A stretch of DNA of 48,694 nucleotides. It comes from a virus. Below are positions 1 to 48,694 of the stretch, piece after piece (positions within the stretch are counted from its first letter, which is position 1; each line of letters opens with the position of its first letter). The notes under the pieces were generated by a model. The model saw only the letters and a list, made by a program, of their open reading frames with translations. It ran no database searches and was not told the origin of the DNA. Where the stretch lies: positions 1 to 48,694 of the IMG/VR virus record IMGVR_UViG_3300044712_000766; one strand, written 5' to 3'. The position numbers and the translations under genes were made by a program.

Positions 1-127
1 TGGAGCAGGTTCAGGTTCTGACTGGTGAGCAGTGGGCCTGCTGGCATTGGAACCGAGCGACTGAATTTCCCTGGCTCCACACCCCCCGCTGGCAGCCCCG
101 GCAGCCCTCGCTGCAGGAGCAGGCGCT
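1..127. repeat. Terminal direct repeat, left copy (circular contig overlap)
   Basis: Bases 1-127 are identical to 48568-48694. The length of exactly 127 is a common assembler k-mer, so this most likely marks a circularly closed assembly rather than a physical terminal repeat. An open reading frame continues unbroken across the join, which supports a circular or circularly permuted genome. Confidence 0.95.
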
Positions 128-236
128 GAAGGTGCTGGACGGGTGGATAGGCAAGCCGCCCGCAGTGACTCTCGGAGAGGCGGAGATTGGCCTAATCCGC
201 CGCGCCCTGGAGCAGGCAGGGGAGGGGCAGGCATGA
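1..236 (+). CDS. Hypothetical protein, C-terminal part of the gene spanning the contig join
   Basis: Codons are in phase from base 3 and end at TGA 234-236. The start lies at 48375, so the complete protein has about 142 residues when the circle is closed. This part is rich in Trp and Gln at first and ends in an acidic helix-prone tail. The stop overlaps the next start in an ATGA (233-236), so the two genes are probably translationally coupled. I do not recognise a family. Confidence 0.8.
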   Translation, partial: EQVQVLTGEQWACWHWNRATEFPWLHTPRWQPRQPSLQEQALKVLDGWIGKPPAVTLGEAEIGLIRRALEQAGEGQA

Positions 237-694
237 CCACCCCCGACTTCCGCGCCGAACTGCAGGCGCTCTATGACGACGTGACAGCAGAAAGGTGGGA
301 CGCCATGGCCCACCGCGCCGCCATTGAACGTGCTCAGGCCGCGCTGGCGGCCCAGCCCCAGGCGCCGAGTGATGAGAAGATCAGCGAAATGTGCGATTGG
401 CTGCTGATGCTTCGTGATGGGCCGCCTGGGTTGGCCAGCCGCTACAACGAACGCCTGACCAGAATCGCAGAAATGCTGACCTTCGTAGCCACCCCCGCGC
501 CGGTCCCGGTGGGTGAGCGGCTACCTGACCGTTCCGACTGCGACGCACAGGGCCGTGTCTGGTGGCTCATTCAGAACGCCAGCAAGCCCATCCCCACATG
601 GGCGCTCGGCAACTATCGCATCAACAAGTCCGAGTGGGCACACACCCACTGGCTCCCCTACTGGGCGCTGCCTTTGCCGGGGGATCAGTCGTGA
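233..694 (+). CDS. DUF551-like phage protein
   Basis: A 153-residue protein whose last 60 residues follow the DUF551 pattern seen in many phage accessory proteins: a GERLPD motif, then a strand-rich stretch, then THWLPYWALPLP at the C-terminus. The N-terminal half is helical and probably unrelated. The start at 233 overlaps the upstream stop (ATGA) and is preferred to an in-frame start at 143, which would lie inside the upstream gene. The N-termini of this protein and the upstream one both contain TPDF, perhaps from duplication. The function of DUF551 proteins is unknown. Confidence 0.75.
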   Translation: MTTPDFRAELQALYDDVTAERWDAMAHRAAIERAQAALAAQPQAPSDEKISEMCDWLLMLRDGPPGLASRYNERLTRIAEMLTFVATPAPVPVGERLPDRSDCDAQGRVWWLIQNASKPIPTWALGNYRINKSEWAHTHWLPYWALPLPGDQS

Positions 695-789
695 CTGACC
701 TCCTCTATGCCACCGCATGGCTGGCCCTGATGGTGCTTCTCGGCGTGTCCGCCATCCTGCTCATCACCTTCATTGGCCTCTACCTATGA
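691..789 (+). CDS. 32-residue single-pass membrane peptide
   Basis: A GTG start at 691 overlaps the upstream stop (GTGA), and the stop overlaps the next ATG (786-789). The product is almost entirely one hydrophobic helix (residues 5-32, Ala/Leu/Ile/Val-rich). Coupling on both sides and the coherent membrane helix argue that it is real despite its length. No family is assigned. Confidence 0.55.
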   Translation: MTDLLYATAWLALMVLLGVSAILLITFIGLYL

Positions 790-980
790 CCCGCACCCTT
801 TGGGCCGTCATGGACTTCACGCCATGGGACCGGCTGATCACTAATGGCCAGCCCACCGCCTCGCCTGCGCCCGGGTGCTGCGCCCTCATACCGGTATTCG
901 AGACCGAGCAGCAGGCTAGGGAATGGGCAGGAGCTGACGCTGCCGTGGAGCCTCTGCTCCTTTCGGAGGCAGACCCGTGA
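786..980 (+). CDS. Small hypothetical protein
   Basis: A 64-residue protein with its start in an ATGA overlap with the upstream stop. It has an aromatic N-terminus (MTRTLWAVMDFTPWD), a Pro/Ala linker and an acidic C-terminus. The stop overlaps the next start (TGATG at 978-982). It belongs to a chain of small overlapping early genes. Function unknown. Confidence 0.65.
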   Translation: MTRTLWAVMDFTPWDRLITNGQPTASPAPGCCALIPVFETEQQAREWAGADAAVEPLLLSEADP

Positions 981-1141
981 TGGATGCCGACTACCGCGAC
1001 TACCTCATCACCGTCCGCGTCTCTGAAGACCGCACCCGTGACTTCCTCGAGCGTGCTCACTCCGCATGGGCCGCCCGTGCCCAGCACCTGCAGCGCTACC
1101 CCGGCGCCCGCGTCATTGCCGTTCGCCTGAAACAACGATGA
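980..1141 (+). CDS. Small hypothetical protein
   Basis: A 53-residue protein starting MDADYRDYLITVRV, with its ATG overlapping the previous stop and its stop overlapping the next ATG (1138-1141, ATGA). The sequence looks like a small alpha/beta fold: a strand (YLITVRV), a long helix, then a strand (RVIAVRL). No family is recognised. Confidence 0.65.
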   Translation: MDADYRDYLITVRVSEDRTRDFLERAHSAWAARAQHLQRYPGARVIAVRLKQR

Positions 1142-1389
1142 AGAAAAGCTCTGCTGATTACGTCCGTTCCATAGGTGTACAGGTTGGCGACACTATCCAA
1201 GGGCTTGAGCAATGGCCAAATGGATGGACCGTGACTCGCCTAACGCTTCTCTGGCTAGGGGAAGAAATCGCCGTCTGGCGTTCTGTTAGCCGTGGTAGCT
1301 GGAGCAGGAACTGGACTAAGCCTAAAGAAACGGCCAACTGGGATCTTGGCTGCCGTGATTGGCAAATCTTGCCGCCGGGGGGCGAATGA
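1138..1389 (+). CDS. Small hypothetical protein, DUF-like phage accessory
   Basis: An 83-residue Trp-rich protein (MKKSSADYVRSIGV at the start) with several WxxG-type turns in a beta-rich pattern. GC content is visibly lower than in neighbours between 1140 and 1350, which hints at recent acquisition. Coupled on both sides by ATGA overlaps. No function is assigned. Confidence 0.7.
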   Translation: MKKSSADYVRSIGVQVGDTIQGLEQWPNGWTVTRLTLLWLGEEIAVWRSVSRGSWSRNWTKPKETANWDLGCRDWQILPPGGE

Positions 1390-1898
1390 TGATCCGCGCC
1401 CGCTGGCACGACGGCGCCTTTTCCCCCGATGGCACTGCCTCCCGTGCTGCCTGCCAGGCCCTCACTCAGAACGAGCGAGTGGTGCTCGAGATCAATCGCA
1501 CTCGTTCCGGCCGCTCACACCGTCACGCCTTCCACGAGCTGGACGCTGCCTGGGCCAGCCTTCCTGAGGCGCTGCAGTCGGCACCATGGGCGGCCAACCC
1601 CGAGACCTTCCGCAAGCACCTGCTCATCGTCTGCGGCTACAGCCACTCTCGCGTCATCACCACCGCCTCCCCAATCGAGGCCCGGCACATTGCGTCTATT
1701 GTAACTCAGTTAGCCACAGAAGCGCATGGGTACAGTATCTGCGATGTTAGGGGCGGCACAATCACATTGTGGGTGCCAATCTCAATGTCGTACCGCAGTA
1801 TGGATAAAGAAACTTTCCAAACGGTCAAGAACGCCCTCCTAGATGCTGCTGCCAACTTGCTTGGCGTAACAGCAGAAAGCCTGTCGGAGACTGCCTAA
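1386..1898 (+). CDS. DUF1367-like phage protein
   Basis: A 170-residue protein. The middle has the pattern of phage DUF1367 proteins: a VVLEINRTRSGRSHRHAF stretch, then a conserved FRKHLLIVCGYS segment, then SMSYRSMDKETFQTVKNALLD near the C-terminus. The family is common in early regions near recombination genes; its biochemical role is not established. The ATG at 1386 overlaps the upstream stop. Codon use is less GC-rich after 1690. Confidence 0.65.
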   Translation: MMIRARWHDGAFSPDGTASRAACQALTQNERVVLEINRTRSGRSHRHAFHELDAAWASLPEALQSAPWAANPETFRKHLLIVCGYSHSRVITTASPIEARHIASIVTQLATEAHGYSICDVRGGTITLWVPISMSYRSMDKETFQTVKNALLDAAANLLGVTAESLSETA

Positions 1899-1914
1899 TC
1901 AAGCCAATGGCTTG

Positions 1915-1920
1915 TATAAT
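1915..1920 (+). promoter_or_regulatory. Perfect TATAAT -10-like hexamer upstream of the HNH gene
   Basis: TATAAT lies 58 bases before the ATG at 1979, in a short gap between genes. No good -35 hexamer stands 16-18 bases upstream, so it may be activator-dependent or fortuitous. It fits a separate transcription unit for the HNH gene. Confidence 0.35.
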
Positions 1921-1978
1921 TGGGGTGCTCCAGCGGCTTGCAGGCCCTGGAGCGGACCAACTCACTGGAGATGAGCTG

Positions 1979-2608
1979 ATGGGCAAGATCATAGACCGCA
2001 CAGGCCAGCGGTTCGGCCGTCTGCTGGTTACGGAGATGGCAGGGGACTACATCAGCCCTAAAGGCAAGCGCGAGATCCGGTGGCAGTGCAGATGTGACTG
2101 TGGCAACATTCTGGAAGTCAGAGGCTCATCTCTAAGCACGGGTAACACCAAAAGCTGTGGATGCCTGAACACTTTACGAAGTGCGGCCAGAGCCACAACG
2201 CATGGCATGAGGAGATCTCCCGAGTACAGCAACTGGGCACAAATGAAAAGTCGTTGCCTTTGCCCCTCGGCAACTCACTATGCCAACTACGGCGGCCGAG
2301 GGATCACGGTTGCCCCTGAGTGGTTGGACTTTGAAGCGTTCTTCCGTGATATGGGGCCAAGGCCCAGCCCTAGCCACTCGATTGACAGGATTGACGTCAA
2401 CGGTAACTACTGCCCAGAGAACTGCAGATGGGCGACGCCGGCTGAGCAAAGCCGTAACACTCGTCGAAATGTGTGGGTCGCATACAACGGGCAGCGCTTG
2501 CCGCTTGCAGACGCTGCAGCCTTGGCCGGCATTAGCCGTCAGGTCGCCTACTCACGGCGCCATAGGGGCTGGACGGAGGACCGCCTGCTAGAGCCAGTGA
2601 CCGGCTGA
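1979..2608 (+). CDS. Phage HNH-type/zinc-finger protein (possible homing endonuclease)
   Basis: A 209-residue protein. An N-terminal zinc finger follows a G-RFGRL motif (CRCDCGN ... SCGC, Cys pairs near residues 45-70). Next come the H-GM-R-SPEYSNW block, YGGRGITV, and SIDRID-NGNYCPENCRWAT, the signature of the widespread phage HNH/AP2-like family. A helix-turn-helix-like tail (LADAAALAGISRQVAYSRRHRGW) probably binds DNA. Members are often stand-alone homing-type nucleases. An in-frame start at 1907 is possible, but 1979 is preferred because it precedes the conserved core and has GGAGATGAG upstream. Confidence 0.8.
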   Translation: MGKIIDRTGQRFGRLLVTEMAGDYISPKGKREIRWQCRCDCGNILEVRGSSLSTGNTKSCGCLNTLRSAARATTHGMRRSPEYSNWAQMKSRCLCPSATHYANYGGRGITVAPEWLDFEAFFRDMGPRPSPSHSIDRIDVNGNYCPENCRWATPAEQSRNTRRNVWVAYNGQRLPLADAAALAGISRQVAYSRRHRGWTEDRLLEPVTG

Positions 2609-2630
2609 CCTAAGGCCGTCCGACGACTGA

Positions 2631-2834
2631 TCAGGCCAGCGGGTCATCCCACGGCGCCACAGCTCCAGCCCTCGGCAGCGTGCTCCTCATCGCCCACAGC
2701 GACGCTGACCGTTGCACCATCCACGCCTGCAGCAACTGCTTCGCCAGCTTCCGCAGCACCTCAAGATCGTTGGTCGCATCGATTGCTCGCGACATCCGCT
2801 CCTGCTCAAACTGCTGCGCCGTGGTCAGCTCCAT
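2631..2834 (-). CDS. 67-residue conserved-looking helical protein, possibly picocyanobacterial
   Basis: It starts MELTTAQQFEQERMSRAID and continues with LRKLAKQLLQAWMVQ, a charged two-helix protein. The ATG overlaps the endolysin stop (TGATG), so the two are co-translated. From memory the pattern resembles short proteins beginning (M)ELT..Q.F..E in picocyanobacteria and their phages. The phycobilisome-degradation protein NblA has a loosely similar size and opening, but the match is too weak to claim. It is the last gene of the lysis cassette. Confidence 0.75.
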   Translation of the reverse strand: MELTTAQQFEQERMSRAIDATNDLEVLRKLAKQLLQAWMVQRSASLWAMRSTLPRAGAVAPWDDPLA

Positions 2835-4009
2835 CAGATCGGCCTCACAGGCGGGCAACTGCCCAGCTTCCAATCCACGAACAGTAGGCGCGGACCGTGT
2901 TTCCGCAGTAGCTCAACGCACCGTTTGACATCCGCAACACTCCGCAGCACCACGCACCCCGCACTACCCGGCGCCACACCGTGGTTCTCGTCGTAGTGGA
3001 TCCCGATAGCGCTTCGCTCCGTCTTCCCCGGCGCCTGGTAGTTCAAACCCACCCACACCGGCCCCAGCCCCGGCCCCCAGCTCCCGCTGTAGTTATCCCG
3101 TCCGTTGGCCCACTCAATGTCCTCCACGCCCCAGCGGCCCTCCGGCAGCGGCTCCATGCTCTGCGCCCTGCTGTCCCGCCCCCTGCGGAAGCTCTGCCGC
3201 CCCGGCGCCCCGCTCACCACCAGCAGGTTCGCCATCGGGATGCTGTTCACCACAAACTCCAGCTTCAGCAGCTCAAGGCCTCGTGCATCAACCTGCCCCG
3301 TCCGCATCAGCGTCATGTGATTGGGCAACCTCACCGGCTGCTGGGCAGGAACCTGCAACTGAGGCAGCCCCTTCCCTGTCCAGAGATCCCCTTCCGCCTT
3401 CCGCCGCCGCCTCAGCCCTGCCTCCACGCTCGTCCCAGGGTTCACATACAGCAGCAGCGCTTCTGGCACCCTCTCGAACTGGGCATCCTGCACCCTAGCC
3501 GTGATCGTCGAAAACCCCTGGCCGCCATACCAGTTCGGGCCCACGTTGTACGTGAAGCTCAGTAACGCTGCCTGCTGGTTCGCCCGCATCGCCCCCCAGG
3601 TCGGCACCATCTTGGCAAGGTGCTTCTCATCACGCCGCACCCGCACCGCCAGCAGCTCATCCGCCTGCGCCTGCGTCACCGTGTCCCCGGGCTTCACACG
3701 CTGCCCATTGAGATAGGCGGTCGAGCCCCAGCCGATCGTCCACGGCTCACCGCCCGTCCCAGGATCCGGATACGCCTGCAGCTTGCACCCCTCAAACTCC
3801 CTGATCAGCGGTAGCGCCAGCGCCACGGCATCCGGTGCCACAACCGGCGCCGCAGGACTCCCCGCCGCACGCCACAGCTCGGTGAACTGCTGCCGCTGGG
3901 CATCCGTCAGCCCTTGATCCAGCGCGGTCAGTGCCGCAAGCTGATGCGGGGTGATCCTCCCCGTCCGCGCCACATGCTCCGCTGCAGCCCTTACAGACGC
4001 GAAAGTCAT
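2834..4009 (-). CDS. Endolysin: GH24 lysozyme fused to a YkuD-like L,D-transpeptidase domain
   Basis: A 391-residue protein in three parts. Residues 1-55 are a short helical module. Residues 62-225 are a T4-type lysozyme (GH24) with the E-D-T pattern at E73, D82 and T91, and the conserved N-Q-AALLSFTYNVG helix. Residues 230-385 look like a YkuD-type L,D-transpeptidase or related fold: a conserved His in IGIHYDEN (near 338) and the SAGC nucleophile motif (349-352). The start overlaps the upstream gene stop (4006-4009, ATGA). It would cut or remodel peptidoglycan at lysis. Whether the second domain is catalytic is an inference. Confidence 0.85.
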   Translation of the reverse strand: MTFASVRAAAEHVARTGRITPHQLAALTALDQGLTDAQRQQFTELWRAAGSPAAPVVAPDAVALALPLIREFEGCKLQAYPDPGTGGEPWTIGWGSTAYLNGQRVKPGDTVTQAQADELLAVRVRRDEKHLAKMVPTWGAMRANQQAALLSFTYNVGPNWYGGQGFSTITARVQDAQFERVPEALLLYVNPGTSVEAGLRRRRKAEGDLWTGKGLPQLQVPAQQPVRLPNHMTLMRTGQVDARGLELLKLEFVVNSIPMANLLVVSGAPGRQSFRRGRDSRAQSMEPLPEGRWGVEDIEWANGRDNYSGSWGPGLGPVWVGLNYQAPGKTERSAIGIHYDENHGVAPGSAGCVVLRSVADVKRCVELLRKHGPRLLFVDWKLGSCPPVRPI

Positions 4010-4221
4010 CGGTCGTCATCGTTCAGAACGTTTGTCGCCAGTGCCAGCGCATTAGTCGCCAGCCCGGCCCATGCACCTGCCGCCATGTCCCTCGCCTCCC
4101 GGCACGCCTCGCCGCCGTCGTTGCCCATGCAGCTCAGCCAGTCCGCTGAATACACCCCCGCCCCTATCGCAAAGCCCGCCAGGCACGTCAGGAGGGCACC
4201 AGTGATCAGTCGGTAGCGCAT
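4006..4221 (-). CDS. Small membrane protein of the lysis cassette (holin or spanin candidate)
   Basis: A 71-residue protein beginning MRYRLITGALLTCLAGFAIG, with one clear N-terminal hydrophobic helix, two cysteines that follow, and an acidic C-terminus (NDDDR). It is immediately upstream of and coupled to the endolysin gene. The late-gene element GGCAAGCTAGG lies 18 bases before the start, which supports this ATG over earlier in-frame ones. A role in lysis is inferred from position and topology only. Confidence 0.65.
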   Translation of the reverse strand: MRYRLITGALLTCLAGFAIGAGVYSADWLSCMGNDGGEACREARDMAAGAWAGLATNALALATNVLNDDDR

Positions 4222-4239
4222 CGCATGATCGGCGGTCCC

Positions 4240-4250
4240 CCTAGCTTGCC
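4240..4250 (-). promoter_or_regulatory. Late-gene upstream element (GGCAAGCTAGG)
   Basis: Minus-strand copy of the repeated element, 18 bases before the ATG at 4221. Confidence 0.5.
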
Positions 4251-4303
4251 CATCCGCAACATGGGCTAACATACGGCCATAACGCTGCCGTGATAACGTC
4301 GGG

Positions 4304-4636
4304 ATGGCCTGCCGCGATGTCATCGACTCCCGCGTGGACGAAGTCATGGCAGCTCTTGCCATTGGCAAAAACCGCAATACCACCGCGCTCGTCAGAAAGC
4401 TGTCGGACAAGTGGGGGGTCTCCACTCGCCAGGTTGAGCGCTATTTGAGAGTGGCCCGCGCTCGCCTGCGCCGCTCTTGGGATGAGCAAGGCCCCGATAT
4501 GGCCGCTCTTGTCTTTGAGGCATACACAGACCTCTATCGGCACTCCATGGAAAACACCAAGGAGCCGCACCAGATCCAGAACGCCCGCGCCATCCTTGAC
4601 CGTATGACGGCACTTGCTGGCCTCACGGGCACCTGA
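4304..4636 (+). CDS. terS: Terminase small subunit
   Basis: A 110-residue protein directly upstream of the large subunit and overlapping it by one base (TGATG). The N-terminal half carries a helix-turn-helix-like segment (TALVRKLSDKWGVSTRQVERYL, within residues 27-48) followed by basic ARARLRRSW, as in small terminases that recognise the packaging site. The C-terminal helix (QIQNARAILDRMTAL) fits an oligomerisation segment. The assignment rests on size, the helix-turn-helix and gene order. Confidence 0.8.
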   Translation: MACRDVIDSRVDEVMAALAIGKNRNTTALVRKLSDKWGVSTRQVERYLRVARARLRRSWDEQGPDMAALVFEAYTDLYRHSMENTKEPHQIQNARAILDRMTALAGLTGT

Positions 4637-5997
4637 TGGGGATCCTCAGCAAGCGGGAGGGTTCCATCCTTGTTCGCCCGGGTGATTCTGGCGGCCCCAC
4701 CTACCAGGGCACCCGCGAGGAGCTGCTGGCCAAGATGCGTGACCGTCTCCACGGCGGGCAGAAAGACCTCTTTGACGACGACGATTCCGACGAGATCGGC
4801 GTAGTCGCAGGCTACGGCTCGGGCAAGACCACGGCCGACTGCTACAAGGCCATTAAGCTGTGCCTCCTGAACCCTGGCTGCGTCGGTGGCGTGCTGGAGC
4901 CCACCAACAGCATGGTGGATGAAATCTGGCTGCCCAAGTTCGAGGAGGTCATGGAGAGCCTCGGCATCCCCTACGACTTCTACCGGGGCCGCAACACCCC
5001 TCAGCACACCCTCCACCTGCCCGGTGGCGTGACTTCGGTGGTGGTGGCCCGGTCCTTTGAGAACTACCGCCGCATCGTCGGCATGGACTGGGCATGGGCC
5101 ATCGGGGATGAGGTGGACACCGTGAAGACCGCCGAAGCGTTCAAGGCATACAAGAAGATCCTGGGCCGGATCAGGGCCGGGCAGGTGCGGCAGAAGATCA
5201 TGACCAGCACGCCGGAGGGCTTTGGCTTTCATTACCAGATGTTCGGTAGCGATGAGGCGGCTGCTGTCCCTGGGCGCCGGCTGATCAGGATGCGGTCGGA
5301 CGACAACCCGCACCTGCCGGCGGACTACTTCGAGCAGATGGAGCGGAACTACACCGCCGAGGAGCTGCGGGCATACCGGGATGGCGTCTACCAGAACCTG
5401 CTGACCGGCAGCGTCTGGTATAAGTTCGATCGCGCCAAGCACGTCAGGCCGGTGGAGTTTGACCCCACCGATGGCGAGACGCTGATCCTTGGCTGCGACT
5501 TCAACATCGGCAACACCAACGGCATCGTCATGGTCAAGCGGGGGCCGGTCATGCTGACCATTGACGAGATCCGCACGCACGACACCGAGCAGTTGTGCCA
5601 GGAGGTGCGCCGCCGCTACCCCCATGCCACCATCCACGGCTACCCGGATGCCTCAGGGGCTAACAGGAGCACCAACAGCACCCGCAGCGACACGAACATC
5701 CTCGCGGAGTACGGGATTGGCAACTACAGCCCCAAGGCGAACCCCCCTGTAAGGGATCGTGTGGCGGTGGGCAATAGCAGGCTTGAGAACGGCAAGGGCG
5801 AGGTCAACATCGTGATCGACCCACGCTGTAAGGGGCTGATCCAGGACCTGGAGCGCCAGTGCTACGACGAGAAGGGCGAGCCGGACAAGACGAACGGGAA
5901 CGATCACCGGCCCGAGGCATGGAGCTACCCGCTGCATCGGATCTTCTCGGCGGGCAAGCCGCTGGCGGGGCCGGTGCGCTCGGTTAGGGTGTACTGA
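4636..5997 (+). CDS. terL: Terminase large subunit
   Basis: A 453-residue packaging motor. Walker A AGYGSGKT is at residues 58-65, Walker B WAIGDEVD at about 154-161, and a coupling motif TSTPEG at about 190. The C-terminal RNaseH-like nuclease has acidic residues in GCDFNIG (D288), GYPDASG (D338) and a third D/H cluster near 424. It would dock on the portal and pump DNA while cutting concatemers. The last eight residues, PVRSVRVY, recur at the end of the next gene. Confidence 0.95.
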   Translation: MGILSKREGSILVRPGDSGGPTYQGTREELLAKMRDRLHGGQKDLFDDDDSDEIGVVAGYGSGKTTADCYKAIKLCLLNPGCVGGVLEPTNSMVDEIWLPKFEEVMESLGIPYDFYRGRNTPQHTLHLPGGVTSVVVARSFENYRRIVGMDWAWAIGDEVDTVKTAEAFKAYKKILGRIRAGQVRQKIMTSTPEGFGFHYQMFGSDEAAAVPGRRLIRMRSDDNPHLPADYFEQMERNYTAEELRAYRDGVYQNLLTGSVWYKFDRAKHVRPVEFDPTDGETLILGCDFNIGNTNGIVMVKRGPVMLTIDEIRTHDTEQLCQEVRRRYPHATIHGYPDASGANRSTNSTRSDTNILAEYGIGNYSPKANPPVRDRVAVGNSRLENGKGEVNIVIDPRCKGLIQDLERQCYDEKGEPDKTNGNDHRPEAWSYPLHRIFSAGKPLAGPVRSVRVY

Positions 5998-6016
5998 GCA
6001 CCGTCACCCCTCAGCC

Positions 6017-6253
6017 ATGGGTTACGACGTCTGGGATCCGAAGCAGCGCAACGCGGCCACCGTGCGGCAGTTGCAAGACCTCATTGATCTAATCAACTCA
6101 GGTCGTTGGCAGGTGCTGGAAGCGGAAGGTGAGACCAGCGTTCATGACCTAGAGCCAACCAGCGTGCTCGGTGCCAACAAGCGCTTGACTGTGAGCGTCA
6201 GGGTGGAGATGGCGCCAAAAGCTGAGCCGGTGCGCTCGGTCCGCGTCTACTAG
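6017..6253 (+). CDS. Small hypothetical protein sharing the TerL C-terminal tail
   Basis: A 78-residue protein (MGYDVWDPKQRN at the start) with a helical centre and ending PVRSVRVY, the same eight residues that end TerL. The 3' ends and the following leaders are also alike in DNA (5969-6021 against 6227-6287), including the run GCACCGTCACCCCTC before CC-ATGGG. This looks like a gene inserted or duplicated by recombination at a gene boundary. Function unknown. Confidence 0.75.
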   Translation: MGYDVWDPKQRNAATVRQLQDLIDLINSGRWQVLEAEGETSVHDLEPTSVLGANKRLTVSVRVEMAPKAEPVRSVRVY

Positions 6254-6281
6254 GATGGTCGGGCACCGTCACCCCTCGGCC

Positions 6282-6545
6282 ATGGGCATGTTTGACTCGG
6301 TTAACTTCTCCACCCCATGCCCAAGCTGCGGCGCCATTGTTGATGGCTTTCAGTCAAAGGACGGCCCGTGTGAGCTACTGACCCTTGAGCCTGAGCAGGT
6401 CTCAACCTTCTACAGCCATTGCAGGAGCTGTGGTCGTGAGGTGGAGTTCTCGCGGTTGATTGTGTGGGATGTGGAGCCGCGTGCGGTGCCGCTGGATCGT
6501 GCGGCTGTGGAGGCTCTGGGGTTCAGGCTGTCCGCTGTGCGTTAG
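6282..6545 (+). CDS. Small zinc-ribbon protein
   Basis: An 87-residue protein starting MGMFDSVNF with two CxxC pairs (CPSC near residue 12 and CRSC near residue 48), a zinc ribbon. The ATG at 6282 is chosen because its leader matches the one before 6017, although an earlier in-frame start exists at 6255. MFDSV-F-CP-C openings recur in phage zinc-ribbon proteins of unknown role. Confidence 0.7.
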   Translation: MGMFDSVNFSTPCPSCGAIVDGFQSKDGPCELLTLEPEQVSTFYSHCRSCGREVEFSRLIVWDVEPRAVPLDRAAVEALGFRLSAVR

Positions 6546-6610
6546 CGGCCTCCGATGCCGTTGCCAACCTGCAGCGGTGGTAGCCTGCTGCTGTGCTCCG
6601 CACCTGGCCC

Positions 6611-7003
6611 ATGGCCCAGTTCTTCGTCGGTGTGGAGGCAGCCCTTGCTGAGCTGCTGGAGCGCACCGACCGCATCGAAACCATCCTGGAGGATTCCGTG
6701 GCTTCATTTGAAATGGCCGTCGAGGCCCTGATCGACTACACCCGCAGCCTGAAGGAGGAGAACGCCCTCCTGAAGGCCGACGATGAGGCCGATGCTGCTG
6801 CCCTGGCGGCTGCTGAGGCGAAGGTGGCTGAGGCTGAGGCCGGCTTTGCTGCTGCCAAGGCCGAGCTTGCTGCCGATGGCGCCGAGGAGGACCGGCTCTT
6901 TGGGCTGATTCAGGAGGTGCTGCCCACCCCGCCTGTGGAGGAGGAGGAGCCTGTGGTTGGTGACCCCATCCCCGAGCCCCCGGCTGAGCCTGCTGCCGAG
7001 TGA
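6611..7003 (+). CDS. Coiled-coil protein with acidic Pro-rich tail
   Basis: A 130-residue protein. Residues 15-100 form a long Ala/Glu/Leu-rich coiled coil, followed by a tail rich in Pro and Glu (PPVEEEEPV and PEPPAEPAAE). The composition would fit a scaffold-like or spacer protein, but a second scaffold candidate exists at 10392. It overlaps the next gene by one base (TGATG). Function not assigned. Confidence 0.7.
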   Translation: MAQFFVGVEAALAELLERTDRIETILEDSVASFEMAVEALIDYTRSLKEENALLKADDEADAAALAAAEAKVAEAEAGFAAAKAELAADGAEEDRLFGLIQEVLPTPPVEEEEPVVGDPIPEPPAEPAAE

Positions 7004-7185
7004 TGGGGCGCCATTTCGTCAAGGTTGAGTCTTGGGGCGGATGGTTCGGCAACCTCTTCTGGTTGAACAGCGACACCATCCCCAACCACTACGTCCGTAC
7101 AGGCGACGTGGCAGTGTTCTGGGGTGGCTTCGAGTTTGGCCATGTGCCCTTCCCGAAGTACGAGATCCTGGCCGCTGCCGAGTGA
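7003..7185 (+). CDS. Small beta-rich protein
   Basis: A 60-residue protein starting MGRHFVKVESWGGW, with many aromatic residues and Gly-Trp turns. It is the last gene before a strong intrinsic terminator, so it closes the terminase transcription unit. No family is recognised. Confidence 0.65.
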   Translation: MGRHFVKVESWGGWFGNLFWLNSDTIPNHYVRTGDVAVFWGGFEFGHVPFPKYEILAAAE

Positions 7186-7231
7186 GGCGGATCCGCATCC
7201 GCTAGGGTGGGTGCGGAGGATGTTCCCCCAG

Positions 7232-7259
7232 GCCCCGTGTCCGCGCATGGGGCTTTTTT
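7232..7259 (+). terminator. Rho-independent terminator
   Basis: GCCCCGTG pairs with CATGGGGC (7232-7239 with 7246-7253, one G-T pair) around a six-base loop, followed by TTTTTT at 7254-7259. It ends the terminase-region transcript and separates it from the head module. Confidence 0.85.
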
Positions 7260-7322
7260 GTGCCATTACGCCCGTTTTACGAACACGTCTGAAAGCTGCG
7301 GATCTGTGTCCGAAAACGGCCC

Positions 7323-7332
7323 GGCAACCTAG
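7323..7332 (+). promoter_or_regulatory. Late-gene upstream element (GGCAACCTAG)
   Basis: Copy of the repeated element, 18 bases before the ATG at 7351. Confidence 0.5.
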
Positions 7333-7350
7333 ACCACTGAGCTAGTGCCC

Positions 7351-7509
7351 ATGGCCCGCCTCGTCGTCACCGGCCTCGGTCGCCGCCTCCCGATGCCCCG
7401 CAGCTTCGCCACGTTCCAGAAGGGGGCTTATGACGTGAAGATCAGCGGGAACGCGCCGGAGCGCATCGAGATCCAGTACGTCCCCGAGCCGGTGAAGGGC
7501 AATGGCTAG
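7351..7509 (+). CDS. Small hypothetical protein
   Basis: A 52-residue basic, strand-rich protein (MARLVVTGLGRRLPMPRSF at the start). It is preceded by the late-gene element and has G+C and codon use like its neighbours. No homologue comes to mind. Confidence 0.6.
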   Translation: MARLVVTGLGRRLPMPRSFATFQKGAYDVKISGNAPERIEIQYVPEPVKGNG

Positions 7510-7534
7510 GAACCAGGCGTCGAAAACTGAAATA

Positions 7535-7642
7535 GGGCCGTGCGGGACTTGAACCCGCCTCGTTGCTGCAGTGTTTTATGCTGAAGCCAAGTGCAACCCG
7601 TTGCCGGGACTCCCTACCGCTGGTCATTACGCCCACCGGCCC
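7535..7642 (-). ncRNA. tRNA-like element with intact acceptor and T arms but oversized core
   Basis: On the minus strand the ends pair as GGGCCG with CGGCCC (extending outward to TAGGGCCG/CGGCCCTA), and a perfect T arm, GCGGG-TTCAAGT-CCCGC, sits next to the 3' acceptor strand. T8 is present. The roughly 77 bases between the acceptor 5' strand and the T arm are too long for a normal tRNA and give no convincing D arm. They hold local stems (CCCG-GCAA-CGGG, and GTTGC with GCAAC). It could be a degenerate tRNA, an intron-bearing tRNA or a tRNA-mimicking RNA. Confidence 0.4.
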
Positions 7643-7656
7643 TACCTCATTGTGCC

Positions 7657-7884
7657 ATGAGCTTGCCTGAACTGCCTGAACCGGATCTCCTTGTTGACTG
7701 TGCCCAGTCCTTCGTCCAAGGTTGGACTCGCCACAAAGTGGCGGCTTACGGCGAGGAATGCGTCAAGGCAAAAACGGGTGAGTTTCGGGCGGTGCTGCAG
7801 GAGCTGCGCTTGCGACTTCATGCGTCTGGACGTAGGCCGGAAGAGTGCTATGAGATGAGCTTGATTGATGAGGCGTTGGCTTAG
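7657..7884 (+). CDS. Small hypothetical protein
   Basis: A 75-residue helical protein (MSLPELPEPDLLVDCAQSF at the start). The ATG at 7657 is preferred to an upstream in-frame start at 7591 that would overlap the tRNA-like element. It lies just before the portal gene. Function unknown. Confidence 0.65.
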   Translation: MSLPELPEPDLLVDCAQSFVQGWTRHKVAAYGEECVKAKTGEFRAVLQELRLRLHASGRRPEECYEMSLIDEALA

Positions 7885-7895
7885 CCGCTCGACTC

Positions 7896-7908
7896 GGCAA
7901 CCTAGGCC
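7896..7908 (+). promoter_or_regulatory. Late-gene upstream element (GGCAACCTAGGCC)
   Basis: Full-length copy directly abutting the portal ATG at 7909. Confidence 0.55.
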
Positions 7909-9447
7909 ATGACGTATTCCTACGGCACCGATAAAGCACGCCTCAACGCGCATCCCAGCACTGCCCGCACCCTTGAGGTCTGGCAGCCGGGGCAAGTGTG
8001 GGAGCGGATGGCCCCACGCTGGGAGCTTCCTGAGGCTTTGGCCGCTGGCACCATCTACCTGCAGCAGCAGGGTGAGCGGTGGCTGCCCAGGGAGCCCGAG
8101 GAGCAGGATGCCTCCTATGCCGTGCGTTTGGGCAACAGCATGTGCCCGCCGTACATGCTGCGGCTGGAGAACATGCTCGCTGGCCTGCTGTGCCGTCAGG
8201 CGATCCGGCTGGAGGACGTGCCAGATGTCATTCGTGAGCACATGTTCAACGTTGACTTACAGGGCAACGACTTGGACGCTTGGCTTTACGGCACGGCAAA
8301 GAAGATGATCCGTTACGGGCATATTGGCACGTTGGTAGATATGCCACGCGATGGCGAGGATGTAGACGCTCGCCCTTACTGGATCTCCTACACGCCTAGA
8401 GACATCCTTGGTTTTCAGCCTGCGATGGCAGGTGGCAGTCAGCGTATTGTTGAGCTTCGGTTACAAGAGGAGATCATTCTTCCTTACGACCCGTCTAACG
8501 GTTCAAGCACGGCACGCTATGGCGAGGAAGCGGCAACCCAGATCCGGGTGCTGCGGCCCGGCAGCTTTGAGCTATGGCGCAGCAAGGGCGGCAGAACGCT
8601 TGATTTCAACATGGTGGACTCTGGCCCCACCACCCTGCAGCAGATCCCCTTTGCCGTTGCGTATGCCAATCGCGTGGGGCTGCTCGAGAGCGTCCCGGCG
8701 CTGGAGGAGGTGGCATGGCTGAACTTGGCGGCCTACCGGCGGACCAGCGACCTGGCGAACCAGCTCCACATCGCGGCGGTGCCCCGTCAGTTCGTGTTCG
8801 GTCTGCCGGGTGAGACCGAAAGCATCACCGTTGGCCCCAGCTTCGCCACGGCGCTGCCGGTTGATGCTCGGGTGGAGTTCTCAGAACCTGCTGGTACTAG
8901 CTACCAGTACCAGTTCCAGCATCTGGAGCTGCTCGAGAAGCAGATCAAGGAGCTGGGCCTTGCCACCGTCCATGGTGAGAAGGCCGTGGCCGAGTCGGGC
9001 CAGAGCAAGGAGATCAGCCGCAGCCAAGGCGACGGCACCCTGATGAGCATCGCCCTACAACTGCAGGACATGATCGACTCTGCCCTCCGCTTCCATGGGG
9101 AGTATCTGGGCCTGGCGCCTGACGCTGTGGGCCGGTGCATGGTCAACACCGAGTTCACTGAGGTCACGCTGGATGCCACCGTGGGCAAGTTCCTCCACGA
9201 ACTGCGGACGGCTGGCGACATCACCCAGGAGACGATGCTGATCAGCCTCGCCGCACGCAAGGCGTTCTATGACGACTTCGACGTAGACCGCGAGCTTGAG
9301 GAGACCGCGCAGCAGCAGGCGGAGATGCAGGCGCAGCGGGAGGAGGAGCTGAAAATGATGATGGAGGCGCAGGGGCAGCCTGTTGCAAATGCCAAACCGC
9401 CTGCTGCGGCTGGGCAACCTAAGGCATCTCCCCAGCCCCCTGTTTAG
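7909..9447 (+). CDS. Portal protein, DUF4055 type
   Basis: A 512-residue protein matching the DUF4055 portal family in length, order and motifs: an N-terminal helical region (LRLENMLAGLL), a GHIGTLVDMP segment with RPYW, an aromatic RPYWISYTPRDILGF core, a central QIPFAVAYANR-GLLE stretch, then a long stem helix and a C-terminal coiled coil (EETAQQQAEMQAQREEELK). The dodecameric portal forms the DNA channel and docks terminase. It starts directly after a perfect late-gene element. Confidence 0.88.
   Translation: MTYSYGTDKARLNAHPSTARTLEVWQPGQVWERMAPRWELPEALAAGTIYLQQQGERWLPREPEEQDASYAVRLGNSMCPPYMLRLENMLAGLLCRQAIRLEDVPDVIREHMFNVDLQGNDLDAWLYGTAKKMIRYGHIGTLVDMPRDGEDVDARPYWISYTPRDILGFQPAMAGGSQRIVELRLQEEIILPYDPSNGSSTARYGEEAATQIRVLRPGSFELWRSKGGRTLDFNMVDSGPTTLQQIPFAVAYANRVGLLESVPALEEVAWLNLAAYRRTSDLANQLHIAAVPRQFVFGLPGETESITVGPSFATALPVDARVEFSEPAGTSYQYQFQHLELLEKQIKELGLATVHGEKAVAESGQSKEISRSQGDGTLMSIALQLQDMIDSALRFHGEYLGLAPDAVGRCMVNTEFTEVTLDATVGKFLHELRTAGDITQETMLISLAARKAFYDDFDVDRELEETAQQQAEMQAQREEELKMMMEAQGQPVANAKPPAAAGQPKASPQPPV
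9413..9425 (+). promoter_or_regulatory. Late-gene upstream element (GGCAACCTAAGGC)
   Basis: Lies inside the portal 3' end, 24 bases before the ATG at 9450. Confidence 0.5.
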
Positions 9448-9449
9448 TC

Positions 9450-9824
9450 ATGGCTCGCAACTACAAACGCGACGCACGCGGACGCTTCTCCAGTGGAGGT
9501 GGTGGCGGTTCGTCCGGCGGTGGTGGCAGGAAAGCTGCTGGGAGTGGCGCCAAGGCTGCGGCAACCAGAGCCGCCAACAAGGCTGTTACCGACAGGATCA
9601 ACGCCACTGGGCAGACAGGGCAAGGCGGACGACTTTTTAAGAAAACCGCCGCCAAGTTCAGCGGCACCAAGGCTACTCAGCGCAGCAGGGCGCAAGACCT
9701 GGCGCGGACTGACCGGAATGATCAAGTTTCAAGGTTCGGTAGCCGCAAGGGCACCGTCACCAAGAAAGGCAAAGTCAAGCGCACCCGTGATCAAATCCTG
9801 GCTTCTATGAATCGGGGAAAGTAG
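9450..9824 (+). CDS. Basic Gly-rich protein with RDARGRF N-terminal module; zero-frame product of a -1 frameshift pair
   Basis: A 124-residue protein opening MARNYKRDARGRFSSGGGGG, then a Lys/Arg/Ala-rich region. The opening module recurs in two other proteins of this genome (13067 and 17479). The gene ends CGG GGA AAG TAG: the heptamer GGGAAAG (9815-9821) touches the stop codon and is phased as G-GGA-AAG, the lambda G/GT slippery site. A -1 shift there would extend the protein to about 301 residues. A minor head protein is the likeliest role, given its place between portal and scaffold. Confidence 0.8.
   Translation: MARNYKRDARGRFSSGGGGGSSGGGGRKAAGSGAKAAATRAANKAVTDRINATGQTGQGGRLFKKTAAKFSGTKATQRSRAQDLARTDRNDQVSRFGSRKGTVTKKGKVKRTRDQILASMNRGK
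9815..9821 (+). promoter_or_regulatory. Putative -1 ribosomal frameshift site (GGGAAAG)
   Basis: GGGAAAG is in the zero frame as G-GGA-AAG and is followed at once by TAG. Downstream sequence is strongly GC-rich with the palindrome GGTCCCGGGACC (9829-9840), which may help stall ribosomes. The -1 frame is open from 9791 to 10354 and has no ATG, GTG or TTG before 10007. Confidence 0.7.
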
Positions 9825-10354
9825 CGGCGGTCCCGGGACCTTCGGGCGCAGGCAATAGCATCCGCCCTACAGGCCGTCCGGGGCCGCGCAACAGCATCCG
9901 TCCCTATCGCCCTGCCACCGTCCAGGGCGTAGACCTTCAGATCGACCGCCAGGCAAGGGCAGGCATTGAGCGCATCAAAGGCGCTGGTGAGCGGCTGCGC
10001 GATGAGATGAGCAAGGCCAAGCCGAAGCTCAACCGGATGAAGGCCAAGCTGGAGCGTGACAATGCCCGCGCCATCATTGACCGTGGCAAGAAGGGCATTG
10101 ATGGGGAGATCGCCCGGATCGAGATCGGCACGATCGGCACCAACATGGGCCGCAAGGCCATCCAACGCCGGCTGGCCCGTGCTGCTGAGGGCATCAAGCG
10201 CGGCAGCAAGGCGGCACAGAAGGCGCAAAGCATCTACATGAACCAGCTTGCTGGGGGCTGGCCGAAGGGCTCCAGCAAGGGGAAGAACAACGTGAAGCCA
10301 GGGCCGAGGAATACGGCGCCGCCGCCGAAGCGGAAGCGGAAGAAGAAGCAGTAG
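9821..10354 (+). CDS. Frameshift extension: basic helical protein domain
   Basis: Reading -1 relative to the 9450 gene gives 177 residues from 9821. They start VAAVPGPSGAGNSIRP and contain the peptide NSIRP twice, then a helical Lys/Arg-rich region (MSKAKPKLNRMKAKLE onward) and a PPPKRKRKKKQ end. The part before the first ATG (10007) has no start codon but is coding-like, so fusion to the upstream frame is the simplest reading. Separate initiation at 10007 (115 residues) remains possible. The strongly basic nature suggests contact with DNA inside the head. Confidence 0.7.
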   Translation, partial: VAAVPGPSGAGNSIRPTGRPGPRNSIRPYRPATVQGVDLQIDRQARAGIERIKGAGERLRDEMSKAKPKLNRMKAKLERDNARAIIDRGKKGIDGEIARIEIGTIGTNMGRKAIQRRLARAAEGIKRGSKAAQKAQSIYMNQLAGGWPKGSSKGKNNVKPGPRNTAPPPKRKRKKKQ

Positions 10355-10362
10355 GGGAGCGG

Positions 10363-10368
10363 TATAAT
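10363..10368 (+). promoter_or_regulatory. TATAAT -10-like hexamer before the scaffold gene
   Basis: TATAAT stands 24 bases before the ATG at 10392, just after the preceding stop. There is no matching -35 hexamer at the usual distance. Confidence 0.35.
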
Positions 10369-10391
10369 GATGGCGTTGTAGTAACGCTGCC

Positions 10392-11090
10392 ATGCCCCCC
10401 GAAGATCAGGAACTCACGCCGCCTGCTGTGTCGGCAGAGGAGGCGCGGGCAGAGGTCGAGCGTCTGCGGGCGAAGAACAAGGAGCTGCTGGACGAGAAGG
10501 CACGGCTCAAAGAAAAGGTGCGTTCCATCCCTGAGGGGGTTGATGTTGATGAGCTGCTGCGGTTTAAGCAGGAGACCGAGCGTCAGCAGCTTGAGAGCAA
10601 GGGCGATTACGACAAGGCTCGGCAAGCTCTGCAGGAGCAGTACGACCGTGACATCAAGGCCCGTGATGCGCGGATTGCTGAGCTTGAGGCCAAGGTGCGC
10701 GACCTTGAGCTGATCACCCCTGCCGCGTCGGTTCTGGCCCAAGTGGTGCATGAGCCGCAAGACGTGTTTGCCACCGGCAGGCTGAAGCCCGAGATGATCG
10801 AGCCCGGCGATGATGGCCCGGTGGTGGTCGAGGGGCTGGCAAGGGTGCCGCTGGCTGAGTGGGCAAAGCAAAAGCTGCCGGCCTACATGCTCAAGGCACC
10901 GAAGCCGCAGGGGACTGGAGCGCCTGCAGGTGGCAGCGGAGCGGTGGCCAGTGACCTTGTGGCTGGGATGAAAAACCCGTTTACGCGGGAGCACTTCAAC
11001 CTTGGGGAACAGGAACGCCTGTTCCAGTCAAACCCTGCGCTGTATCAGCAGCTTCTGGCCGCCGCGAAAGCGGCTATGCCACGCGGGTAA
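10392..11090 (+). CDS. Scaffolding protein
   Basis: A 232-residue protein directly before the major capsid gene. Residues 18-115 are a charged coiled coil (AEVERLRAKNKELLDEK and onward), then a Gly/Pro/Ala linker, and the C-terminus has the NPFTREHFNLGEQERLFQSNP motif typical of scaffold/pre-capsid proteins of HK97-like and T7-like phages. The scaffold would guide coat assembly and leave before packaging. No protease domain is visible. Confidence 0.82.
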   Translation: MPPEDQELTPPAVSAEEARAEVERLRAKNKELLDEKARLKEKVRSIPEGVDVDELLRFKQETERQQLESKGDYDKARQALQEQYDRDIKARDARIAELEAKVRDLELITPAASVLAQVVHEPQDVFATGRLKPEMIEPGDDGPVVVEGLARVPLAEWAKQKLPAYMLKAPKPQGTGAPAGGSGAVASDLVAGMKNPFTREHFNLGEQERLFQSNPALYQQLLAAAKAAMPRG

Positions 11091-11191
11091 TCGTTGCAGA
11101 TTCCGAACAGATGTGCTAACCATTGCGTTAGCGGAGAGGCTTGTGGCCCCGCGTCGGCTTGTGGCCACCTGACCCCTTCCCCCGCAGAGGC

Positions 11192-12277
11192 ATGGCCTTT
11201 CTGTATCGGTCTGATACTCAGATCCTCAACCCGTTCAGTGAGTACATCTCTGAACAGACCACCCTTCGCTCCCGTTTCATCACCTCCGGCCTGGTCGATA
11301 CCAGCCCGGTGATCACCGAAAACATCCGCAAGGGCGACACCTTCCAGATCCCTAATTGGGCCGCCAACCTTCAGGGCGCCGTCCAGGTGCCCGCTGAGGG
11401 CGTGATGCTGGATGTCAACAAGCTGGGCAGCAACATCCAGCGCGGCGTTGTGCATCACCGGGCCAATGCTTGGGGCGCCTCCGAGCTGGCCAAGCTCGCC
11501 GTTGGCGCTGCTAACGACCCCATGGCTGCCATCGGCGCCAAGGTGGCCGACTGGGTGGCCAACAGCCAGCAGGCAGACCTCCTCGCCACCCTGCGGGGCC
11601 TCTACGGCATCCCTGGCACCTCGGTGTCCGGCTATGCCATGGCCAGCATGGTGATCGACGGTGCCGGCTCTGGCGAGACCGACTTCAGCGTGTCCCACGT
11701 CGTCCGTGGTGACCTGCGCCTCGGGGAGGATGCTGATGCCTACGGCATCCTGATCATCCACCCGGACGTTAATGCCTTCCTGAAGATCAGGGAGATGATC
11801 AACTACGTCCGCGCTGGTGAGCTTCCTGGCATCACTGCCTCCACCATCGCCGCAGGCAGCATCACTGCTTCCAACGCGGTGTTTGGTGACAGCTCCGACC
11901 AGTTTGAGACCAACGACAAGCTGGTCCCGACCTTCGCCGGCAAGCGGGTGATCGTCTCGGATGATGCCCCCCGCACTGGCTCGCCCGGTTCCTACCGCTA
12001 CATGAGCTATCTGGCTAAGCCCGGCGCCATTGGCCTCGGCTTCCAGGCTCCTGTCCGCACTGAGTCGGACCGGGACATCCTGACCAGCGGCGGTGAGGAC
12101 GTGCTCAAGGTTCAGTGGGACTGCTGTATGCACCTGCTGGGCTCCAACTATGCCGGCCCGACCGGCAGTGGCGTCCCGACCGCGACCGACCTGGCTGCTG
12201 CCGGAAGTTGGACCAAGGTGTTCAACGACAAGAACATCCCCATGGTTGGGATCGTTCACACCTGCCCCGTTTTCTGA
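11192..12277 (+). CDS. Major capsid protein
   Basis: A 361-residue protein starting MAFLYRSDTQILNPFSEYI. The order after portal and scaffold, the length, the KGDTFQIPNWAA segment, the helical ANSQQADLLATLRGLYG stretch, and the C-terminal IVHTCPVF all fit an HK97-fold coat protein. The 100-base gap before it holds an inverted repeat GCTAAC-CATTGC-GTTAGC region (11115-11131) and a TTGCAG hexamer at 11094, so the gene may have its own promoter. Confidence 0.85.
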   Translation: MAFLYRSDTQILNPFSEYISEQTTLRSRFITSGLVDTSPVITENIRKGDTFQIPNWAANLQGAVQVPAEGVMLDVNKLGSNIQRGVVHHRANAWGASELAKLAVGAANDPMAAIGAKVADWVANSQQADLLATLRGLYGIPGTSVSGYAMASMVIDGAGSGETDFSVSHVVRGDLRLGEDADAYGILIIHPDVNAFLKIREMINYVRAGELPGITASTIAAGSITASNAVFGDSSDQFETNDKLVPTFAGKRVIVSDDAPRTGSPGSYRYMSYLAKPGAIGLGFQAPVRTESDRDILTSGGEDVLKVQWDCCMHLLGSNYAGPTGSGVPTATDLAAAGSWTKVFNDKNIPMVGIVHTCPVF

Positions 12278-12288
12278 GGTAACTGACC

Positions 12289-12669
12289 ATGGCTGGAATG
12301 TTTCACCTTGAGGACGGCGCCAGTCGCCGGATGCTCAACGGGCGGGTGCTGCTGGCTGCTACCGATGCGGCCACCACGCTGACCCCTGCTCAGTCGATTA
12401 ACTCGGTCATCACGATGACCCCGACCGCTGGTCGTGCCGTTACTACCCCGGTGGCGGCCGACATCATCGCGGAGCTGTCGGAGTTCCGGGTGGGCAGCAC
12501 CTGGGAGGTCACGATTGTGAACCTCGCGGGTGCGACCCATGCGATCACCTTCACCGCTGGCGCCACTGGCGTCACGGTGGTGGGTCTGGCGACTGTGGCT
12601 GCCAACACGTCTGCGACCTTCCTGGGTCGTATGACCACGGCGACCACGATCGCGTTCTACCGGATGTGA
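12289..12669 (+). CDS. Head decoration-like protein
   Basis: A 126-residue protein almost entirely made of Thr/Ala/Val-rich strands (TWEVTIVNLAGATHAITF and similar). Directly downstream of the coat gene with an 11-base gap, a common place for capsid decoration proteins. No helix-rich or enzymatic motif is seen. The role is inferred from position and fold pattern. Confidence 0.65.
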   Translation: MAGMFHLEDGASRRMLNGRVLLAATDAATTLTPAQSINSVITMTPTAGRAVTTPVAADIIAELSEFRVGSTWEVTIVNLAGATHAITFTAGATGVTVVGLATVAANTSATFLGRMTTATTIAFYRM

Positions 12670-12671
12670 TC

Positions 12672-12824
12672 ATGGGGCTTACTGCTGCGAAGCGGTGGGC
12701 ACAGGTGCGGGCCGCTGGGGGGGAACCTCCGGCGGCTTTGCCGTCTGTGGAGCCTGCCAGAGAGGAGGGGCAACCTAAGGCACGCCGTGCCCGTAAACCA
12801 AAGGTGACCCGCGATGAAGATTGA
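12672..12824 (+). CDS. Small basic protein
   Basis: A 50-residue protein (MGLTAAKRWAQVRAAGG at the start) with a Pro/Glu middle and a very basic end (KARRARKPKVTRDED). It overlaps the next gene by 11 bases. The late-gene element GGCAACCTAAGGC lies inside its 3' half and serves the next start. Function unknown. Confidence 0.55.
   Translation: MGLTAAKRWAQVRAAGGEPPAALPSVEPAREEGQPKARRARKPKVTRDED
12769..12781 (+). promoter_or_regulatory. Late-gene upstream element (GGCAACCTAAGGC)
   Basis: Identical to the copy at 9413; 32 bases before the ATG at 12814, within the preceding small gene. Confidence 0.5.
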
Positions 12825-13062
12825 CGTTTTTGATCAGGGGTTCGAGCACATCAGCGATACGGCGGCGCACACGGGCAACTTCTGCCGGATCTATGCGCTG
12901 GCGACGGCGGTGATCTCCAGTGCCACCGTGAGAGGGCTGACGGCAGGCTCTAATGCGTTCACGAGTGTGCCGCTGCCTGCTGGTGCGTGGATTGATGGGC
13001 AGTTCAGCAGCATCACGCTGGCATCGGGCCGGGTGATCGCGTACCGGGCGGATAGGGGCTGA
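12814..13062 (+). CDS. Small beta-rich structural protein
   Basis: An 82-residue protein (MKIDVFDQGFEHISDTAAH at the start) with alternating strands and Gly turns and an end GRVIAYRADRG. It lies between decoration-like and minor capsid genes and is probably a virion component. No family is assigned. Confidence 0.65.
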   Translation: MKIDVFDQGFEHISDTAAHTGNFCRIYALATAVISSATVRGLTAGSNAFTSVPLPAGAWIDGQFSSITLASGRVIAYRADRG

Positions 13063-13066
13063 CCCG

Positions 13067-13831
13067 ATGGCACGCCGTTACACCAGGGACAATCGCGGGC
13101 GGTTCGCTAGTGCTGGAGGCGGTGGCGCCACTGCACGGGGCGGGAGGCTGCGGACGGCGAGCGGGGGGAAGCGTGCCACGCAGACGATGAAAGCCGGGAA
13201 ACGGGCTACCCCTGATGGAGCGATCCGCACAACGGACGTGAACAAGGCCAAGGTTCACAACGCCGTCAGCAAGATCGTTCAAGCCAATCAGGCCAAGGGC
13301 AATTATGACCAGAACAGGTATAGGCCTGAGGGCAAGCTGTCGCGCCTGATGGCGGCTGAAAAGCGCGTGGCGGCACGGGCTGAGCCCGTAGCTAAGCCAC
13401 AGGCGAAAGGCCTCCGCACTGTCGTGACCCCCACGGGTAAAGGGCCAGTAGCTGAAGCGGCAATTCGTGCAAAGGCTAAGGCTGCCGTCCGTCGCGCTGG
13501 TGGAGCCAAAGCGGTAGAAACGCAAAGCGGTCAAAAGCGCATCAAGCAAAGCCCCGTTATGGACACCATGAGCGCCAAAGGGCGCGGTCCAAAAACGCCG
13601 ATGCAACGCGTTGATCAGAAGATCATGCGGAACGACTACATCAGGAACAACCCCACACGCGTCACAAGCACGCAATACAGCAGGGCTGTTCGGTCGTCCC
13701 TGACCTTGCGTGATGCCAAGGCGTTTTTGTCCACGGGCAAGCCGCAGCACACCAAAGGCAGTTTCAAGAGCAATAAGGCTGCCAACGGCATCATCCGCAA
13801 CGCAAGGAAGTACCTTTCGGGTCGCAAATGA
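13067..13831 (+). CDS. Basic minor head protein with RDxRGRF N-terminal module
   Basis: A 254-residue protein opening MARRYTRDNRGRFASAGGGG, the same module as the proteins at 9450 and 17479. The rest is Lys/Arg/Ala-rich with little hydrophobic content and probably disordered or DNA-binding. It ends ARKYLSGRK and its stop overlaps the next start (13828-13831). An internal virion protein is likely from composition and position. Confidence 0.75.
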   Translation: MARRYTRDNRGRFASAGGGGATARGGRLRTASGGKRATQTMKAGKRATPDGAIRTTDVNKAKVHNAVSKIVQANQAKGNYDQNRYRPEGKLSRLMAAEKRVAARAEPVAKPQAKGLRTVVTPTGKGPVAEAAIRAKAKAAVRRAGGAKAVETQSGQKRIKQSPVMDTMSAKGRGPKTPMQRVDQKIMRNDYIRNNPTRVTSTQYSRAVRSSLTLRDAKAFLSTGKPQHTKGSFKSNKAANGIIRNARKYLSGRK

Positions 13832-13959
13832 GCAAGGCCAAGGCGGGTCTAAGCGGCACCCTGAAGCCCGTGCCCGTGGAGAAGACCACCCGCCAGGGCA
13901 ACGGGCGGCACAGTAGGCCCAGCCACGGGCGTAAGCTGTCCCGTGGGCAGGGACGATGA
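13828..13959 (+). CDS. Small basic phage protein ending in GRKLSRGQGR
   Basis: A 43-residue protein starting MSKAKAGLSGTLKPVPVEKT, coupled to the upstream gene by ATGA and ending directly before the MuF-like gene. From memory, short basic proteins with an R-GQGR end occur between head genes in other aquatic phages. Role unknown. Confidence 0.65.
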   Translation: MSKAKAGLSGTLKPVPVEKTTRQGNGRHSRPSHGRKLSRGQGR

Positions 13960-15000
13960 ATGGACCCGGTTGAGGTCTTTCTCCGCAACGCCCTGAAGCA
14001 GAAGGGCGTCGAGGACCGGGCGATACGGGCAGCATTGAAGCGCCTGCGGCCAGTGATGACGCAGATTCGCCTCCTCATCGCGGACTCCGGCGTGTTGGCA
14101 CTGAGGCCCGACCGTGAGCGTCTGATTGCTGCCGTGACCAGCAGGGCGGCGCAGATCATCCAGCAGGAGTGGGGCCAGCCGGCGCTGGAGCAGTTCCGCG
14201 AGACTCTGGGGCCGTACCTGAACGATCAGGCGCAGTTTGCCAGGGACATGGTGGAGTCGGCAGGGGGCACCCTGAACCGGCCCAATGTGGTGACGGCCAA
14301 CCCGATTGCCGCGACGCAGCAGGCGATGGTGGGCGGCAGGCCGCTGGTGGATCAGATGCTGCTGGGGATCCCGGCGCAGGCTGCCGAGCGGTTGGCGCAG
14401 TTCATCAGGATGGGCAGCGGCATCGAGCCTGGTGAGGTGCTGGCGCGGTATGACAACGCGGTGGTGCGTCGGGTGGAGAACACGATCAGCGCCACGATCA
14501 CCAGCGGGGTGCAGGCGACGGGCGACTTGTACCAGATGGCGGTGTATCAGCTAGAGGCCGACCCGGCCTGGCTGGAGGGCCGTTTGCAGTGGACCGCCAC
14601 GCTCGATTCACGCGTTTGCCCTACTTGTGTGGCCCTTGACGGCAAGGAATACAAGCTGGGCGAGCCTGGACCTTATTGGGACGGGCAAATGAAGATAGAC
14701 CCCCACCCGAATGACCGCTGTTTTCTAGTCCCTGCGAAGTGGCGCAAGGATGGGCAGGAGCGCATTGTCGAGGGGGACGACGGGGAGCGTGCCCTGAACT
14801 TCCGCCGGTCGGCCAAGGTCTGGGTGCGGGAGAACCCGGAGACGGCCCGCGAGATCTTTGGCCAGACGCTCGGCAGCAGGCTGGTGGGATCTTGGCCCGA
14901 TAACGACTGGGGGCGACGGCAACTGGAGCGGTTCGGTCCGCCTGAGGTGATTTCGTTCAACAAGGCGCTTAAGATATGGCAGTCCCCGGCGCCTGACTGA
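13960..15000 (+). CDS. MuF/SPP1 gp7-like head morphogenesis protein
   Basis: A 346-residue protein. A helical N-terminal two thirds leads into the MuF signature near residues 205-255: TATLDSRVCPTCVALDGKEY followed by P-HPNDRCF, with paired Cys and His. These minor capsid proteins bind the portal and help shape the prohead and control DNA ejection. The one-base overlap with the next ATG (TGATG at 15000) shows coupling. Confidence 0.85.
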   Translation: MDPVEVFLRNALKQKGVEDRAIRAALKRLRPVMTQIRLLIADSGVLALRPDRERLIAAVTSRAAQIIQQEWGQPALEQFRETLGPYLNDQAQFARDMVESAGGTLNRPNVVTANPIAATQQAMVGGRPLVDQMLLGIPAQAAERLAQFIRMGSGIEPGEVLARYDNAVVRRVENTISATITSGVQATGDLYQMAVYQLEADPAWLEGRLQWTATLDSRVCPTCVALDGKEYKLGEPGPYWDGQMKIDPHPNDRCFLVPAKWRKDGQERIVEGDDGERALNFRRSAKVWVRENPETAREIFGQTLGSRLVGSWPDNDWGRRQLERFGPPEVISFNKALKIWQSPAPD

Positions 15001-15572
15001 TGCCGACTGCGATTGTCGCCACTGCCGGTGATGCCACTGCCAACAGCTACATCACGGTGGCTGAGGGCGACACCTTTGCGGGCGACGTGCTCCCCACCCC
15101 GGCATGGTCTGCGGCCACCAGCGACAACAAGATCCGCGCCCTGCTGGCGGCCACGGCCCGCCTTGACGAACTGGAGTGGATCGGTGCTCAGGCTGCCACC
15201 ACACAGGCCCTCGCGTGGCCCCGGACGGGGGCGAAATGCGGGGAGAAGGACTACGCCAGCACTGTGATTCCTGCGGAGGTGAAGCGGGGCACCTTCGATC
15301 TGGCCAACCTGCTGCTGAGCGACATCACCACCGACCCCTTCAGCACCGTGGCGCAGGTGACGGGCGAGCTGGTGCCGGGGATCAGCAACCAGGCGCTGAA
15401 GTCGGTCAACCTTGGCAACGGCGCGTTGAGCCTCGATTTCAAGGATGCCAGTTCGGCCCCCAGCGTCCGCAATGCGCTGAACGTGCTTCCCTCGCTGGTC
15501 ACCCTGTTTGGGTGCCTGTGCCTGACCGCGCCTGTTTCCACGGTCCGGCGCATTGCGCTTTCCAGATCGTGA
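15000..15572 (+). CDS. Head-tail adaptor, DnaT-like/gp6-type
   Basis: A 190-residue protein starting MPTAIVATAGDATANSYITV. The NSYITVAEGDTFAGD opening, the central LLAATARLDELEWIGAQA helix and the WPRTGAKCG motif fit the DnaT-like head-tail connector family found after MuF genes. It would dock under the portal. A less regular C-terminus after residue 165 may be an added tail. Confidence 0.75.
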   Translation: MPTAIVATAGDATANSYITVAEGDTFAGDVLPTPAWSAATSDNKIRALLAATARLDELEWIGAQAATTQALAWPRTGAKCGEKDYASTVIPAEVKRGTFDLANLLLSDITTDPFSTVAQVTGELVPGISNQALKSVNLGNGALSLDFKDASSAPSVRNALNVLPSLVTLFGCLCLTAPVSTVRRIALSRS

Positions 15573-15575
15573 GCC

Positions 15576-16154
15576 ATGGCCAGGAAGTGCCGTGATCAGC
15601 TCACTCTCCTGGTGCCGATGGGATTTGCGGAGGAGAAGATCCGCGCCGAGCCGCTGCTGGAGAAGCCTCTCACGCCTGAGGAGCGGCGCAGGATCGACAG
15701 GCTTTACAGGGAGAACCAAAGGCTGGTGTGGAAGTGCCAGCATGAAATGGCGTTGCTGTTTCCAAGCATCGGCCGGGAGCAGATCAACTCATGCGTTGAT
15801 GTTGGCTTCCTGAAGGCGGCCAGGGTGCATGACGCGGCGAAGGGGAAGCTCAGCACCCGGTTCTACGTGGATGCTCGAGGGGAGTGCACCCACTGGCTGC
15901 GCGCCCATGGGTACGGGGTGAGCGCACCGGGGAAGGTGCGGGAGCTGGGGGGGAAACTGCGGCAGTTGATGGGCCAGGGCCTGACGACGGAGCAGGCGCT
16001 GCGGGAGATCAATGCGCTGCGGAAGGTGCCGGCGACGCTCGAGGAGGCGAAGGATGCGCTGCTGGCCACGGCAGGCATCGCGCATGAGGTGAACAACTGG
16101 GAGGCGCACTACTGCCCTAGGCCGCAGCCGTGGGAGGTGGTGGAGGCCGGCTAG
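15576..16154 (+). CDS. Phage sigma factor-like protein (region 2 and part of region 3, no region 4)
   Basis: A 192-residue protein. Residues 45-113 match sigma70 region 2 as in group 3 factors of the SigF/SigB type: ENQRLVWKC, then CVDVGFLKAARVHDAAKGKL, STRFYVDARGEC and HWLRAHGYGV. Residues 117-150 (GKVRELGGKLRQLM onward) resemble region 3. Nothing after residue 155 looks like the region 4 helix-turn-helix. By analogy to T4 gp55, which also lacks a normal region 4, it could direct host RNA polymerase to late promoters by -10 contacts only. Homology is read by eye; the function is inferred. Confidence 0.7.
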   Translation: MARKCRDQLTLLVPMGFAEEKIRAEPLLEKPLTPEERRRIDRLYRENQRLVWKCQHEMALLFPSIGREQINSCVDVGFLKAARVHDAAKGKLSTRFYVDARGECTHWLRAHGYGVSAPGKVRELGGKLRQLMGQGLTTEQALREINALRKVPATLEEAKDALLATAGIAHEVNNWEAHYCPRPQPWEVVEAG

Positions 16155-16468
16155 GCGTCAACCCACCTGCCATTGCTCCAGACCTTAGGCAGATAGTCGT
16201 CGTCGGTCTCCGAAGTTTGGGCAAAAACGCAGCCAGGTTGAGACAAGGCAAGAGCTATTTCTTTCTTGTTGCCAGTAACGGCCCAGTAATTTCTGAGTTC
16301 GCGCAGGCTGCAAAACAACGCTTGGGCCGCTTTCGCTTGGCTTGTAGCTGCCACAACAGCTCGGCAATACGAGCGACCTGCAGCAGGGTTGTGAACCATG
16401 ATCCTTCCGCCCCACACCTTAAGAGGGCGCTGGCGTTTTGCTGTGGTGGCTTGATTCGTTTCGGCCAT
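16151..16468 (-). CDS. Conserved phage accessory protein (moron-like)
   Basis: A 105-residue protein of lower GC inserted in the opposite direction between the sigma-like gene and the tail tube gene. The pattern RAVVAATSQAKAAQALFCSL, then NYWAVTGNKKEIALALSQPGCVFAQ is, from memory, seen in many phage accessory proteins that replace one another between structural genes. The 3' end overlaps the sigma gene by four bases. The leader (16469-16501) shares 21 bases with the one at 18608. Confidence 0.7.
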   Translation of the reverse strand: MAETNQATTAKRQRPLKVWGGRIMVHNPAAGRSYCRAVVAATSQAKAAQALFCSLRELRNYWAVTGNKKEIALALSQPGCVFAQTSETDDDYLPKVWSNGRWVDA

Positions 16469-16480
16469 GGCTGTGGGGTG

Positions 16481-16501
16481 ATGGTGCGGATTCGCATCCT
16501 A
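16481..16501. promoter_or_regulatory. Shared divergent-promoter element containing TGCGGATTCGCA dyad
   Basis: A 21-base sequence identical to 18608-18628. In both places it lies between a minus-strand gene and a plus-strand tail gene. It contains the near-palindrome TGCGGATTCGCA and, on the minus strand, the leader run CCGCACCATC found before several early genes. Confidence 0.55.
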
Positions 16502-16505
16502 CCCC

Positions 16506-16517
16506 GGCAAGCTAGGC
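16506..16517 (+). promoter_or_regulatory. Late-gene upstream element (GGCAAGCTAGGC)
   Basis: 15 bases before the tail tube ATG at 16533, just downstream of the TGCGGATTCGCA element. Confidence 0.5.
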
Positions 16518-16532
16518 AAACGCGCTACGACC

Positions 16533-17276
16533 ATGCCTGCCGGCGAGTACCTGATTAACTTCGACCACGAGCTGTGGATTGCCAGGGGCACCACTGCTAG
16601 CGCCATCCCGACCAGCACCACGGGGCTCACCAAGGTCTTCAACCTGACCGACGCGAGCATGACCAGCACCAGCACGTCGGTCAACGTCCAGGACTACGAC
16701 AGCGACCCGACCAGCGCGAGGGAGGCCATCACCAGCGTGGCGAAGTCGATGCCTGTGGTGCTGAACCTGAGCCCTGGGGATCCGGCCTACCAGATCCTGA
16801 TGGAGTGTGCCGACCGGGCCACCGAGAACCTTGCTGTGCGTTATTTCCGCATCAGTGCAAGGGTGCCGGGTTCGACTGGGGCGGATCCCGAGATCAGGGC
16901 CGGCATCGCCACCGTGAGCGGCTTCAACGAGGGCCGGGCCGTGGCTGGGGTGGGCGCGATGACCTTCACCCTGACCGCGTTTGGCGGGAGCATCTGGTAT
17001 CCGCAGGGCGGCGCTGCGGCGACTGTGACCGTCACCAGCGGGGGTAGCGGGATGACCCCAGCGACCTACACGGCGGTTCCGTTCATCCCGGTGGGGATCG
17101 GTGGCCGGAACGTGGTGGGCACCGTTGTGGTGGCTGCTGGTGGCTCGGTGACTGCAGCGCCGACGATCACTGCCGGTGGCAACAACGTGCGGGTTGGGGA
17201 CATCTACACGGTGGCAGCGGCCAACGTGGGCACCACTGGCGTGATGCCGACCTTCACCGTTGCGACGGTGGCCTAA
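16533..17276 (+). CDS. Major tail (tube) protein
   Basis: A 247-residue protein starting MPAGEYLINFDHELWIARG. The N-terminal 145 residues have the tail tube pattern: TGLTKVFNLTDASMT, NVQDYDSD, and an EGRAVAGVGAMTFTLTAFG strand pair near residue 140. The C-terminal 90 residues (Gly/Thr/Val repeats such as VTVTSGGSG) look like a surface-exposed Ig-like or decorating domain. It polymerises into the tail tube. Confidence 0.82.
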   Translation: MPAGEYLINFDHELWIARGTTASAIPTSTTGLTKVFNLTDASMTSTSTSVNVQDYDSDPTSAREAITSVAKSMPVVLNLSPGDPAYQILMECADRATENLAVRYFRISARVPGSTGADPEIRAGIATVSGFNEGRAVAGVGAMTFTLTAFGGSIWYPQGGAAATVTVTSGGSGMTPATYTAVPFIPVGIGGRNVVGTVVVAAGGSVTAAPTITAGGNNVRVGDIYTVAAANVGTTGVMPTFTVATVA

Positions 17277-17479
17277 CGAGAAGGCTTGGGGATCCGGTAG
17301 GTCTTGGCACGCTTTTGCGTGCCCATGACTGCCATTCCTTCAGAGTCGCGCCCCTTGAACGTCATTTTGCTGGCATTTTTTGCTCGGGTTTGATTCTTGA
17401 ACTTCCGTTTTCCGCCACCGCCTGCGGAGGAGCCGCCGCCTCCAGCGAATCGTCCCCGTGCGTCTCGTCTTTGGGCCAT
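17273..17479 (-). CDS. Small RDARGRF-module protein, third copy
   Basis: A 68-residue basic protein opening MAQRRDARGRFAGGGGSS. The start at ATG 17479 aligns with the openings of the 9450 and 13067 proteins; an in-frame TTG lies six bases earlier. It is on the minus strand and its stop overlaps the tail tube stop by four bases. A late-gene element stands 18 bases upstream. Probably a small virion-associated protein. Confidence 0.7.
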   Translation of the reverse strand: MAQRRDARGRFAGGGGSSAGGGGKRKFKNQTRAKNASKMTFKGRDSEGMAVMGTQKRAKTYRIPKPSR

Positions 17480-17497
17480 GTTCAAAGCTAAGCGGTT

Positions 17498-17510
17498 GCC
17501 TTAGGTTGCC
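17498..17510 (-). promoter_or_regulatory. Late-gene upstream element, minus strand (GGCAACCTAAGGC)
   Basis: Same 13 bases as at 9413 and 12769; all three copies precede RDxRGRF-type or small basic head genes, here 18 bases before ATG 17479. Confidence 0.5.
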
Positions 17511-17938
17511 TAGAGCCCGCCTTTCTCCAGGCGGGTCCACTCCTTCACGAAGAACGATCCAATCGGCAGGGCATCGAGCGCCGGCTTGATCCAGTCGCGG
17601 GCAGGGTATGCCTTCCCTGGAATCCCCTGATAGATGTAGCCGGCATAGGTGACGCCACCACTGCCGCCCCACTCAAAGCGGATGGTGGTCAGGTTGATGC
17701 GACGGCGGCGCTGCGATCGGAGGAAGGCGCCCGTGTCCACGATGTCGCGGGGGCTGGTGACGGTCTCCCCGTTGCGGCGGCGGGTCTCGCCGGGCCAGGA
17801 GAACTGCTCTGTGCGGATCTCCTCCTTGAGCTGCTGATCGAGGGCCTTGCCAAAATCGGTCAAGATTTTGGGGACGCGGCGGATCAGATCCTCGCTGCGG
17901 AGGCTGGTGAGCCTGAGGCGCGACTGGACAAAGGCCAT
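17510..17938 (-). CDS. HK97 gp10-like tail completion protein
   Basis: A 142-residue protein. The helical start (IRRVPKILTDFGKALDQQL) and the core DTGAFLRSQ, then strands ending in YAGYIYQGIPGKAYPARDWIKPAL, match the HK97 gp10/neck family. These proteins close the head-tail joint. It is unusual that it lies on the minus strand while the rest of the tail module is plus. CAGCTAGGCC, a partial late-gene element, abuts its ATG. Confidence 0.8.
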   Translation of the reverse strand: MAFVQSRLRLTSLRSEDLIRRVPKILTDFGKALDQQLKEEIRTEQFSWPGETRRRNGETVTSPRDIVDTGAFLRSQRRRRINLTTIRFEWGGSGGVTYAGYIYQGIPGKAYPARDWIKPALDALPIGSFFVKEWTRLEKGGL

Positions 17939-17941
17939 GGC

Positions 17942-18331
17942 CTAGCTGTAGCGGATGATCCGCAGCTCGTCGCCCAGCACGTTGCGGAGGGTGCTGCCGA
18001 TGAGGCCGGTTTTGCCGAAGCTGCTGCCGATCTCGGAGACGACGCAGGGGTAGGCAGACTCGCCACCCCATGTGAGGGTGCCCCGGATGCCGCGCTTCAC
18101 CCTGGCGTCAACGGCGGAGGGGCTTACCGCGTAACCGGCCAGCACGTCGTTGTCCACGTTGACGCCTGGGAGGTCGTTGGGCTTGAAGGTGGAGCGCTTG
18201 AGGTAGAGCTGGACCGTCACGGTTTCGGTGGCCGGGGTGACGTTACCGGTGGCAGGATCTGTGACCGTGCCAACTGTAGGGACCGTGAAAACGGCCGTGG
18301 CATTGGCGATCCCGAGGAGTGCGCTGCTCAT
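17942..18331 (-). CDS. Head-tail joining protein candidate
   Basis: A 129-residue strand-rich protein (MSSALLGIANATAVFTVP at the start). The ATG at 18331 directly follows a late-gene element and is preferred to a GTG at 18349. It ends LGDELRIIRYS, three bases before the gp10-like start. Its place beside gp10 suggests a head-closure or neck role, but no clear family match is seen. Confidence 0.65.
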   Translation of the reverse strand: MSSALLGIANATAVFTVPTVGTVTDPATGNVTPATETVTVQLYLKRSTFKPNDLPGVNVDNDVLAGYAVSPSAVDARVKRGIRGTLTWGGESAYPCVVSEIGSSFGKTGLIGSTLRNVLGDELRIIRYS

Positions 18332-18344
18332 GCCATAGGTTGCC
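18332..18344 (-). promoter_or_regulatory. Late-gene upstream element, minus strand (GGCAACCTATGGC)
   Basis: Abuts the ATG at 18331; one base differs from the consensus. Confidence 0.5.
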
Positions 18345-18354
18345 AGCACTGGGG

Positions 18355-18597
18355 CTACTCAAAAAGCAGGTCAGCCGTAAAAGAGCCATCCTCTAACTGC
18401 CTAAGATTCAATGGGCACACAGCCTTGGCTGATGAGCTGACTTCCATCCCTTCGTAAGTGTCGCGGATCCAGACCTCCGTTGGCTCACCGTCATCGTTCA
18501 CCTCGGGCCAATTCTTGATGAGGGCCTTGAGGTCGGCCACCGTTAGGCCAGGGTGAAAATTGCGGATGCCAGGCGGCGTCCATGCTGATTCGGGCAT
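18355..18597 (-). CDS. Small acidic hypothetical protein
   Basis: An 80-residue acidic protein (MPESAWTPPGIRNFHPGLT at the start) with lower GC than its neighbours. The ATG at 18597 is chosen over an in-frame ATG at 18624 because the latter lies inside the 21-base leader shared with the gene at 16468, where it is not coding. It resembles phage accessory genes inserted between structural genes. Function unknown. Confidence 0.6.
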   Translation of the reverse strand: MPESAWTPPGIRNFHPGLTVADLKALIKNWPEVNDDGEPTEVWIRDTYEGMEVSSSAKAVCPLNLRQLEDGSFTADLLFE

Positions 18598-18607
18598 AAG
18601 GCTGTGG

Positions 18608-18628
18608 ATGGTGCGGATTCGCATCCTA
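18608..18628. promoter_or_regulatory. Second copy of shared divergent-promoter element
   Basis: Identical to 16481-16501. It lies between the minus-strand gene at 18597 and the plus-strand tape measure start at 18650. Confidence 0.55.
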
Positions 18629-18636
18629 GCCGTCGG

Positions 18637-18649
18637 GGCAAGCTAGGCC
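18637..18649 (+). promoter_or_regulatory. Late-gene upstream element (GGCAAGCTAGGCC)
   Basis: Abuts the tape measure ATG at 18650. Confidence 0.55.
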
Positions 18650-20485
18650 ATGGCGGAAACACTTGGCCAGGCGGTGCTAGAGGTTGGGGTCGATGACTCC
18701 AGGCTCCGCGCTGGGCTGGCAGGAGTTGAGGGTCAGGTCCGGCGGACCAGCAGTGTCATCGGTGAGCTGGGCGGGCTGATTGCGGGCATCGGCGCCATCA
18801 CGGCGTTCGGTGGGCTCATCAATGCCGCCAGCGAGCTGGAGAGCATCACCCGCCGGCTGGCGAACACGCTGGGCGATCAGGGGGCGCAGCAGGCGCTGGG
18901 CTTCACGCGGGAGCTGTCGGACCGGCTCGGGCTGAGCTTTACGGTGCTGTCGGATTCGTTTGCGGCCTTCACTGCGGCGGCCTCGGCGGCGAACATCCCG
19001 CTACAGGAGCAGCAGGGCCTGTTTGAGGCGGTGAGTACGTCCGCGCAGCGGCTGGGGCTGAGCAATGACGCCATCAACGGAAGCCTCCTTGCGCTGCAGC
19101 AGGTGGCGGCCAAGGGCACCGTGCAGATGGAGGAGCTGCGGGGGCAGCTCGGGGAACGGCTGCCTACGGCGTTCGCCGCCACAGCAAGGGGCCTTGGGAT
19201 CAGCAATAAGGAGCTGATCAAGCTGGTGGAGTCCGGCCAGCTCACGGCGGACCAGTTCTTCCCTGCGCTGACCAAGGGCCTGACAGAGCTGAATGGCAGC
19301 GGCCCGGCTGGGGTACCCACTGCGGCGCAGAACTTCGCCTCATTGCAAAACGTCCTCAGGACGTTGCAGGCCGACTTCGGCAAGGAGTTCCTGCCCGGCG
19401 TGGTGGCGGGCACCCAAAAGATCGCAGAGTTTTTGCAGGGATTCACAGCCAATCAACGGGCCGCCGACCTAAGCGGCGCCTTCGGCTTCGGCCCAAGGGA
19501 AGCGCAGCAGCTCGTTGGGCAGCTTGATTTTGTTGAGAAGAAGTTTGGCCTCACGCGGGAGCAATCAAAGAACATCGTCAGCGATGCGCTCAAGATCATC
19601 AGCGACTCCCGTGACGAGTTTGATCCCCTTCTTAACAGCTTTGGCCAGCTCACCCTTACCGGTGATGAGTACGTCAAAGTGCTGGGCCTCATTGAGGAAC
19701 GCAGTAAGTCGTTCACGGCTCCGGCCCGTGCTCTGCGGGATCTGGAGCAGCAGCAGATTGCAAACGCAAGGGCTGAACAGCAAGCGTCGGACCGCCGACT
19801 GGACACCCTCGACAAGATTAACGCCCGGCTGAAAACGGCGCGCAAAGAACTAGGCAGCCTTGACCCAAATAGTGCCGACGCACAGGCCAAGCGTGAGGAG
19901 ATCGCCAACCTTGAGACACAAGGCAAAAGTGTTGAGGAGCGGTCTAGGGCGATTCAGAAAGCTGTCGAGGATGCGGCCCGCAAATCCAAGGAGGTGGCGG
20001 ACAACTTCCAGAAGGCGGCGGATGCGGTGAAAACCACGGCTCAGAGCTTTGCCGAGACGGTGGCCAGCTCGCGGTTTGCCAGCGAGTCGGCCCAGCGCCA
20101 GGCCAGGGACACGCTGGAGCGCCGCGCTGCGGAGACTCTGAACTCTGGGGCCGTGAACCGTGACGCGGTGGCCCGTGAATTTGGGCTGCCCATCGCGCAG
20201 GCCGGGAGCCTGAGCATCGAGGGCGGTGGACAGTCCTTCCAGCGCAGCTTTACCAACCAAGTGGCGCCGCTGGATCTTCGCGGCTTGGGCCTTGACAAGC
20301 TGGCCGAGTTGGTGCAGCAGACAGCGCCGCTGGCCGATGGCGCCAAATCAATTCAGGAGAGCAACAGTGAGCTGGTTAAGGCCACCCAGGAGTTGACCGC
20401 AGCGCAGCGGGCAGCACTTGAGCGCGAGTCGAACCTCGCCATCACCGTGCCCGTAGGTGCCACGCGCAACGTGTACCTGCCATGA
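18650..20485 (+). CDS. Tail tape measure protein
   Basis: A 611-residue protein. The N-terminus (LGQAVLEVGVDDSRLRAGLAG) is typical of tape measures. Residues 60-230 match the conserved tape measure core (QALGFTRELSDRLGLSF, VQMEELRGQLGERLP, TADQFFPALTKGL). A long charged coiled coil follows around residues 360-470. At about 1.5 angstrom per residue the tail would be near 90 nm. The stop overlaps the next ATG (20482-20485). Confidence 0.9.
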   Translation: MAETLGQAVLEVGVDDSRLRAGLAGVEGQVRRTSSVIGELGGLIAGIGAITAFGGLINAASELESITRRLANTLGDQGAQQALGFTRELSDRLGLSFTVLSDSFAAFTAAASAANIPLQEQQGLFEAVSTSAQRLGLSNDAINGSLLALQQVAAKGTVQMEELRGQLGERLPTAFAATARGLGISNKELIKLVESGQLTADQFFPALTKGLTELNGSGPAGVPTAAQNFASLQNVLRTLQADFGKEFLPGVVAGTQKIAEFLQGFTANQRAADLSGAFGFGPREAQQLVGQLDFVEKKFGLTREQSKNIVSDALKIISDSRDEFDPLLNSFGQLTLTGDEYVKVLGLIEERSKSFTAPARALRDLEQQQIANARAEQQASDRRLDTLDKINARLKTARKELGSLDPNSADAQAKREEIANLETQGKSVEERSRAIQKAVEDAARKSKEVADNFQKAADAVKTTAQSFAETVASSRFASESAQRQARDTLERRAAETLNSGAVNRDAVAREFGLPIAQAGSLSIEGGGQSFQRSFTNQVAPLDLRGLGLDKLAELVQQTAPLADGAKSIQESNSELVKATQELTAAQRAALERESNLAITVPVGATRNVYLP

Positions 20486-21231
20486 CGCTCACCATCGGGT
20501 CGTTCTCCACCAATGCCCTGACGGCACAGCCCTTCGGCTACGAGGGCGACGCACGCCAGGGCCTCACTGCCCGTAAGTGGACGATCTCGGGCCTCGTCAC
20601 CAAGGCGCAATGGGCAGCCCTGTGCAGCGTCTACGACACATGGCGCGACAGCAGGATCACTGATGCCGACACCTTGCTCTCGGGCAGTGTGGGCAGCACG
20701 GTGAGCTTCACCGGCACCGGCTTCGGCCAGAGCTGGACCGGCATCGCCTGCTGGTTCACGGCACCTCCCAGCGCCACCCCGGCCGGTGTCTACCTCGATG
20801 CCACGGCCGAGATCGTGGATGCCAATCAGGCCCTGGCGGTGCTGCTGCGGGAGCAGGAGAAGCAGCGGCAGAACAGCGAGGCGCTGATCCCCACGTTCTC
20901 CACCATCACGCTGGGGAGCGTCACGGTGACGCCCCTGGAGCCCCCTGACGGCTATACGGATGGCCCACAGCCCAACCTTTCAGCCGGCGGCCGTCACTAC
21001 TTCACAGGGCCGCTCGGGGCCACGGCCACCCGCAGGATCCGCGCTCACGTCAACGCGACGGAGTACGCCACTCTGCGGACGTGGTATCAGACGCAAGTGG
21101 GCACCACGCCAGCATCTGGTGTTTGGCATCCAGTAGGTGACTTCCCGCCGCCTACTGCTGAAATCATCATTAGCGGTGGAGCGAAAACGACTCGCTACAC
21201 GATTGATTTAAATCTGGTGTTCACCCGATGA
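20482..21231 (+). CDS. Distal tail protein candidate
   Basis: A 249-residue protein directly after the tape measure, with overlaps on both sides. Two similar beta-rich halves are visible (residues 1-115 and 130-249): each has a TARKW/TATRR strand followed by a helix with a W and a closing strand. Two-domain distal tail proteins make the ring at the tail tip. The assignment rests on order and pattern. Confidence 0.7.
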   Translation: MTLTIGSFSTNALTAQPFGYEGDARQGLTARKWTISGLVTKAQWAALCSVYDTWRDSRITDADTLLSGSVGSTVSFTGTGFGQSWTGIACWFTAPPSATPAGVYLDATAEIVDANQALAVLLREQEKQRQNSEALIPTFSTITLGSVTVTPLEPPDGYTDGPQPNLSAGGRHYFTGPLGATATRRIRAHVNATEYATLRTWYQTQVGTTPASGVWHPVGDFPPPTAEIIISGGAKTTRYTIDLNLVFTR

Positions 21232-24104
21232 GCACTTACCTCCCCTACAGGGGCCGTGTCTTCTGCAGCCTTGGCCACCTGATTGATGGCCAGTTTGCTG
21301 ATTCCTACCTGCAGCAGGCTGGGCTCATCTTTTGCCGGGGTAGCGTCCGTCTGGCGGGCATCGTCCGCCCTGACGTGGGCACGGTCGTCAGCTTCGCCTA
21401 TACGCGGGACGACGTGACGGCAGCAAGGATCCCGAGGGTGCTGCGGGTGCTGTCGTCCTTTGCCGACCCCTTCACCAACATCACCACGGTGCAGCTTGGG
21501 TGCAAGCTGACGCTCCTGCAGGAGAACCGCGAGCCTGAGGCTAGGGCCACCCCTGAGGACAGCAACCCGAGCCTGCCGACTAACTGGCGGGACTTCATTG
21601 CAGCACCCATCACGGCTGGCTCTGTTGCTGGTAGGTGCCTCGGTGCGCTGGGCATCACAGCGGCAGGGCCGATCCCGCTGGGCAACCGCTACACGCGGGA
21701 CTTTATTGACCTTTCCACCGGCTACGTCGAGGTGTTGGGGAAGCTGCTGGAGTCGGAGAACCTTGTTGGCTGGCTGAATGAGGATGAGGAGCTTGCCGTC
21801 CGCAGCCTGCTCGATTCTGACGCCGCCCTAGGACCGGTATTCAATAACACTAACGTTTTCACGTTATCGCCCATTGGTGTGGGGAGCTTGCCCGGTGAAG
21901 CCGTCACCGTCAGCTATTCGCCCATGCGCCTCAAGGACTTCTCCATCACCATCGGAGTGTCCGACACCCTTGGCGCTGCCTCAGGCTGGAACGGGTCCGT
22001 CACCTACGGCTTCCCGGTCTCCTACTCCATTGCCTACAACTCTGGCGGCATCCCCCAGACCTTCACAAGCTCCTACGTGCCCGTCCAGCAGACGCGGAGC
22101 GAGTTCTCAGGCGGTCTGATGGTCCGCTCCACAACGAGCACGAGCAAGCCCTACGCGGCAGCGGCCGGAAAATACGCAAGCCAGGCGCTGACGAATGGTC
22201 TTTCGGTGCCCACGACGCCAGTAGCGAGCCGTTCAATCACGACGAACCGCTACGACTCCAGCGGGCGTGTGGTGGAGTCTACCGTCACAGAAACGCAGAG
22301 CCTTGTTGAGTTCGCCGGTAACCTTGACCTGACGTTCGTGTTTTCGGACACCGACTTTGTGGCGATCCCCTCGGGCGGGTCTGTCGTCACGCAGCGCACG
22401 GTCACTCGCTACCTGTATAACGCCGACTTTGTGCGGCGGGAGGTTCATCGGTACGTCAACTGGGGGCTGCAGCAAACTGGGCAACAGGCCGTCAACGAAG
22501 GACGCTCATCGTTTACAACGTCATCAGAGGTCTCGGACTACATCAATCTGCTCCTGGGGGAGCCTGCCTACGTCGGCACAGAAGTCAGCATCTCCGATGC
22601 AGGTCCGCAAGCGCAGCAGCTCCCCGGCCCGGCAGCCCTAGTCTCCCAGGTGTATGCGGATGCTGAAACTCGCCGTGAGGTGGTGACGGAGCTGGCCTAT
22701 GTGTTCGGCAGTGTCAGCTCTCAGCGGTCAGTCAACTTCACCCTGCCTTACACGGGTGACGACTACTTCTTCCTGAGCGGTTCTGTCTGGTTGCCGTTCA
22801 GCTACCGCAACCGGTCGCGGTCCATTGCGCTGAGCTATGGCCGCGTTCAGAACCGCCTCCGGCTGGGTAACTCGCAAGGCGTGAGCCTGCAGATTCCCGT
22901 GGAGCTGATGCCGACCCGGCCATTTGACCCGCTCTACCTGCAGGCCGGTGGTCTGACGGGCCAGTATCGGGCCAATGGGATGAGCTGGACATTTGACCAG
23001 AACGGCATCGTCGGACAGATTGACGCGCTGTTCTGGCTGGCGATCGGACAGGATGCAACGCCGGGGCCGATCTGGTTCCCTGTGGCGCCCGGGGTGACGG
23101 CACTACCGAGCACGCCGGGGCCAACGATCAATACGACGCCAGCGCCGGCCAATAGCGCCACCGTGCCATCTGGGTGGGATCCTGCAGATCCTGACCTTGA
23201 TGATCTATTCACCGAGCTGCCTACTGGTGTGCCTCCGGTGTTCCCGGTGGAGCTGGACGTGCCAACAGGGCTAGAGCCGTTTGCCGAGACGGTGAACGTG
23301 GACGTCGTGACGCGGGCGGTCTTTGAGATTGAGAGCTTCCCTTACAGCCTGACGCCGCAGGAAGCGGACATGGACCTGGTGACTCAGGCCGTGTTTGAGG
23401 TGGAGGAGATCGCCCTTGCTGTGGCGACGCGTGCTGATCTACGTCTGTCGCCTCAAGTGCCGTTTGTGTATGCCCCAACGCTGGTGAGCGTGCCTCGGGC
23501 TGATTTCAGGCTGGTGCCGAGGGTGCCCACCGTGTCTGGTGCGGCCTACGTGGGCGCCACGCGTGCGGCGTTCAGGCTGATGCCCCAGATTCCCGTAGTG
23601 GGGGCGCAGGGTCTTGTCGCTACGCCTAGAGCAGACTTCAGGTTGGTGCCGCAAGTGCCGGAGGTTGGCACAGGGGCAGCAACGATTGATGTCGCCGCCA
23701 TCACATACACGCAAAGCAGCATCTGGAGCACAAACAGCGCCGCGACTAATGCAGGCATGACGAATGGTGTCTTTGCGGAGACCCTGCAAACAGCGACCAA
23801 TATTGACGCCCCTGCTTTTGTGCGTATGGACTTTGGCGAAACGTGTCTGGTTAGAACGATCTATGTCGGTTGTGATTTCAGCAATACACTCGCTGGCGGA
23901 TGGGGCAAGACATGGACAGAAGGCAAAAGGCTACAATACTCAGATGACGGCACATCATGGACTGACATTCTAACGCTCGGCACATTTACATCTGGCATCC
24001 AGTCGTATGCCGTTGATTTTGAGGCTCGGTACGTTCGCATAGCAAACGCAACCTTAGCGCCAGACTATCTTGCAGTTACCGAGTTCTACGCCACCTCAAC
24101 CTAG
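21228..24104 (+). CDS. Tail hub/fibre protein with tandem repeats and a C-terminal F5/8-type (discoidin) domain
   Basis: A 958-residue protein. Residues 1-600 are beta-rich, fitting a tail hub, with a helical segment near residue 180. Residues 693-805 hold about six imperfect repeats of a TRAxFRLxPQVPxV type. Residues 817-958 (YTQSSIWSTNSAATNAG, RMDFGETCLVRTIYVG, ARYVRIANATL) have the discoidin/F5-8C carbohydrate-binding pattern. This could attach the tip to cell-surface sugars. Coupled to the upstream gene by ATGA. Confidence 0.8.
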   Translation: MSTYLPYRGRVFCSLGHLIDGQFADSYLQQAGLIFCRGSVRLAGIVRPDVGTVVSFAYTRDDVTAARIPRVLRVLSSFADPFTNITTVQLGCKLTLLQENREPEARATPEDSNPSLPTNWRDFIAAPITAGSVAGRCLGALGITAAGPIPLGNRYTRDFIDLSTGYVEVLGKLLESENLVGWLNEDEELAVRSLLDSDAALGPVFNNTNVFTLSPIGVGSLPGEAVTVSYSPMRLKDFSITIGVSDTLGAASGWNGSVTYGFPVSYSIAYNSGGIPQTFTSSYVPVQQTRSEFSGGLMVRSTTSTSKPYAAAAGKYASQALTNGLSVPTTPVASRSITTNRYDSSGRVVESTVTETQSLVEFAGNLDLTFVFSDTDFVAIPSGGSVVTQRTVTRYLYNADFVRREVHRYVNWGLQQTGQQAVNEGRSSFTTSSEVSDYINLLLGEPAYVGTEVSISDAGPQAQQLPGPAALVSQVYADAETRREVVTELAYVFGSVSSQRSVNFTLPYTGDDYFFLSGSVWLPFSYRNRSRSIALSYGRVQNRLRLGNSQGVSLQIPVELMPTRPFDPLYLQAGGLTGQYRANGMSWTFDQNGIVGQIDALFWLAIGQDATPGPIWFPVAPGVTALPSTPGPTINTTPAPANSATVPSGWDPADPDLDDLFTELPTGVPPVFPVELDVPTGLEPFAETVNVDVVTRAVFEIESFPYSLTPQEADMDLVTQAVFEVEEIALAVATRADLRLSPQVPFVYAPTLVSVPRADFRLVPRVPTVSGAAYVGATRAAFRLMPQIPVVGAQGLVATPRADFRLVPQVPEVGTGAATIDVAAITYTQSSIWSTNSAATNAGMTNGVFAETLQTATNIDAPAFVRMDFGETCLVRTIYVGCDFSNTLAGGWGKTWTEGKRLQYSDDGTSWTDILTLGTFTSGIQSYAVDFEARYVRIANATLAPDYLAVTEFYATST

Positions 24105-24108
24105 GCGT

Positions 24109-24120
24109 AGCAACCTAGCC
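24109..24120 (+). promoter_or_regulatory. Late-gene upstream element (AGCAACCTAGCC), with a partial copy just before
   Basis: A near-consensus copy 16 bases before the ATG at 24137; CAACCTAGGC at 24097-24106 is a second, partial copy that contains the stop codon of the preceding gene. Confidence 0.45.
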
Positions 24121-24136
24121 CTATCGCCTGCTGACC

Positions 24137-24568
24137 ATGGCCCTCGTTACTGTCTATAACCACACCAGCCGGCTGATCCGCTCCGGCCTGGTGACTCCCT
24201 CCAGTACGTTGATCGTCAACCTTTACAGCGTGCTGCCGACCAATGCCACTGCCACCACTAAGGCGGGCGCAGAATCTGGCGCAACTCAGCTTTCTACTGC
24301 CAATGGTTACACGCGGGACACCAAGGCACTGACTGGCCTTGCCGTTGCGACGGTCACAACTAACGACGGCCGAATGACCTGCGACCAGATTCTGTGGACA
24401 GCCAGCGGCGGCAGCATCGCGGCAGACTTTGCCATGATCTACGTGGACAGCTTGACCGATGACCCCCCGCTCTACCGGTACGACTTCGAGGGGACGATCA
24501 CAGCGCCCAACGGTATCCCGTTCGTGATCGACTTTCCCAACGGCATCGACCTGTTGGAGCGTGTTTGA
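24137..24568 (+). CDS. Tail structural protein, paralogue of the next gene
   Basis: A 143-residue strand-rich protein (MALVTVYNHTSRLIRSGLV at the start). The segment STANGYTRDTKALTGL and the following strands correspond to PSANGYAAATGTITSG in the 24600 protein, so the two probably arose by duplication. Such small beta proteins downstream of hubs are common virion parts. Exact role unknown. Confidence 0.7.
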   Translation: MALVTVYNHTSRLIRSGLVTPSSTLIVNLYSVLPTNATATTKAGAESGATQLSTANGYTRDTKALTGLAVATVTTNDGRMTCDQILWTASGGSIAADFAMIYVDSLTDDPPLYRYDFEGTITAPNGIPFVIDFPNGIDLLERV

Positions 24569-24570
24569 TC

Positions 24571-24583
24571 GGCAAGCTAGGCC
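24571..24583 (+). promoter_or_regulatory. Late-gene upstream element (GGCAAGCTAGGCC)
   Basis: 16 bases before the GTG start at 24600, in a 31-base intergenic gap. Confidence 0.5.
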
Positions 24584-24599
24584 ACTGGAGTAATGCCCT

Positions 24600-25013
24600 G
24601 TGGCCGAAACGATCAGCATCAGTCAGGCATGGCTGAAACGCAAGGCTGACCTTGCTTACGACGGCAGGGCCTATCGCGTGTTTCTGGCGAACAACAGCAC
24701 AGCAGGGCTGGACAACGAAGACACAGCCAGCGCCTGGCTGGCCGAGGAGCTGCCTAGTGCGAATGGCTACGCGGCAGCCACTGGGACGATCACCAGCGGC
24801 AGCGGCGCATGGAACGCAACGAACGGACGGTATGAGTTCCCGGCGATCGTGGCGACCTTCACTGCCACAGGGTCGGGTTTCGCCTACGACACAGTGGTGT
24901 TGAGGATCGGCACAGAAACGGCCATCGTCGGCACCCTCGTTGAGGATCCGGCCATCACATTGCTGGCAGGCCAAACGAAGTCCTATCGCATCGTGCTGGG
25001 TCAGGACGACTGA
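24600..25013 (+). CDS. Tail structural protein, paralogue of the previous gene
   Basis: A 137-residue protein with a GTG start (VAETISISQAWLKRKADL). The pattern of strands and the SANGY motif match the 24137 protein. The TGA overlaps the next ATG by one base. Probably a tail-tip component. Confidence 0.7.
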   Translation: MAETISISQAWLKRKADLAYDGRAYRVFLANNSTAGLDNEDTASAWLAEELPSANGYAAATGTITSGSGAWNATNGRYEFPAIVATFTATGSGFAYDTVVLRIGTETAIVGTLVEDPAITLLAGQTKSYRIVLGQDD

Positions 25014-26137
25014 TGCCTGCACGCATCACGGTCAGAGCTGAACTGCAGAGCCTGCTAAGCAAGTCTCAGGCTCTGACGGATGCCAACCGCCTAGCGCAGC
25101 TTGACGCGGAGCGGCGACGGCGTGAGGAGCTGGCTCAGCTTGCGGCGAAGAGGCGGCAAGCCGACGAGGAGGCGACACGGCGTAAGCAGCTTGAGGATCC
25201 TGTGGGTCGCAACCGGCTGACAGCGGCCATGGGGCAACGGGCGCTAGAGAAGTTCAGTGGATACTTCATGCGAGAGTTCTTCCCTGATTCGCTGCGGATC
25301 ACGCTCAGAAGCGGCGTCAAGGCGACGGTTGGAAACTTGTTTTATTCCTCTGTGGAGGATTCGCCAGGTTATGCCAACCAAAGCGACTCAGCGACATTCC
25401 CTAGTGCGGTCGTTGATTTTACCCCGACGTTCCTTCAGAACTGCCCAGAGTATGCGGCGATCTTGGCCGAGGTGGAGCCGCTGACGGGGATTGCTGATTT
25501 GCTGGGGCCAGACGATAGCTGGTTCGTCGGGGCTGGTTGGTATGAGGTCAAGATCCCATTCTTGTCCATCGATAACTTTAGCTTTTATGAGCTTGTCGAA
25601 ACACCTAGCGGTGGGTTTGTGCCTAGAGCGACTAAGGTTCGCGATGTATCGCAGCTAAGCGCGACAGGCTTGGGCTTTGTGAACACAAACCGCGACTTTG
25701 CGTTTACCTCATACAGAAACCAGGATGGCACCTCTTTGCCTAGAGGCCGGTTTGTTTATGTAAGAGGCTATGAGAACACGAAGCGGTATAACGCCGGGAA
25801 CTTCACCGGGTTCGTCACCGAGTATGACCAGATTTGGCAGATCCTGTTTGGTGTGTTGGTGCGGACAGAGACGCGCAGGGAGGTGAAGCCTGCGACGGGG
25901 AGCTGGCCTGCCGCATCTAGCACCGCTGGCCCTAGCACGGCAGCATGGATCATTGCGGAGTCTGCCAACGTGCCGGCAACTCAGTCGGTGATTGAAGCGA
26001 GTGCCAGCGGGCTGAATGTTGAGCAAGCCTTTGCCGGTAACTTCTCTAGCTGGCCAGGCGCGGGGCAAGGGGGCGCAATGTCAGAATTGTTGCCGCCTAG
26101 TGGCATCAGCGGCGGCGGCAGCGGAGGTGAGGAGTGA
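25013..26137 (+). CDS. Tail protein with N-terminal coiled coil
   Basis: A 374-residue protein. Residues 8-65 are a charged coiled coil (including ANRLAQLDAERRRREEL). Residues 70-300 are aromatic and strand-rich, with lower GC than neighbours. The C-terminus is Gly/Ser-rich (ISGGGSGGEE). The coiled coil shares ANRL-QL with the next small gene. I do not recognise the family; a tail-tip or fibre-linking role is inferred from position. Confidence 0.7.
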   Translation: MPARITVRAELQSLLSKSQALTDANRLAQLDAERRRREELAQLAAKRRQADEEATRRKQLEDPVGRNRLTAAMGQRALEKFSGYFMREFFPDSLRITLRSGVKATVGNLFYSSVEDSPGYANQSDSATFPSAVVDFTPTFLQNCPEYAAILAEVEPLTGIADLLGPDDSWFVGAGWYEVKIPFLSIDNFSFYELVETPSGGFVPRATKVRDVSQLSATGLGFVNTNRDFAFTSYRNQDGTSLPRGRFVYVRGYENTKRYNAGNFTGFVTEYDQIWQILFGVLVRTETRREVKPATGSWPAASSTAGPSTAAWIIAESANVPATQSVIEASASGLNVEQAFAGNFSSWPGAGQGGAMSELLPPSGISGGGSGGEE

Positions 26138-26295
26138 CGCAAGACACCATCTTGCAGAATGAAGCGGCATTGCTTGACCTGCTGAACCGTGCCGATGCGG
26201 TTCAGCAAGCGAACAGGCTCAGCCAACTGCGTCGGGAACAGGAACGGCGTACGCTGGAGCGCATTGAGCGCACCTCTGTAAACGATGCTGTATAA
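26134..26295 (+). CDS. Small coiled-coil protein
   Basis: A 53-residue protein with a GTG start overlapping the upstream stop. It is one amphipathic helix (VTQDTILQNEAALLDLL at the start) containing ANRLSQLRREQERR, similar to the coiled coil of the 25013 protein. It overlaps the next gene by 11 bases. Possibly a partner that zips with the larger protein. Confidence 0.6.
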   Translation: MTQDTILQNEAALLDLLNRADAVQQANRLSQLRREQERRTLERIERTSVNDAV

Positions 26296-26848
26296 GCAGC
26301 CCCCGGCGGCCCCGCAGACGCGGCTGATCGGTAACGAGCGGGTGGGCATCATCGAGGTGCCGGTGCTGGGCGGGCTGACGATCGAGGAGGATGAGACCAT
26401 TGCCGAGATCACCGACGCGGCCAATGACGTGGTGGTGTTGGCATCGCAGAAGGCGCAGGCAATAGCACTGGCGGAGAAGATCAGCGATCTGGAGGCTTAC
26501 CGGATCATTGAGGACAGCGTGTTTCACCGGACGCTGGAGGAAGCCGCGCATGGCATCGCGATTCGGCACGCGGAGGCCATTGCAGCGGTGGGGGCGGCGT
26601 ATAAGGAGATGGGCACCCTGCGGCGGCGGGCAACCGTGACGGCAATCCTGCGGCACCGGCTGGGGGAGCAGGAGATCCCGGCAGGCTTCCCGAGGGTTCT
26701 GTTTGACGCCTTGGCGCAGCTCGCTGAGGAGGAGCAGGCAGCGGAGAAGCTGCCGAGTGAGCCGCTCACGGCCGAGGCGCTGGGAAAGCCGCCAGAGGCC
26801 AGGGCAAGCGGGAAAAGACGGACTGGAGCGCGAAGTTCTGGGAGTTAG
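26285..26848 (+). CDS. Tail assembly chaperone-like protein, zero-frame product of a -1 frameshift pair
   Basis: A 187-residue protein. The strand-rich N-terminus (ERVGIIEVPVLGGLTIEEDE) and helical middle with VTAILRHRLGEQE look like cytosolic tail chaperones of siphophages. The heptamer GGGAAAG (26782-26788) is phased as G-GGA-AAG, 58 bases before the zero-frame stop. A -1 shift joins the next frame and gives about 379 residues. The location downstream of the tape measure is unlike the lambda order, where G/GT come before it. Confidence 0.75.
   Translation: MLYKQPPAAPQTRLIGNERVGIIEVPVLGGLTIEEDETIAEITDAANDVVVLASQKAQAIALAEKISDLEAYRIIEDSVFHRTLEEAAHGIAIRHAEAIAAVGAAYKEMGTLRRRATVTAILRHRLGEQEIPAGFPRVLFDALAQLAEEEQAAEKLPSEPLTAEALGKPPEARASGKRRTGARSSGS
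26782..26788 (+). promoter_or_regulatory. Putative -1 ribosomal frameshift site (GGGAAAG)
   Basis: Identical to the lambda G/GT heptamer and to the one at 9815, and in the correct phase (G-GGA-AAG). The -1 frame is open from 26761 to 27423 but has no start codon until TTG 26896, while its sequence from 26788 reads as plausible protein. Confidence 0.75.
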
Positions 26849-27423
26849 CTCACGCGTACCCGGGCCAGTTTGACCGGGCGACGTTTAGGAAGGAGTTGCG
26901 GGCCGATGTGATCCGGGCGCTGCAGACACTGGCCAAGATCCGCCGGCAACAGGCGCATCTGGCGGAGGTGCCGATTGTGCGTGCCTGGGCCTCGTGGCTG
27001 AATGGCTACCGGAAGGAGGGCACCCCGCCGATCGAGATCGCAGAGCTGTATGCGTTCGGGGAGCCGAAGGCGGCAAGGATCAGTGCGGAGGTGGCAGCCG
27101 TTGTGATGGAGTTGCAGCACGAGCAGAAAGCCCACCCGCTGCTGCTGACGGTGTGGGATGACGTGACCAAGGCCGCGAGCGAGCACCAGAAGGTGCCGGA
27201 GGTGAGGGCCCTGCGGAGCGATGACCAGACGGTGTGGATCGTGGCGCCGAAGTGGGAGGGCGGGGCGTGCCGGGGCGGGCTTGTGGCGGTGGGGACGCAG
27301 GTGAGCGGTGAGGTGCTGGTGCGCGACATGGATCGCCCGCTGCTGACTTATCGGGTGGTGCTGCCGGAGCGTCAGGGCTGCGGGTGGGTGGCGACGGGGG
27401 AACTGCTGGCGGCGGCAACCTAG
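26788..27423 (+). CDS. Frameshift extension of the chaperone-like protein
   Basis: After the shift the product continues with AARGQGKREKTDWSAKFWEL and AHAYPGQFDRATFRKEL, a W/F-P-x-F arrangement like the C-terminal parts of tail assembly chaperones. The helical RALQTLAKIRRQQAHLAEVP segment and then a beta-rich domain (TVWIVAPKW, RPLLTYRVVLPER) follow. Independent initiation at TTG 26896 is possible but would leave conserved-looking residues untranslated. Confidence 0.7.
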   Translation, partial: AARGQGKREKTDWSAKFWELAHAYPGQFDRATFRKELRADVIRALQTLAKIRRQQAHLAEVPIVRAWASWLNGYRKEGTPPIEIAELYAFGEPKAARISAEVAAVVMELQHEQKAHPLLLTVWDDVTKAASEHQKVPEVRALRSDDQTVWIVAPKWEGGACRGGLVAVGTQVSGEVLVRDMDRPLLTYRVVLPERQGCGWVATGELLAAAT

Positions 27424-27426
27424 GCC
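27414..27426 (+). promoter_or_regulatory. Late-gene upstream element (GGCAACCTAGGCC)
   Basis: Identical to the copy before the portal gene. It contains the TAG stop of the preceding frame and abuts the ATG at 27427. Confidence 0.55.
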
Positions 27427-27918
27427 ATGAGCGCCCTCCTCGACCTCCGCACAACCCTCTCCAGCATCCTTGCTGCAGAGCTGGGCACCTACACGCTTGC
27501 CAACGGTTCCACCACCCCGGCGGTGCGTTGCTCCGGGCCTGATGAGACCCGTTACCCCGGCACCATCGTGCAGGGGCTTGAACTGGTCATCATCAAAGAC
27601 CCGAGGCTCATCCCTATCCGGCAATACCAACAGGAGCGGGTGCAGGTGGAGTGGACCGCCTTCCTCGTGGCATGGGGGGACCGGCCGTCTGGCATTGCGG
27701 CACAGCTTGTTGCAGATGCCATCCCCGGCTGTGATATCGAGCGCGTTGAGGTTCCGCAAGGGATCGGCCCGCAAGACCAGTACAGGCTGACCATTCGTGG
27801 CCTGTCTGCCCTGCCGCTGGATGCCCTTGTTCCTGCCACCTCCGGCGGGGACCAGCTCACGACTTTGGCCGGTGACGCGTTGGTGACGCTCGACGGCCGC
27901 TATCTGGTGACGATCTGA
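27427..27918 (+). CDS. Tail terminator/completion-like protein
   Basis: A 163-residue alpha/beta protein starting MSALLDLRTTLSSILAAELG, with a GLELVIIKDPRL strand, an RVQVEWTAFLVAW strand and a helix before DIERVEVPQG. This order resembles tail completion proteins of the gpU/minor tail family, although the position here is late in the tail module. It overlaps the next ATG by one base. The role is tentative. Confidence 0.6.
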   Translation: MSALLDLRTTLSSILAAELGTYTLANGSTTPAVRCSGPDETRYPGTIVQGLELVIIKDPRLIPIRQYQQERVQVEWTAFLVAWGDRPSGIAAQLVADAIPGCDIERVEVPQGIGPQDQYRLTIRGLSALPLDALVPATSGGDQLTTLAGDALVTLDGRYLVTI

Positions 27919-30479
27919 TGGCTGACGTAACGATCACAGGGCTGCCTAACGCCAGCACGCTGGACGGTACCGAGAGGGTGCCGATGGATCAGGCCGGCGT
28001 CACTGTCGATGCCACCACTGCGGCCATTGCTGCGCTTGCGAATCCACGAAGCGGTCACACCGGAACACAGACTGCCAGCACGATCAGCGACTTTGCCACG
28101 GCCTCGCGGCTGCAGATACAGGGTGGCGTATCGGCAGGCTCGAACATCACCATCACGCCAACCGGCTCGGGTGCTTCGCTGTCGCAGGTGATCGCGGCGC
28201 CTGCGCTTTCCACGGCAGTTCGATCGCTGACGACTGGCATCACCGGCGCGTCGGCTGTCTCCAACCTGGTCACAATCAGCCAAGAGGATTACGACAGCCT
28301 GCCGAGCTACGACCCGGCGACGCTGTATTACATCCCTGACAGTGGCGGATCTTCGGGCACGGTCACCAGCGTTTCGCTGACGGCGCCAACTGGGTTCTCC
28401 GTCGCTGGTTCGCCTGTCACCAGCTCTGGCACGTTGGCGCTGAGCTTTGCGAGCGGCTACTCGTTGCCAACAACTAGCAGCCAGACGAACTGGGATACGG
28501 CTTTCAGCCAGACGCGGCAATGGGACGGTGGCGCCACCGGGCTCGTGGCCTCCACCGGGCGGACATCGTTGGGCCTAGGCACCCTTGCCACGCTCTCGGC
28601 ACTGGGATCGATCACTAGCGCAGGCGCGATTGGCAGCACCGCCAATTTGCCGGTCATCACCACGACCGGCGGGGCGCTCACAGTCGGCAGCTTCGGCACC
28701 ACGGCTAACACCTTCGCGCAGGGCAATGACAGCCGCTTTCACGACAGCGTGACCCTGAGCGCGGCGCTGACACCAGTGTTCAGCCTCACCGGGCAATCGC
28801 TGAGCGCCGTAGACCATGGTGCAGATCGGCTGCTGTTCTGGGACGACTCGGCAGGGACGCTGGCGCCCCTGACTCTGGGCACCAACCTCAGCATCACCGG
28901 CACAACGATCAATGCCTCCGGCGGCAGTGGCGGCGGCGACGTGAGCCTGAGCGGCACGCCGGTCGCAGGGCAGGCGGCGGAATGGACGAACGGCACGACC
29001 ATTCAGGGCGTAGCCGTCACCGGCACCGGCAGCTACGTCAAGGCGACGGCTCCGGCCCTGTCTGGGTCTACGCAATCGACGGATGACGCCGTTTCGGCTG
29101 GCACCAACGCGCAAGGCCAGGGTCTGCTGAGCGCAGACATCAACAGGGTGGCCACCGCATCGGCCAACGGTGGTGTGACCCTGCCTGTCATCACGACCCC
29201 CGGGCGGCGGGTCACCGTCATCAACCGAAGCGGGAACGTCATCAACGTCTACCCCAACACTGGAGCCTCGATTGACGGCGCCACGGCTGACACAGCGTTG
29301 GCGATGGGCTCGAACGTGCGCCTTGACTTCACTGCGACTTCCACTACGGCGTGGTTTAGCACGAGGCAAGACGCAACGAGCGTTCAAGCGCTTTCCGGCG
29401 CTGGCGCTGGCGTGATCACGGCCTTGGGCATCGCGGTGGGATCTGCCGGTGGACCCGTTGTGCTGAACGGTGCTGGCGGCACGCCATCGAGCCTGACGCT
29501 GACAAACGCCACCGGCTTGCCGCTGGCCACAGGCGTCAGCGGGATCCTGCCAACGGCGAACGGTGGCACCGGGGTTGATAACAGCACGGGCGGCACTGCC
29601 AATACGTTCTGGGCGCGGCCCAATGGCTCAACGGGTGCAGCCACCTACCGGGCGATTGTCGCGGCAGACATCCCGACGCTGAACCAAAGCACCACCGGCA
29701 GCGCGGCGACGCTCACCACGGCGCGGACGATTGGCGGCAGCAGCTTCAACGGCTCAGCCAACGTCACCAGCTTCCCAGCCCCCGGTCCTATCGGCGGCAC
29801 GACTCCCAGCACAGGCGTATTCACCACGCTCGAGGCCCGCTCGGCCTCGTCGTTGCTGTTGGGCACTGCTGGCTCTGCAGTTGGCTCTGTGGGCTTCCGC
29901 AACGCCACCAGCGGCACGATCACGCTGGCGCCGCCTACTGGTGCGCTGGGCACCGTCACGCTCACGCTGCCGGCGATCACCGACACGCTGGTGACGCTGA
30001 CAGCGACGCAGACGTTGACGAACAAGACGCTGACATCGCCAACGATGACGGCGCCTGTTCTGGGCACTCCAGCATCAGGGACCCTAACGAACTGCACCGG
30101 GCTCCCGGTCTCCACGGGCATCAGCGGCCTCGGCACTGGCGTCGCCACCGCTCTAGCGGTTGCTACGGGATCCCCTGGCGCGCCGAGCATCCTGGTCAGG
30201 TCCGGCACCGCAGCACTGGGAACCACGGCCATCGCCTCGGGTGCCAGCGCGACCCTTGTCACCGTGTCGGCTGCCGGCGTGCTGACAACCGACGTGATTG
30301 ATTGGGGCTTCAATGCCAACCCCAATACCGTTACCGGCTACAGCGCTGCTAGCACGACCGGGTGTCTCGTCATCACGGCCTATCCCACGGCCGATAACGT
30401 CAACTTCCTGGTCAGCAACCCGACTGCCGCCAGCATCACGCCGGGGGCGCTGACCCTGAACTGGAAGGTGACGCGATGA
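27918..30479 (+). CDS. Tail fibre, Gly/Thr/Ser-rich
   Basis: An 853-residue protein of low complexity. The first 25 residues (ITGLPNASTLDGTERVPM) are typical of phage fibre N-termini that dock to the tail. Recurrent LTLTNATGLPLATGVSG, ILPTANGGTG and TLTNKTLTSPTM motifs mark trimeric beta-structured shafts. A compact C-terminal domain (from about residue 770) may be the tip. Coupled to the next gene by ATGA. Confidence 0.82.
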   Translation: MADVTITGLPNASTLDGTERVPMDQAGVTVDATTAAIAALANPRSGHTGTQTASTISDFATASRLQIQGGVSAGSNITITPTGSGASLSQVIAAPALSTAVRSLTTGITGASAVSNLVTISQEDYDSLPSYDPATLYYIPDSGGSSGTVTSVSLTAPTGFSVAGSPVTSSGTLALSFASGYSLPTTSSQTNWDTAFSQTRQWDGGATGLVASTGRTSLGLGTLATLSALGSITSAGAIGSTANLPVITTTGGALTVGSFGTTANTFAQGNDSRFHDSVTLSAALTPVFSLTGQSLSAVDHGADRLLFWDDSAGTLAPLTLGTNLSITGTTINASGGSGGGDVSLSGTPVAGQAAEWTNGTTIQGVAVTGTGSYVKATAPALSGSTQSTDDAVSAGTNAQGQGLLSADINRVATASANGGVTLPVITTPGRRVTVINRSGNVINVYPNTGASIDGATADTALAMGSNVRLDFTATSTTAWFSTRQDATSVQALSGAGAGVITALGIAVGSAGGPVVLNGAGGTPSSLTLTNATGLPLATGVSGILPTANGGTGVDNSTGGTANTFWARPNGSTGAATYRAIVAADIPTLNQSTTGSAATLTTARTIGGSSFNGSANVTSFPAPGPIGGTTPSTGVFTTLEARSASSLLLGTAGSAVGSVGFRNATSGTITLAPPTGALGTVTLTLPAITDTLVTLTATQTLTNKTLTSPTMTAPVLGTPASGTLTNCTGLPVSTGISGLGTGVATALAVATGSPGAPSILVRSGTAALGTTAIASGASATLVTVSAAGVLTTDVIDWGFNANPNTVTGYSAASTTGCLVITAYPTADNVNFLVSNPTAASITPGALTLNWKVTR

Positions 30480-31189
30480 GCGCCGGCCGCCATCCGCGCA
30501 TTGGCGTTCCGTGGTCGGCAAGCACCGGGCTGCCCGCGCCGACGCTGTGGCTGCCGCTGCGCTCTGATCTGCTGGACGATAGTGCCAATGCGTTCAGCAA
30601 TACCAGCAGCTCGGTGCCGACGATTGATGCTGTTGAGGCATCACCGATCGGCGCCGGGTGTGCTGACTTTGTGGCATCGTCTAACCAGTTTCTGGAGTTT
30701 GCGGACAACACCCTGCTGGATCCAGGCACAGACAATTTCTTCATCACCTACTGGGCCTATTTACGGTCTATCGGGAATACGACTGACTACCCTGCAACGG
30801 TGGCCAAGGGATCTTTCCAGTCATCGACAGGAGCCTGGTCGATGTATCGAGACCTTGCGACGGACACCGGGTTGAACTTTGCCTATGGCAACCCTTGGGT
30901 TGAAGGCACACTCATCACAGGTGGTAGCAACTTCCCTGGTAACACGTGGGTTCACATCTACATCCAGCGTTCAGGCAACACCATGACCCTGCGTTCTGGT
31001 GGCGTTTCGCGGGCGACTCTGGATGTAACGGGCGTCAACTTTGATAGCAGCCATGTGTTTCGGGTCGGCAACGACCTCAGCGGCGGCAACCCGTGGAACG
31101 GCTTTATTCAGGATTTCGTGTACTGCAAAGGCAGCACGTTGACGACGGACCAGATTGACGAGCTTCAGACGACCCCTTACACCCCCTAG
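30476..31189 (+). CDS. LamG/concanavalin-like adhesin
   Basis: A 237-residue protein with a short docking peptide (RHPRIGVPWSASTGLP) and a LamG-like jelly roll: LWLPLRSDLLDDSANAF, then NFFITYWAYL, NTWVHIYIQRSGNTMTL, HVFRVGNDL and GFIQDFVYCKGSTLT. Such domains bind sugars or proteins on the cell surface. Overlaps the fibre gene by four bases and is likely part of the same receptor-binding complex. Confidence 0.78.
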   Translation: MSAGRHPRIGVPWSASTGLPAPTLWLPLRSDLLDDSANAFSNTSSSVPTIDAVEASPIGAGCADFVASSNQFLEFADNTLLDPGTDNFFITYWAYLRSIGNTTDYPATVAKGSFQSSTGAWSMYRDLATDTGLNFAYGNPWVEGTLITGGSNFPGNTWVHIYIQRSGNTMTLRSGGVSRATLDVTGVNFDSSHVFRVGNDLSGGNPWNGFIQDFVYCKGSTLTTDQIDELQTTPYTP

Positions 31190-31193
31190 GGCC

Positions 31194-32963
31194 ATGACTG
31201 TCACCGCTTCTTTCAACGTCACGCGACTGCCCGAAGATGGCACCGCACGTTTCACCTGCACCTTCCGGCGCACGGGCGACATCTCCGCGCCGCTGACGAT
31301 CAACTATCGGGTGAGCGGCACCGCAACCGAAGGGACGGACTTTACTACGAAGGCGCTCAAGACGGCGACTTTCCCTGCTGGGCGCAACACCGTTGGAGTG
31401 ACGTTTGACCCCACGGCGGACGCCATGCTGGAGCCGGATGAAACCATCCGGGTGGATGTGGTCAGCTACGCCATCGGTGAGCCTGGGTTTGCCGTGGCCA
31501 CGATCACCAACGACGAACAGCCGCCGGCCCCTCCCCCGCCGCCTCCGCTGGCATTTGTCTACCTCTCCGATCGCAACCCATCAGGTGCCGTCAATGAGTG
31601 GGGGCCGTTCGAGCGGGACCGCGCCAACGGTGAGCAGGGCGTCAACGATGGCGGCCCGCTGCGGATCAATGGGACGACCTACAGCAAGGGGCTGGGCGTC
31701 CATGCTCCGTCAGCCCTGACTTATCAGCTCAACGGCCTCTACAGGCGGTTTCAGTGCGTTATTGGGCTGGATGACTACACGCCCGATGCCATGGGTTCAG
31801 TGATCTTCCGCGTGCTGGCCGATAACGTCGAACGCTTTGCCTCCGGTGCGATGACCGGATCGAGCCCCGCACAAACGATCGACCTGGACATCAGTGGCGT
31901 TCAGACGCTGCAGCTTGTCGCAGACGCCAACGGCAGTCCTGCTTCGGATCATGCTGACTGGGCTGACGCCAGGTTGGCCTACCTTTCATCCAACCCCGTA
32001 CCGGCCATGCCTCCCTTCTACCTCGGCTCGACACCTGTAGTCCCCGCGATGCCCGGCGGGACGCCGCCGACGGAGCCCGAGCCTCCGGCACCACCCAGCA
32101 GCCTGGAGAACACTCGCGGCTGGCAGCTCACGCCGTCCATGGTGGGCCTGCAAGGTGCTGGCGTCACCACCGGGATGTTGACGCCGTACACCGGGCCGGA
32201 GGCAATCCCGCCGGGCACTTATACCCGAATGCTGTTCACCAACCCGTATCACACGGTGTACCTGGGCGAGACGACGTTCCGCGAGTGCCTGTTCCGGCCC
32301 ACCAGCTATAGCCCTGGGACGGGTGTCCTGACCGGCATCAACTGGCGCGGAGATTTCAGCCGCCAGCGCGGGCAGTGCACGATTGAAGATTGTGAGTTTG
32401 ACGGTTCGCTGATCGGCACGACGGAACAGATCGGCTTCTCTACGCCGCTGGTCTTGTGTGCAGTGATCCGGCGCTGCTACATCCACGACTGGGGCAGCGG
32501 CATCGCTTTCTACAACACCGGTAGGGATTTTAACTGCATTGCTGAGCATAACTACATCCATCGGATGGTGAGTAACAGCGCCAATCACGTCAGCTCCATG
32601 ACCATCCGTGATTTTCCCAACTCGCTGAACCCATCTCGGACGTGCCTCATCAAAGACAACTACAGCTACCTGGATACGACGAACGCATCATCTTCGATGT
32701 TCATTCAGACGCAGGTTGGTAATGTCAACAACGTGACCATTCAGGGCAACTACTTGCTTGGGCGTGGCTATAACCTGGTGCTGTCGCAGGATCTTAACCG
32801 CTTCCCTTACACATACTCAAACATTGTTGCGACAAACAACCGGTTTACACCGGAGTCCTTTGGGGCCGTCTCTATTGACGGCGGCGTTGGCTTCGCCGGC
32901 TTCACCAACAACTTTATCTATAGCGCGTCTGCGCCAGACAACAGGGGGGCGGCTGTGACGTGA
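31194..32963 (+). CDS. Receptor-binding protein: Calx-beta, NPCBM and beta-helix domains
   Basis: A 589-residue mosaic. Residues 1-95 form a Calx-beta-like domain (SGTATEGTDF, LEPDETIRVDV). A poly-proline linker follows. Residues 121-260 match the NPCBM/NEW2 sugar-binding module (GGPLRINGTTYSKGLGVHAP and the closing ADWADARL). After a second Pro-rich linker, residues 300-589 are a right-handed beta helix of pectate-lyase type (CTIEDCEFDG, NCIAEHNYIH, NNVTIQGNYL). It probably binds, and may cut, envelope polysaccharide. The start at 31194 follows CCCTAGGGCC. Confidence 0.82.
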   Translation: MTVTASFNVTRLPEDGTARFTCTFRRTGDISAPLTINYRVSGTATEGTDFTTKALKTATFPAGRNTVGVTFDPTADAMLEPDETIRVDVVSYAIGEPGFAVATITNDEQPPAPPPPPPLAFVYLSDRNPSGAVNEWGPFERDRANGEQGVNDGGPLRINGTTYSKGLGVHAPSALTYQLNGLYRRFQCVIGLDDYTPDAMGSVIFRVLADNVERFASGAMTGSSPAQTIDLDISGVQTLQLVADANGSPASDHADWADARLAYLSSNPVPAMPPFYLGSTPVVPAMPGGTPPTEPEPPAPPSSLENTRGWQLTPSMVGLQGAGVTTGMLTPYTGPEAIPPGTYTRMLFTNPYHTVYLGETTFRECLFRPTSYSPGTGVLTGINWRGDFSRQRGQCTIEDCEFDGSLIGTTEQIGFSTPLVLCAVIRRCYIHDWGSGIAFYNTGRDFNCIAEHNYIHRMVSNSANHVSSMTIRDFPNSLNPSRTCLIKDNYSYLDTTNASSSMFIQTQVGNVNNVTIQGNYLLGRGYNLVLSQDLNRFPYTYSNIVATNNRFTPESFGAVSIDGGVGFAGFTNNFIYSASAPDNRGAAVT

Positions 32964-33033
32964 CGAGTTTTCACCTACTGCCGCCGTATCGCCAGCCCTT
33001 GTGCGTTCAGCAGGTGGCACGTCGGATCGTGCG

Positions 33034-33042
33034 GGCAACCTA
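33034..33042 (+). promoter_or_regulatory. Late-gene upstream element core (GGCAACCTA)
   Basis: Core nine bases, 25 bases before the GTG at 33068. Confidence 0.4.
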
Positions 33043-33067
33043 TTTACAGAAAGCAACAAAGACTACA

Positions 33068-33340
33068 GTGCCTGCCGAAGACGCTAAGCCACCGCTGGGT
33101 ATTAACTGGACGGAGATCAGCGGCAACGTGATCGCGACGGTGCTCGGCGGTGCTTTGCTGGCGTTATCTGGCGGGATTCTGTACATCGCTTGGCAAGTGC
33201 CACGGCAGCAAGATCAGATCTTGTCCAATCAGGTGGAGATGAAGCAGGCGATGAAAGACCTCACCGACCGGATGACAAGGTTGGAGTTCAATGACCGGCG
33301 GCAAGATGAGCGTCTGATCCGTCAGGAACACCGGCCATGA
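33068..33340 (+). CDS. Holin-like or membrane-anchored coiled-coil protein
   Basis: A 90-residue protein with a GTG start (VPAEDAKPPLGINWTEISG), one strong membrane helix (residues 20-42, VIATVLGGALLALSGGILYIAW) and then a coiled coil (residues 45-85). The topology fits single-helix holins or anchored accessory proteins of siphophages. A longer form starting at GTG 32960 is open, but the 33068 start is favoured by the late-gene core just upstream. It is far from the endolysin gene. Confidence 0.65.
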   Translation: MPAEDAKPPLGINWTEISGNVIATVLGGALLALSGGILYIAWQVPRQQDQILSNQVEMKQAMKDLTDRMTRLEFNDRRQDERLIRQEHRP

Positions 33341-33534
33341 TCTTTGCCCACGACGGCGACGGCGGTCTGATCCCCATCACACGGGAGGAGCTGGCGACCG
33401 TCTGGCAGTGGCAGAAGGGGAAGCTCCGGCACCAGCTTGTGCTGGCTGAGGACGCGGCAGCGGTGGTGGAGGCGATGCAGCGGGAGGGGTGGCACGCATG
33501 GCAGACGCCCCCGGTGATGGTGACGGCATACTGA
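33337..33534 (+). CDS. Small hypothetical protein
   Basis: A 65-residue protein (MIFAHDGDGGLIPITREEL at the start) coupled to the holin-like gene by ATGA. Helical with several Trp residues near the middle. It is the last gene of the late unit before the integrase. Function unknown. Confidence 0.65.
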   Translation: MIFAHDGDGGLIPITREELATVWQWQKGKLRHQLVLAEDAAAVVEAMQREGWHAWQTPPVMVTAY

Positions 33535-33637
33535 GACTGGCTGCAGCGCAAGGAGTTTGCAGGCTAGGCCCCGAACGACACCTCACCTGGCGCGGGTGAT
33601 GTAGGGGGTATGCTCCGGGCGCACCATCCCCGGGCCC

Positions 33638-34915
33638 ATGCTGCGCGTTGCCTACCTACGGGTCAGCACGGCCTCAGGGGAGCAGATGTCCGCGCTGGTG
33701 GCCCAGCGGAGCCGGCTGGAGGGCGAGGCGCCGGATCTGATGCTGGAGGACGTGGAGAGCGGCCGTAACCCGGGGAGGCCGCAGTATCAGCAGCTCCGAA
33801 GGCTGATCGAGGCGGGGAAGGTGCGGGAGGTGGTGGCCGCCAGCTTCTCGCGGCTGGGGCGGGACGCCACGGAGTCCGATGCGTTCGTGGCTCTGTGTGA
33901 TCGATGCCAGGTGGTGTGCCGGACGCTGGACGATGGCGTGCTGAGCATGGCGACGCCGGAGGATCTGCTGCTGACAAGGCTGCGGGGGAGCCTGAGCCAA
34001 GGGGAGAGCATGAGGCTCAGCGCCAGGGTGCAGGCGGGCTTCATCGAGGGCCGGAAGATGGGCAAGCCGATGCGGAGGCCGTGCTGGGGCTACCGGCTGG
34101 CAGAAGGCCGGCAGAGGCTGGAGCCGGATCCGGTGACGTTCCCGAGGGCGCAGCGGCTGGTGGAGACGCTGCGGGGCTGCGGGTGGCGGCAGAAGGAGGC
34201 GCTACGGGTGTTTGCCGAGCCGGTGCCGTTCAGGGCCTGCACGTCACTGAGGGCGTGGCTGCTGAATCCGGTAATCCGTGGTGGGATCGGCTACCACAAG
34301 CGGAAGGACCAGACTTTCGGCTTTGTGCTGTGGGACCAGCACCCTGCGGTGCTGAGCCACGCCGAATTTGAGGAGTGGCGCGTGATCGCGGACGGCAACC
34401 GCCGCATGTGGGGGCATAACGCTAGTGTGATGCCGAGGATCTTGACAGGGCTGTGCCGGTGTGCTGAGTGCGGGTTCCGGCTGAAGTACATCAGCGGGAG
34501 GAGCATCCCTAGCCTGAAGTGCCAAGGGGTCGGCTGCAGCCAGCACAGCAGGGGGACGCGGGAGGAGGTGATCGTCCTCTATGCGCTGGAAGCGATAGCT
34601 AGGGATGCGGCGGCAGCGTTGGCGGCTACGGTCATGCGGCGGGAGCCGCCGGAGGCAGGGGAGCTGCGGCGGCAGATCGAGGCGCTGGAGCGGCTGGGGG
34701 ATCCTGAGCTGGCCGGCGTGATTGAGGGGAAGCGGCAGCGGCTGGAGGGGGTGCTCAGGCAGCCCGGCGTTGACCCGCTGCTGGTGCAGAAAGTCGCAGA
34801 CCCCCGCTGGCATTTGTTCGCAACGGCTGAGGAGGTGCGAGCGATTTTGCGGCACCTTGTCGTGGAGATCGTTGTGACCAGGCAGGAACCGACGGCCATT
34901 CGCCTGAGGCTGTAG
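33638..34915 (+). CDS. Large serine recombinase (phage integrase)
   Basis: A 425-residue site-specific recombinase. The resolvase domain has the nucleophile S10 in YLRVSTAS, and the conserved SFSRLGRDATE motif near residues 69-79. A recombinase DNA-binding domain follows (GKPMRRPCWGY, then SLRAWLLNPVIRGGIGYHKR). A zinc ribbon uses C273/C275/C278 with C295/C300, then a coiled coil and a C-terminal strand region end the protein. Such enzymes integrate phage DNA at attB without a tRNA target. The attP site is usually next to the gene; I cannot define it here. Confidence 0.92.
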   Translation: MLRVAYLRVSTASGEQMSALVAQRSRLEGEAPDLMLEDVESGRNPGRPQYQQLRRLIEAGKVREVVAASFSRLGRDATESDAFVALCDRCQVVCRTLDDGVLSMATPEDLLLTRLRGSLSQGESMRLSARVQAGFIEGRKMGKPMRRPCWGYRLAEGRQRLEPDPVTFPRAQRLVETLRGCGWRQKEALRVFAEPVPFRACTSLRAWLLNPVIRGGIGYHKRKDQTFGFVLWDQHPAVLSHAEFEEWRVIADGNRRMWGHNASVMPRILTGLCRCAECGFRLKYISGRSIPSLKCQGVGCSQHSRGTREEVIVLYALEAIARDAAAALAATVMRREPPEAGELRRQIEALERLGDPELAGVIEGKRQRLEGVLRQPGVDPLLVQKVADPRWHLFATAEEVRAILRHLVVEIVVTRQEPTAIRLRL

Positions 34916-35000
34916 CGGCATCGAAGCGGGCGGTGATGGCCTCGACGATGGTGCCGATGCTGGCGGTGGTGTTTGGCATCTGCAGCGGGGCGGCGTTCAT
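34755..35000 (-). CDS. Possible small protein overlapping the integrase 3' end
   Basis: 81 codons starting MNAAPLQMPNTTASIG, with the ATG overlapping the upstream stop (ATGA). The first 28 codons lie outside the integrase gene and share QMPNT with the start of the neighbour at 35218. The rest is antisense to the integrase and of biased composition. The coupling is suggestive, but the gene could be spurious. Confidence 0.3.
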   Translation of the reverse strand: MNAAPLQMPNTTASIGTIVEAITARFDAATASGEWPSVPAWSQRSPRQGAAKSLAPPQPLRTNASGGLRLSAPAAGQRRAA

Positions 35001-35218
35001 TGCTGGCGCTCCGGCAGTTCAACGCAGGCGCCGCAGGCGTCACCGCCAGGGGTGGGGAAAATGCAGCCGCTTTGCGCTTGCCAGCCAGATTTAGTGCGCG
35101 TCCAATAGCCACCGTTGAAGGCATGGGCCTTGGTGCCAATGGGGTACCTGTTCCATGGGCGATCTTTGCGTTGTTTGATAGCGCAAGAGTCGGTCTGTGT
35201 ATTTGGCATCTGCATCAT
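34997..35218 (-). CDS. Conserved-looking small phage protein
   Basis: A 73-residue protein (MMQMPNTQTDSCAIKQRKD at the start) whose centre, YPIGTKAHAFNGGYWTRTKSG, then FPTPGGDACGACVEL, follows a pattern I recall from small early phage proteins. The start overlaps the stop of the 35215 gene. It is part of the minus-strand replication operon. No function is assigned. Confidence 0.6.
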   Translation of the reverse strand: MMQMPNTQTDSCAIKQRKDRPWNRYPIGTKAHAFNGGYWTRTKSGWQAQSGCIFPTPGGDACGACVELPERQQ

Positions 35219-35457
35219 GGTTCGGCGTTTAGGTGCTGTTTCAGGAGGGCGTCCCACTGCTGGGGGTTGGCGGCGATCCACTCGCGGGCGAGATTGCGGT
35301 AGGGGGCCGGGTTGCGGACGTTGATGGAGCGCACGTCGTTGGGGACGCGGGGCGGGTGGTCGAGGGCATCGAGGGGCCAGAGGCCGCGAAGGGCGGCGAG
35401 GGCGAGGGACTGGCCGGTGAGGAGCATCCCCCGCGATAGGGAGTCGTCCTGGGTCAT
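35215..35457 (-). CDS. Small hypothetical protein
   Basis: An 80-residue protein (MTQDDSLSRGMLLTGQSL at the start) with Pro-rich middle and a C-terminal helix (AREWIAANPQQWDALLKQHL). The leader GTTAGGCC abutting the ATG partly resembles the late-gene element. Coupled to the next gene by ATGA. Function unknown. Confidence 0.6.
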   Translation of the reverse strand: MTQDDSLSRGMLLTGQSLALAALRGLWPLDALDHPPRVPNDVRSINVRNPAPYRNLAREWIAANPQQWDALLKQHLNAEP

Positions 35458-35470
35458 GGCCTAACTAGCG

Positions 35471-35926
35471 TCAAAACCATGGGCCCTCCATGTCTCTGGC
35501 GTCTTCTTCGTAAACTGCACCTTTGTGCCAATCCTTGCCAACGCCAGTCGCCGGAAGCCCTTGGTCTTGGTGCACAATTCGCACCTCGTGTGTAAATCCG
35601 CCATCCTGAAGCACACGCCTGGGATTACTCGATCGACCTCCGGCAATCCAGATTGGGCCATTGCTGTTATCGGGGATGGCAAGTGCGGCGCCAAACCATG
35701 ATTCTTGGACTGATCCAAGTGCCATGACCTCAATAAGGCCATCAACCCAGAAGACTTGCCTGTCATCGTCGGACCAGGCTTGGTGCCAATAGATCCATAC
35801 ATGCCTAGCTGGCACAGGAACTACGTTGAAGACTTTGGCTGGGTCTGGCCTAAGGCGATCTTTTTCTTTCCTCCAGATGCTTCTAGTTTCTTCGTTGGCC
35901 GGTATGTAATCAACAATCATCGTCAT
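35471..35926 (-). CDS. Hypothetical protein of lower GC
   Basis: A 151-residue protein (MTMIVDYIPANEETRSIWR at the start), aromatic and mixed alpha/beta. Base composition is clearly less GC-rich than its neighbours, which suggests a more recent arrival. The start overlaps the upstream stop (35923-35926). No family is recognised. Confidence 0.65.
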   Translation of the reverse strand: MTMIVDYIPANEETRSIWRKEKDRLRPDPAKVFNVVPVPARHVWIYWHQAWSDDDRQVFWVDGLIEVMALGSVQESWFGAALAIPDNSNGPIWIAGGRSSNPRRVLQDGGFTHEVRIVHQDQGLPATGVGKDWHKGAVYEEDARDMEGPWF

Positions 35927-36366
35927 TGGTTTGGTTGCAGTTGGGCAAGTACACCGCCCGGGGCATGGCGGGGGCCGTCGTAGGCAGGCAGGCTCCCTGC
36001 GGCGACCTGTTCGGCCTCGCTAAGGGGCGGCGGTGCATCCACGGGCGGGAGGCGGTGGGGGTCCACCTTGAGACGCCAGCCCATGGGCACCGGGCCGATG
36101 GTGAGGCCGGAGGTGGAGAGGTTGGTGTGGCTGTAGAGCATGCGGTGCAGCCGCAACGGCAGCGGAAGTTCCTTGTGCTGCTCAGGATCCTGCAGCAGCT
36201 TCCCAACGGCCCAGTCCAGAGCCTTGTTGGTGAGTTCTTCCTTGGCTTGAGCGGGGAAGGACTCCCAGGCCAGCATGAAGGCTGAGGGCGGGAGGGGCTT
36301 GGCGAACGGCAACAGGGCTTGGAGCCCTTCCAAGGTCTTGATGAAGTGGTTGCGATCGAGGGCCAT
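35923..36366 (-). CDS. Replication partner protein candidate (lambda P position)
   Basis: A 147-residue protein starting MALDRNHFIKTLEGLQALL. The helical N-terminal 95 residues include MLAWESFPAQAKEELTNKALDW. It begins exactly at the initiator stop (TGATG) and so occupies the position of a helicase-loader gene after an O-type initiator. There is no ATP-binding motif. A loader or accessory role is inferred from position only. Confidence 0.6.
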   Translation of the reverse strand: MALDRNHFIKTLEGLQALLPFAKPLPPSAFMLAWESFPAQAKEELTNKALDWAVGKLLQDPEQHKELPLPLRLHRMLYSHTNLSTSGLTIGPVPMGWRLKVDPHRLPPVDAPPPLSEAEQVAAGSLPAYDGPRHAPGGVLAQLQPNQ

Positions 36367-37358
36367 CAGGCGGACTCCATGGAGTTGTAGAAGGCGATGA
36401 CGGCATCGGCTGCCGCTTCGGTTGAGGACTTGCGACGGGTGCCGGCCGTGCCAAAGCGGATGGCCGCTCCAAACTGGTCGGCGGGTCGGGCGCCGTACTT
36501 CTGCCAGTTGCTGAAGGTGATGGAGCGCCACCCGGCCTGGATGGCGTTGTCCAGTTGGTCACGGACGGCTTCTATGCCGCCGTCAGGATGCTGCCAGATG
36601 CGCTCCAGAGCGCCTGTGAGGCAGTTCCAGGCCTGCTGGGTACGTTGGCCCGCCTTGGCGTCCCAGAAGGTCCTCAGGGCGGCTTCTACGGGCAGGAGGC
36701 TGGCGGGGATGTCGTCGGGTGAAGGGTGGAACGCTTGGGGCTTGGCCATGCGCTTGGGTTTGGGTGATGGTGCTGGTTCCGGCCGTTGCGGGTGCGGATC
36801 CGCAACGAGCGTACCACCGGAGCAAGCATCAGGCCAATCCCAGCCCAGCACGTCAGTGCCCCCCTTGGGGGGTAAGGGGGGTTCTTGGTTTTTTCTTGTT
36901 CTTGGGTTCTTGTTAGAGGGTTCTTGTTCGCCTACTGATTTCAGTAGGGGTCCCCTACTGTTTTCAGTAGCCCCCCCCTCCTGTTTTCGGCAGGGGTCCC
37001 CCTGCTGTTTTCGGTGGGGGCTGGCCTGTTTGGGCGGCTGCGGATCCTCGATCCGAACCCGGTATCGCGGCGTGTAGCCGGGCCGCTCCTCCCGGGTCAC
37101 CCAGCCCTCATCGGTCAGCCAGCGGAGCGCGGCCCTGACGCCATCACGGCCGAAGCCGCTTTCGTCCATCAGCGTCTTGATGGATGCCCAAGAGCCTTCA
37201 TCAGAGCCCCAGCCGTGCCGGTGGAGGGCTGGATAGACCGACCGGACGGCGCCCTTGATCTCCTGGGGCACCGTGTCGGCCACCTGGTGCGGAAGGATGG
37301 CAAATCCCCGCGTCGTGACCTGCCGCGTTGCCGGGGCGGTCGCCTTGTGCTGAGTCAT
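36366..37358 (-). CDS. Replication initiator, lambda O-like, with internal origin
   Basis: A 330-residue protein starting MTQHKATAPATRQVTTRG. Residues 20-105 form a winged helix-turn-helix (SWASIKTLMDESGFGRDGVR, then LTDEGWVTREERPGYTPRY), as in phage initiators. A Gln/Pro/Gly-rich linker (110-175) is encoded by an iteron array, and a C-terminal helical domain (200-330) may bind a loader. ATG 37358 is preferred to an upstream in-frame start because the winged helix starts soon after it. First gene of the minus-strand replication operon. Confidence 0.75.
   Translation of the reverse strand: MTQHKATAPATRQVTTRGFAILPHQVADTVPQEIKGAVRSVYPALHRHGWGSDEGSWASIKTLMDESGFGRDGVRAALRWLTDEGWVTREERPGYTPRYRVRIEDPQPPKQASPHRKQQGDPCRKQEGGATENSRGPLLKSVGEQEPSNKNPRTRKNQEPPLPPKGGTDVLGWDWPDACSGGTLVADPHPQRPEPAPSPKPKRMAKPQAFHPSPDDIPASLLPVEAALRTFWDAKAGQRTQQAWNCLTGALERIWQHPDGGIEAVRDQLDNAIQAGWRSITFSNWQKYGARPADQFGAAIRFGTAGTRRKSSTEAAADAVIAFYNSMESA
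36881..37017. repeat. Putative replication origin: four iterons and a T-rich tract inside the initiator gene
   Basis: Four 17-base units of type CCTNCTGTTTTCRGYRG start at 36931, 36954, 36977 and 37001 (spacings 23, 23 and 24). The first is nearly a perfect dyad (CCTACTGA-TT-TCAGTAGG). Next to them, 36881-36930 is the most T-rich stretch nearby, with five TTCTTG copies, and could be the unwinding element. The 23-base spacings change reading frame, so selection acts on DNA rather than protein. This mirrors ori-lambda inside gene O. Confidence 0.72.
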
Positions 37359-37408
37359 GTAGATTCGCGGTGGGTAATGGGTGGTTCCTGAGCCCGTGTA
37401 GTTGGATT

Positions 37409-37431
37409 GCCCCCGCTCCCACGGGGGCTTT
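37409..37431 (+). terminator. Terminator-like hairpin in the control region
   Basis: GCCCCCG (37409-37415) pairs with CGGGGGC (37422-37428) around CTCCCA, followed by TTT. It lies in the leader of the replication operon but has its T run on the plus strand, so it may stop plus-strand transcripts that enter the control region. Confidence 0.45.
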
Positions 37432-37478
37432 CTGCTGCGCGTCTGCAGCAGCCTCACCAGCCTACGCGGTTCCACAAC

Positions 37479-37498
37479 GGCGTCACACGCGTGACACC
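37479..37498. promoter_or_regulatory. Operator-like palindrome in the divergent control region
   Basis: GGCGTCACACGCGTGACACC matches its reverse complement at 16 of 20 positions, with the core GTCAC-ACGC-GTGAC perfect. It stands between the divergent initiator (minus, 37358) and the putative regulator (plus, 37616), where a lysogeny repressor would bind. The regulator is inferred. Confidence 0.55.
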
Positions 37499-37615
37499 CT
37501 TCTGGATCCCATACACCATCGCCCTGTCATTCTTGGTATCCGGCGGAACCTCACGTGCTTGCGCGTACCAATCTGTGCTTATGGTGGGCTTCCACAGGCC
37601 CATGAGCCATAACGC

Positions 37616-38458
37616 ATGGACACCCCAGCCGGCCGCATCACCCGCCGCCGACCGTCTGCCACCGCCAACAACCCACCAGAGCCTTCCCCCGTTGCGGTGT
37701 CGGTCGTGCCACCCCGCCGGATCGCGGTTGCCAAGCGGCACGTCCATGGCCGTGCTCACCTCGCCAGCGTCCTGAACTGGTGGCTGAACCGCTCGGACTA
37801 CAGCCACTCCCAGATTGGCGCCATCGCGGACTGGGCACTGGGGCAGGACGGCTGGCTGATCAGCAGCCAGATCAGCCACTTGCGGAACAACCACGTCCGG
37901 CAGCCGAGTTTCACCAACCTGGAGGCCCTAGGCGCCGCCAACGAACTGCTGGCCTGCTGGCACCTTGAGGGTGCCCGCGCCACTTTCCACCGCTACGGCC
38001 CCTACGAAAGCAGCGTGCTCAGTGAGGAGCTGCTGGACCGTGGCATCTGGCTTAAGCATCCCCAGACCGAGGAGCCGCTGAACTTTGAGGGGTTCTGCAG
38101 CGTGTTCGTCGGCCGCCTGAAGCTGCCGTATGCCAACACCGTCACCCTCTCGGGCCATGAGGCGAAGCGCCTGAGCGAGGAGCTGGGGATCCTGCTGGAT
38201 CAGCTCGCCGCAGAGACCGGGCTGAGCCCCCGCGATGCGATCACCGAGGTGCTGCGGCACTACCCGGTGGAGGACAGGGCCCGGGTGGCCCGGCTGAGGT
38301 CGGTCCTGCTGGGCTTTGAGGTCTACAGCCAGTCCCAAGTGGAAACCGAGCTGTTCGCCATCAGTGAGCTGGTGGCAGGGCTGCGGGGGCTTCCAGAGGG
38401 GACGTACGGCCCGCAGGAGCTGTATGCCGAATTGACCAGGCACCGGCAGCGGACCTGA
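37616..38458 (+). CDS. Putative DNA-binding regulator (repressor candidate)
   Basis: A 280-residue protein. A Pro/Arg-rich N-terminus leads to a helical domain (residues 45-115) with a helix-turn-helix-like LNWWLNRSDYSHSQIGAIAD segment and QISHLRNNHVRQPSFTNLE. The C-terminal half (residues 175-260) is helical with TGLSPRDAITEVLRHY. It is transcribed away from the replication operon, with an operator-like palindrome between them. There is no peptidase domain of the LexA/CI type. The lysogeny role is an inference from place and architecture. Confidence 0.6.
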   Translation: MDTPAGRITRRRPSATANNPPEPSPVAVSVVPPRRIAVAKRHVHGRAHLASVLNWWLNRSDYSHSQIGAIADWALGQDGWLISSQISHLRNNHVRQPSFTNLEALGAANELLACWHLEGARATFHRYGPYESSVLSEELLDRGIWLKHPQTEEPLNFEGFCSVFVGRLKLPYANTVTLSGHEAKRLSEELGILLDQLAAETGLSPRDAITEVLRHYPVEDRARVARLRSVLLGFEVYSQSQVETELFAISELVAGLRGLPEGTYGPQELYAELTRHRQRT

Positions 38459-38612
38459 TTGCCGTGAGGGTGCGCCGGCCGCCGATGCGGATCTCCACCT
38501 CATCGAAGATGTCCTGCTGAGAGACCATCTGCCACACGCGGTCCGCTTGCTGGACGGTGGCGACGTAGATGACGGGAGCGGCCATCAGGAGGGCGGTGGC
38601 GGTGAGTAGCAA
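38361..38612 (-). CDS. Possible small membrane protein on the opposite strand
   Basis: Up to 83 codons with a TTG start and a hydrophobic N-terminal helix (LLTATALLMAAPVIYVATV), then DRVWQMVSQQDIFDEVEIRI. About 51 codons lie in the gap after the regulator gene and read as sensible protein; the rest is antisense to the regulator 3' end. An ATG at codon 10 is an alternative start. Moderate doubt remains. Confidence 0.35.
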   Translation of the reverse strand: MLLTATALLMAAPVIYVATVQQADRVWQMVSQQDIFDEVEIRIGGRRTLTAIRSAAGAWSIRHTAPAGRTSPLEAPAALPPAH

Positions 38613-38787
38613 GGCGCTGATGCAGATCCCCGAAACTTAATGGCGGGTTAAATGCCTGACCACAAGTGTTACGGGATGCGACAGCGCCTGATGGTGTTGC
38701 TATCGTTGCACATCCGCAGCGCCCGGGCAGAGGGTCCGTAGTACGATGTTGCAACGGGCAGCAGCCCCGCACCATCACCCCAAACGC

Positions 38788-39561
38788 ATGACCGCACCAC
38801 TACATCCCGGCGGGTTTACGCCGGAGCAGATCCAGGCCCTGACCGCGCCGCTGGACCGGGCCAACGTCAAACAGCGCAGCCAGTCGGGCCGCAGCCTCAG
38901 CTACCTGGAAGGGTGGCAGGTCATCGCGGAGGCCAATCGCATCTTTGGTTTTGACGGCTGGCAGCGCGAGACGATCAGCGAAAAGTGCGTGGCTGAGCAC
39001 CAGCGTGAGGTTGGCCGCGACAAAAAGCCCGGTTGGGGGGTCACCTACGTGTGTCGCGTCCGCATCACCGTTGGGCACGCCATGGGCGCCGTCGTTATCC
39101 GCGAGGGCACCGGCAGCGGCCACGGCATTGACGTTGACCTTGGCCTTGCCCACGAGTCGGCCATCAAGGAGGCTGAGACCGATGCGATGAAGCGGGCGCT
39201 CATGACCTTCGGCAACCCCTTTGGCCTGGCGCTCTACGACAAGGAGCAGCGCGACGTAAAAGACGTGAGCGAGCTGACCATTGACGAACTGCAGGCGAAG
39301 GCAATTCAAGCCGCGAAGCGGTCCGGCCTGACCGGGAAAGGCGTTGAAAACCTCAGGAAAGCAATGGCGCCTGAAGGCTCAGTCGGTTGGGGGCAAGTGC
39401 CAAAAAGTCATTTGTTTCGGCTGATTGAGCAAGGTGTTAGCCATCCATGGGTTGAGCACTACAACGCTCTGGAGGAGGAGCCGGAGGAGGAGCCGGCGTC
39501 CCATGCGGTGGGCCTTGCCGACCGCGACACCCTCGCCGCCTTGGCCCGGGGGGCAGCATGA
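38788..39561 (+). CDS. Rad52/22-family single-strand annealing protein
   Basis: A 257-residue protein. Residues 15-150 match the Rad52/Rad22 family: LSYLEGWQVIAEANRIFGFDGWQRE, then VTYVCRVRITV and the signature AHESAIKEAETDAMKRAL, and GNPFGLALYDKEQ. It would anneal complementary strands in recombination-dependent replication. The C-terminal 90 residues are a separate helical and acidic region. The ATG at 38788 follows GCACCATCACCCC, a leader shared with other early genes. Confidence 0.88.
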   Translation: MTAPLHPGGFTPEQIQALTAPLDRANVKQRSQSGRSLSYLEGWQVIAEANRIFGFDGWQRETISEKCVAEHQREVGRDKKPGWGVTYVCRVRITVGHAMGAVVIREGTGSGHGIDVDLGLAHESAIKEAETDAMKRALMTFGNPFGLALYDKEQRDVKDVSELTIDELQAKAIQAAKRSGLTGKGVENLRKAMAPEGSVGWGQVPKSHLFRLIEQGVSHPWVEHYNALEEEPEEEPASHAVGLADRDTLAALARGAA

Positions 39562-39929
39562 GCAACACCGTCAAACGCACCGAACGCGGCTGGGCAGGCC
39601 ACTTCATTTGTGCTGACCGTTGCCGTTTCCGGCGCAACACGCTGCTGGAGTGCGGAGAAACGAAAATTGTCGTGTCGAGTGTTGGCTTAATGCCAAATAC
39701 GAAGGGCAATGGCTGGGACCAGATTGGCGCCGGCCGATACTTTGAGACGATGGCTTTTCATGCCGACTTTGACGGTCGTTATTGGGATGCAGACGTAGGA
39801 AGACAGGTCTCATTTGCCTCGCCTTGGGCCATAGCACAGCCTGATGCAGACGACAAGGCCAACGACATGCACGAAGCAGTTGTGGCCGAATTGACTGCAG
39901 AACTTAAACGCGGCGCTATTGCTCCCTGA
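39558..39929 (+). CDS. Conserved-looking phage protein of the recombination cluster
   Basis: A 123-residue protein (MSNTVKRTERGWAGHFICA at the start). The pattern RGWAGHFICADRCRFRRNTLL, IGAGRYFETMAFHA and ANDMHEAVVAEL is one I recall from many phage early regions. It overlaps the Rad52-type gene by four bases and precedes SSB. Lower GC at 39630-39900. Function unknown. Confidence 0.75.
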   Translation: MSNTVKRTERGWAGHFICADRCRFRRNTLLECGETKIVVSSVGLMPNTKGNGWDQIGAGRYFETMAFHADFDGRYWDADVGRQVSFASPWAIAQPDADDKANDMHEAVVAELTAELKRGAIAP

Positions 39930-39949
39930 TCACCCCATCACCGAACCCC

Positions 39950-40360
39950 ATGAACAGCGTCCATCTGATCGGTACCGTCAAGTTCGCGCCGAAGCTCAAC
40001 ACCTTCAACAGTGGGAGCTGCAAAGCCTCCACCATCATCGAGACACCGCCTGCCGACGGGCAGCAGTATTCCGACAAAGCCGACGTGGTAGCCTGGGACG
40101 ATCAGGCCATGGCCCTTGCCGATCTGAAGCCCGGCGACGCGGTGGAGATCCACGGCAGGGTCAAGACCGAATCGTGGGACGACCGTGCCAGCGGGCAGAA
40201 GCGTTACAAGATGGTCGTGCTGGCGTCGTCGGTGGCGAGCCCGTCGCGGACGGTGCGGGCAGCATCCGCATCCGCTAAGGCCGCAGGGCGGTTTGGCAAC
40301 GCAGGGCATGACGCTATGCCCATGGCGGGTCTGGCTGACAGCGAAGAAATCCCCTTCTGA
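39950..40360 (+). CDS. ssb: Single-stranded DNA-binding protein
   Basis: A 136-residue OB-fold protein: MNSVHLIGTVKFAPKL, a strand-loop-strand to DKADVVAWDDQAMALADLKPGD, and VEIHGRVKTESWDD. The tail is short, flexible and acidic, ending EEIPF, like the DDDIPF tip that recruits partner proteins in bacterial SSBs. It would coat single strands for annealing by the Rad52-type protein. The ATG follows a CACCCCATCACC leader, and the stop overlaps the next start. Confidence 0.85.
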   Translation: MNSVHLIGTVKFAPKLNTFNSGSCKASTIIETPPADGQQYSDKADVVAWDDQAMALADLKPGDAVEIHGRVKTESWDDRASGQKRYKMVVLASSVASPSRTVRAASASAKAAGRFGNAGHDAMPMAGLADSEEIPF

Positions 40361-40803
40361 TGCCCAGCCGGCTGGAGCAGCAGTTTGCGGACAAGTGGGG
40401 GAGGCTCTACCCGGGCCTCCCCTTTTTGCGTGAGGTGACGATCGAGCCGTGGGAGGCGTGGGCCGTGGAGCGCAAGGCGCTGGGCCTGGCCAAGGTGCGC
40501 CGGGCCTACGTGGCCGACTTCGCCTGGCCCGATGCCCGGGTCGTTGTGGAACTGCAGGGGGCGACATGGACGACCGGCGCCCACTCCACCGGCACCGGCA
40601 TCGAGCGCGACTGCATCAAGGCGCTCACGGCCGCCACGGGCGGCTGGCTGGTGCTGCCGCTCACCACGCAGATGGTCGGGAAGCAGGGGCACCTGTGGTT
40701 GCCGAAGGTGGCAGCGGTGATCCAGCAGCGGATGGGCACTTACACCAAAGCCCCCGCCGAAGCGAGGGCTCTGGCTGCACCATCGGCACTGCTTTCGCTG
40801 TGA
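40360..40803 (+). CDS. PD-(D/E)XK endonuclease (VSR/DUF559-like)
   Basis: A 147-residue protein. The core YVADFAWPDARVVVELQGATW fits the PD-(D/E)XK pattern (D in ADF, then E-x-Q), followed by ERDCIKALTAATGGWLVLPLT. The size and order resemble VSR/DUF559-type nucleases. Next to annealase and SSB it probably resolves or trims recombination intermediates. The ATG overlaps the SSB stop by one base. Confidence 0.78.
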   Translation: MPSRLEQQFADKWGRLYPGLPFLREVTIEPWEAWAVERKALGLAKVRRAYVADFAWPDARVVVELQGATWTTGAHSTGTGIERDCIKALTAATGGWLVLPLTTQMVGKQGHLWLPKVAAVIQQRMGTYTKAPAEARALAAPSALLSL

Positions 40804-40805
40804 CA

Positions 40806-41009
40806 ATGCACCTGACCGGCACCCCTGCCGGCAGGCACCGGTACTCTACCAGCCAAGGCGCATCGTTCAAGGTGGGCGACCGCCTGCGGGCACAGCCCCA
40901 GCGCAAGGTCAGCAGCCGTCAGGCCAAGCGCCTGGAGGCGCGTGTTGGTGTGCGTAGTCATGGCAGATCGGGGGCATGGGACCTGTGGGCGGTTCAGGTT
41001 TCCGCCTGA
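40806..41009 (+). CDS. Small basic protein
   Basis: A 67-residue Arg/Gly-rich protein (MHLTGTPAGRHRYSTSQGA at the start) with a possible small beta-hairpin end (WDLWAVQVSA). Basic enough to bind nucleic acid. Last gene before the duplicated promoter region. No family is assigned. Confidence 0.6.
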   Translation: MHLTGTPAGRHRYSTSQGASFKVGDRLRAQPQRKVSSRQAKRLEARVGVRSHGRSGAWDLWAVQVSA

Positions 41010-41057
41010 TCTGCATATAACACTAGCATGATTACTACTGGATGTGAAGCGGTGCGG

Positions 41058-41086
41058 TTGCACAAAGCCGGCTGGTGCTGTACCAT
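41058..41086 (+). promoter_or_regulatory. Sigma70-type promoter, copy 1 of a duplicated promoter
   Basis: -35 TTGCAC (41058-41063), exactly 17 bases, -10 TACCAT (41081-41086). The sequence from 41036 (TACTGGATGTGAAGCGGTGC) to about 41098 is repeated at 41516-41577, including the spacing. It drives the 41237 gene through a roughly 140-base structured leader. Confidence 0.75.
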
Positions 41087-41163
41087 TATTGGCAACGGGG
41101 CGGGACCCCGGCGGGGCTCCACCCCAGGAACTTGAAAACTGAATACGCGGGCGTCGTCCCGTC

Positions 41164-41229
41164 CCGGTGGTGGCTCCTCCACAGCCACTCAGATGGGTCC
41201 CACTACAGGGGCCCACATCCCACCACCGG
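41164..41229 (+). promoter_or_regulatory. Structured 5' leader with a 10-bp closing stem
   Basis: CCGGTGGTGG (41164-41173) is perfectly complementary to CCACCACCGG (41220-41229), enclosing 46 bases with smaller GGG/CCC stems. The stem ends seven bases before the ATG at 41237, so it could control ribosome access. Confidence 0.5.
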
Positions 41230-41236
41230 AGACACC

Positions 41237-41428
41237 ATGGACGACACCACCCGCGCCCTCCCTGTCGGGGATGCCGAGATCGACGCGATGTTCGCGGAGA
41301 TTGACGCTCTGATGGAGAACTGGGGCACGCTCATTGAGGAGCAGCTCACCAAGGCGCAGCACATGCGCGATCTGGTGAGCATCCTTGAGGAGCAGTTCTC
41401 GTTCCCGTTGGAATCCGACCTACAGTGA
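41237..41428 (+). CDS. Small acidic coiled-coil protein
   Basis: A 63-residue acidic helical protein (MDDTTRALPVGDAEIDAMF at the start). It has its own promoter and long leader, which suggests regulated early expression. Small acidic proteins in such places sometimes inhibit host factors, but nothing specific is seen. Confidence 0.65.
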   Translation: MDDTTRALPVGDAEIDAMFAEIDALMENWGTLIEEQLTKAQHMRDLVSILEEQFSFPLESDLQ

Positions 41429-41433
41429 GGGAC

Positions 41434-41489
41434 AGGCCCCGCAAGGGGCCTATTCAGGCGGCCCGCCGGAGCCGTGCCTAATCCGGCAG
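41434..41489 (+). repeat. Hairpin and first copy of a 30-base repeat after the 41237 gene
   Basis: AGGCCCC-GCAA-GGGGCCT (41434-41451) is a perfect tetraloop hairpin. The 30 bases at 41460-41489 recur at 42211-42240 with 28 identities and contain the inverted repeat GCCGGA/TCCGGC. There is no T run, so any terminator role would not be the classic type. Confidence 0.6.
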
Positions 41490-41536
41490 CACCATCACCT
41501 CCACCCCACATTGCTACTGGATGTGAAGCGGTGCAG

Positions 41537-41565
41537 TTGCACAACGCCGCTCCTGCCTGTACCAT
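41537..41565 (+). promoter_or_regulatory. Sigma70-type promoter, copy 2 of a duplicated promoter
   Basis: -35 TTGCAC (41537-41542), 17 bases, -10 TACCAT (41560-41565). It drives the 41793 gene. The 228 bases between it and the start hold a stem GCCCCC/GGGGGC (41613-41632) and the CACCATCACCCC leader run, but no open reading frame that I can support. Confidence 0.75.
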
Positions 41566-41792
41566 TTCTGCAACGGGACAGGATCCCGCAGGCGCCACCC
41601 ACGCGCCGACCCGCCCCCAGCAGTCCGGGGGCACAACACTTAGGCCATAAGCCGGATAGTGCGCCCCGGATTCTCCGCCCTGGACAAGTGAAGGGTCAGC
41701 TTCCGTCACCGAGCTGCGATCGGGGCCGTCTCCGGGGGAAGGCGTTATCCATCCCCCACCCCTTTTCAAGCACCATCACCCCACCCCCTCCG

Positions 41793-42203
41793 ATGAAAGA
41801 CACCACCCTCCACCGCATCGCTGCCGTTGCAGTTGCCGACTGGGGCCCCGCCATCGAGCGTGCCGCCAAGTTCGTCGCGGTTGCCGTTGCGATCACCTTC
41901 ACCGCCGGTCTGGTCACGGGCCAGTTCGTGCACAAGCTGAACGACAGGCTGGCCGCATGGGTCGCCGGTCGCCACCAGCCGCAGCCGGTGGGGCTTCAGA
42001 AGGCATACAGCCTGATGGCTGAGCAGTTTGGCGAGCCCAAGCCCACCGTCCAGCGTCAGGCCGTCGTCCCCCACCGTGCTGCCATCGCCGCCCCCCGCGT
42101 CCACCCTGCCGTCGCCCTCGCTGCCTCTGGCCTCTCCCAGCGGGCCATCGCTGCCAAGCTCGGCTGCACCCGCTACGAGGTCCGCAAGGCGCTCAAGGGC
42201 TGA
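41793..42203 (+). CDS. Membrane-anchored helix-turn-helix protein
   Basis: A 136-residue protein. A hydrophobic helix (residues 26-44, KFVAVAVAITFTAGLV) is followed by a linker and a C-terminal resolvase/Hin-type helix-turn-helix (residues 111-136: ASGLSQRAIAAKLGCTRYEV). Combining a membrane segment with a DNA-binding end is uncommon and suggests a membrane-tethered regulator or DNA anchor. Driven by the second copy of the duplicated promoter. Confidence 0.7.
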   Translation: MKDTTLHRIAAVAVADWGPAIERAAKFVAVAVAITFTAGLVTGQFVHKLNDRLAAWVAGRHQPQPVGLQKAYSLMAEQFGEPKPTVQRQAVVPHRAAIAAPRVHPAVALAASGLSQRAIAAKLGCTRYEVRKALKG

Positions 42204-42210
42204 CCACCAC

Positions 42211-42240
42211 GGCCCGCCGGAGCCGTCCCCAATCCGGCAG
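42211..42240 (+). repeat. Second copy of the 30-base repeat
   Basis: Matches 41460-41489 at 28 of 30 bases and again directly follows a gene driven by the duplicated promoter. Confidence 0.65.
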
Positions 42241-42260
42241 TCCACTTCAGCCGACGCCCC

Positions 42261-42404
42261 ATGACCACCCAGCCCCAGACCCCCGCCGCCCTGCTCAGTG
42301 CCGCTGTCGTGTACGGCAGCAACCCTCCGCAGCCGCTGCCGATCCAGCCCGCGCCCGCCGCCAAGCCGGTGGGGACTGCAAGCCAAGCCAAGGCGGCCCG
42401 GTGA
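42261..42404 (+). CDS. Small Pro/Ala-rich protein
   Basis: A 47-residue protein (MTTQPQTPAALLSAAVVYG at the start), Pro/Ala-rich and probably disordered. The stop overlaps the next GTG (42401-42404, GTGA). Function unknown. Confidence 0.5.
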   Translation: MTTQPQTPAALLSAAVVYGSNPPQPLPIQPAPAAKPVGTASQAKAAR

Positions 42405-42556
42405 CCACTGCACTCCTGCGCCAATGGCGCGTCACCACCACCACCGGTACCGTCGAGGTCATGGCCGCCACCCTCGCTGATGCCATCAGGGCCGGCCTTG
42501 AACTCACCGGCCCCCGCTCCACCCTCCTGAGCTGCCTGCAAGCAAGCGAGTGGTAG
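42401..42556 (+). CDS. Small hypothetical protein
   Basis: A 51-residue protein with a GTG start (VTTALLRQWRVTTTTGTVE), a strand pair and a helix (MAATLADAIRAGLELTG). Coupled to the upstream gene. No family is recognised. Confidence 0.55.
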   Translation: MTTALLRQWRVTTTTGTVEVMAATLADAIRAGLELTGPRSTLLSCLQASEW

Positions 42557-42581
42557 CGATCCATCTTCCTCCCCTACACCA

Positions 42582-42992
42582 ATGTGCCTTTCTCTCAAGA
42601 TCAACCGACCCGGCGACGTGCTTTCTGAAGGTGAGCACCTTGGATTCCAGTGGGCCGTCGTTCACAACACCATCGGCTATCGCTGCGGCTATGTCCGCCT
42701 CCCTGCAGGCCACCCGTGGTACGGGCAGGTAGAGCCTGAGGACGCCGATGTACATGGCGGGATCACCTTCTCGGAGCCCGACGTGCCCTGTGATGCGCCT
42801 GGGGCCGATGATGCATGGTGGCTTGGGTTTGACTGCGCCCATGCCGGAGATGCGATTGATCCCCTGCTGCCCGGCGATCACCACAAGTACATGCACCTGC
42901 TAAGCGGTAGTCGGTATGGCGTGATTCGCACCCAGGTGTACGTCGAGGCAGAGTGCCGCCGCCTCTGTGAGCAGGCGGCAGCGGCTGTTTAG
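42582..42992 (+). CDS. Conserved-looking phage protein
   Basis: A 136-residue protein (MCLSLKINRPGDVLSEGEH at the start). The pattern TIGYRCGYVRLPAGHPWYG, VHGGITFSEP, DAWWLGFDCAHAGDA is familiar from many unrelated phages, always as a small early protein of unknown function. The many Cys/His/Trp suggest metal binding. Confidence 0.75.
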   Translation: MCLSLKINRPGDVLSEGEHLGFQWAVVHNTIGYRCGYVRLPAGHPWYGQVEPEDADVHGGITFSEPDVPCDAPGADDAWWLGFDCAHAGDAIDPLLPGDHHKYMHLLSGSRYGVIRTQVYVEAECRRLCEQAAAAV

Positions 42993-42996
42993 GGCA

Positions 42997-43569
42997 TCAG
43001 CGGCCGGACCACTCGGCCGCTTTACGCCCTGCCGTCAGGGCCTCATGCGCTGAATCGAGGCTGTCCTCAGCCTCCTTCAGCTCGGCCAGCGCAATGTCCG
43101 CAGCGATCACCTTTCTCCGGTCAAATCGCCGCGCTGCCTTCAGCTTCAGCTCCGTCAGTTGCCGTTTCGTCTCCACCAAGCTCCCCACGGTCTTGGTCAG
43201 GTCAAACGCCAGCGGGTCGTGCTCCTGCATCGCCGGCTCGATCGGCGCCGTGGGCCGTGCCACTGTCGCTCGCACCACAGGCTCCTCCTGCGGCTCTGGG
43301 CAGATCACCCGCACCTTCTTGATCAGCGTCCGCGCCTGGATCACCCGGTACTTTTCAGCCGCAACCGGATCCTCCCACTCAAACGCCGGATGCAGCACCG
43401 CATCCTCCGGTCTTGCCTCATCCACCACCGCCTCCGGCACGATCGTCCCATCGCGGTGCTTGATCCGCTCCAGCTCCTCACCGGCCGCCTGGGGGTCAAC
43501 GCCGAACTTGATCGCATCCTCAAGGCCATCCGCGTAGGTGTACTGCGGCCCGTCGTCAATGGTGGCCAT
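42997..43569 (-). CDS. Hypothetical phage protein with C-terminal coiled coil
   Basis: A 190-residue acidic protein (MATIDDGPQYTYADGLEDA at the start). The middle (IVPEAVVDEARPEDAVLHPAFEWED, AAEKYRVIQARTLIKKVRV) has a pattern seen in early phage proteins with unknown role. The C-terminal 70 residues form a coiled coil. Minus strand, converging on the 42582 gene with a four-base gap. Confidence 0.7.
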   Translation of the reverse strand: MATIDDGPQYTYADGLEDAIKFGVDPQAAGEELERIKHRDGTIVPEAVVDEARPEDAVLHPAFEWEDPVAAEKYRVIQARTLIKKVRVICPEPQEEPVVRATVARPTAPIEPAMQEHDPLAFDLTKTVGSLVETKRQLTELKLKAARRFDRRKVIAADIALAELKEAEDSLDSAHEALTAGRKAAEWSGR

Positions 43570-43619
43570 GAAAAAGGGGGGCGATACTGCCCCCCATTCT
43601 GCTGTGTTACAGGCTGCCT

Positions 43620-44230
43620 GCGCTACCGGGCGATGGCGGGCGAAGCCTCACCGACCCGTGTCATTCGCAGCCGTGCCAGCGACGCCATTGGGTGCGCCGC
43701 CGAGCCATGCCACACCGGCGGTGCCCATACAGGCCTCGCCGTGCCTAGCCAGCAAAGCGAAGCTGATCGAAGAACAGCCCCGCCGTGCCGTGCCGTGCCT
43801 GCTGTGCCGGCCCAAGCGATGCCACGCCTTGCACTGCCAGCGTTGCCACTGCGTGCCGTGCGTTGCCAATCCAGGCCAGGCCTTGCCGAACCTGCCGGGG
43901 CAAGCCGAGCAAAGCGCTGCCATGACGATCCAAGCCAGCCATGTCCCGCGTTGCGGATCCTGACCAGACCTTGCCGGAACATGCCAGACCTGCAGCGCAA
44001 CTCGTTGCCGGCCCTCGACATGCCGTTCCAGCCGGGGGAAGCCCTGCGAAGCCGTCCGTGCCATGCCTGCCTTGTGCTGCCGCACCGTGCAGAGCCTTGA
44101 CGAGCCATGCCTGCCATTTCATGCCCGGCCTGACCTCTCCACACGTCGCGTTGCCTTGCCTGCTCTTCCGAGCGCAGCGGTGCGAATCCACACCAGCCTC
44201 CCTTGCCGTGTACGACACAGCCGAGGGAGA
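43620..44230. repeat. Gene-less 600-base tract of degenerate five-base TGCCN/NGGCA periodicity
   Basis: I see no convincing gene between 43570 and 44260. The plus strand is full of TGCC spaced mostly five bases apart (for example CCGTGCCGTGCCGTGCC at 43782-43798), so the minus strand reads as GGCAN repeats. The lack of stop codons in several frames on both strands comes from this repeat, giving false open frames. The tract lies between two minus-strand early genes. Confidence 0.7.
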
Positions 44231-44260
44231 CGGCTGCCTGCGTTGTGAACAGAGTGCTCA

Positions 44261-44914
44261 TCAGATGACTTGGAAGAGGCCGTAGCCGAGGCCGGCGCTA
44301 TTCTTTGAGTCAGGCCTTCCTTCGCCTATCCCTACTTGTAAGCCCACCCGGACGATGAGGTTGGCTACGTCGGTCTCAGTGAACATGCCCGCGTCGTAGC
44401 GGATCCGCAGCACGGCGCCCCACTCGGGGTACATGGGCCGCGAGCGCAGGTCCACCACGCCCGTGGCGTTCCTGGTGGGCGCCACCCACTGCACGGCCTC
44501 GCCCTTGGTCAGCCGGATCAGCGGGGAGAAGTCCACCCGGTCCAGCCCGTCCGCTTCGACCATGAACGCGAGTTTGGCCTTGGTCATCACGTAGCCGCAC
44601 GCCTTGCACGCGCTGATGCCGGCGTTGCGGATGCTGGAGGCAGCAAAACCCTCCCAGCCCTCGGTGCTGACGTGCTTGGCATCCTCAAACAGCGCATCGA
44701 AGTCCTTGGCTTCGCGCACCTTCTTGGACTTGGCGGTGCTGCCGGCCTCCTGCGTGGCGCGGATCATTTCCATGGCCTTGGCGCTGAAGCGGTTGATGAC
44801 CAAGGGGCTTGTGCCCTCGATCTCGAAGGCGATGGTGCGGAAGTCGGGCGGCGTGATGTTGAGCGCCTTGACGCCGGCTGCGGGCCGCTCCAGGGCGGGT
44901 GCCTTGCTGGGCAT
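44261..44914 (-). CDS. Conserved-looking phage early protein with a RAMP-like glycine loop
   Basis: A 217-residue protein starting MPSKAPALERPAAGVKALN. The conserved-looking parts are FEIEGTSPLVINRFSAKAM near residue 30, the AASSIRNAGISACKACG helix, and the C-terminal GIGEGRPDSKNSAGLGYGLF. The last resembles the glycine-rich loop of Cas5/6/7-type (RAMP) RRM folds, but this is only a pattern likeness. I recall similar proteins beside annealase genes in phages. Start 44914 follows the GGCACCATCACCCC leader. Confidence 0.72.
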   Translation of the reverse strand: MPSKAPALERPAAGVKALNITPPDFRTIAFEIEGTSPLVINRFSAKAMEMIRATQEAGSTAKSKKVREAKDFDALFEDAKHVSTEGWEGFAASSIRNAGISACKACGYVMTKAKLAFMVEADGLDRVDFSPLIRLTKGEAVQWVAPTRNATGVVDLRSRPMYPEWGAVLRIRYDAGMFTETDVANLIVRVGLQVGIGEGRPDSKNSAGLGYGLFQVI

Positions 44915-44947
44915 GGTGTTCGTGGGGTGATGGTGCCGCCGGCAGTG

Positions 44948-44967
44948 CCGTTGCGGTCCAGCAACGG
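44948..44967. promoter_or_regulatory. Operator-like inverted repeat (CCGTTGC-N6-GCAACGG)
   Basis: A perfect seven-base inverted repeat in the divergent gap between genes at 44914 (minus) and 45060 (plus). More GTTGC copies follow at 44973, 44994 and 45006. It overlaps a TACCGT -10-like hexamer on the minus strand, which fits repression. Confidence 0.5.
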
Positions 44968-45006
44968 TACACGTTGCCGCGCCTGACGAAGTGTTGCGGG
45001 TGAGCG

Positions 45007-45035
45007 TTGCGGATCCGCTCTGCACCCTGTACCAT
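45007..45035 (+). promoter_or_regulatory. Sigma70-type promoter
   Basis: -35 TTGCGG (45007-45012), 17 bases, -10 TACCAT (45030-45035). The same -10 and spacing as the promoters at 41058 and 41537. It drives the rightward cluster of small early genes from 45060 onward. Confidence 0.7.
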
Positions 45036-45059
45036 GAGGGAGCACCACCGCCCCACCCC

Positions 45060-45329
45060 TTGGCACTCTGCATCCCCCTCCCCGACGCGCCCCCGGTCTC
45101 CGACCAGTCGGCCGACCAGTGGCACTTCCGCGACGACAGCGGCCACGAAGACTGGGTGCTCTGCCCCCAGTCCCTCGGTGCCATGCACGCCCGCTACAAG
45201 GCCAGCGCCTGGTACACGGTCCAGCGCTACCCGGCAGCTATCCCCGATGCTGCTGACCTCCGCGACTGGCTTGACCAGACCGACCACCGCCGGCACCCGT
45301 CGCTCAGCGCCGCTGAGCGCAACGCCTGA
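45060..45329 (+). CDS. Small hypothetical protein
   Basis: An 89-residue protein with a likely TTG start (MALCIPLPDAPPVSDQSAD). The start is placed by the promoter's expected transcript start near 45042 and by the CACCACCGCCCCACCCC leader, which matches other early leaders. The centre is Trp/His-rich (QWHFRDDSGHEDW). First gene of the rightmost cluster. Confidence 0.55.
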   Translation: MALCIPLPDAPPVSDQSADQWHFRDDSGHEDWVLCPQSLGAMHARYKASAWYTVQRYPAAIPDAADLRDWLDQTDHRRHPSLSAAERNA

Positions 45330-45351
45330 TCCACCCCGTTTCGCATTCCCA

Positions 45352-45597
45352 ATGACACAGCCTCAAGCCCTGCAAAGCCCGCGCCAAGTGATCGCAGCAC
45401 GAGCGCGGTTCATGGAAGACAACGCCGAAGCGATCTCAGAGACCGCCAAGCGGCTTTATGAGGACCGCTTCAACCTTCAGGGCATTAAGCCCAGCACCAT
45501 CTACGCATGGGCCGAAGACTTGGCCAATGCCGCTAGGAACATGGAGAACCTTGCCCGCCACGCCGAAGGGCGGGAAGGCACGGAGGCAGGGGAATGA
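45352..45597 (+). CDS. Small helical protein
   Basis: An 81-residue protein (MTQPQALQSPRQVIAARAR at the start), nearly all helix and charged. The stop overlaps the next ATG (45594-45597). Function unknown. Confidence 0.65.
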   Translation: MTQPQALQSPRQVIAARARFMEDNAEAISETAKRLYEDRFNLQGIKPSTIYAWAEDLANAARNMENLARHAEGREGTEAGE

Positions 45598-45764
45598 GCA
45601 CCCCTCAGGCCATGTACCTCAGCGCCATCTCTCGCCACGTTGACGACCTAGAGACGCTCGTTGATGGTGACTGCCTTGCTCATGCCCGCCCGCAGGCACT
45701 ATCCAACCTGCTGGCCCGCCTCTCCCGCCTTCAACGCACCATTGAAGCCGCTGCCCGCAAATGA
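45594..45764 (+). CDS. Small helical protein
   Basis: A 56-residue protein (MSTPQAMYLSAISRHVDDL at the start). Two helices with Leu/Arg heptads. Coupled by ATGA on both sides. No family is recognised. Confidence 0.6.
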   Translation: MSTPQAMYLSAISRHVDDLETLVDGDCLAHARPQALSNLLARLSRLQRTIEAAARK

Positions 45765-45937
45765 TCTGGAAACTCACCTATAAGCCCGCCACTGATCGGG
45801 CACACTTCACCGAACCTCACACCATCCGGTGGGTGACTGGCACCGAATGGACGGAGCCGGCCATTGTGGAGGACTTTGAGCGCCGGCACGCTGGCGCCAA
45901 GGTGCTCAGCTTGGAGCCCACGGAGGTGCTGACATGA
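45761..45937 (+). CDS. Small hypothetical protein
   Basis: A 58-residue alpha/beta protein (MIWKLTYKPATDRAHFTEP at the start), with a strand-helix-strand pattern ending AKVLSLEPTEVLT. Coupled by ATGA on both sides. Confidence 0.6.
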   Translation: MIWKLTYKPATDRAHFTEPHTIRWVTGTEWTEPAIVEDFERRHAGAKVLSLEPTEVLT

Positions 45938-46203
45938 CGGCAGCCGCTCCTAGCGGACGCGGCACCCAGCAGCAGCGTGTTTATGACTGGATCTGCGCTC
46001 ATTACAGGCGGTTCGGCCGTGCCCCGACCTATCGGGAGACGGCTCAAGCCCTTGGCATCAAGTACCACAGCACGGTGCAGCACCACATCAAGCGCCTGTG
46101 CGCCAGCGGAAAGCTCCGATGGGCCCCGGATCATAAACGTGCCTTTGAGTTCTTCCACCCTGACGGCACCTGGCACCCCACCCCACCCCCAAAGAACAAA
46201 TGA
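45934..46203 (+). CDS. LexA-type DNA-binding domain protein without peptidase
   Basis: An 89-residue protein. Residues 12-62 match the LexA N-terminal winged helix: QQRVYDWICAHYRRFGRAP, TYRETAQALGIKYHSTVQHH and IKRLCASGKL. The S24 autoproteolysis domain of LexA or CI is absent, so it cannot be inactivated by RecA-stimulated self-cleavage. It may compete for SOS-type or phage operators. ATGA overlaps join it to both neighbours. Confidence 0.78.
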   Translation: MTAAAPSGRGTQQQRVYDWICAHYRRFGRAPTYRETAQALGIKYHSTVQHHIKRLCASGKLRWAPDHKRAFEFFHPDGTWHPTPPPKNK

Positions 46204-46406
46204 AAGTCGCTCTCTATGTTGAAGACGGAGTCACGCAAGTGGTTCTCACGCCTGAAACAGACCTTGAAAAGCAAGCGGTTGAATTGCTTGCACAGCACCC
46301 AGGCAAAGCCCAGTTCTTCCATGGCCACTTTTATGAGTGCATGGGTGGCTGGGTTAAGCAGGGGGTCAACAAAGACAGCCTGATGATCAGGGTGAACAAT
46401 GCCTGA
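46200..46406 (+). CDS. Small phage protein
   Basis: A 68-residue protein (MKVALYVEDGVTQVVLTPE at the start) with alternating strands and an AQFFHGHFYECMGGW motif. GC is clearly lower than in the flanking genes. It overlaps the next gene by eight bases. From memory such short proteins occur in other phage early regions. Confidence 0.65.
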   Translation: MKVALYVEDGVTQVVLTPETDLEKQAVELLAQHPGKAQFFHGHFYECMGGWVKQGVNKDSLMIRVNNA

Positions 46407-46530
46407 CCTTGCTGCCACCTTGCTGGCCCTCGCTACCGGCACCCTCATCGGCTACTCCATCGGCAACCTCCACCGCGTTGCCCGCACCCCGCACCGTCCC
46501 CAACGCACACCCCGCTACCCCTGGCAATGA
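46399..46530 (+). CDS. Small single-pass membrane protein
   Basis: A 43-residue protein (MPDLAATLLALATGTLIGY at the start): one membrane helix (residues 3-22) and a basic Pro-rich tail. The stop overlaps the next ATG. Confidence 0.55.
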   Translation: MPDLAATLLALATGTLIGYSIGNLHRVARTPHRPQRTPRYPWQ

Positions 46531-46700
46531 CCATCCAACCGTTCCCCATCAACCGCACCCAGCGCCCCGTGGCAGCCCCCCAGCGGCGCCCCGGCCCCAG
46601 CGCCTACCACCTTGTCCTCCTGTCGTTGGGCTGCAACGTGCTGACGCTCGTTGTGGTTGCCCACCTGAGCTGGACCCTCCTTCGCCTGGTGCAACGATGA
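46527..46700 (+). CDS. Small single-pass membrane protein
   Basis: A 57-residue protein with a basic Pro-rich N-terminus (MTIQPFPINRTQRPVAAPQ) and a C-terminal membrane helix (residues 28-52, ending HLSWTLLRLVQR). The topology mirrors the preceding peptide, so the two could pair in the membrane. Coupled by ATGA. Confidence 0.55.
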   Translation: MTIQPFPINRTQRPVAAPQRRPGPSAYHLVLLSLGCNVLTLVVVAHLSWTLLRLVQR

Positions 46701-46933
46701 AGCGCGTCACCACCCAGCGGGCCAGCAGCTACACCCTCGCCTGGCACTGGCCCAACAATCCCCGCGACACCCTCGGGGAATCGCACCATCCCACCACCGC
46801 CATCGCGGACATCCTCATGCACGCCGAAACGCTGCTGCGGGATGGCTACGGGGTCACGATCACCCCGCCTGCCACCGCACGCCATAGCCCCCTCACGGTC
46901 GAGGTCGTTGACCTGGAGGTGATCCATGGCTGA
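46697..46933 (+). CDS. Small hypothetical protein
   Basis: A 78-residue protein (MKRVTTQRASSYTLAWHWP at the start) with a helix near residues 35-48 and strand-rich ends (YGVTITPPA, LTVEVVDLEVIH). Overlaps both neighbours. No family is assigned. Confidence 0.6.
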   Translation: MKRVTTQRASSYTLAWHWPNNPRDTLGESHHPTTAIADILMHAETLLRDGYGVTITPPATARHSPLTVEVVDLEVIHG

Positions 46934-47168
46934 GTACGAGTTCCGCGCCAAGGTCCGCCCCGAGCTGCACCCTGCGGCACAGGAGCTGGTGGATGCCTAC
47001 GAATCCGTGCCCGGTGGCAAGACGTATCCGTGTCTGCCCGAGGGGATCGCGGCGGTGCTGGAGCACATCCTTAAAAAGGTGGTGTTTGACCCCAGCAACC
47101 CAGGCTGGGACGACACATCTTTGCTCCTTGAAAAGGTGGCCGCCCTCCTCCGTGGAGAGAAGCCATGA
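46926..47168 (+). CDS. Small hypothetical protein
   Basis: An 80-residue protein (MAEYEFRAKVRPELHPAAQ at the start), mostly helical (ELVDAYES, GIAAVLEHILKKVVF, LLLEKVAALLRGEKP). It overlaps the upstream gene by eight bases and the next by four. Confidence 0.62.
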   Translation: MAEYEFRAKVRPELHPAAQELVDAYESVPGGKTYPCLPEGIAAVLEHILKKVVFDPSNPGWDDTSLLLEKVAALLRGEKP

Positions 47169-47440
47169 CCACCACCGAAGCCCAGCAGCTCGACCTCTGC
47201 GCCCGCGCCATGCGCCGGGCACAGGAGGCCATGGTGCTGGATGATCCCCGCCGGATTGCTGCCCTGCTGGCGGCACGGGATGAGATCGACGCCACGATCA
47301 GGACCCTGCGGTGGCGGCCACGGCCGCACCCTGCGGCGCTCGCGCTACTGACCGTCTGCATCGGCCTGTTCACTGTGGTCGGCATCGAGACCGTGCGGCT
47401 GCTGACTGCCGTGCGGCCGGCGGTGGAGGTGCGGAAGTGA
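47165..47440 (+). CDS. Helical protein with C-terminal membrane segment
   Basis: A 91-residue protein (MTTTEAQQLDLCARAMRRA at the start). A charged helical hairpin (residues 5-50) is followed by a membrane helix (residues 56-82, LALLTVCIGLFTVVGIETV). A tail-anchored protein of unknown role. The GTG of the next gene overlaps its stop. Confidence 0.62.
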   Translation: MTTTEAQQLDLCARAMRRAQEAMVLDDPRRIAALLAARDEIDATIRTLRWRPRPHPAALALLTVCIGLFTVVGIETVRLLTAVRPAVEVRK

Positions 47441-47646
47441 ACAGCAACCCCATGATCATCTGCGAAGCCTGCGGAGAATCCCGCGACTGCTTGCTTCATC
47501 GCCGCGCAGAGTTTCCGCCAGATGCCGCCAAAGCATTCCTGCGGCGTCGTTGCGACAACCCCAAAGGCTCTTGCCGTTTTCGGTATCAGGCGGGATTTGC
47601 CATTGGCGGCCCAGTGACAGGCCAAAGCGCGGAGGCCCAGCGATGA
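47437..47646 (+). CDS. Small putative zinc-finger protein
   Basis: A 69-residue protein with a GTG start (VNSNPMIICEACGESRDCL). Cys pairs in CEACG and in RRRCDNPKGSC suggest a zinc site. Coupled to the flanking genes. Function unknown. Confidence 0.58.
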   Translation: MNSNPMIICEACGESRDCLLHRRAEFPPDAAKAFLRRRCDNPKGSCRFRYQAGFAIGGPVTGQSAEAQR

Positions 47647-47840
47647 CGCCCCTCAGCCCACAGGCGCAGGCGGTGCTGGATTCCATGGACGAATGGGCCA
47701 GCTACGACATCCCAACTGGCCTGATCGCCGCCGCCGCCCTCCGCGCCGTTGTCGCTGAGTGCCCTTACACCGACGATCACGGCAGCCCTTACATCAATGG
47801 AGACGAACTCCTCGCCATCGCCGCCGAGCTGGAGCAGTGA
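47643..47840 (+). CDS. Small acidic protein
   Basis: A 65-residue acidic protein (MTPLSPQAQAVLDSMDEWA at the start), mainly helical. The stop overlaps the next ATG by one base (TGATG at 47838-47842). Confidence 0.6.
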   Translation: MTPLSPQAQAVLDSMDEWASYDIPTGLIAAAALRAVVAECPYTDDHGSPYINGDELLAIAAELEQ

Positions 47841-48244
47841 TGACCCGCCTCCCCACCCTCGTCCTGCTGCTCCTCACCGCCTGCACCCCGCTTCCCGCCC
47901 ATGCCGACGCCTTCCACCAGCAGTTGCCTGCCGACCCCGCCCGCCCCGGCTGGCGTCCCCCCGCCGCAAGGCCCTACCAGCCTGCTGCTGGCGTTGATTA
48001 TGACTTCAATCCTGGTCGGGGTCCTCTGGTTGACGCACATGCAGAGGACGCAATCTGGCTCGTCGGCCCCGGCGCCTGGGGAGCGCCAGCGGGTCCGCTT
48101 CAGGTATCCCCGGGGCCGGTGGTAGCCGCGCCCGGCTGCCGCCCTGCCCCTGCTGCTGTGCCCGGCCCTGCTGGGGTGCTCGCGGTGGCGGGCATGTTCA
48201 CGACCGCACGACAACTTCGACGGAGGATGAAATGTACCCACTGA
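47840..48244 (+). CDS. Putative lipoprotein (spanin-like candidate)
   Basis: A 134-residue protein starting MTRLPTLVLLLLTACTPLP: a signal peptide with a lipobox (LLTAC, Cys 15). The mature part is rich in Pro/Ala/Gly and has no clear domain, and after about residue 60 the frame may be less reliable, because another frame (47901-48125) encodes a plausible membrane protein over the same bases. Small Pro-rich lipoproteins nested with a membrane protein are the Rz1/Rz pattern. Confidence 0.5.
   Translation: MTRLPTLVLLLLTACTPLPAHADAFHQQLPADPARPGWRPPAARPYQPAAGVDYDFNPGRGPLVDAHAEDAIWLVGPGAWGAPAGPLQVSPGPVVAAPGCRPAPAAVPGPAGVLAVAGMFTTARQLRRRMKCTH
47901..48125 (+). CDS. Nested single-pass membrane protein in another frame
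   Basis: 74 codons within the lipoprotein gene, with a membrane helix (LLLALIMTSILVGVLWL, about residues 28-45) and a basic C-terminus (RQRVRFRYPRGRW). A start at ATG 48000 would give a shorter 41-residue form. The coherent helix plus basic end suggests real coding, but the overlap makes one of the two readings uncertain. Confidence 0.35.
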   Translation: MPTPSTSSCLPTPPAPAGVPPPQGPTSLLLALIMTSILVGVLWLTHMQRTQSGSSAPAPGERQRVRFRYPRGRW

Positions 48245-48378
48245 TCCGCAGGCTGCAAAACTCACCGCTCACCAGTTGGTGGTGGCGGTGGTTCTACAAC
48301 GACGAAACCGGCGAGATGCTGATGCTGCCTTGGTATTTCCGCCCTGATTATCCACTTTTGCCGCACCACAAACCATGA
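48232..48378 (+). CDS. Small Trp-rich protein
   Basis: A 48-residue aromatic protein (MYPLIRRLQNSPLTSWWWR at the start). GGAGGATGAA upstream provides one of the better ribosome-binding sites of this region. Coupled to the join-spanning gene by ATGA (48375-48378). Confidence 0.55.
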   Translation: MYPLIRRLQNSPLTSWWWRWFYNDETGEMLMLPWYFRPDYPLLPHHKP

Positions 48379-48694
48379 CCCCCACCCCCGACTTCAACGA
48401 CCTCACGCCGCCGGATGAGCTTGTGCAATCCCTGATGGCATGGGACCGCACCCTGAGTTACACGCTCGCCTACCGAGCCGGCGCCCGCCACGGCTGGGAA
48501 CAGGCCCGCCAGCTCTGGCCCGAGCCCATCACGGATCGTCCGCCGACTGAGGAGGATGGAGACGACATGGAGCAGGTTCAGGTTCTGACTGGTGAGCAGT
48601 GGGCCTGCTGGCATTGGAACCGAGCGACTGAATTTCCCTGGCTCCACACCCCCCGCTGGCAGCCCCGGCAGCCCTCGCTGCAGGAGCAGGCGCT
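48375..48694 (+). CDS. Hypothetical protein, N-terminal part of the gene spanning the contig join
   Basis: It starts MTPTPDFNDLTPPDELVQS and stays open to the window end. Because 48568-48694 repeats 1-127, the frame continues at base 128 and stops at 236, giving about 142 residues. The N-terminal 45 residues are helical (LMAWDRTLSYTLAYRAG, then RHGWEQARQLWP), a pattern frequent in small phage proteins. Function unknown. Confidence 0.8.
   Translation, partial: MTPTPDFNDLTPPDELVQSLMAWDRTLSYTLAYRAGARHGWEQARQLWPEPITDRPPTEEDGDDMEQVQVLTGEQWACWHWNRATEFPWLHTPRWQPRQPSLQEQA
48568..48694. repeat. Terminal direct repeat, right copy (circular contig overlap)
   Basis: Identical to bases 1-127. Removing one copy gives a 48,567 bp circle. 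Confidence 0.95.

Follow-up and report, generated by a model that had tools for sequence, protein, structure and literature searches.

A 13-nt element, GGCAASCTARGSC, is repeated before late structural and lysis genes on both strands of the virus record IMGVR_UViG_3300044712_000766, and it is likely to be the late promoter of a phage group, read by host RNA polymerase together with a 192-aa phage sigma factor. The window, meaning the whole stretch of DNA analysed, comprises 48,694 bases. In the proposed mechanism the element would occupy positions -13 to -1 with no need for a -35 element. Host RNA polymerase carrying the product of gene 15576-16154 would recognise it, and transcription would start at a purine, usually A, right after it. 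Where the next A is that of an ATG, a leaderless mRNA would result; otherwise the leader would be at least 14 nt long. Early genes would use ordinary host-type -10 boxes. We infer the start site at the element edge, the late timing and the pairing with the 192-aa sigma factor from the sequences. The nearest matches of the terminase, portal, and major head protein of the window belong to the cyanobacterial siphoviruses KBS-S-2A, S-H1, and MED4-184/117 (34-50% identity). Because relatives infect cyanobacteria and a related contig sits in one cyanobacterial bin, the host of this virus is presumed to be a cyanobacterium as well. Two near relatives were compared over their whole records, namely IMGVR 3300042876_000267 (G1, ~83% nucleotide identity to the window) and 3300035670_000383 (G2, ~77%).

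With at most one mismatch the element is found 11 times in the window, against a mean of 0.81 (sd 0.85, maximum 3) in dinucleotide shuffles of the window and a single copy of the reversed pattern. This confirms that the repeat described in the first-pass annotation is real, and chance is excluded. All 11 close copies fall in the late region, from 4.2 to 27.4 kb, and each is directed with the next gene. No copy with at most one mismatch was found in the early parts (33-48.7 kb and 0-2.6 kb), in line with the late restriction stated in that annotation. The annotation had also named equal frequency in coding sequence or on the wrong strand, and absence at orthologous starts, as signs that would speak against the element. 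Neither applies: coding sequence and the wrong strand are not rich in the element, and relatives carry it at their orthologous starts. When three mismatches were allowed, 85 copies were obtained where 65 are expected, which is near chance, and therefore only close copies were counted.

The 12 sites of the window lie 0 nt (four sites), 14-18 nt (six), 24 nt, and 32 nt before the start of the gene that they point to, which agrees with the orientation and the range of 0-32 nt first reported. For ten of the 12, G1 or G2 has a matching site at the orthologous gene, in some cases with two mismatches. GGCAAGCTAGGGG (4238..4250, minus strand) stands 16 nt before a 71-aa lysis-side gene (4221..4006, minus), the first gene after it, with a lysozyme/YkuD gene (4009..2834, minus) downstream, and is conserved in both G1 and G2. 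GGCAACCTAGACC (7323..7335, plus) is found 15 nt before gene 7351-7509; it is conserved in G1 and has two mismatches in G2. The ATG of the portal gene (7909-9447) is abutted by GGCAACCTAGGCC (7896..7908, plus), and this mRNA is predicted to be leaderless. GGCAACCTAAGGC occurs three times: at 9413..9425 (plus), within the end of the portal gene and 24 nt before gene 9450-9824 (MARNYKRDARGRF...); at 12769..12781 (plus), 32 nt before gene 12814-13062 with an SD-like AAGGTG in the leader; and at 17498..17510 (minus), 18 nt before a small gene (17479..17273, minus). GGCAAGCTAGGCA (16506..16518, plus), conserved in G1 and G2, lies 14 nt before gene 16533-17276. Leaderless mRNAs are likewise predicted from GGCAACCTATGGC (18332..18344, minus), which abuts the ATG at 18331 of gene 18331..17942 (minus), and from GGCAAGCTAGGCC (18637..18649, plus), which abuts the ATG of the tape measure gene (18650-20485). 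A second copy of GGCAAGCTAGGCC (24571..24583, plus), invariant in G1 and G2, is positioned 16 nt before gene 24600-25013, which has a GTG start. Lastly, GGCAACCTAGGCC is found again at 27414..27426 (plus), abutting the ATG of gene 27427-27918, and the TAG of the element is the stop codon of the preceding gene. The original site list thus stands for the 11 copies with at most one mismatch. The site at 24109 (AGCAACCTAGCCC, 24109..24121, plus, 15 nt before gene 24137-24568) was graded weak because it has two mismatches and is missing at the orthologous start in both G1 and G2, and the site at 33034 (GGCAACCTATTTA) was rejected, having four mismatches and falling within a conserved coding frame.

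Alignment of 33 sites from the window, G1, and G2 revealed that conservation spans -13 to +2 only, with no conserved -35 box or other sequence upstream of -13. The CAA.CTA core is invariant across these sites save for one C to T change. The element is followed by A in 27 sites and by G in five, and this preference persists at sites where the start codon begins further downstream. The element has no Shine-Dalgarno (SD) core and Rfam gave no match. A scan for sigma-70 -35/-10 promoters returned none in 1-20 kb and a single one in 20-40 kb, below the number seen in shuffles. Tandem CTA half-copies, found ~13 nt past some elements, were considered as a -10 box and rejected, since they are not conserved in G2.

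Further analysis showed that the element is widespread. IMG/VR was scanned for GGCAASCTAGGSCATG, a pattern that used no protein information, and 68 stretches were retrieved. More than 50 of these come from relatives that share the head and tail genes, with protein identities mostly of 30-60%, and in these >50 related virus contigs the element stands before the same genes. About a dozen share no gene at all and probably reflect chance hits, which so short a pattern would give in a collection as large as IMG/VR. De novo word counts upstream of genes gave no copy of the late element in KBS-S-2A or MED4-184; in KBS-S-2A two one-mismatch copies occur within genes, neither of them at a start, and MED4-184 has none.

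The putative reader of the element is a 192-aa sigma-70 family protein (15576..16154, plus) with regions 2 and 3 and with region 4 undetected. A Pfam-only search of the window for sigma region 2 returned nothing, and the gene was recognised solely via its ortholog in the element-bearing relative G003, to which a whole-record search with Pfam Sigma70_r2 assigned E = 2.7e-8. The ortholog family has 13 members, ten of which were tested against Pfam. Four of the ten scored above the curated Sigma70_r2 cut-off (best 8.4e-7), and the window protein alone falls below it. All 13 match PHROG_351 (RNA polymerase sigma factor), the window protein at 1.5e-5, and the PHROG matches of the family are general sigma families. 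A PDB profile search with the family returned sigma factors almost exclusively (best 5.3e-7). Moreover, an AlphaFold model of the protein is confident at residues 31-111 and moderate at 119-160 (mean pLDDT 71), and its PDB neighbours are sigma factors, including SigE region 2 at 2.0 A over 77 columns, none of which passes E 0.001. Homology to region 2 of the sigma-70 family is thus seen with Pfam, PHROG, the PDB profile, and the model. Region 4 gave no match in any of the ten members, and the chain ends ~30 residues past the region 3-like helices. The acidic residues E68 and D75, in helix 67-84, are invariant in the family and are reminiscent of the gp55 clamp-helix contacts E70, D74, and E77 (PMC7892883). 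The sole weak region 4 match in the window is at 42123-42194, in another gene. A weak HTH protein (41793-42203) was considered as a late regulator and dropped, given an N-terminus that looks hydrophobic and membrane-like by eye and a poor region 4-like match.

Orthologs of this protein are confined to element-bearing contigs and missing from relatives without the element. Among 23 portal-homology loci reaching at least 6 kb downstream, three have both the sigma gene and multiple elements and 20 have neither. Whole-record searches found an ortholog in G006 and G008, and none in KBS-S-2A, MED4-184, or seven other marine-type relatives. No ortholog was found in the element-bearing fragments G004, G005, G007, and G009, which are uninformative on this point because their mapped parts stop short of the expected gene position. 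Based on this co-occurrence, the 192-aa protein is probably the late sigma that reads the element. It is unlikely, although this alternative deserves the most weight, that another factor reads the late promoter (a full-length phage sigma, an activator protein acting with host sigma, or a modified host polymerase) and that the 192-aa protein has another role. Full-length sigma factors are also present in element-bearing G003, G007, G008, and G009, where they could read the element; this was counted against the preferred explanation, in which the pairing of the 192-aa protein with the element rests on co-occurrence. However, neither a sigma region 2 outside the 192-aa gene nor a full-length sigma was found in the window, G1, or G2, and the marine relatives KBS-S-2A, G010, and G012 have a full-length sigma yet lack the element at gene starts. 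The sigma gene is itself part of the late cluster and follows the 12769 element. This location was likewise counted against a late sigma; positive feedback of the sigma on its own cluster is possible.

The distance between element and start codon follows a strict rule. When all copies with a start within 45 nt were combined, 52 of the 97 were found at 14-36 nt, none at 1-13 nt, and 45 at exactly 0 nt. The zero class is inflated, since ATG formed part of the pattern scanned for, but that scan does not account for the gap at 1-13. When the hits themselves are set aside, the remaining copies again lie 0 or at least 14 nt before the start, and in the same contigs only 2 of 11 reversed control copies were near a start. 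The spacing is 0 in 15/15 portal orthologs, 11/11 orthologs of 17942-18331, 11/12 tape measure orthologs, and always for 27427, and it ranges from 14 to 19 for orthologs of 16533; since element copies are related by descent, such counts are not independent. Abutting starts are ATG in 45/45, whereas leadered starts are GTG in 12/52 (Fisher p = 0.0003, a value that takes no account of descent or of the preference for A at +1). The +1 base of the 52 leadered copies is A in 37, G in 10, and C in five, a purine in 47/52. A ribosome-binding signal is expected at a fixed 5-10 nt before the start. A promoter that starts transcription at the element edge would instead give either leaderless mRNAs or leaders long enough for a ribosome. 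It had been argued that an element abutting the ATG cannot be the promoter of that gene; this objection falls away if the first transcribed base is the one that follows the element, because the mRNA would then be leaderless. The claim that the element replaces SD sites holds only in part, as 17/52 leaders carry an SD-like 4-mer.

Terminators and a divergent gene pair provide further evidence. In the window a terminator-like hairpin with a T-run (7230..7259, plus), the first listed for 1-20 kb, ends ~65 nt upstream of the 7323 element, and in G2 a terminator at 16195 is found directly before the counterpart of that element. In the L026/L031 contig family a perfect terminator, a strong hairpin followed by TTTTTT, ends 4 nt upstream of an element. 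Overall, T-runs within 70 nt upstream of elements number 5/102 against a 1.4% background, only a modest enrichment. The divergent genes of G1 at 15463 and 15491 are separated by a 27-bp gap made up of two elements and one base, and therefore transcription of each gene must begin either at its own element or within the other gene. It is improbable that the element is instead an RNA-processing site, with a nuclease cutting just 3' of it to release leaderless or short-leader mRNAs from longer transcripts. Such cleavage would likewise account for the spacing rule and fix the 5' end, but little RNA would be left to cut where terminators sit a few bases upstream, the divergent pair would need transcripts antisense to the neighbouring gene for each element, and there would be no reason for linkage to a sigma gene.

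Even less probable is a translation-initiation signal, whether its reader is the ribosome, a protein, or a small RNA. The element does sit at start codons, and a precedent exists in the start-associated sequence (SAS) of cluster K mycobacteriophages (PMC3203893). SAS are 13-bp asymmetric repeats at gene starts, present in 11-19 copies mostly in one orientation, and they lie typically 3-7 nt before the starts of non-structural genes and contain an SD core (PMC3203893). The element resembles them as a 13-bp asymmetric repeat at gene starts but belongs to late structural genes, lacks an SD core, and has the opposite spacing (0 or 14-36 nt, none at 1-13), and the purine follows it even far from a start codon. 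The first-pass annotation had named a late promoter as one option and considered a translation or processing signal equally likely. The spacing gap, the +1 purine, the terminators, the divergent pair, and the linked sigma gene favour the promoter. Least probable of all is a repressor or elongation-block site resembling the L5-type stoperators, which a prophage repressor binds, or a recombination boundary marking gene cassettes: the copies are dispersed, asymmetric, and oriented, and several alignment breakpoints between the window, G1, and G2 coincide exactly with elements, but the spacing rule and +1 purine are not predicted, the element is late-only, and breakpoints at promoters are expected anyway if genes move as promoter-gene cassettes.

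As a promoter, the element is proposed to work like those served by T4 gp55 or phiEco32 gp36. With conservation from -13 to +2 it would fit this kind of single-element promoter without a -35 box. T4 late promoters have an AT-rich 8-bp TATA box at -10 and no -35, and gp55 has region 2 but no region 4 (PMC2988020, PMC7892883). Both systems would have many single-element late promoters at -10 on both strands and a small divergent sigma without region 4. Unlike the T4 box, the element is G+C-rich with conservation reaching +1/+2; T4 late transcription also employs gp33 and the sliding clamp, and leaderless starts, predicted here, are not given as a T4 late hallmark in PMC2988020 or PMC7892883. phiEco32 gp36 similarly lacks region 4 and uses a single conserved element, tAATGTAtA, with the start 6-8 bp downstream (PMC8948821), but that sequence is unrelated, six promoters were mapped compared to the dozen or so predicted here, and the host is enterobacterial. 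In Deinococcus-Thermus a -10 box adjoins the ORF and gives leaderless mRNA (PMC12340547), as predicted for the abutting elements; that box, however, is a classical bacterial host -10 region, whereas the late element belongs to a phage and would have a sigma of its own. No description of the late element or the 192-aa sigma was found in the open-licence full texts searched.

Tentatively, and with somewhat less than an even chance, these data could define, in cyanobacterial siphoviruses, a new family of late sigmas lacking region 4, and with it a G+C-rich late regulon that is fully predictable and includes leaderless portal and tape measure mRNAs. Late control would then govern both transcription and the way in which the messages are translated. 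The promoter, sigma, and targets together would make a complete, testable late-gene switch for an uncultured phage group on whose regulation nothing was found in the open-licence full texts searched. The rule of zero or at least 14 nt, never 1-13, would be a natural record of tolerated 5' leaders, and for work on leaderless translation in cyanobacteria the portal and tape measure mRNAs, if leaderless as predicted, would be useful cases. Moreover, the motif finds relatives in metagenomes through regulation rather than protein similarity. The early part of the window encodes a serine-recombinase-type integrase, a Rad52-like protein, and an SSB, and early genes are marked by another element, GCACCATCACCCC.

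Nucleotide alignments of the window with its near relatives G1 (~83% identity) and G2 (~77%) break at the late elements at 7896, 9406, 18344/18637 and 27414, from which gene gain and loss would seem to use the borders of this 13-base element. Small Gly/Arg-rich proteins were found recurrently, with a common N-terminus like MARNYKRDARGRF, and each of their genes is preceded by a late element of its own. One lies at window 9450-9824, another at 17273-17479 on the minus strand, and two consecutive genes occur in G1 (6876-7211 and 7239-7958). The late element and the Gly/Arg-rich gene look like promoter-gene cassettes that are mobile as a unit.

In marine relatives which do not carry the late element, TAAACTGT precedes the portal gene, among others at L019 20494, L117 1301 and L108 2343. 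At some of these loci an intrinsic terminator is found immediately upstream of it. TAAACTGT is possibly the late promoter equivalent in these phages. Element-bearing relatives, namely L176 (295-1146 and 1143-1985) and G007 (14.1-15.4 kb), encode a tandem pair of full-length sigma factors of 283 and 280 aa besides the sigma factor that lacks region 4.

A second element of the window, GCACC(A/G)TCACCC, is distinct from the late element. It lies 6-11 nt upstream of genes that are early or non-late, and both G1 and G2 have counterparts of it. Its copies are located at 5998-6010, 6263-6275, 38769-38781 and 41770-41782 on the plus strand, and at 16475-16487, 36761-36773 and 44924-44936 on the minus strand. 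Several have a host-type -10 box (TACGAT, TAGGAT or TACTAT) ~6-8 nt upstream, and others are preceded by GCAACGG and a short hairpin. With this placement, the element looks like a component of the leaders of early mRNAs. Similar copies of the window region at 36.5-36.8 kb were found at both ends of the G2 record (1-850 and 44060-45769), which may reflect either terminal redundancy or gene duplication.

Follow-up and report, generated by a model that had tools for sequence, protein, structure and literature searches.

How is a long coding frame expressed that has no start codon of its own where it begins? This question was raised by a locus in a viral DNA of 48,694 nucleotides (IMG/VR record IMGVR_UViG_3300044712_000766, hereafter the window), in which the ORF starting at 9450 ends within a -1 frame that stays open far beyond its stop codon. 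The original prediction took the heptamer GGGAAAG at 9815-9821 to be a programmed -1 ribosomal frameshift site. Judged from the sequence evidence below, this reading is very probably correct; it is supported by the same site in a second genome, by relatives with a continuous ORF, by selection ahead of any start codon, and by a scan in which the locus stood alone among 122 cases.

Frame arrangement of the locus

The 3′ end of the 9450 ORF reads ATG AAT CGG GGA AAG TAG, and the 34-base overlap of the 0 and -1 frames contains the in-phase GGGAAAG beside the stop (Table 1). The first ATG, GTG or TTG of the -1 frame is ATG 10007, 216 bases into the open stretch, and the -1 frame product carries two copies of NSIRP. 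Joining the 124 residues of the first frame to the 177 of the second gives a predicted fusion of 301 aa. The original prediction had described the ORF end with its phased heptamer touching the stop, the open -1 frame with its repeated NSIRP and startless first 216 bases, and a roughly 301-residue fusion encoded between portal and scaffold; all of these were confirmed, the last by PHROG matches of the neighboring genes. The nearest relatives of the terminase are those of Synechococcus and Prochlorococcus siphoviruses (45-50% identity), and the host is therefore likely to be cyanobacterial.

Table 1. Coordinates of the features discussed; positions refer to the window unless a relative is named.
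Feature	Position	Strand	Remarks
Portal gene, upstream neighbor	7909-9447		phrog_145, E 4e-86
0-frame ORF	9450..9824	+	124 aa, ATG start; N-terminal MARNYKRDARGRF tag, Gly-rich stretch, basic body
-1 frame open stretch	9791..10354	+	stop codon 10352-10354
Putative slippery heptamer GGGAAAG, phase G_GGA_AAG	9815..9821	+	in phase; kept in L004 at 6609-6615
Predicted fusion part of the -1 frame	9821-10351	+	177 aa; NSIRP repeats, long predicted helix
0-frame stop TAG	9822..9824	+	adjoins heptamer; same arrangement in L004
Possible stimulatory stem	9824..9889	+	9824-9836 pairs with 9878-9889; folding from 9822
Scaffold gene, downstream neighbor	10392-11090		phrog_206, E 1e-25
Major head protein gene, after scaffold	11192-12277		phrog_247; separate from the 9450 ORF
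Second in-phase GGGAAAG	26782-26788		within ORF 26285-26848; -1 frame open 26761-27423
RDxRGRF tags, window	9468, 13085	+
RDxRGRF tag, window	17467	-
RDxRGRF tags, L002	3869, 4688, 7498
RDxRGRF tags, L028	1517, 3576, 3939
RDxRGRF tags, L029	5894, 6601
RDxRGRF tags, L035	2695, 8984

In the proposed mechanism, most ribosomes would stop at TAG 9822 and release the tagged basic protein of 124 aa. Some ribosomes, whose Gly and Lys tRNAs occupy GGA AAG, would shift one base backwards onto GGG AAA and read on from GTA 9821 to 10351, giving the 301-aa protein with the NSIRP/helical domain as a C-terminal extension. Both forms would be wanted, and they could co-assemble through their shared N-terminus during head assembly. 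That slippage occurs, and at what rate, we infer from the arrangement of the site, and the long form would presumably be a minor fraction. Readthrough of the TAG was rejected because the 0 frame closes again after 35 codons.

The nature of the protein was examined through family searches and structure prediction. No PHROG was found for either half, nor any meaningful match in Pfam or NCBIfam. The AlphaFold model, of low confidence (mean pLDDT 62, pTM 0.25), contains a long predicted helix in the -1 part. A weak PDB profile match of a helical stretch to a Mediator subunit (E 0.008) was taken as chance. From position and charge, our guess is that the short and long forms serve in assembling the head or are packaged inside it; with no family matched, the label "head-interior protein" is likewise guesswork, drawn from where the gene lies and how basic its product is.

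We then asked how unusual the site is within the window. As a bare string, GGGAAAG is not rare, with 5 occurrences observed on both strands versus 5.4 expected. It is found in phase at two sites only, 9815 and 26782, in the 7509 codons of 20 chosen ORFs. Both strands were scanned for stop codons that end an ORF of at least 60 codons and fall within an open -1 frame continuing for at least 60 codons, and 122 such cases were obtained (64 on the plus and 58 on the minus strand). An in-phase X_XXY_YYZ heptamer occurred in 9 of the 122, and the first 40 codons were free of start codons in 13; only one case, 9450-9824, combined both features.

Relatives of the locus and selection on the -1 frame

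Among relatives that have the domain, the closest is L004 (IMG/VR 3300042876_000267), in which TAG also follows directly after GGGAAAG. Downstream of the site its DNA is 84% identical to the window over 531 bases without gaps. The 0-frame proteins are largely different (239 aa in L004 versus 124 aa in the window): they share the tag and the Gly-rich part and then hardly align until the final CGG GGA AAG TAG, with dS of 1.6 over 117 aligned codons. Retention of the heptamer despite this divergent C-terminal part fits a kept signal, although the heptamer may merely have been inherited along with the downstream module. Opposite ATG 10007, L004 has the triplet GTC, and its -1 frame offers no start before 6813; hence no start is common to the two genomes.

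Comparison of the two genomes also revealed selection on the part of the second frame that precedes any start codon. The window and L004 are separated by 28 substitutions over 9821-10006, with 4, 8 and 16 at the first, second and third codon positions of the -1 frame. In the 62 codons before ATG 10007, 9 residues were changed versus 18.0 expected when the same substitutions were placed at random, and none of the 5000 random placements gave so low a number. The dN/dS ratio was 0.25 over 9821-10006 and 0.21 over 10007-10351, compared with 0.16 for the portal gene and 0.16 for the scaffold gene. Purifying selection thus acts on these 62 codons as read in the -1 frame. Furthermore, the pre-start peptide alone matches the continuous proteins of L001 (76% over 33 aa) and L002 (53% over 47 aa). 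The dN/dS of 0.25 and these matches bear out the original impression that the -1 frame looks coding. Because the substitutions are constrained and the peptide matches L001 and L002, the pre-start stretch appears to be translated in the -1 frame without a standard start, for which slippage at the heptamer would be the simplest route. The locus combines an in-phase X_XXY_YYZ heptamer within a frame overlap with a coding second frame that lacks a conserved usable start, two of the features by which a frameshift site is recognized.

To place the window among its relatives, the -1 product was searched against 14 whole records (11 virus contigs and 3 named cyanophages). Seven matched; the other seven, several of which are fragments, gave no match. 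Among the matched records the split form was found in G001 (L004) alone. A single continuous ORF, consisting of the RDxRGRF tag, a linker and the NSIRP domain, is present in G004 (L001, 273 aa), G005 (L002, 228 aa) and G011 (L062), and the start of such an ORF, interrupted by the contig end, in G006 (L066). The N-terminus of the window's 0-frame protein resembles the start of the continuous L002 protein (two-sequence comparison, E 1e-5). In the remaining two records, G002 (L022) and G003 (L003), the tagged first domain is absent and the second is present only in shortened form, starting at an ATG of its own. This shortened domain (HAIRPYRPAT...) lies at 1500-1800 in L003 and at 5520-5800 in L022.

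Scans of IMG/VR and genome_contigs found no split form beyond the window and L004, two genomes in total, and no record in which the two halves occupy separate frames but the heptamer is missing; the genome_contigs scans gave no relative. Among named phages (50,697 phage records), tblastn with the -1 product and the L001, L002 and 13067 proteins gave no match. The original prediction had called for an alignment of relatives, and the one split-frame relative found (1/1) keeps GGGAAAG-TAG and does not have the window's internal start. It had also named two kinds of relative that would speak against it. No relative was found that had lost the heptamer while both frames stayed intact. As for an own start in the second frame, L003 and L022 do have one, yet they do not amount to such relatives because the tagged first domain is absent from them.

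Alternative explanations and a candidate stimulatory stem

The two halves might instead be separate genes, with re-initiation on the second, either from ATG 10007 or from a non-standard codon, coupled to termination at TAG 9822. The window does contain this ATG, ATC, ATT and CTG codons occur in the pre-start stretch of both the window and L004, and the own ATG of the shortened domain in L003 and L022 also agrees with separate genes. However, ATG 10007 is replaced by GTC in L004, and a start there would discard the 62 selected codons common to the continuous relatives and would cut the long helix predicted in the low-confidence model; we regard separate genes as improbable. The continuous form in relatives is also what would be expected of a decayed gene, in which the loss of one base interrupted the ORF and ended production of the downstream half as part of a fusion. 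The downstream half is nevertheless open and constrained, with dN/dS of 0.25 and 0.21 versus 0.16 for portal and scaffold, and the same split occurs in two clearly different viruses, making decay very unlikely.

An error of sequencing or assembly in the G4A3 run of a truly continuous gene is suggested by the homopolymer-like nature of this run, but it is scarcely credible given that the separate assembly of another virus has the same sequence (one exact 17-base match, the L004 contig). Transcriptional slippage on GGGGAAA, giving mixed products in place of ribosomal slippage, would yield identical proteins. It usually needs A/T runs of about nine, compared with which GGGGAAA is short, and the heptamer stands in exact ribosomal phase; its probability is practically negligible.

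Ribosomal slippage at GGGAAAG may be assisted by a downstream stem at 9824-9889, for which the support is weak. Between the window and L004 its 12 outer pairs are identical, whereas 4 of the remaining 11 are disrupted. Its local energy ranked 2 of 574 for the window and 1 of 473 for L004 at the more favorable of two offsets, and 6 of 574 and 23 of 473 at the other. This first impression of a strong hairpin was cut down by two null models. Against dinucleotide shuffles the z values were -1.57 and -0.60, which are not significant; under a synonymous-codon null, 48 and 55 of 1000 sequences reached the observed energy at the best of three offsets (about 5%), and 135-251 of 1000 did so at the remaining offsets. 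No strong structure was seen at the corresponding position of L001, and L002 has some, though its continuous ORF needs no frameshift. No Shine-Dalgarno-like stimulator was seen by eye upstream of the heptamer.

Known frameshift systems, the tail gene pair and the shared tag

The slippery heptamer of lambda G/GT is GGGAAAG, identical to the one found here, and gene 10 of T7 is also frameshifted. According to PMC5009743, the lambda tail-assembly chaperone gpG/gpGT is made as a short and a long product by a -1 frameshift, phage A2 has a -1 frameshift in its major head protein gene, and PSA has +1 frameshifts in capsid and tail genes. Like gpG/gpGT as described there, the window products would arise from a -1 slip shortly before the first gene ends and have a common N-terminus. 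Unlike G/GT, the window gene lies between portal and scaffold and not in a tail module beside the tape measure or major tail protein, its stop touches the heptamer, and its product is basic and Gly-rich, is not a tail chaperone and showed no sequence kinship to the lambda proteins; moreover, a distinct G/GT-like pair lies elsewhere in this phage, at 26285-27423. With A2, PSA and T7 gene 10, the window shares a head-module gene that would give a second, longer protein by frameshifting; those phages extend the major capsid protein, whereas the window would extend an unrelated protein and has a separate major capsid gene.

T4-like tail chaperones are encoded by a short gene and a separate fused long gene without a frameshift, and genes that occur fused in one genome but split in another are frameshift candidates (PMC10885494). 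L002 has a similar layout: beside the fused long ORF at 3851-4537 it carries a second, short ORF with the tag at 4688, perhaps a two-gene route to the short and long forms that the window would obtain, with a shared N-terminal tag, by slippage. The L002 pair differs from the T4-like one in lying in the head region and belonging to another protein family.

Frameshifting at -1 is well known from tail genes and seldom seen at a head position between portal and scaffold; our literature search, outside which most subscription papers lay, found no title on a frameshift at this position. It is conceivable, if rather doubtful, that the locus is a head-module counterpart of gpG/gpGT, in which a fixed short-to-long ratio set by slippage steers the assembly of portal or scaffold or helps to load a basic protein into the head, and for which relatives use a fused gene plus a separate short tagged gene. 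If the proposed slippage at 9815-9821 is real, frameshifting would determine in what proportion two forms of a head-region protein, neither major capsid protein nor tail chaperone, are made, in a virus whose tail genes also appear to rely on this heptamer. The fused single-gene relatives would offer a natural comparison for why two forms are needed. At such a locus, gene callers would miss the second domain or assign it a false start at 10007.

The second in-phase GGGAAAG lies in the 26285-27423 pair, which from its layout looks like the usual G/GT tail-chaperone pair; it had no family or phage match. Its -1 product was matched in 6 of the 14 whole records, with GGGAAAG in phase in five of them (L054-L058) and not in L059. 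This second site suggests that host ribosomes slip on GGGAAAG. Folding of the six sequences gave no structure common to them at the tail heptamer. The pair comes after a tape-measure-like gene (18650-20485), an unusual order.

The RDxRGRF tag, with near variants, is followed by a Gly-rich stretch and heads several otherwise different basic proteins of these phages (Table 1); it may be a shared assembly or packaging tag. Just 5′ of the scaffold start, a leader, GGTATAATGATGnCGTTGTAG, is found in the window (~10361-10382), L028 (~5179) and L027 (~4886). It is kept in these three genomes even with a truncated upstream gene and could be an extended -10 promoter.

Follow-up and report, generated by a model that had tools for sequence, protein, structure and literature searches.

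A virus-encoded sigma factor without region 4 and a candidate late promoter motif suggest clamp-coupled late transcription in siphoviruses of picocyanobacteria

We describe a virus-encoded sigma factor that consists of regions 2 and 3 and has no region 4. We think it rather probable that it is an autoregulated late sigma, acting at promoters without a -35 element and tethered to the DnaN clamp of its host, a gp55-like logic achieved with other parts. Computation gave a sigma fold, a conserved absence of region 4, a late-gene motif without a -35 box and conserved motifs in the protein tails. From these we infer that the sigma reads GGMANNCTA, that this sequence serves as a promoter and that DnaN is the partner of the tail. 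According to this proposal, region 2, aided by region 3, would bind the host RNA polymerase core, and the two regions would read GGMANNCTA as a compact element of extended -10 type, with GG at about -14/-13, A at -11 and T at -7. No -35 element would be needed, since region 4 is missing. The sigma would drive the virion and lysis genes and, via them, its own gene, in a positive feedback. Its N-terminal QLTLL would dock on the host DnaN sliding clamp and recruit or stabilise a holoenzyme that lacks a -35 anchor, and late genes would in this way be transcribed from replicated DNA, a coupling that T4 achieves with gp55 and gp45. Promoter reading and clamp tethering are judged apart because the motifs do not always co-occur. 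A late sigma reading GGMANNCTA sites seems to us quite likely, and for tethering through the tail motif we put the chances at even or slightly better.

The gene lies in a viral record of 48,694 bases, the whole stretch of DNA that was analysed and that we call the window, which encodes an integrase and a siphovirus late region. The record is collinear with its relative G001 but circularly permuted, and for that reason it is probably near-complete. Siphophages infecting Synechococcus and Prochlorococcus are its nearest named relatives by capsid protein, and the sigma gene has cellular homologues in genomes titled Synechococcus or Cyanobium and in one cyanobacterial MAG. The host is therefore most likely a picocyanobacterium, and the virus is probably a temperate siphovirus of such hosts. 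A preliminary description of this DNA had placed a truncated sigma gene inside the head gene cluster. The gene is indeed present at 15576-16154; its place, however, is the head-tail junction, with Ad1 before it and the major tail protein after it, rather than deep among head genes. In the Ad1-linked loci (L013-L027) a sigma relative comes right after Ad1 in 15 of 15, and some of these loci have an HNH-like gene inserted ahead of the tail gene. The features of the region are the following.

15000-15572, plus strand: head-tail adaptor Ad1, 5' neighbour (phrog_477, E=3.4e-27)
15576-16154, plus strand: sigma-like protein of 192 aa with regions 2 and 3 and without region 4 (ATG at 15576, stop codon ending at 16154)
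15597-15611, plus strand: QLTLL, codons 8-12, candidate beta-clamp-binding motif in the low-confidence N-terminal tail (Q8 and L9 invariant; consensus as in the accessible text of PMC12309361)
15675-15914, plus strand: sigma region 2, residues ~34-113 (PHROG 351 match at 37-142; VIA-align of 34-112 to 8b3z_D, Z 10.0)
15924-16073, plus strand: region-3-like helices, residues ~117-166 (SigB/FliA profile matches to model position 157-162; VIA-align to ~172)
16074-16151, plus strand: conserved C-terminal tail, RPxPxExLE.. (from alignments; pLDDT below 50 at 168-183)
16533-17276, plus strand: major tail protein, 3' neighbour (phrog_158, E=2.1e-4)

The preliminary description had read the gene as a group-3-style sigma with region 3-like sequence after region 2, and profile and structure comparisons agree with it on both points. 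PHROG 351, 'RNA polymerase sigma factor', matches residues 37-142 of the window protein with E=1.5e-5, a modest similarity when this protein is taken alone, and PHROG 36098, another sigma family, matches residues 63-138. For the single protein Pfam gave nothing convincing, its sole match being HTH_38 at E=0.15, and a phmmer search with the single sequence against solved structures returned chance matches only and no sigma. In the family alignment (n=15), both sigma PHROGs match all 15 members (best 1.6e-15) and Pfam Sigma70_r2 matches two of the 15 (best 1e-5). Among solved structures the family profile retrieves SigB (8x6g, 1.9e-7), SigF (1l0o, 1.1e-6), FliA and cyanobacterial SigA, with matches that cover regions 2 and 3 and nothing further. 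The best E-value of the profile, 1.8e-10, fell on 8vd6, 'CAP REPEAT', and was set aside as a sum of short helix-turn matches, each below threshold. The preliminary description had named a better match to an unrelated helical family as evidence against a sigma; in Pfam only HTH_38 came up, and it was discarded, the family profile retrieving sigmas.

Structure prediction, which had been suggested as a check, points the same way. In the AlphaFold model (mean pLDDT 74, 27 sequences), residues 34-112 superpose on the region 2 domain of SigE with Z 10.0 and rmsd 2.1 over 77 residues (VIA-align), and all 50 structural matches listed are sigma factors or sigma complexes, with weak Foldseek E-values (0.018 at best). 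Two-domain superpositions are loose (rmsd 4-9), the region 3 part of the model fitting loosely. Homology to region 3 is established by the profile, which runs through region 3 of SigB and FliA, and by a structural alignment that reaches residue ~172.

By the alignments, the protein ends where region 4 would be expected to start. Pfam finds no region 4 in the window protein or in any of seven lineage members (two of A, two of B and three of C, lineages defined below), and it matches region 4 in both controls, the full-length phage sigmas L006 and L009. Scanned across the whole 48.7 kb record, Sigma70_r4 has no match, while control genomes do match, and in 10 relatives nothing exceeds the cut-off. 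A region 2 match with no region 4 match is what the preliminary description had expected of a sigma in an HMM search, and the family-level PHROG and Sigma70_r2 matches together with the negative Sigma70_r4 scans give this result. We conclude that the sigma encoded at 15576-16154 comprises region 2 followed by a bundle of region-3-like helices and has no region 4. Comparison of the homologous sequences confirms the missing region 4 as a conserved truncation rather than a broken gene. Binding of core RNA polymerase and directed initiation are the putative role of the protein.

Lineage A comprises the window and its Ad1-linked relatives. In lineage B, which covers prophages and viruses from freshwater Synechococcus/Cyanobium, the sigma gene adjoins TerL, as it does in lineage C, made up of S-CRES3, S-CBS2, PSS2 and their relatives, which have few genes in common with the window. 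A tree with long branches keeps A, B and C as three separate groups and resolves neither their branching order nor a single loss of region 4. Loci were read for 40 of the 63 members of lineage C and for all 21 of lineage B. Clustering took closed ORFs only, 137 ORFs falling into 49 clusters (8 A, 12 B, 27 C, 2 outgroup), so that L016 and L065 are absent from it. In five of nine lineage B records searched (G016, G017, G019, G021 and G022), a further sigma-like match, weaker than that of the TerL-linked gene, falls in ORFs of 215-291 aa located elsewhere, and G018, also of lineage B, has two copies of the main sigma type. The S-CBS2 sigma (L007 4926-5546 / L134 2501-3233) is annotated with 206 aa; the match to S-CRES3 runs beyond its stop over the full 244 residues, so the reading frame must be broken or mis-sequenced there.

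The sequence GGCAASCTA was first seen in the gaps before late genes of the window, where it was picked by eye. It occurs in 12 copies against 0.49 expected, a count reached by none of 100 shuffles. All 12 fall within 4242-33042, the region of virion and lysis genes, most of them immediately 5' of late genes, and the right-hand 15.6 kb of the window, with integrase, recombination and SSB genes, has zero copies.

4242-4250, minus strand: GGCAAGCTA, upstream of a minus-strand block to which the lysozyme gene 2834-4009 belongs
7323-7331, plus strand: GGCAACCTA, with no ORF of at least 60 aa starting behind it
7896-7904, plus strand: GGCAACCTA, portal gene 4 nt further
9413-9421, plus strand: GGCAACCTA, ORF 9450-9824 28 nt further
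12769-12777, plus strand: GGCAACCTA, candidate late promoter 36 nt before ATG 12814, for the block 12814-16154 that ends with the sigma gene
16506-16514, plus strand: GGCAAGCTA, major tail protein gene 18 nt further
17502-17510, minus strand: GGCAACCTA, upstream of the minus-strand ORF ending at 17273
18336-18344, minus strand: GGCAACCTA, divergent ORF 17942-18331 4 nt further
18637-18645, plus strand: GGCAAGCTA, tape measure gene 4 nt further
24571-24579, plus strand: GGCAAGCTA, GTG of ORF 24600-25013 20 nt further
27414-27422, plus strand: GGCAACCTA, ORF 27427-27918 4 nt further
33034-33042, plus strand: GGCAACCTA, last copy, GTG 33068 25 nt further, the gene call being unsure

Some details of these loci may be recorded here. 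The minus-strand lysin at 2834-4009, with the motif upstream at 4242-4250, has a Phage_lysozyme match and a weak YkuD (L,D-transpeptidase) match, an unusual pairing. At the tape measure gene there is a divergent pair with one motif per strand (18336-18344 minus and 18637-18645 plus in the window; 15476 minus and 15478 plus in L177). In G1, a relative, one copy of the motif abuts another with two mismatches, back to back, and each has a start codon next to it.

Five relatives contain 9, 10, 8, 9 and 5 copies of GGCAASCTA, each with fewer than 0.6 expected, and the motif precedes an ORF downstream of the sigma gene in seven of the eight lineage A clusters. As the window motif had been chosen by eye, an unbiased pattern search upstream of ORFs in other genomes served as the independent test. 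Ranked first were GGNANACTA in S-CRES3 (15 of its 24 copies lying upstream of ORFs), GGNATNCTA in S-CBS2 (15 of 20) and GGAANNCTA in both PSS2 (11 of 13) and G015 (11 of 16), all with the common architecture GGMANNCTA. The p-values of these top patterns are 1e-10 to 3e-15; for such gapped patterns they are uncorrected for the very many patterns tried, so that ~1e-5 means little and weight is placed on values below 1e-8 and on the permuted control. The same search gave a one-base variant of GGTAGACTG type in G014 and nothing clear in G013, another member of lineage C. In the permuted control, the GGNANNCTR count was reached by at most 3 of 150 permuted patterns in each of six A and six C genomes (3 in G013, 2 in G1, 1 in the window, 0 in the others), and even the top permuted counts may come in part from overlap with the real motif.

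No excess of GGNANNCTR was seen in KBS-S-2A, S-H1 and MED4-184, which have no sigma of this family and whose TerL is 45-50% identical to that of the window; the sigma of KBS-S-2A is of a different, full-length-sized type. None was seen either in five of five lineage B genomes, and a single late motif common to A, B and C was rejected on this ground. Since controls with a similar TerL lack the motif and lineage C, with few genes shared, has it, the motif appears to track the region-4-less sigma, lineage B excepted, and not structural-gene ancestry.

The motif has several features expected of a promoter. When 67 A and 94 C sites are aligned, taken from six A genomes and four of the six C genomes (G013 and G014 omitted), no position between -45 and -3 carries more than 0.15 bit of information, so no -35 element is seen in this sample. 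The distance from motif to start codon is either 4 nt or ~19 nt (mostly 17-24 nt). Motif position 13 is a conserved A in both classes, and this A is a plausible transcription start site: it is present at 14 of the 15 sites spaced by 4 nt, where it doubles as the start codon's A, and at 37 of the other 51. If the A and T of MANNCT are set at -11 and -7, a register that we take over from sigma-70 promoters, the first G comes to -14, a position read in extended -10 elements. Few genes that overlap or directly adjoin the gene before them have the motif in front (8 of 94 in A and 7 of 121 in C), against 17 of 27 in A and 19 of 36 in C among genes with gaps of 10-29 nt.

The S-CRES3 genes with a site in front include TerS, sigma, tape measure, scaffold, lysozyme and fibre genes, the site of the sigma gene being the one-base variant GGTAGACTG, 21 nt ahead. 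Of the listed S-CRES3 genes that come before terminase, a single hypothetical gene has a site; the ribonucleotide reductase gene has one too, the list being a hand-picked subset of 122 features, mostly genes with a gap in front. The late programme proposed in the preliminary description is thus favoured by a late-gene-associated motif without a -35 box, and the candidate sites at 12769 and before the S-CRES3 sigma gene lend support to the positive feedback loop proposed with it.

The third element of the proposal is the tails. The bacterial clamp-binding consensus is QL[S/D]LF or QxxLF, and QLSLPL binds the E. coli clamp tightly (accessible text of PMC12309361). Lineage A N-terminal tails read QLTLL, QLTFL, QLTIL, QLTMF, QLSLL, QLSML, QLCLF or QLSLF. 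A QL[TSC]L[LF]-type motif is found in seven of the eight clusters, the remaining one (L027) having a doubtful QLGFDL; the QLTLL of the window has a final L where the consensus has F. In lineage B, 11 of 12 clusters have an N-terminal QLxLPL-like motif, QLVxAF or QLSLF, often two per protein; start codons are unsure in this lineage, the longest ORF having been used and some ORFs overlapping TerL, which weakens the B motifs. Lineage C has QxxLF at its very last residue in 16 of 27 clusters and lacks it in 11, including PSS2. The flanking tail sequence varies while the motifs recur, at the N-terminus in A and B and at the exact C-terminus in C. Among 884 background ORFs of the same contigs, the A and C patterns occur once each. 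The B hexapeptide is commoner (14 of 884), and B is for this reason the weaker case. Shuffled tails would give 0.03 of 8 clusters in A and 0.005 of 27 in C, figures that ignore kinship and so overstate independence.

The DnaN C-domain (PF02768) has no match in the window or its 10 relatives; a phage-encoded DnaN-type clamp was therefore discarded, and the presumed partner of the tail is the host clamp. In S-H1, a relative by TerL and capsid that has no such sigma, a gene for a DNA polymerase III beta clamp adjoins the terminase genes (L195 18187-19236). A 554-aa ORF that follows the lineage C sigma in L122 (1906-3570), a primase by S-CRES3 gene order, ends in a clamp-like QQALF. Promoter and clamp motifs are uncoupled in places, the promoter motif occurring without QxxLF in PSS2 and the clamp motif without the promoter motif in lineage B. 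In lineage A, the best clamp motifs are those of cluster L056 (L059-L062), whose QLSLF tail is of textbook form, yet this cluster has no GGMANNCTA after the sigma gene; its promoter element may differ.

It could be argued that a region-4-less late sigma reads GGMANNCTA with no clamp step at all, the QLxL(L/F) tails being incidental or used otherwise. PSS2, with the promoter motif but no QxxLF at the end of its sigma, would fit this reading, as would the observation that T4 activation is lowered, not abolished, without the clamp motif of gp55 (accessible text of PMC2988020 and PMC7892883). Tail motifs, however, are found repeatedly in the three lineages, at one end of the protein or the other and amid varying flanks, and we consider such a late sigma without any clamp step unlikely. 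It is clearly less probable that GGMANNCTA is a start-associated translation element and that the sigma acts elsewhere. The motif does lie near start codons, most often 17-24 nt ahead, but the 4-nt and ~19-nt classes both keep the A at position 13 and there is no resemblance to a Shine-Dalgarno sequence. Its rarity before overlapping or abutting genes, its frequency where gaps are 10-29 nt and its absence from the three control genomes that lack this sigma also argue against a role in translation.

Region 4 might instead be supplied by a separate protein of phage or host, as in the split sigma pair SigO/RsoA of Bacillus, and a protein ending where region 4 would start invites such a partner. 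The window record, which appears near-complete by its circular permutation against G001, has no Sigma70_r4 match, the 10 relatives have none above cut-off, and no conserved -35 exists for a partner to read. Even allowing that a very divergent or host-encoded partner would escape these scans, we find a split sigma very improbable. We give slightly less credit still to the idea of an anti-host protein or decoy, in which a fragment with region 2 would occupy the host core polymerase or clamp and shut down host transcription or replication instead of directing late promoters. The protein is truncated, and binding to both the beta-prime clamp helices and DnaN would be possible in principle; nevertheless, the gene sits in the late virion block in A and beside TerL in B and C, and it is associated with the promoter motif.

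We thus return to a late sigma that reads GGMANNCTA and is tethered to the host clamp. If coupling to the host clamp is true, late expression became coupled to replication on more than one occasion and can make use of a cellular clamp; up to now, late transcription through a replication clamp has been described for T4-like phages alone. It is tempting to propose a second, separately evolved clamp-coupled late transcription, in which region-4-less group 3 sigmas of cyanobacterial siphoviruses and prophages would use host DnaN through grafted N- or C-terminal peptides and fire -35-less GGMANNCTA promoters on replicating DNA only; for this wider claim we see just under an even chance. S-CRES3, S-CBS2 and PSS2 are isolated phages, which makes the proposal directly testable, and the motif offers a predicted late regulon in many uncultured cyanophages.

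Compared with bacterial group 3 sigmas of SigB/SigF type, the window sigma is alike in the sequence and fold of regions 2 and 3, and differs by the absence of region 4, which those sigmas have, including, by eye, the Synechococcus host sigma L173. The sigmas of PSS2 and S-CBS2 are homologous to it (lineage C) and adjoin a terminase gene, whereas in the window lineage the gene follows Ad1 and the clamp motif is N-terminal. The PSS2 sigma has been described as group 3 (PMC2784084), and the accessible text of that paper makes no mention of a missing region 4, a clamp motif or GGMANNCTA. Within the accessible open-licence literature, a scope outside which subscription papers fall, among them the siphocyanophage genome paper with S-CBS2, there is no report of GGMANNCTA or of a clamp-binding sigma outside T4-like phages. 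In the available part of a recent review, transcription activation by the T4 clamp is called a unique role (PMC9690074).

T4 gp55 has region 2 homology, late promoters with a -10-like element only and a clamp-binding end (accessible text of PMC2988020 and PMC7892883). The gp55/gp33/gp45 system resembles what we propose in that a phage sigma is built on region 2 without a normal region 4, and acts at -35-less sites with a terminal clamp peptide. The comparison with gp55 made in the preliminary description is apt as an analogy, which the terminal clamp-binding motifs strengthen. T4 gp55 is similar in size to the window sigma, and the T4 late promoter is TATAAATA. Here, in contrast, the promoter would be GGMANNCTA rather than TATAAATA, no gp33 has so far been recognised and the host clamp would take the place of phage gp45. 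The peptide resembles the DnaN-binding ones of bacteria and stands at the N-terminus in A and B; the C-terminal clamp epitope of gp55 is absent from the window lineage, a C-terminal motif being found only in lineage C. The body, unlike that of gp55, is a group 3 (SigF/SigB-like) region 2 plus region 3, and library scans of the window protein and its family returned other sigma families and no gp55-named one. Because of this group 3 body with region 3 and the N-terminal motif of its lineage, the window sigma is not filed as a member of the gp55 family, and T4 gp55 is the known system closest to it in logic.

Follow-up and report, generated by a model that had tools for sequence, protein, structure and literature searches.

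Frameshifted tail chaperones of the G/GT type are a well-known device, and their genes usually lie between those of the major tail protein and the tape measure protein, although this place is not strictly defining. The virus record IMGVR_UViG_3300044712_000766, whose full 48,694 bases are called the window here, raises the question of whether such a pair can be encoded elsewhere. Two overlapping reading frames that share the slippery heptamer GGGAAAG at position 26782 lie about 5.8 kb downstream of its tape measure gene. An earlier note on this DNA had read them as a G/GT-type chaperone pair made by -1 frameshifting. We analysed the pair, its relatives and its gene neighbourhood.

Results

The slippery site in the window

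The portal protein of the window is nearest to those of cyanophages such as KBS-S-2A (49% identity), and an integrase/invertase-type recombinase is encoded at 33638-34915. The features of the tail gene region are listed in Table 1. From the end of the heptamer, 58 bases remain to the stop codon of the zero frame. The -1 frame is open from 26761 to 27423, and its earliest ATG, GTG or TTG codon is TTG 26896. A ribosome slipping at the heptamer would produce a fusion of 168 + 211 = 379 residues. The heptamer, phase, distances and frames given by the earlier note all match the sequence, including the lack of a start in the -1 frame before TTG 26896.

Table 1. Tail gene region of the window, with the frameshift site and its two frames.
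Feature	Position	Strand	Basis or remark
Major tail protein-like gene	16533-17276	+	phrog_158 2.1e-4; profile match to S-CBS2 gp019 8.3e-10
Neck-type gene	17510-17941	-	Profile matches to PSS2 gp063 2.5e-11 and S-CBS2 gp014 1.4e-4
Putative head-closure/stopper-like gene	17942-18358	-	Profile match to PSS2 gp062 1.2e-11
Tape measure protein gene	18650-20485	+	Pfam TMP_3 4.2e-28; phrog_2335 8.5e-38
Distal tail genes between tape measure and pair	20482-26137	+	
Zero-frame gene, gpG-like product, 187 aa	26285-26848	+	Homologues with heptamer in 72/72 records
GAGG just 5' of heptamer	26774-26777	+	Possible Shine-Dalgarno-like stimulator (weak)
Slippery heptamer GGGAAAG, phase G-GGA-AAG	26782-26788	+	3' dinucleotide CC
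-1 frame extension, gpT-like, 211 aa	26788-27423	+	Phage_tail_T resemblance in family members
Probable tail terminator gene	27427-27918	+	Adjoins pair in 72/72 records; label from position in marine relatives
Fibre-like gene	27918-30479	+	Phage_tail_C 4.4e-5, just below cut-off

Counted on both strands of the window, GGGAAAG occurs 5 times against 5.37 expected, without enrichment. This is what a chance heptamer in overlapping frames, without function, would predict. Since the count is at chance level, the case for the site at 26782 rests on comparison with relatives.

A second phased GGGAAAG lies at 9815, directly before a TAG, with the -1 frame running on to 10354 (9450-10354 in the window). 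The two identical sites had been taken to strengthen each other, a claim that the comparison does not support. The closest relative (L092) retains the arrangement at 9815, and two more distant relatives (L090 and L091) carry both halves of the gene in one continuous frame. This second site may reflect a recent frameshift within a single gene, programmed or otherwise, and it contributes little to the argument for 26782. Short basic proteins that start with an RDxRGRF motif and continue with runs of glycine are encoded at 9450-9824 (+) and 17273-17500 (-) of the window, and proteins of this type occur twice in tandem in L092.

Conservation of the heptamer

Relatives were gathered by searches with both products and then with profiles, at increasing distance. 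In addition, a search with the gene that follows the pair gave 61 loci. The profile of the -1 product matched an open frame in all 83 loci and in the window (84 sources); after 12 loci were dropped as repeat copies of contigs already in the set, 72 records with 54 different -1 proteins remained. As 56 of the 72 contigs had been found only through the neighbour gene, they provide an independent test of the presence of the pair. Codon and start counts were made on unique sequences (36 + 19 sites, 48 and 53, respectively), and the alignments comprised 27 of the 49 unique zero-frame proteins (A9) and 29 of the 54 unique -1 proteins (A10). Among cultured phages, the pair was found through one family member in S-CBS2, PSS2 and S-CRES1-3, and four of these genomes, all except S-CRES2, were examined. 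When the phage collection was searched, the two proteins of the window itself gave no match, one member of the wider family gave matches and another gave none. Two scans of bacterial and archaeal genomes yielded no relatives.

A phased canonical heptamer was present at one aligned place in 72 of the 72 virus records (71 IMG/VR contigs and the window), as GGGAAAG in 43 and AAAAAAG in 29, with the phase X-XXY-YYZ throughout. One or the other was also found in phase in the four cyanophages examined (S-CBS2, PSS2, S-CRES1 and S-CRES3), giving 76 of 76 records. The codons that form the site are otherwise rare. The glycine codon within GGGAAAG was GGA at 36 of 36 unique sites, whereas GGA makes up 5.2% of the remaining glycine codons of these genes. 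At the 19 unique AAAAAAG sites the preceding codon was ATA (15) or CTA (4), while ATA accounts for none of the 317 other isoleucine codons and CTA for 8% of leucine codons in the same genes. GGGAAAG and AAAAAAG can thus replace each other while rare synonymous codons preserve the heptamer, and these codon counts indicate that it is under selection at synonymous sites. A chance heptamer is refuted by this conservation, and we leave it practically no probability.

The two bases 3' of GGGAAAG are CC at 31 of 36 unique sites, and, according to the accessible text of a review (PMC5009743), it is a 3' CC that makes A_AAA_AAG most prone to shift in Escherichia coli. A GAGGA core is frequent in the relatives at -11 to -7 from the heptamer; it may act as a Shine-Dalgarno element, a role we call no more than possible because GAGGA also encodes Glu-Glu. 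A 3' stimulatory stem-loop was considered and rejected: downstream of the heptamer there was no consistent structure, with a mean z of -0.63 over 39 unique stretches and an empty consensus for 27.

Coding in the -1 frame

Substitutions between close pairs of sequences reveal coding in the -1 frame. Past the zero-frame stop, 11, 23 and 66% of them fell on -1 codon positions 1, 2 and 3, and within the overlap, where both frames are used, the shares were 33, 26 and 41%. A conserved -1 stretch, AAxG...DW..xFWxLA..FPGQF, precedes the start codons in most records. Of the 48 unique sites, 24 had some ATG, GTG or TTG within -1 codons 1-39; in 6 of these one occurred as early as codon 11 or 16, and in 14 only at codons 37-39. 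None of these early starts was conserved in place, the exception being the GTG of Val41.

The downstream frame could instead be a separate gene, translated without frameshifting from an internal start (GTG at Val41 or TTG 26896) or by coupling. Valine occupies position 41 of the -1 product in 52 of the 53 unique records and is encoded by GTG in 47 of 53, and GenBank has separate downstream genes in S-CBS2, PSS2, S-CRES1 and S-CRES3, with no frameshift annotated in these records. However, GTG makes up 74% of the other valine codons in these genes, and its prevalence at Val41 is explained by its being the usual valine codon. GTG is absent there from 6 of the 53 unique records, no consistent Shine-Dalgarno sequence lies ahead of Val41, and the codon equivalent to TTG 26896 is TTG in only 4 of 53. 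Moreover, about 40 conserved -1 residues lie before Val41, and the heptamer is selected at synonymous sites. An independent conserved start for the downstream frame was looked for in the relatives and none was found, and we regard a separate gene as very improbable. The starts annotated for the downstream gene at L085 9910, L088 10118 and L087 14166 would truncate the conserved -1 stretch and are probably misplaced. Taken together, these data argue that frameshifting at 26782 is very likely.

What the two products resemble

The Pfam family Phage_tail_T, which represents lambda gpT, resembles the -1 product in 20 of 29 family members (best E 1.6e-5), the listed scores being at most 25.0 bits and hence under the curated cut-off of 25.9. 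The alignment covers -1 residues of about 43-106 and, in the best rows, most of the 73-position model; in the window's own -1 copy Phage_tail_T was not detected. In addition, the tail protein family phrog_337 matched 14 of 29 members (best 8.9e-6), and matches to phrog_5297 (tail protein) and phrog_34388 were obtained. The zero-frame product had no family match: phrog_313 appeared in 1 of 27 members at 0.17, and no PHROG chaperone family was convincing. Direct profile comparison of the pair with lambda G and lambda T gave nothing significant, and a PDB sequence search found no match.

The zero-frame model (pLDDT 83) comprises two strands and five helices, and the C-terminal part of the 211-residue -1 part is predicted to be beta-rich. 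Foldseek with the zero-frame model placed ORF19 of Methanobacterium phage psiM2, the best match bearing a name, second (E 6.9e-3, probability 0.96), after F4YCJ6. Like the window gene, psiM2 ORF19 has a phased heptamer (AAAAAAG) and a -1 extension, and it sits in the canonical chaperone place between the structural protein ORF18 and the tape measure ORF21. However, its -1 extension is short, and it lacks sequence similarity to the window protein. As sequence profile comparison does not back the predicted fold link, we treat it as a lead. KBS-S-2A, the nearest portal relative of the window, likewise has a phased AAAAAAC with a -1 extension, located at the end of CPKG_00058, the gene before the tape measure and thus in the canonical place; our pair and neighbour profiles had no convincing match in that genome. 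The open -1 extensions of psiM2 ORF19 (L089 13209-13778) and KBS-S-2A CPKG_00058 (L009 33198-33548) are unannotated in their records. Against the PDB, the zero-frame model reached at best a Foldseek E of 0.84 and a VIA-align Z of up to 6.4 to KcsA-type helices, and the -1 model a Z of up to 4.0; we trusted none of these matches. The fold searches revealed no unrelated fold; they were uninformative and did not speak against the chaperone reading.

Gene order in the window and its relatives

In the window, the major tail protein gene is followed by four genes on the minus strand (two with profile matches to neck-type genes), the tape measure gene, the tip genes, the pair, its neighbour and the fibre-like gene. 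The four minus-strand genes, at 17273-18642, fill the stretch between the major tail protein and the tape measure. A tape measure gene was recognised in 43 of the 72 records and lay upstream of the pair in all 43, at a median distance of 7.0 kb (range 5.7-8.4 kb). The pair was between major tail protein and tape measure in no relative in which both were recognised. Thus, the order that the earlier note had called unusual, with the pair some 6 kb after the tape measure, is borne out, also by comparison with related phages. Of the 11 records with a recognised neck-type gene, 6 had it on the minus and 5 on the plus strand; since both strands occur, the inversion of this gene is not linked to where the pair lies.

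The marine cyanophages carry homologous pairs next to the same neighbour gene (PSS2 gp064/gp065, S-CBS2 gp015/gp016, S-CRES1 gp72/gp73 and S-CRES3 gp79/gp80), with both halves and the neighbour found by profile in all four. The zero-frame profile matched PSS2 gp064 at 1.6e-30, the S-CRES1 protein at 5.3e-20, that of S-CRES3 at 8e-16 and S-CBS2 gp015 at 3e-14. In contrast to the window, these pairs lie upstream of the tape measure. The order in S-CBS2 is neck (gp014, a phrog_5 Neck1 match at 1.2e-8), pair, neighbour, major tail protein and tape measure, and the pair is upstream of the major tail protein in S-CRES1 and S-CRES3 as well. In PSS2 the pair (34537-35765) is about 18 kb before the tape measure ORF 077, located at 54104-59761 according to the accessible part of the PSS2 paper (PMC2784084).

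The neighbour gene directly follows the pair in 72 of 72 records. It has no PHROG or other family match, but because it directly precedes the major tail protein in S-CBS2 we label it a probable tail terminator gene. Pair and neighbour come after the neck genes in the marine phages and after the tip genes in the group of the window, and on these gene orders they seem to move together while their place changes. An HNH endonuclease gene is located between pair and neighbour in S-CBS2, S-CRES1 and S-CRES3 (L085, L087 and L088), and in L001 the same stretch is longer by about 300 bases (9615-9917). This spot is possibly an insertion hot spot.

The gene order also bears on a further reading, in which the frameshift is real and the pair serves another assembly step, such as tail joining or termination, or fibre assembly. 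A fixed place beside a probable tail terminator gene would suit such a role, as would the lack of any relative with the pair between major tail protein and tape measure and a zero-frame protein that matches no known chaperone family. Against it, the -1 part resembles Phage_tail_T in most family members, and between the window's own major tail protein and tape measure, where the minus-strand genes lie, no alternative chaperone candidate was recognised. Moreover, the virion proteins identified by mass spectrometry in PSS2 include the neighbouring ORFs 061, 062, 063 and 066-069 and the tape measure ORF 077 but not 064/065, as far as the accessible text of that paper and its Table 2 go (PMC2784084). 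Lambda gpG and gpGT are likewise absent from mature virions, according to the part of the review available (PMC5009743), and the missing PSS2 064/065 therefore fit chaperones of the gpG/gpGT type. We consider another assembly step distinctly unlikely.

Discussion

Our analysis indicates that the two frames at 26285-27423 are, with high probability, a divergent -1 frameshifted tail assembly chaperone pair of the G/GT type; within this reading a chaperone function is likely, as judged from sequence comparison. The proposal of such a pair downstream of the tape measure gains support from the conservation of the heptamer and the selection on synonymous codons. Further backing comes from conservation of the -1 coding sequence ahead of most start codons, the resemblance to Phage_tail_T, the PSS2 virion list and the gene order in relatives. 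As in lambda G/G-T, the first gene ends shortly after a GGGAAAG of identical phase, which would give a short protein and a -1 fusion, and the -1 part resembles the gpT family. Lambda differs in its order V-G-T-H, whereas the pair of the window comes after the tape measure and tip genes. A significant direct sequence match to G or T is also lacking, and the -1 part of the window is 211 residues long.

Most ribosomes would translate 26285-26848 into the 187-residue gpG-like protein. A minority would slip back one base at G-GGA-AAG (26782), re-pair as GGG-AAA and produce the 379-residue fusion with its gpT-like domain; both the slippage and its low frequency are predicted. By analogy with lambda, the short form would coat the tape measure protein and the long form would recruit the major tail protein, starting growth of the tail tube, and the proposed binding partners follow from that analogy. 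Both forms would leave afterwards. In this lineage, pair and neighbour follow the tail-tip genes rather than preceding the tape measure gene.

A bolder reading, to which we give a small chance, is that the frameshifted chaperone left the tape-measure neighbourhood and became locked to the tail terminator gene as a co-moving two-gene cassette. The long form might then couple tube growth, or its end, to the terminator and not only start it on the tape measure.

The mechanism itself is already known, and the new element is the displaced order with a co-moving neighbour. In the literature searched, as far as its text was accessible, we recognised no description of this pair or of a chaperone after the tape measure gene, and within that literature the family is unreported as frameshifted. 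The word frameshift is absent from the accessible text of the PSS2 paper (PMC2784084). The probable chaperone pair would add a family of frameshifted tail chaperones that is unannotated as such in the cultured cyanophage records examined. A place before the tape measure gene would then be usual, yet not required, and the pair would escape any annotation that searches for it solely ahead of the tape measure gene.
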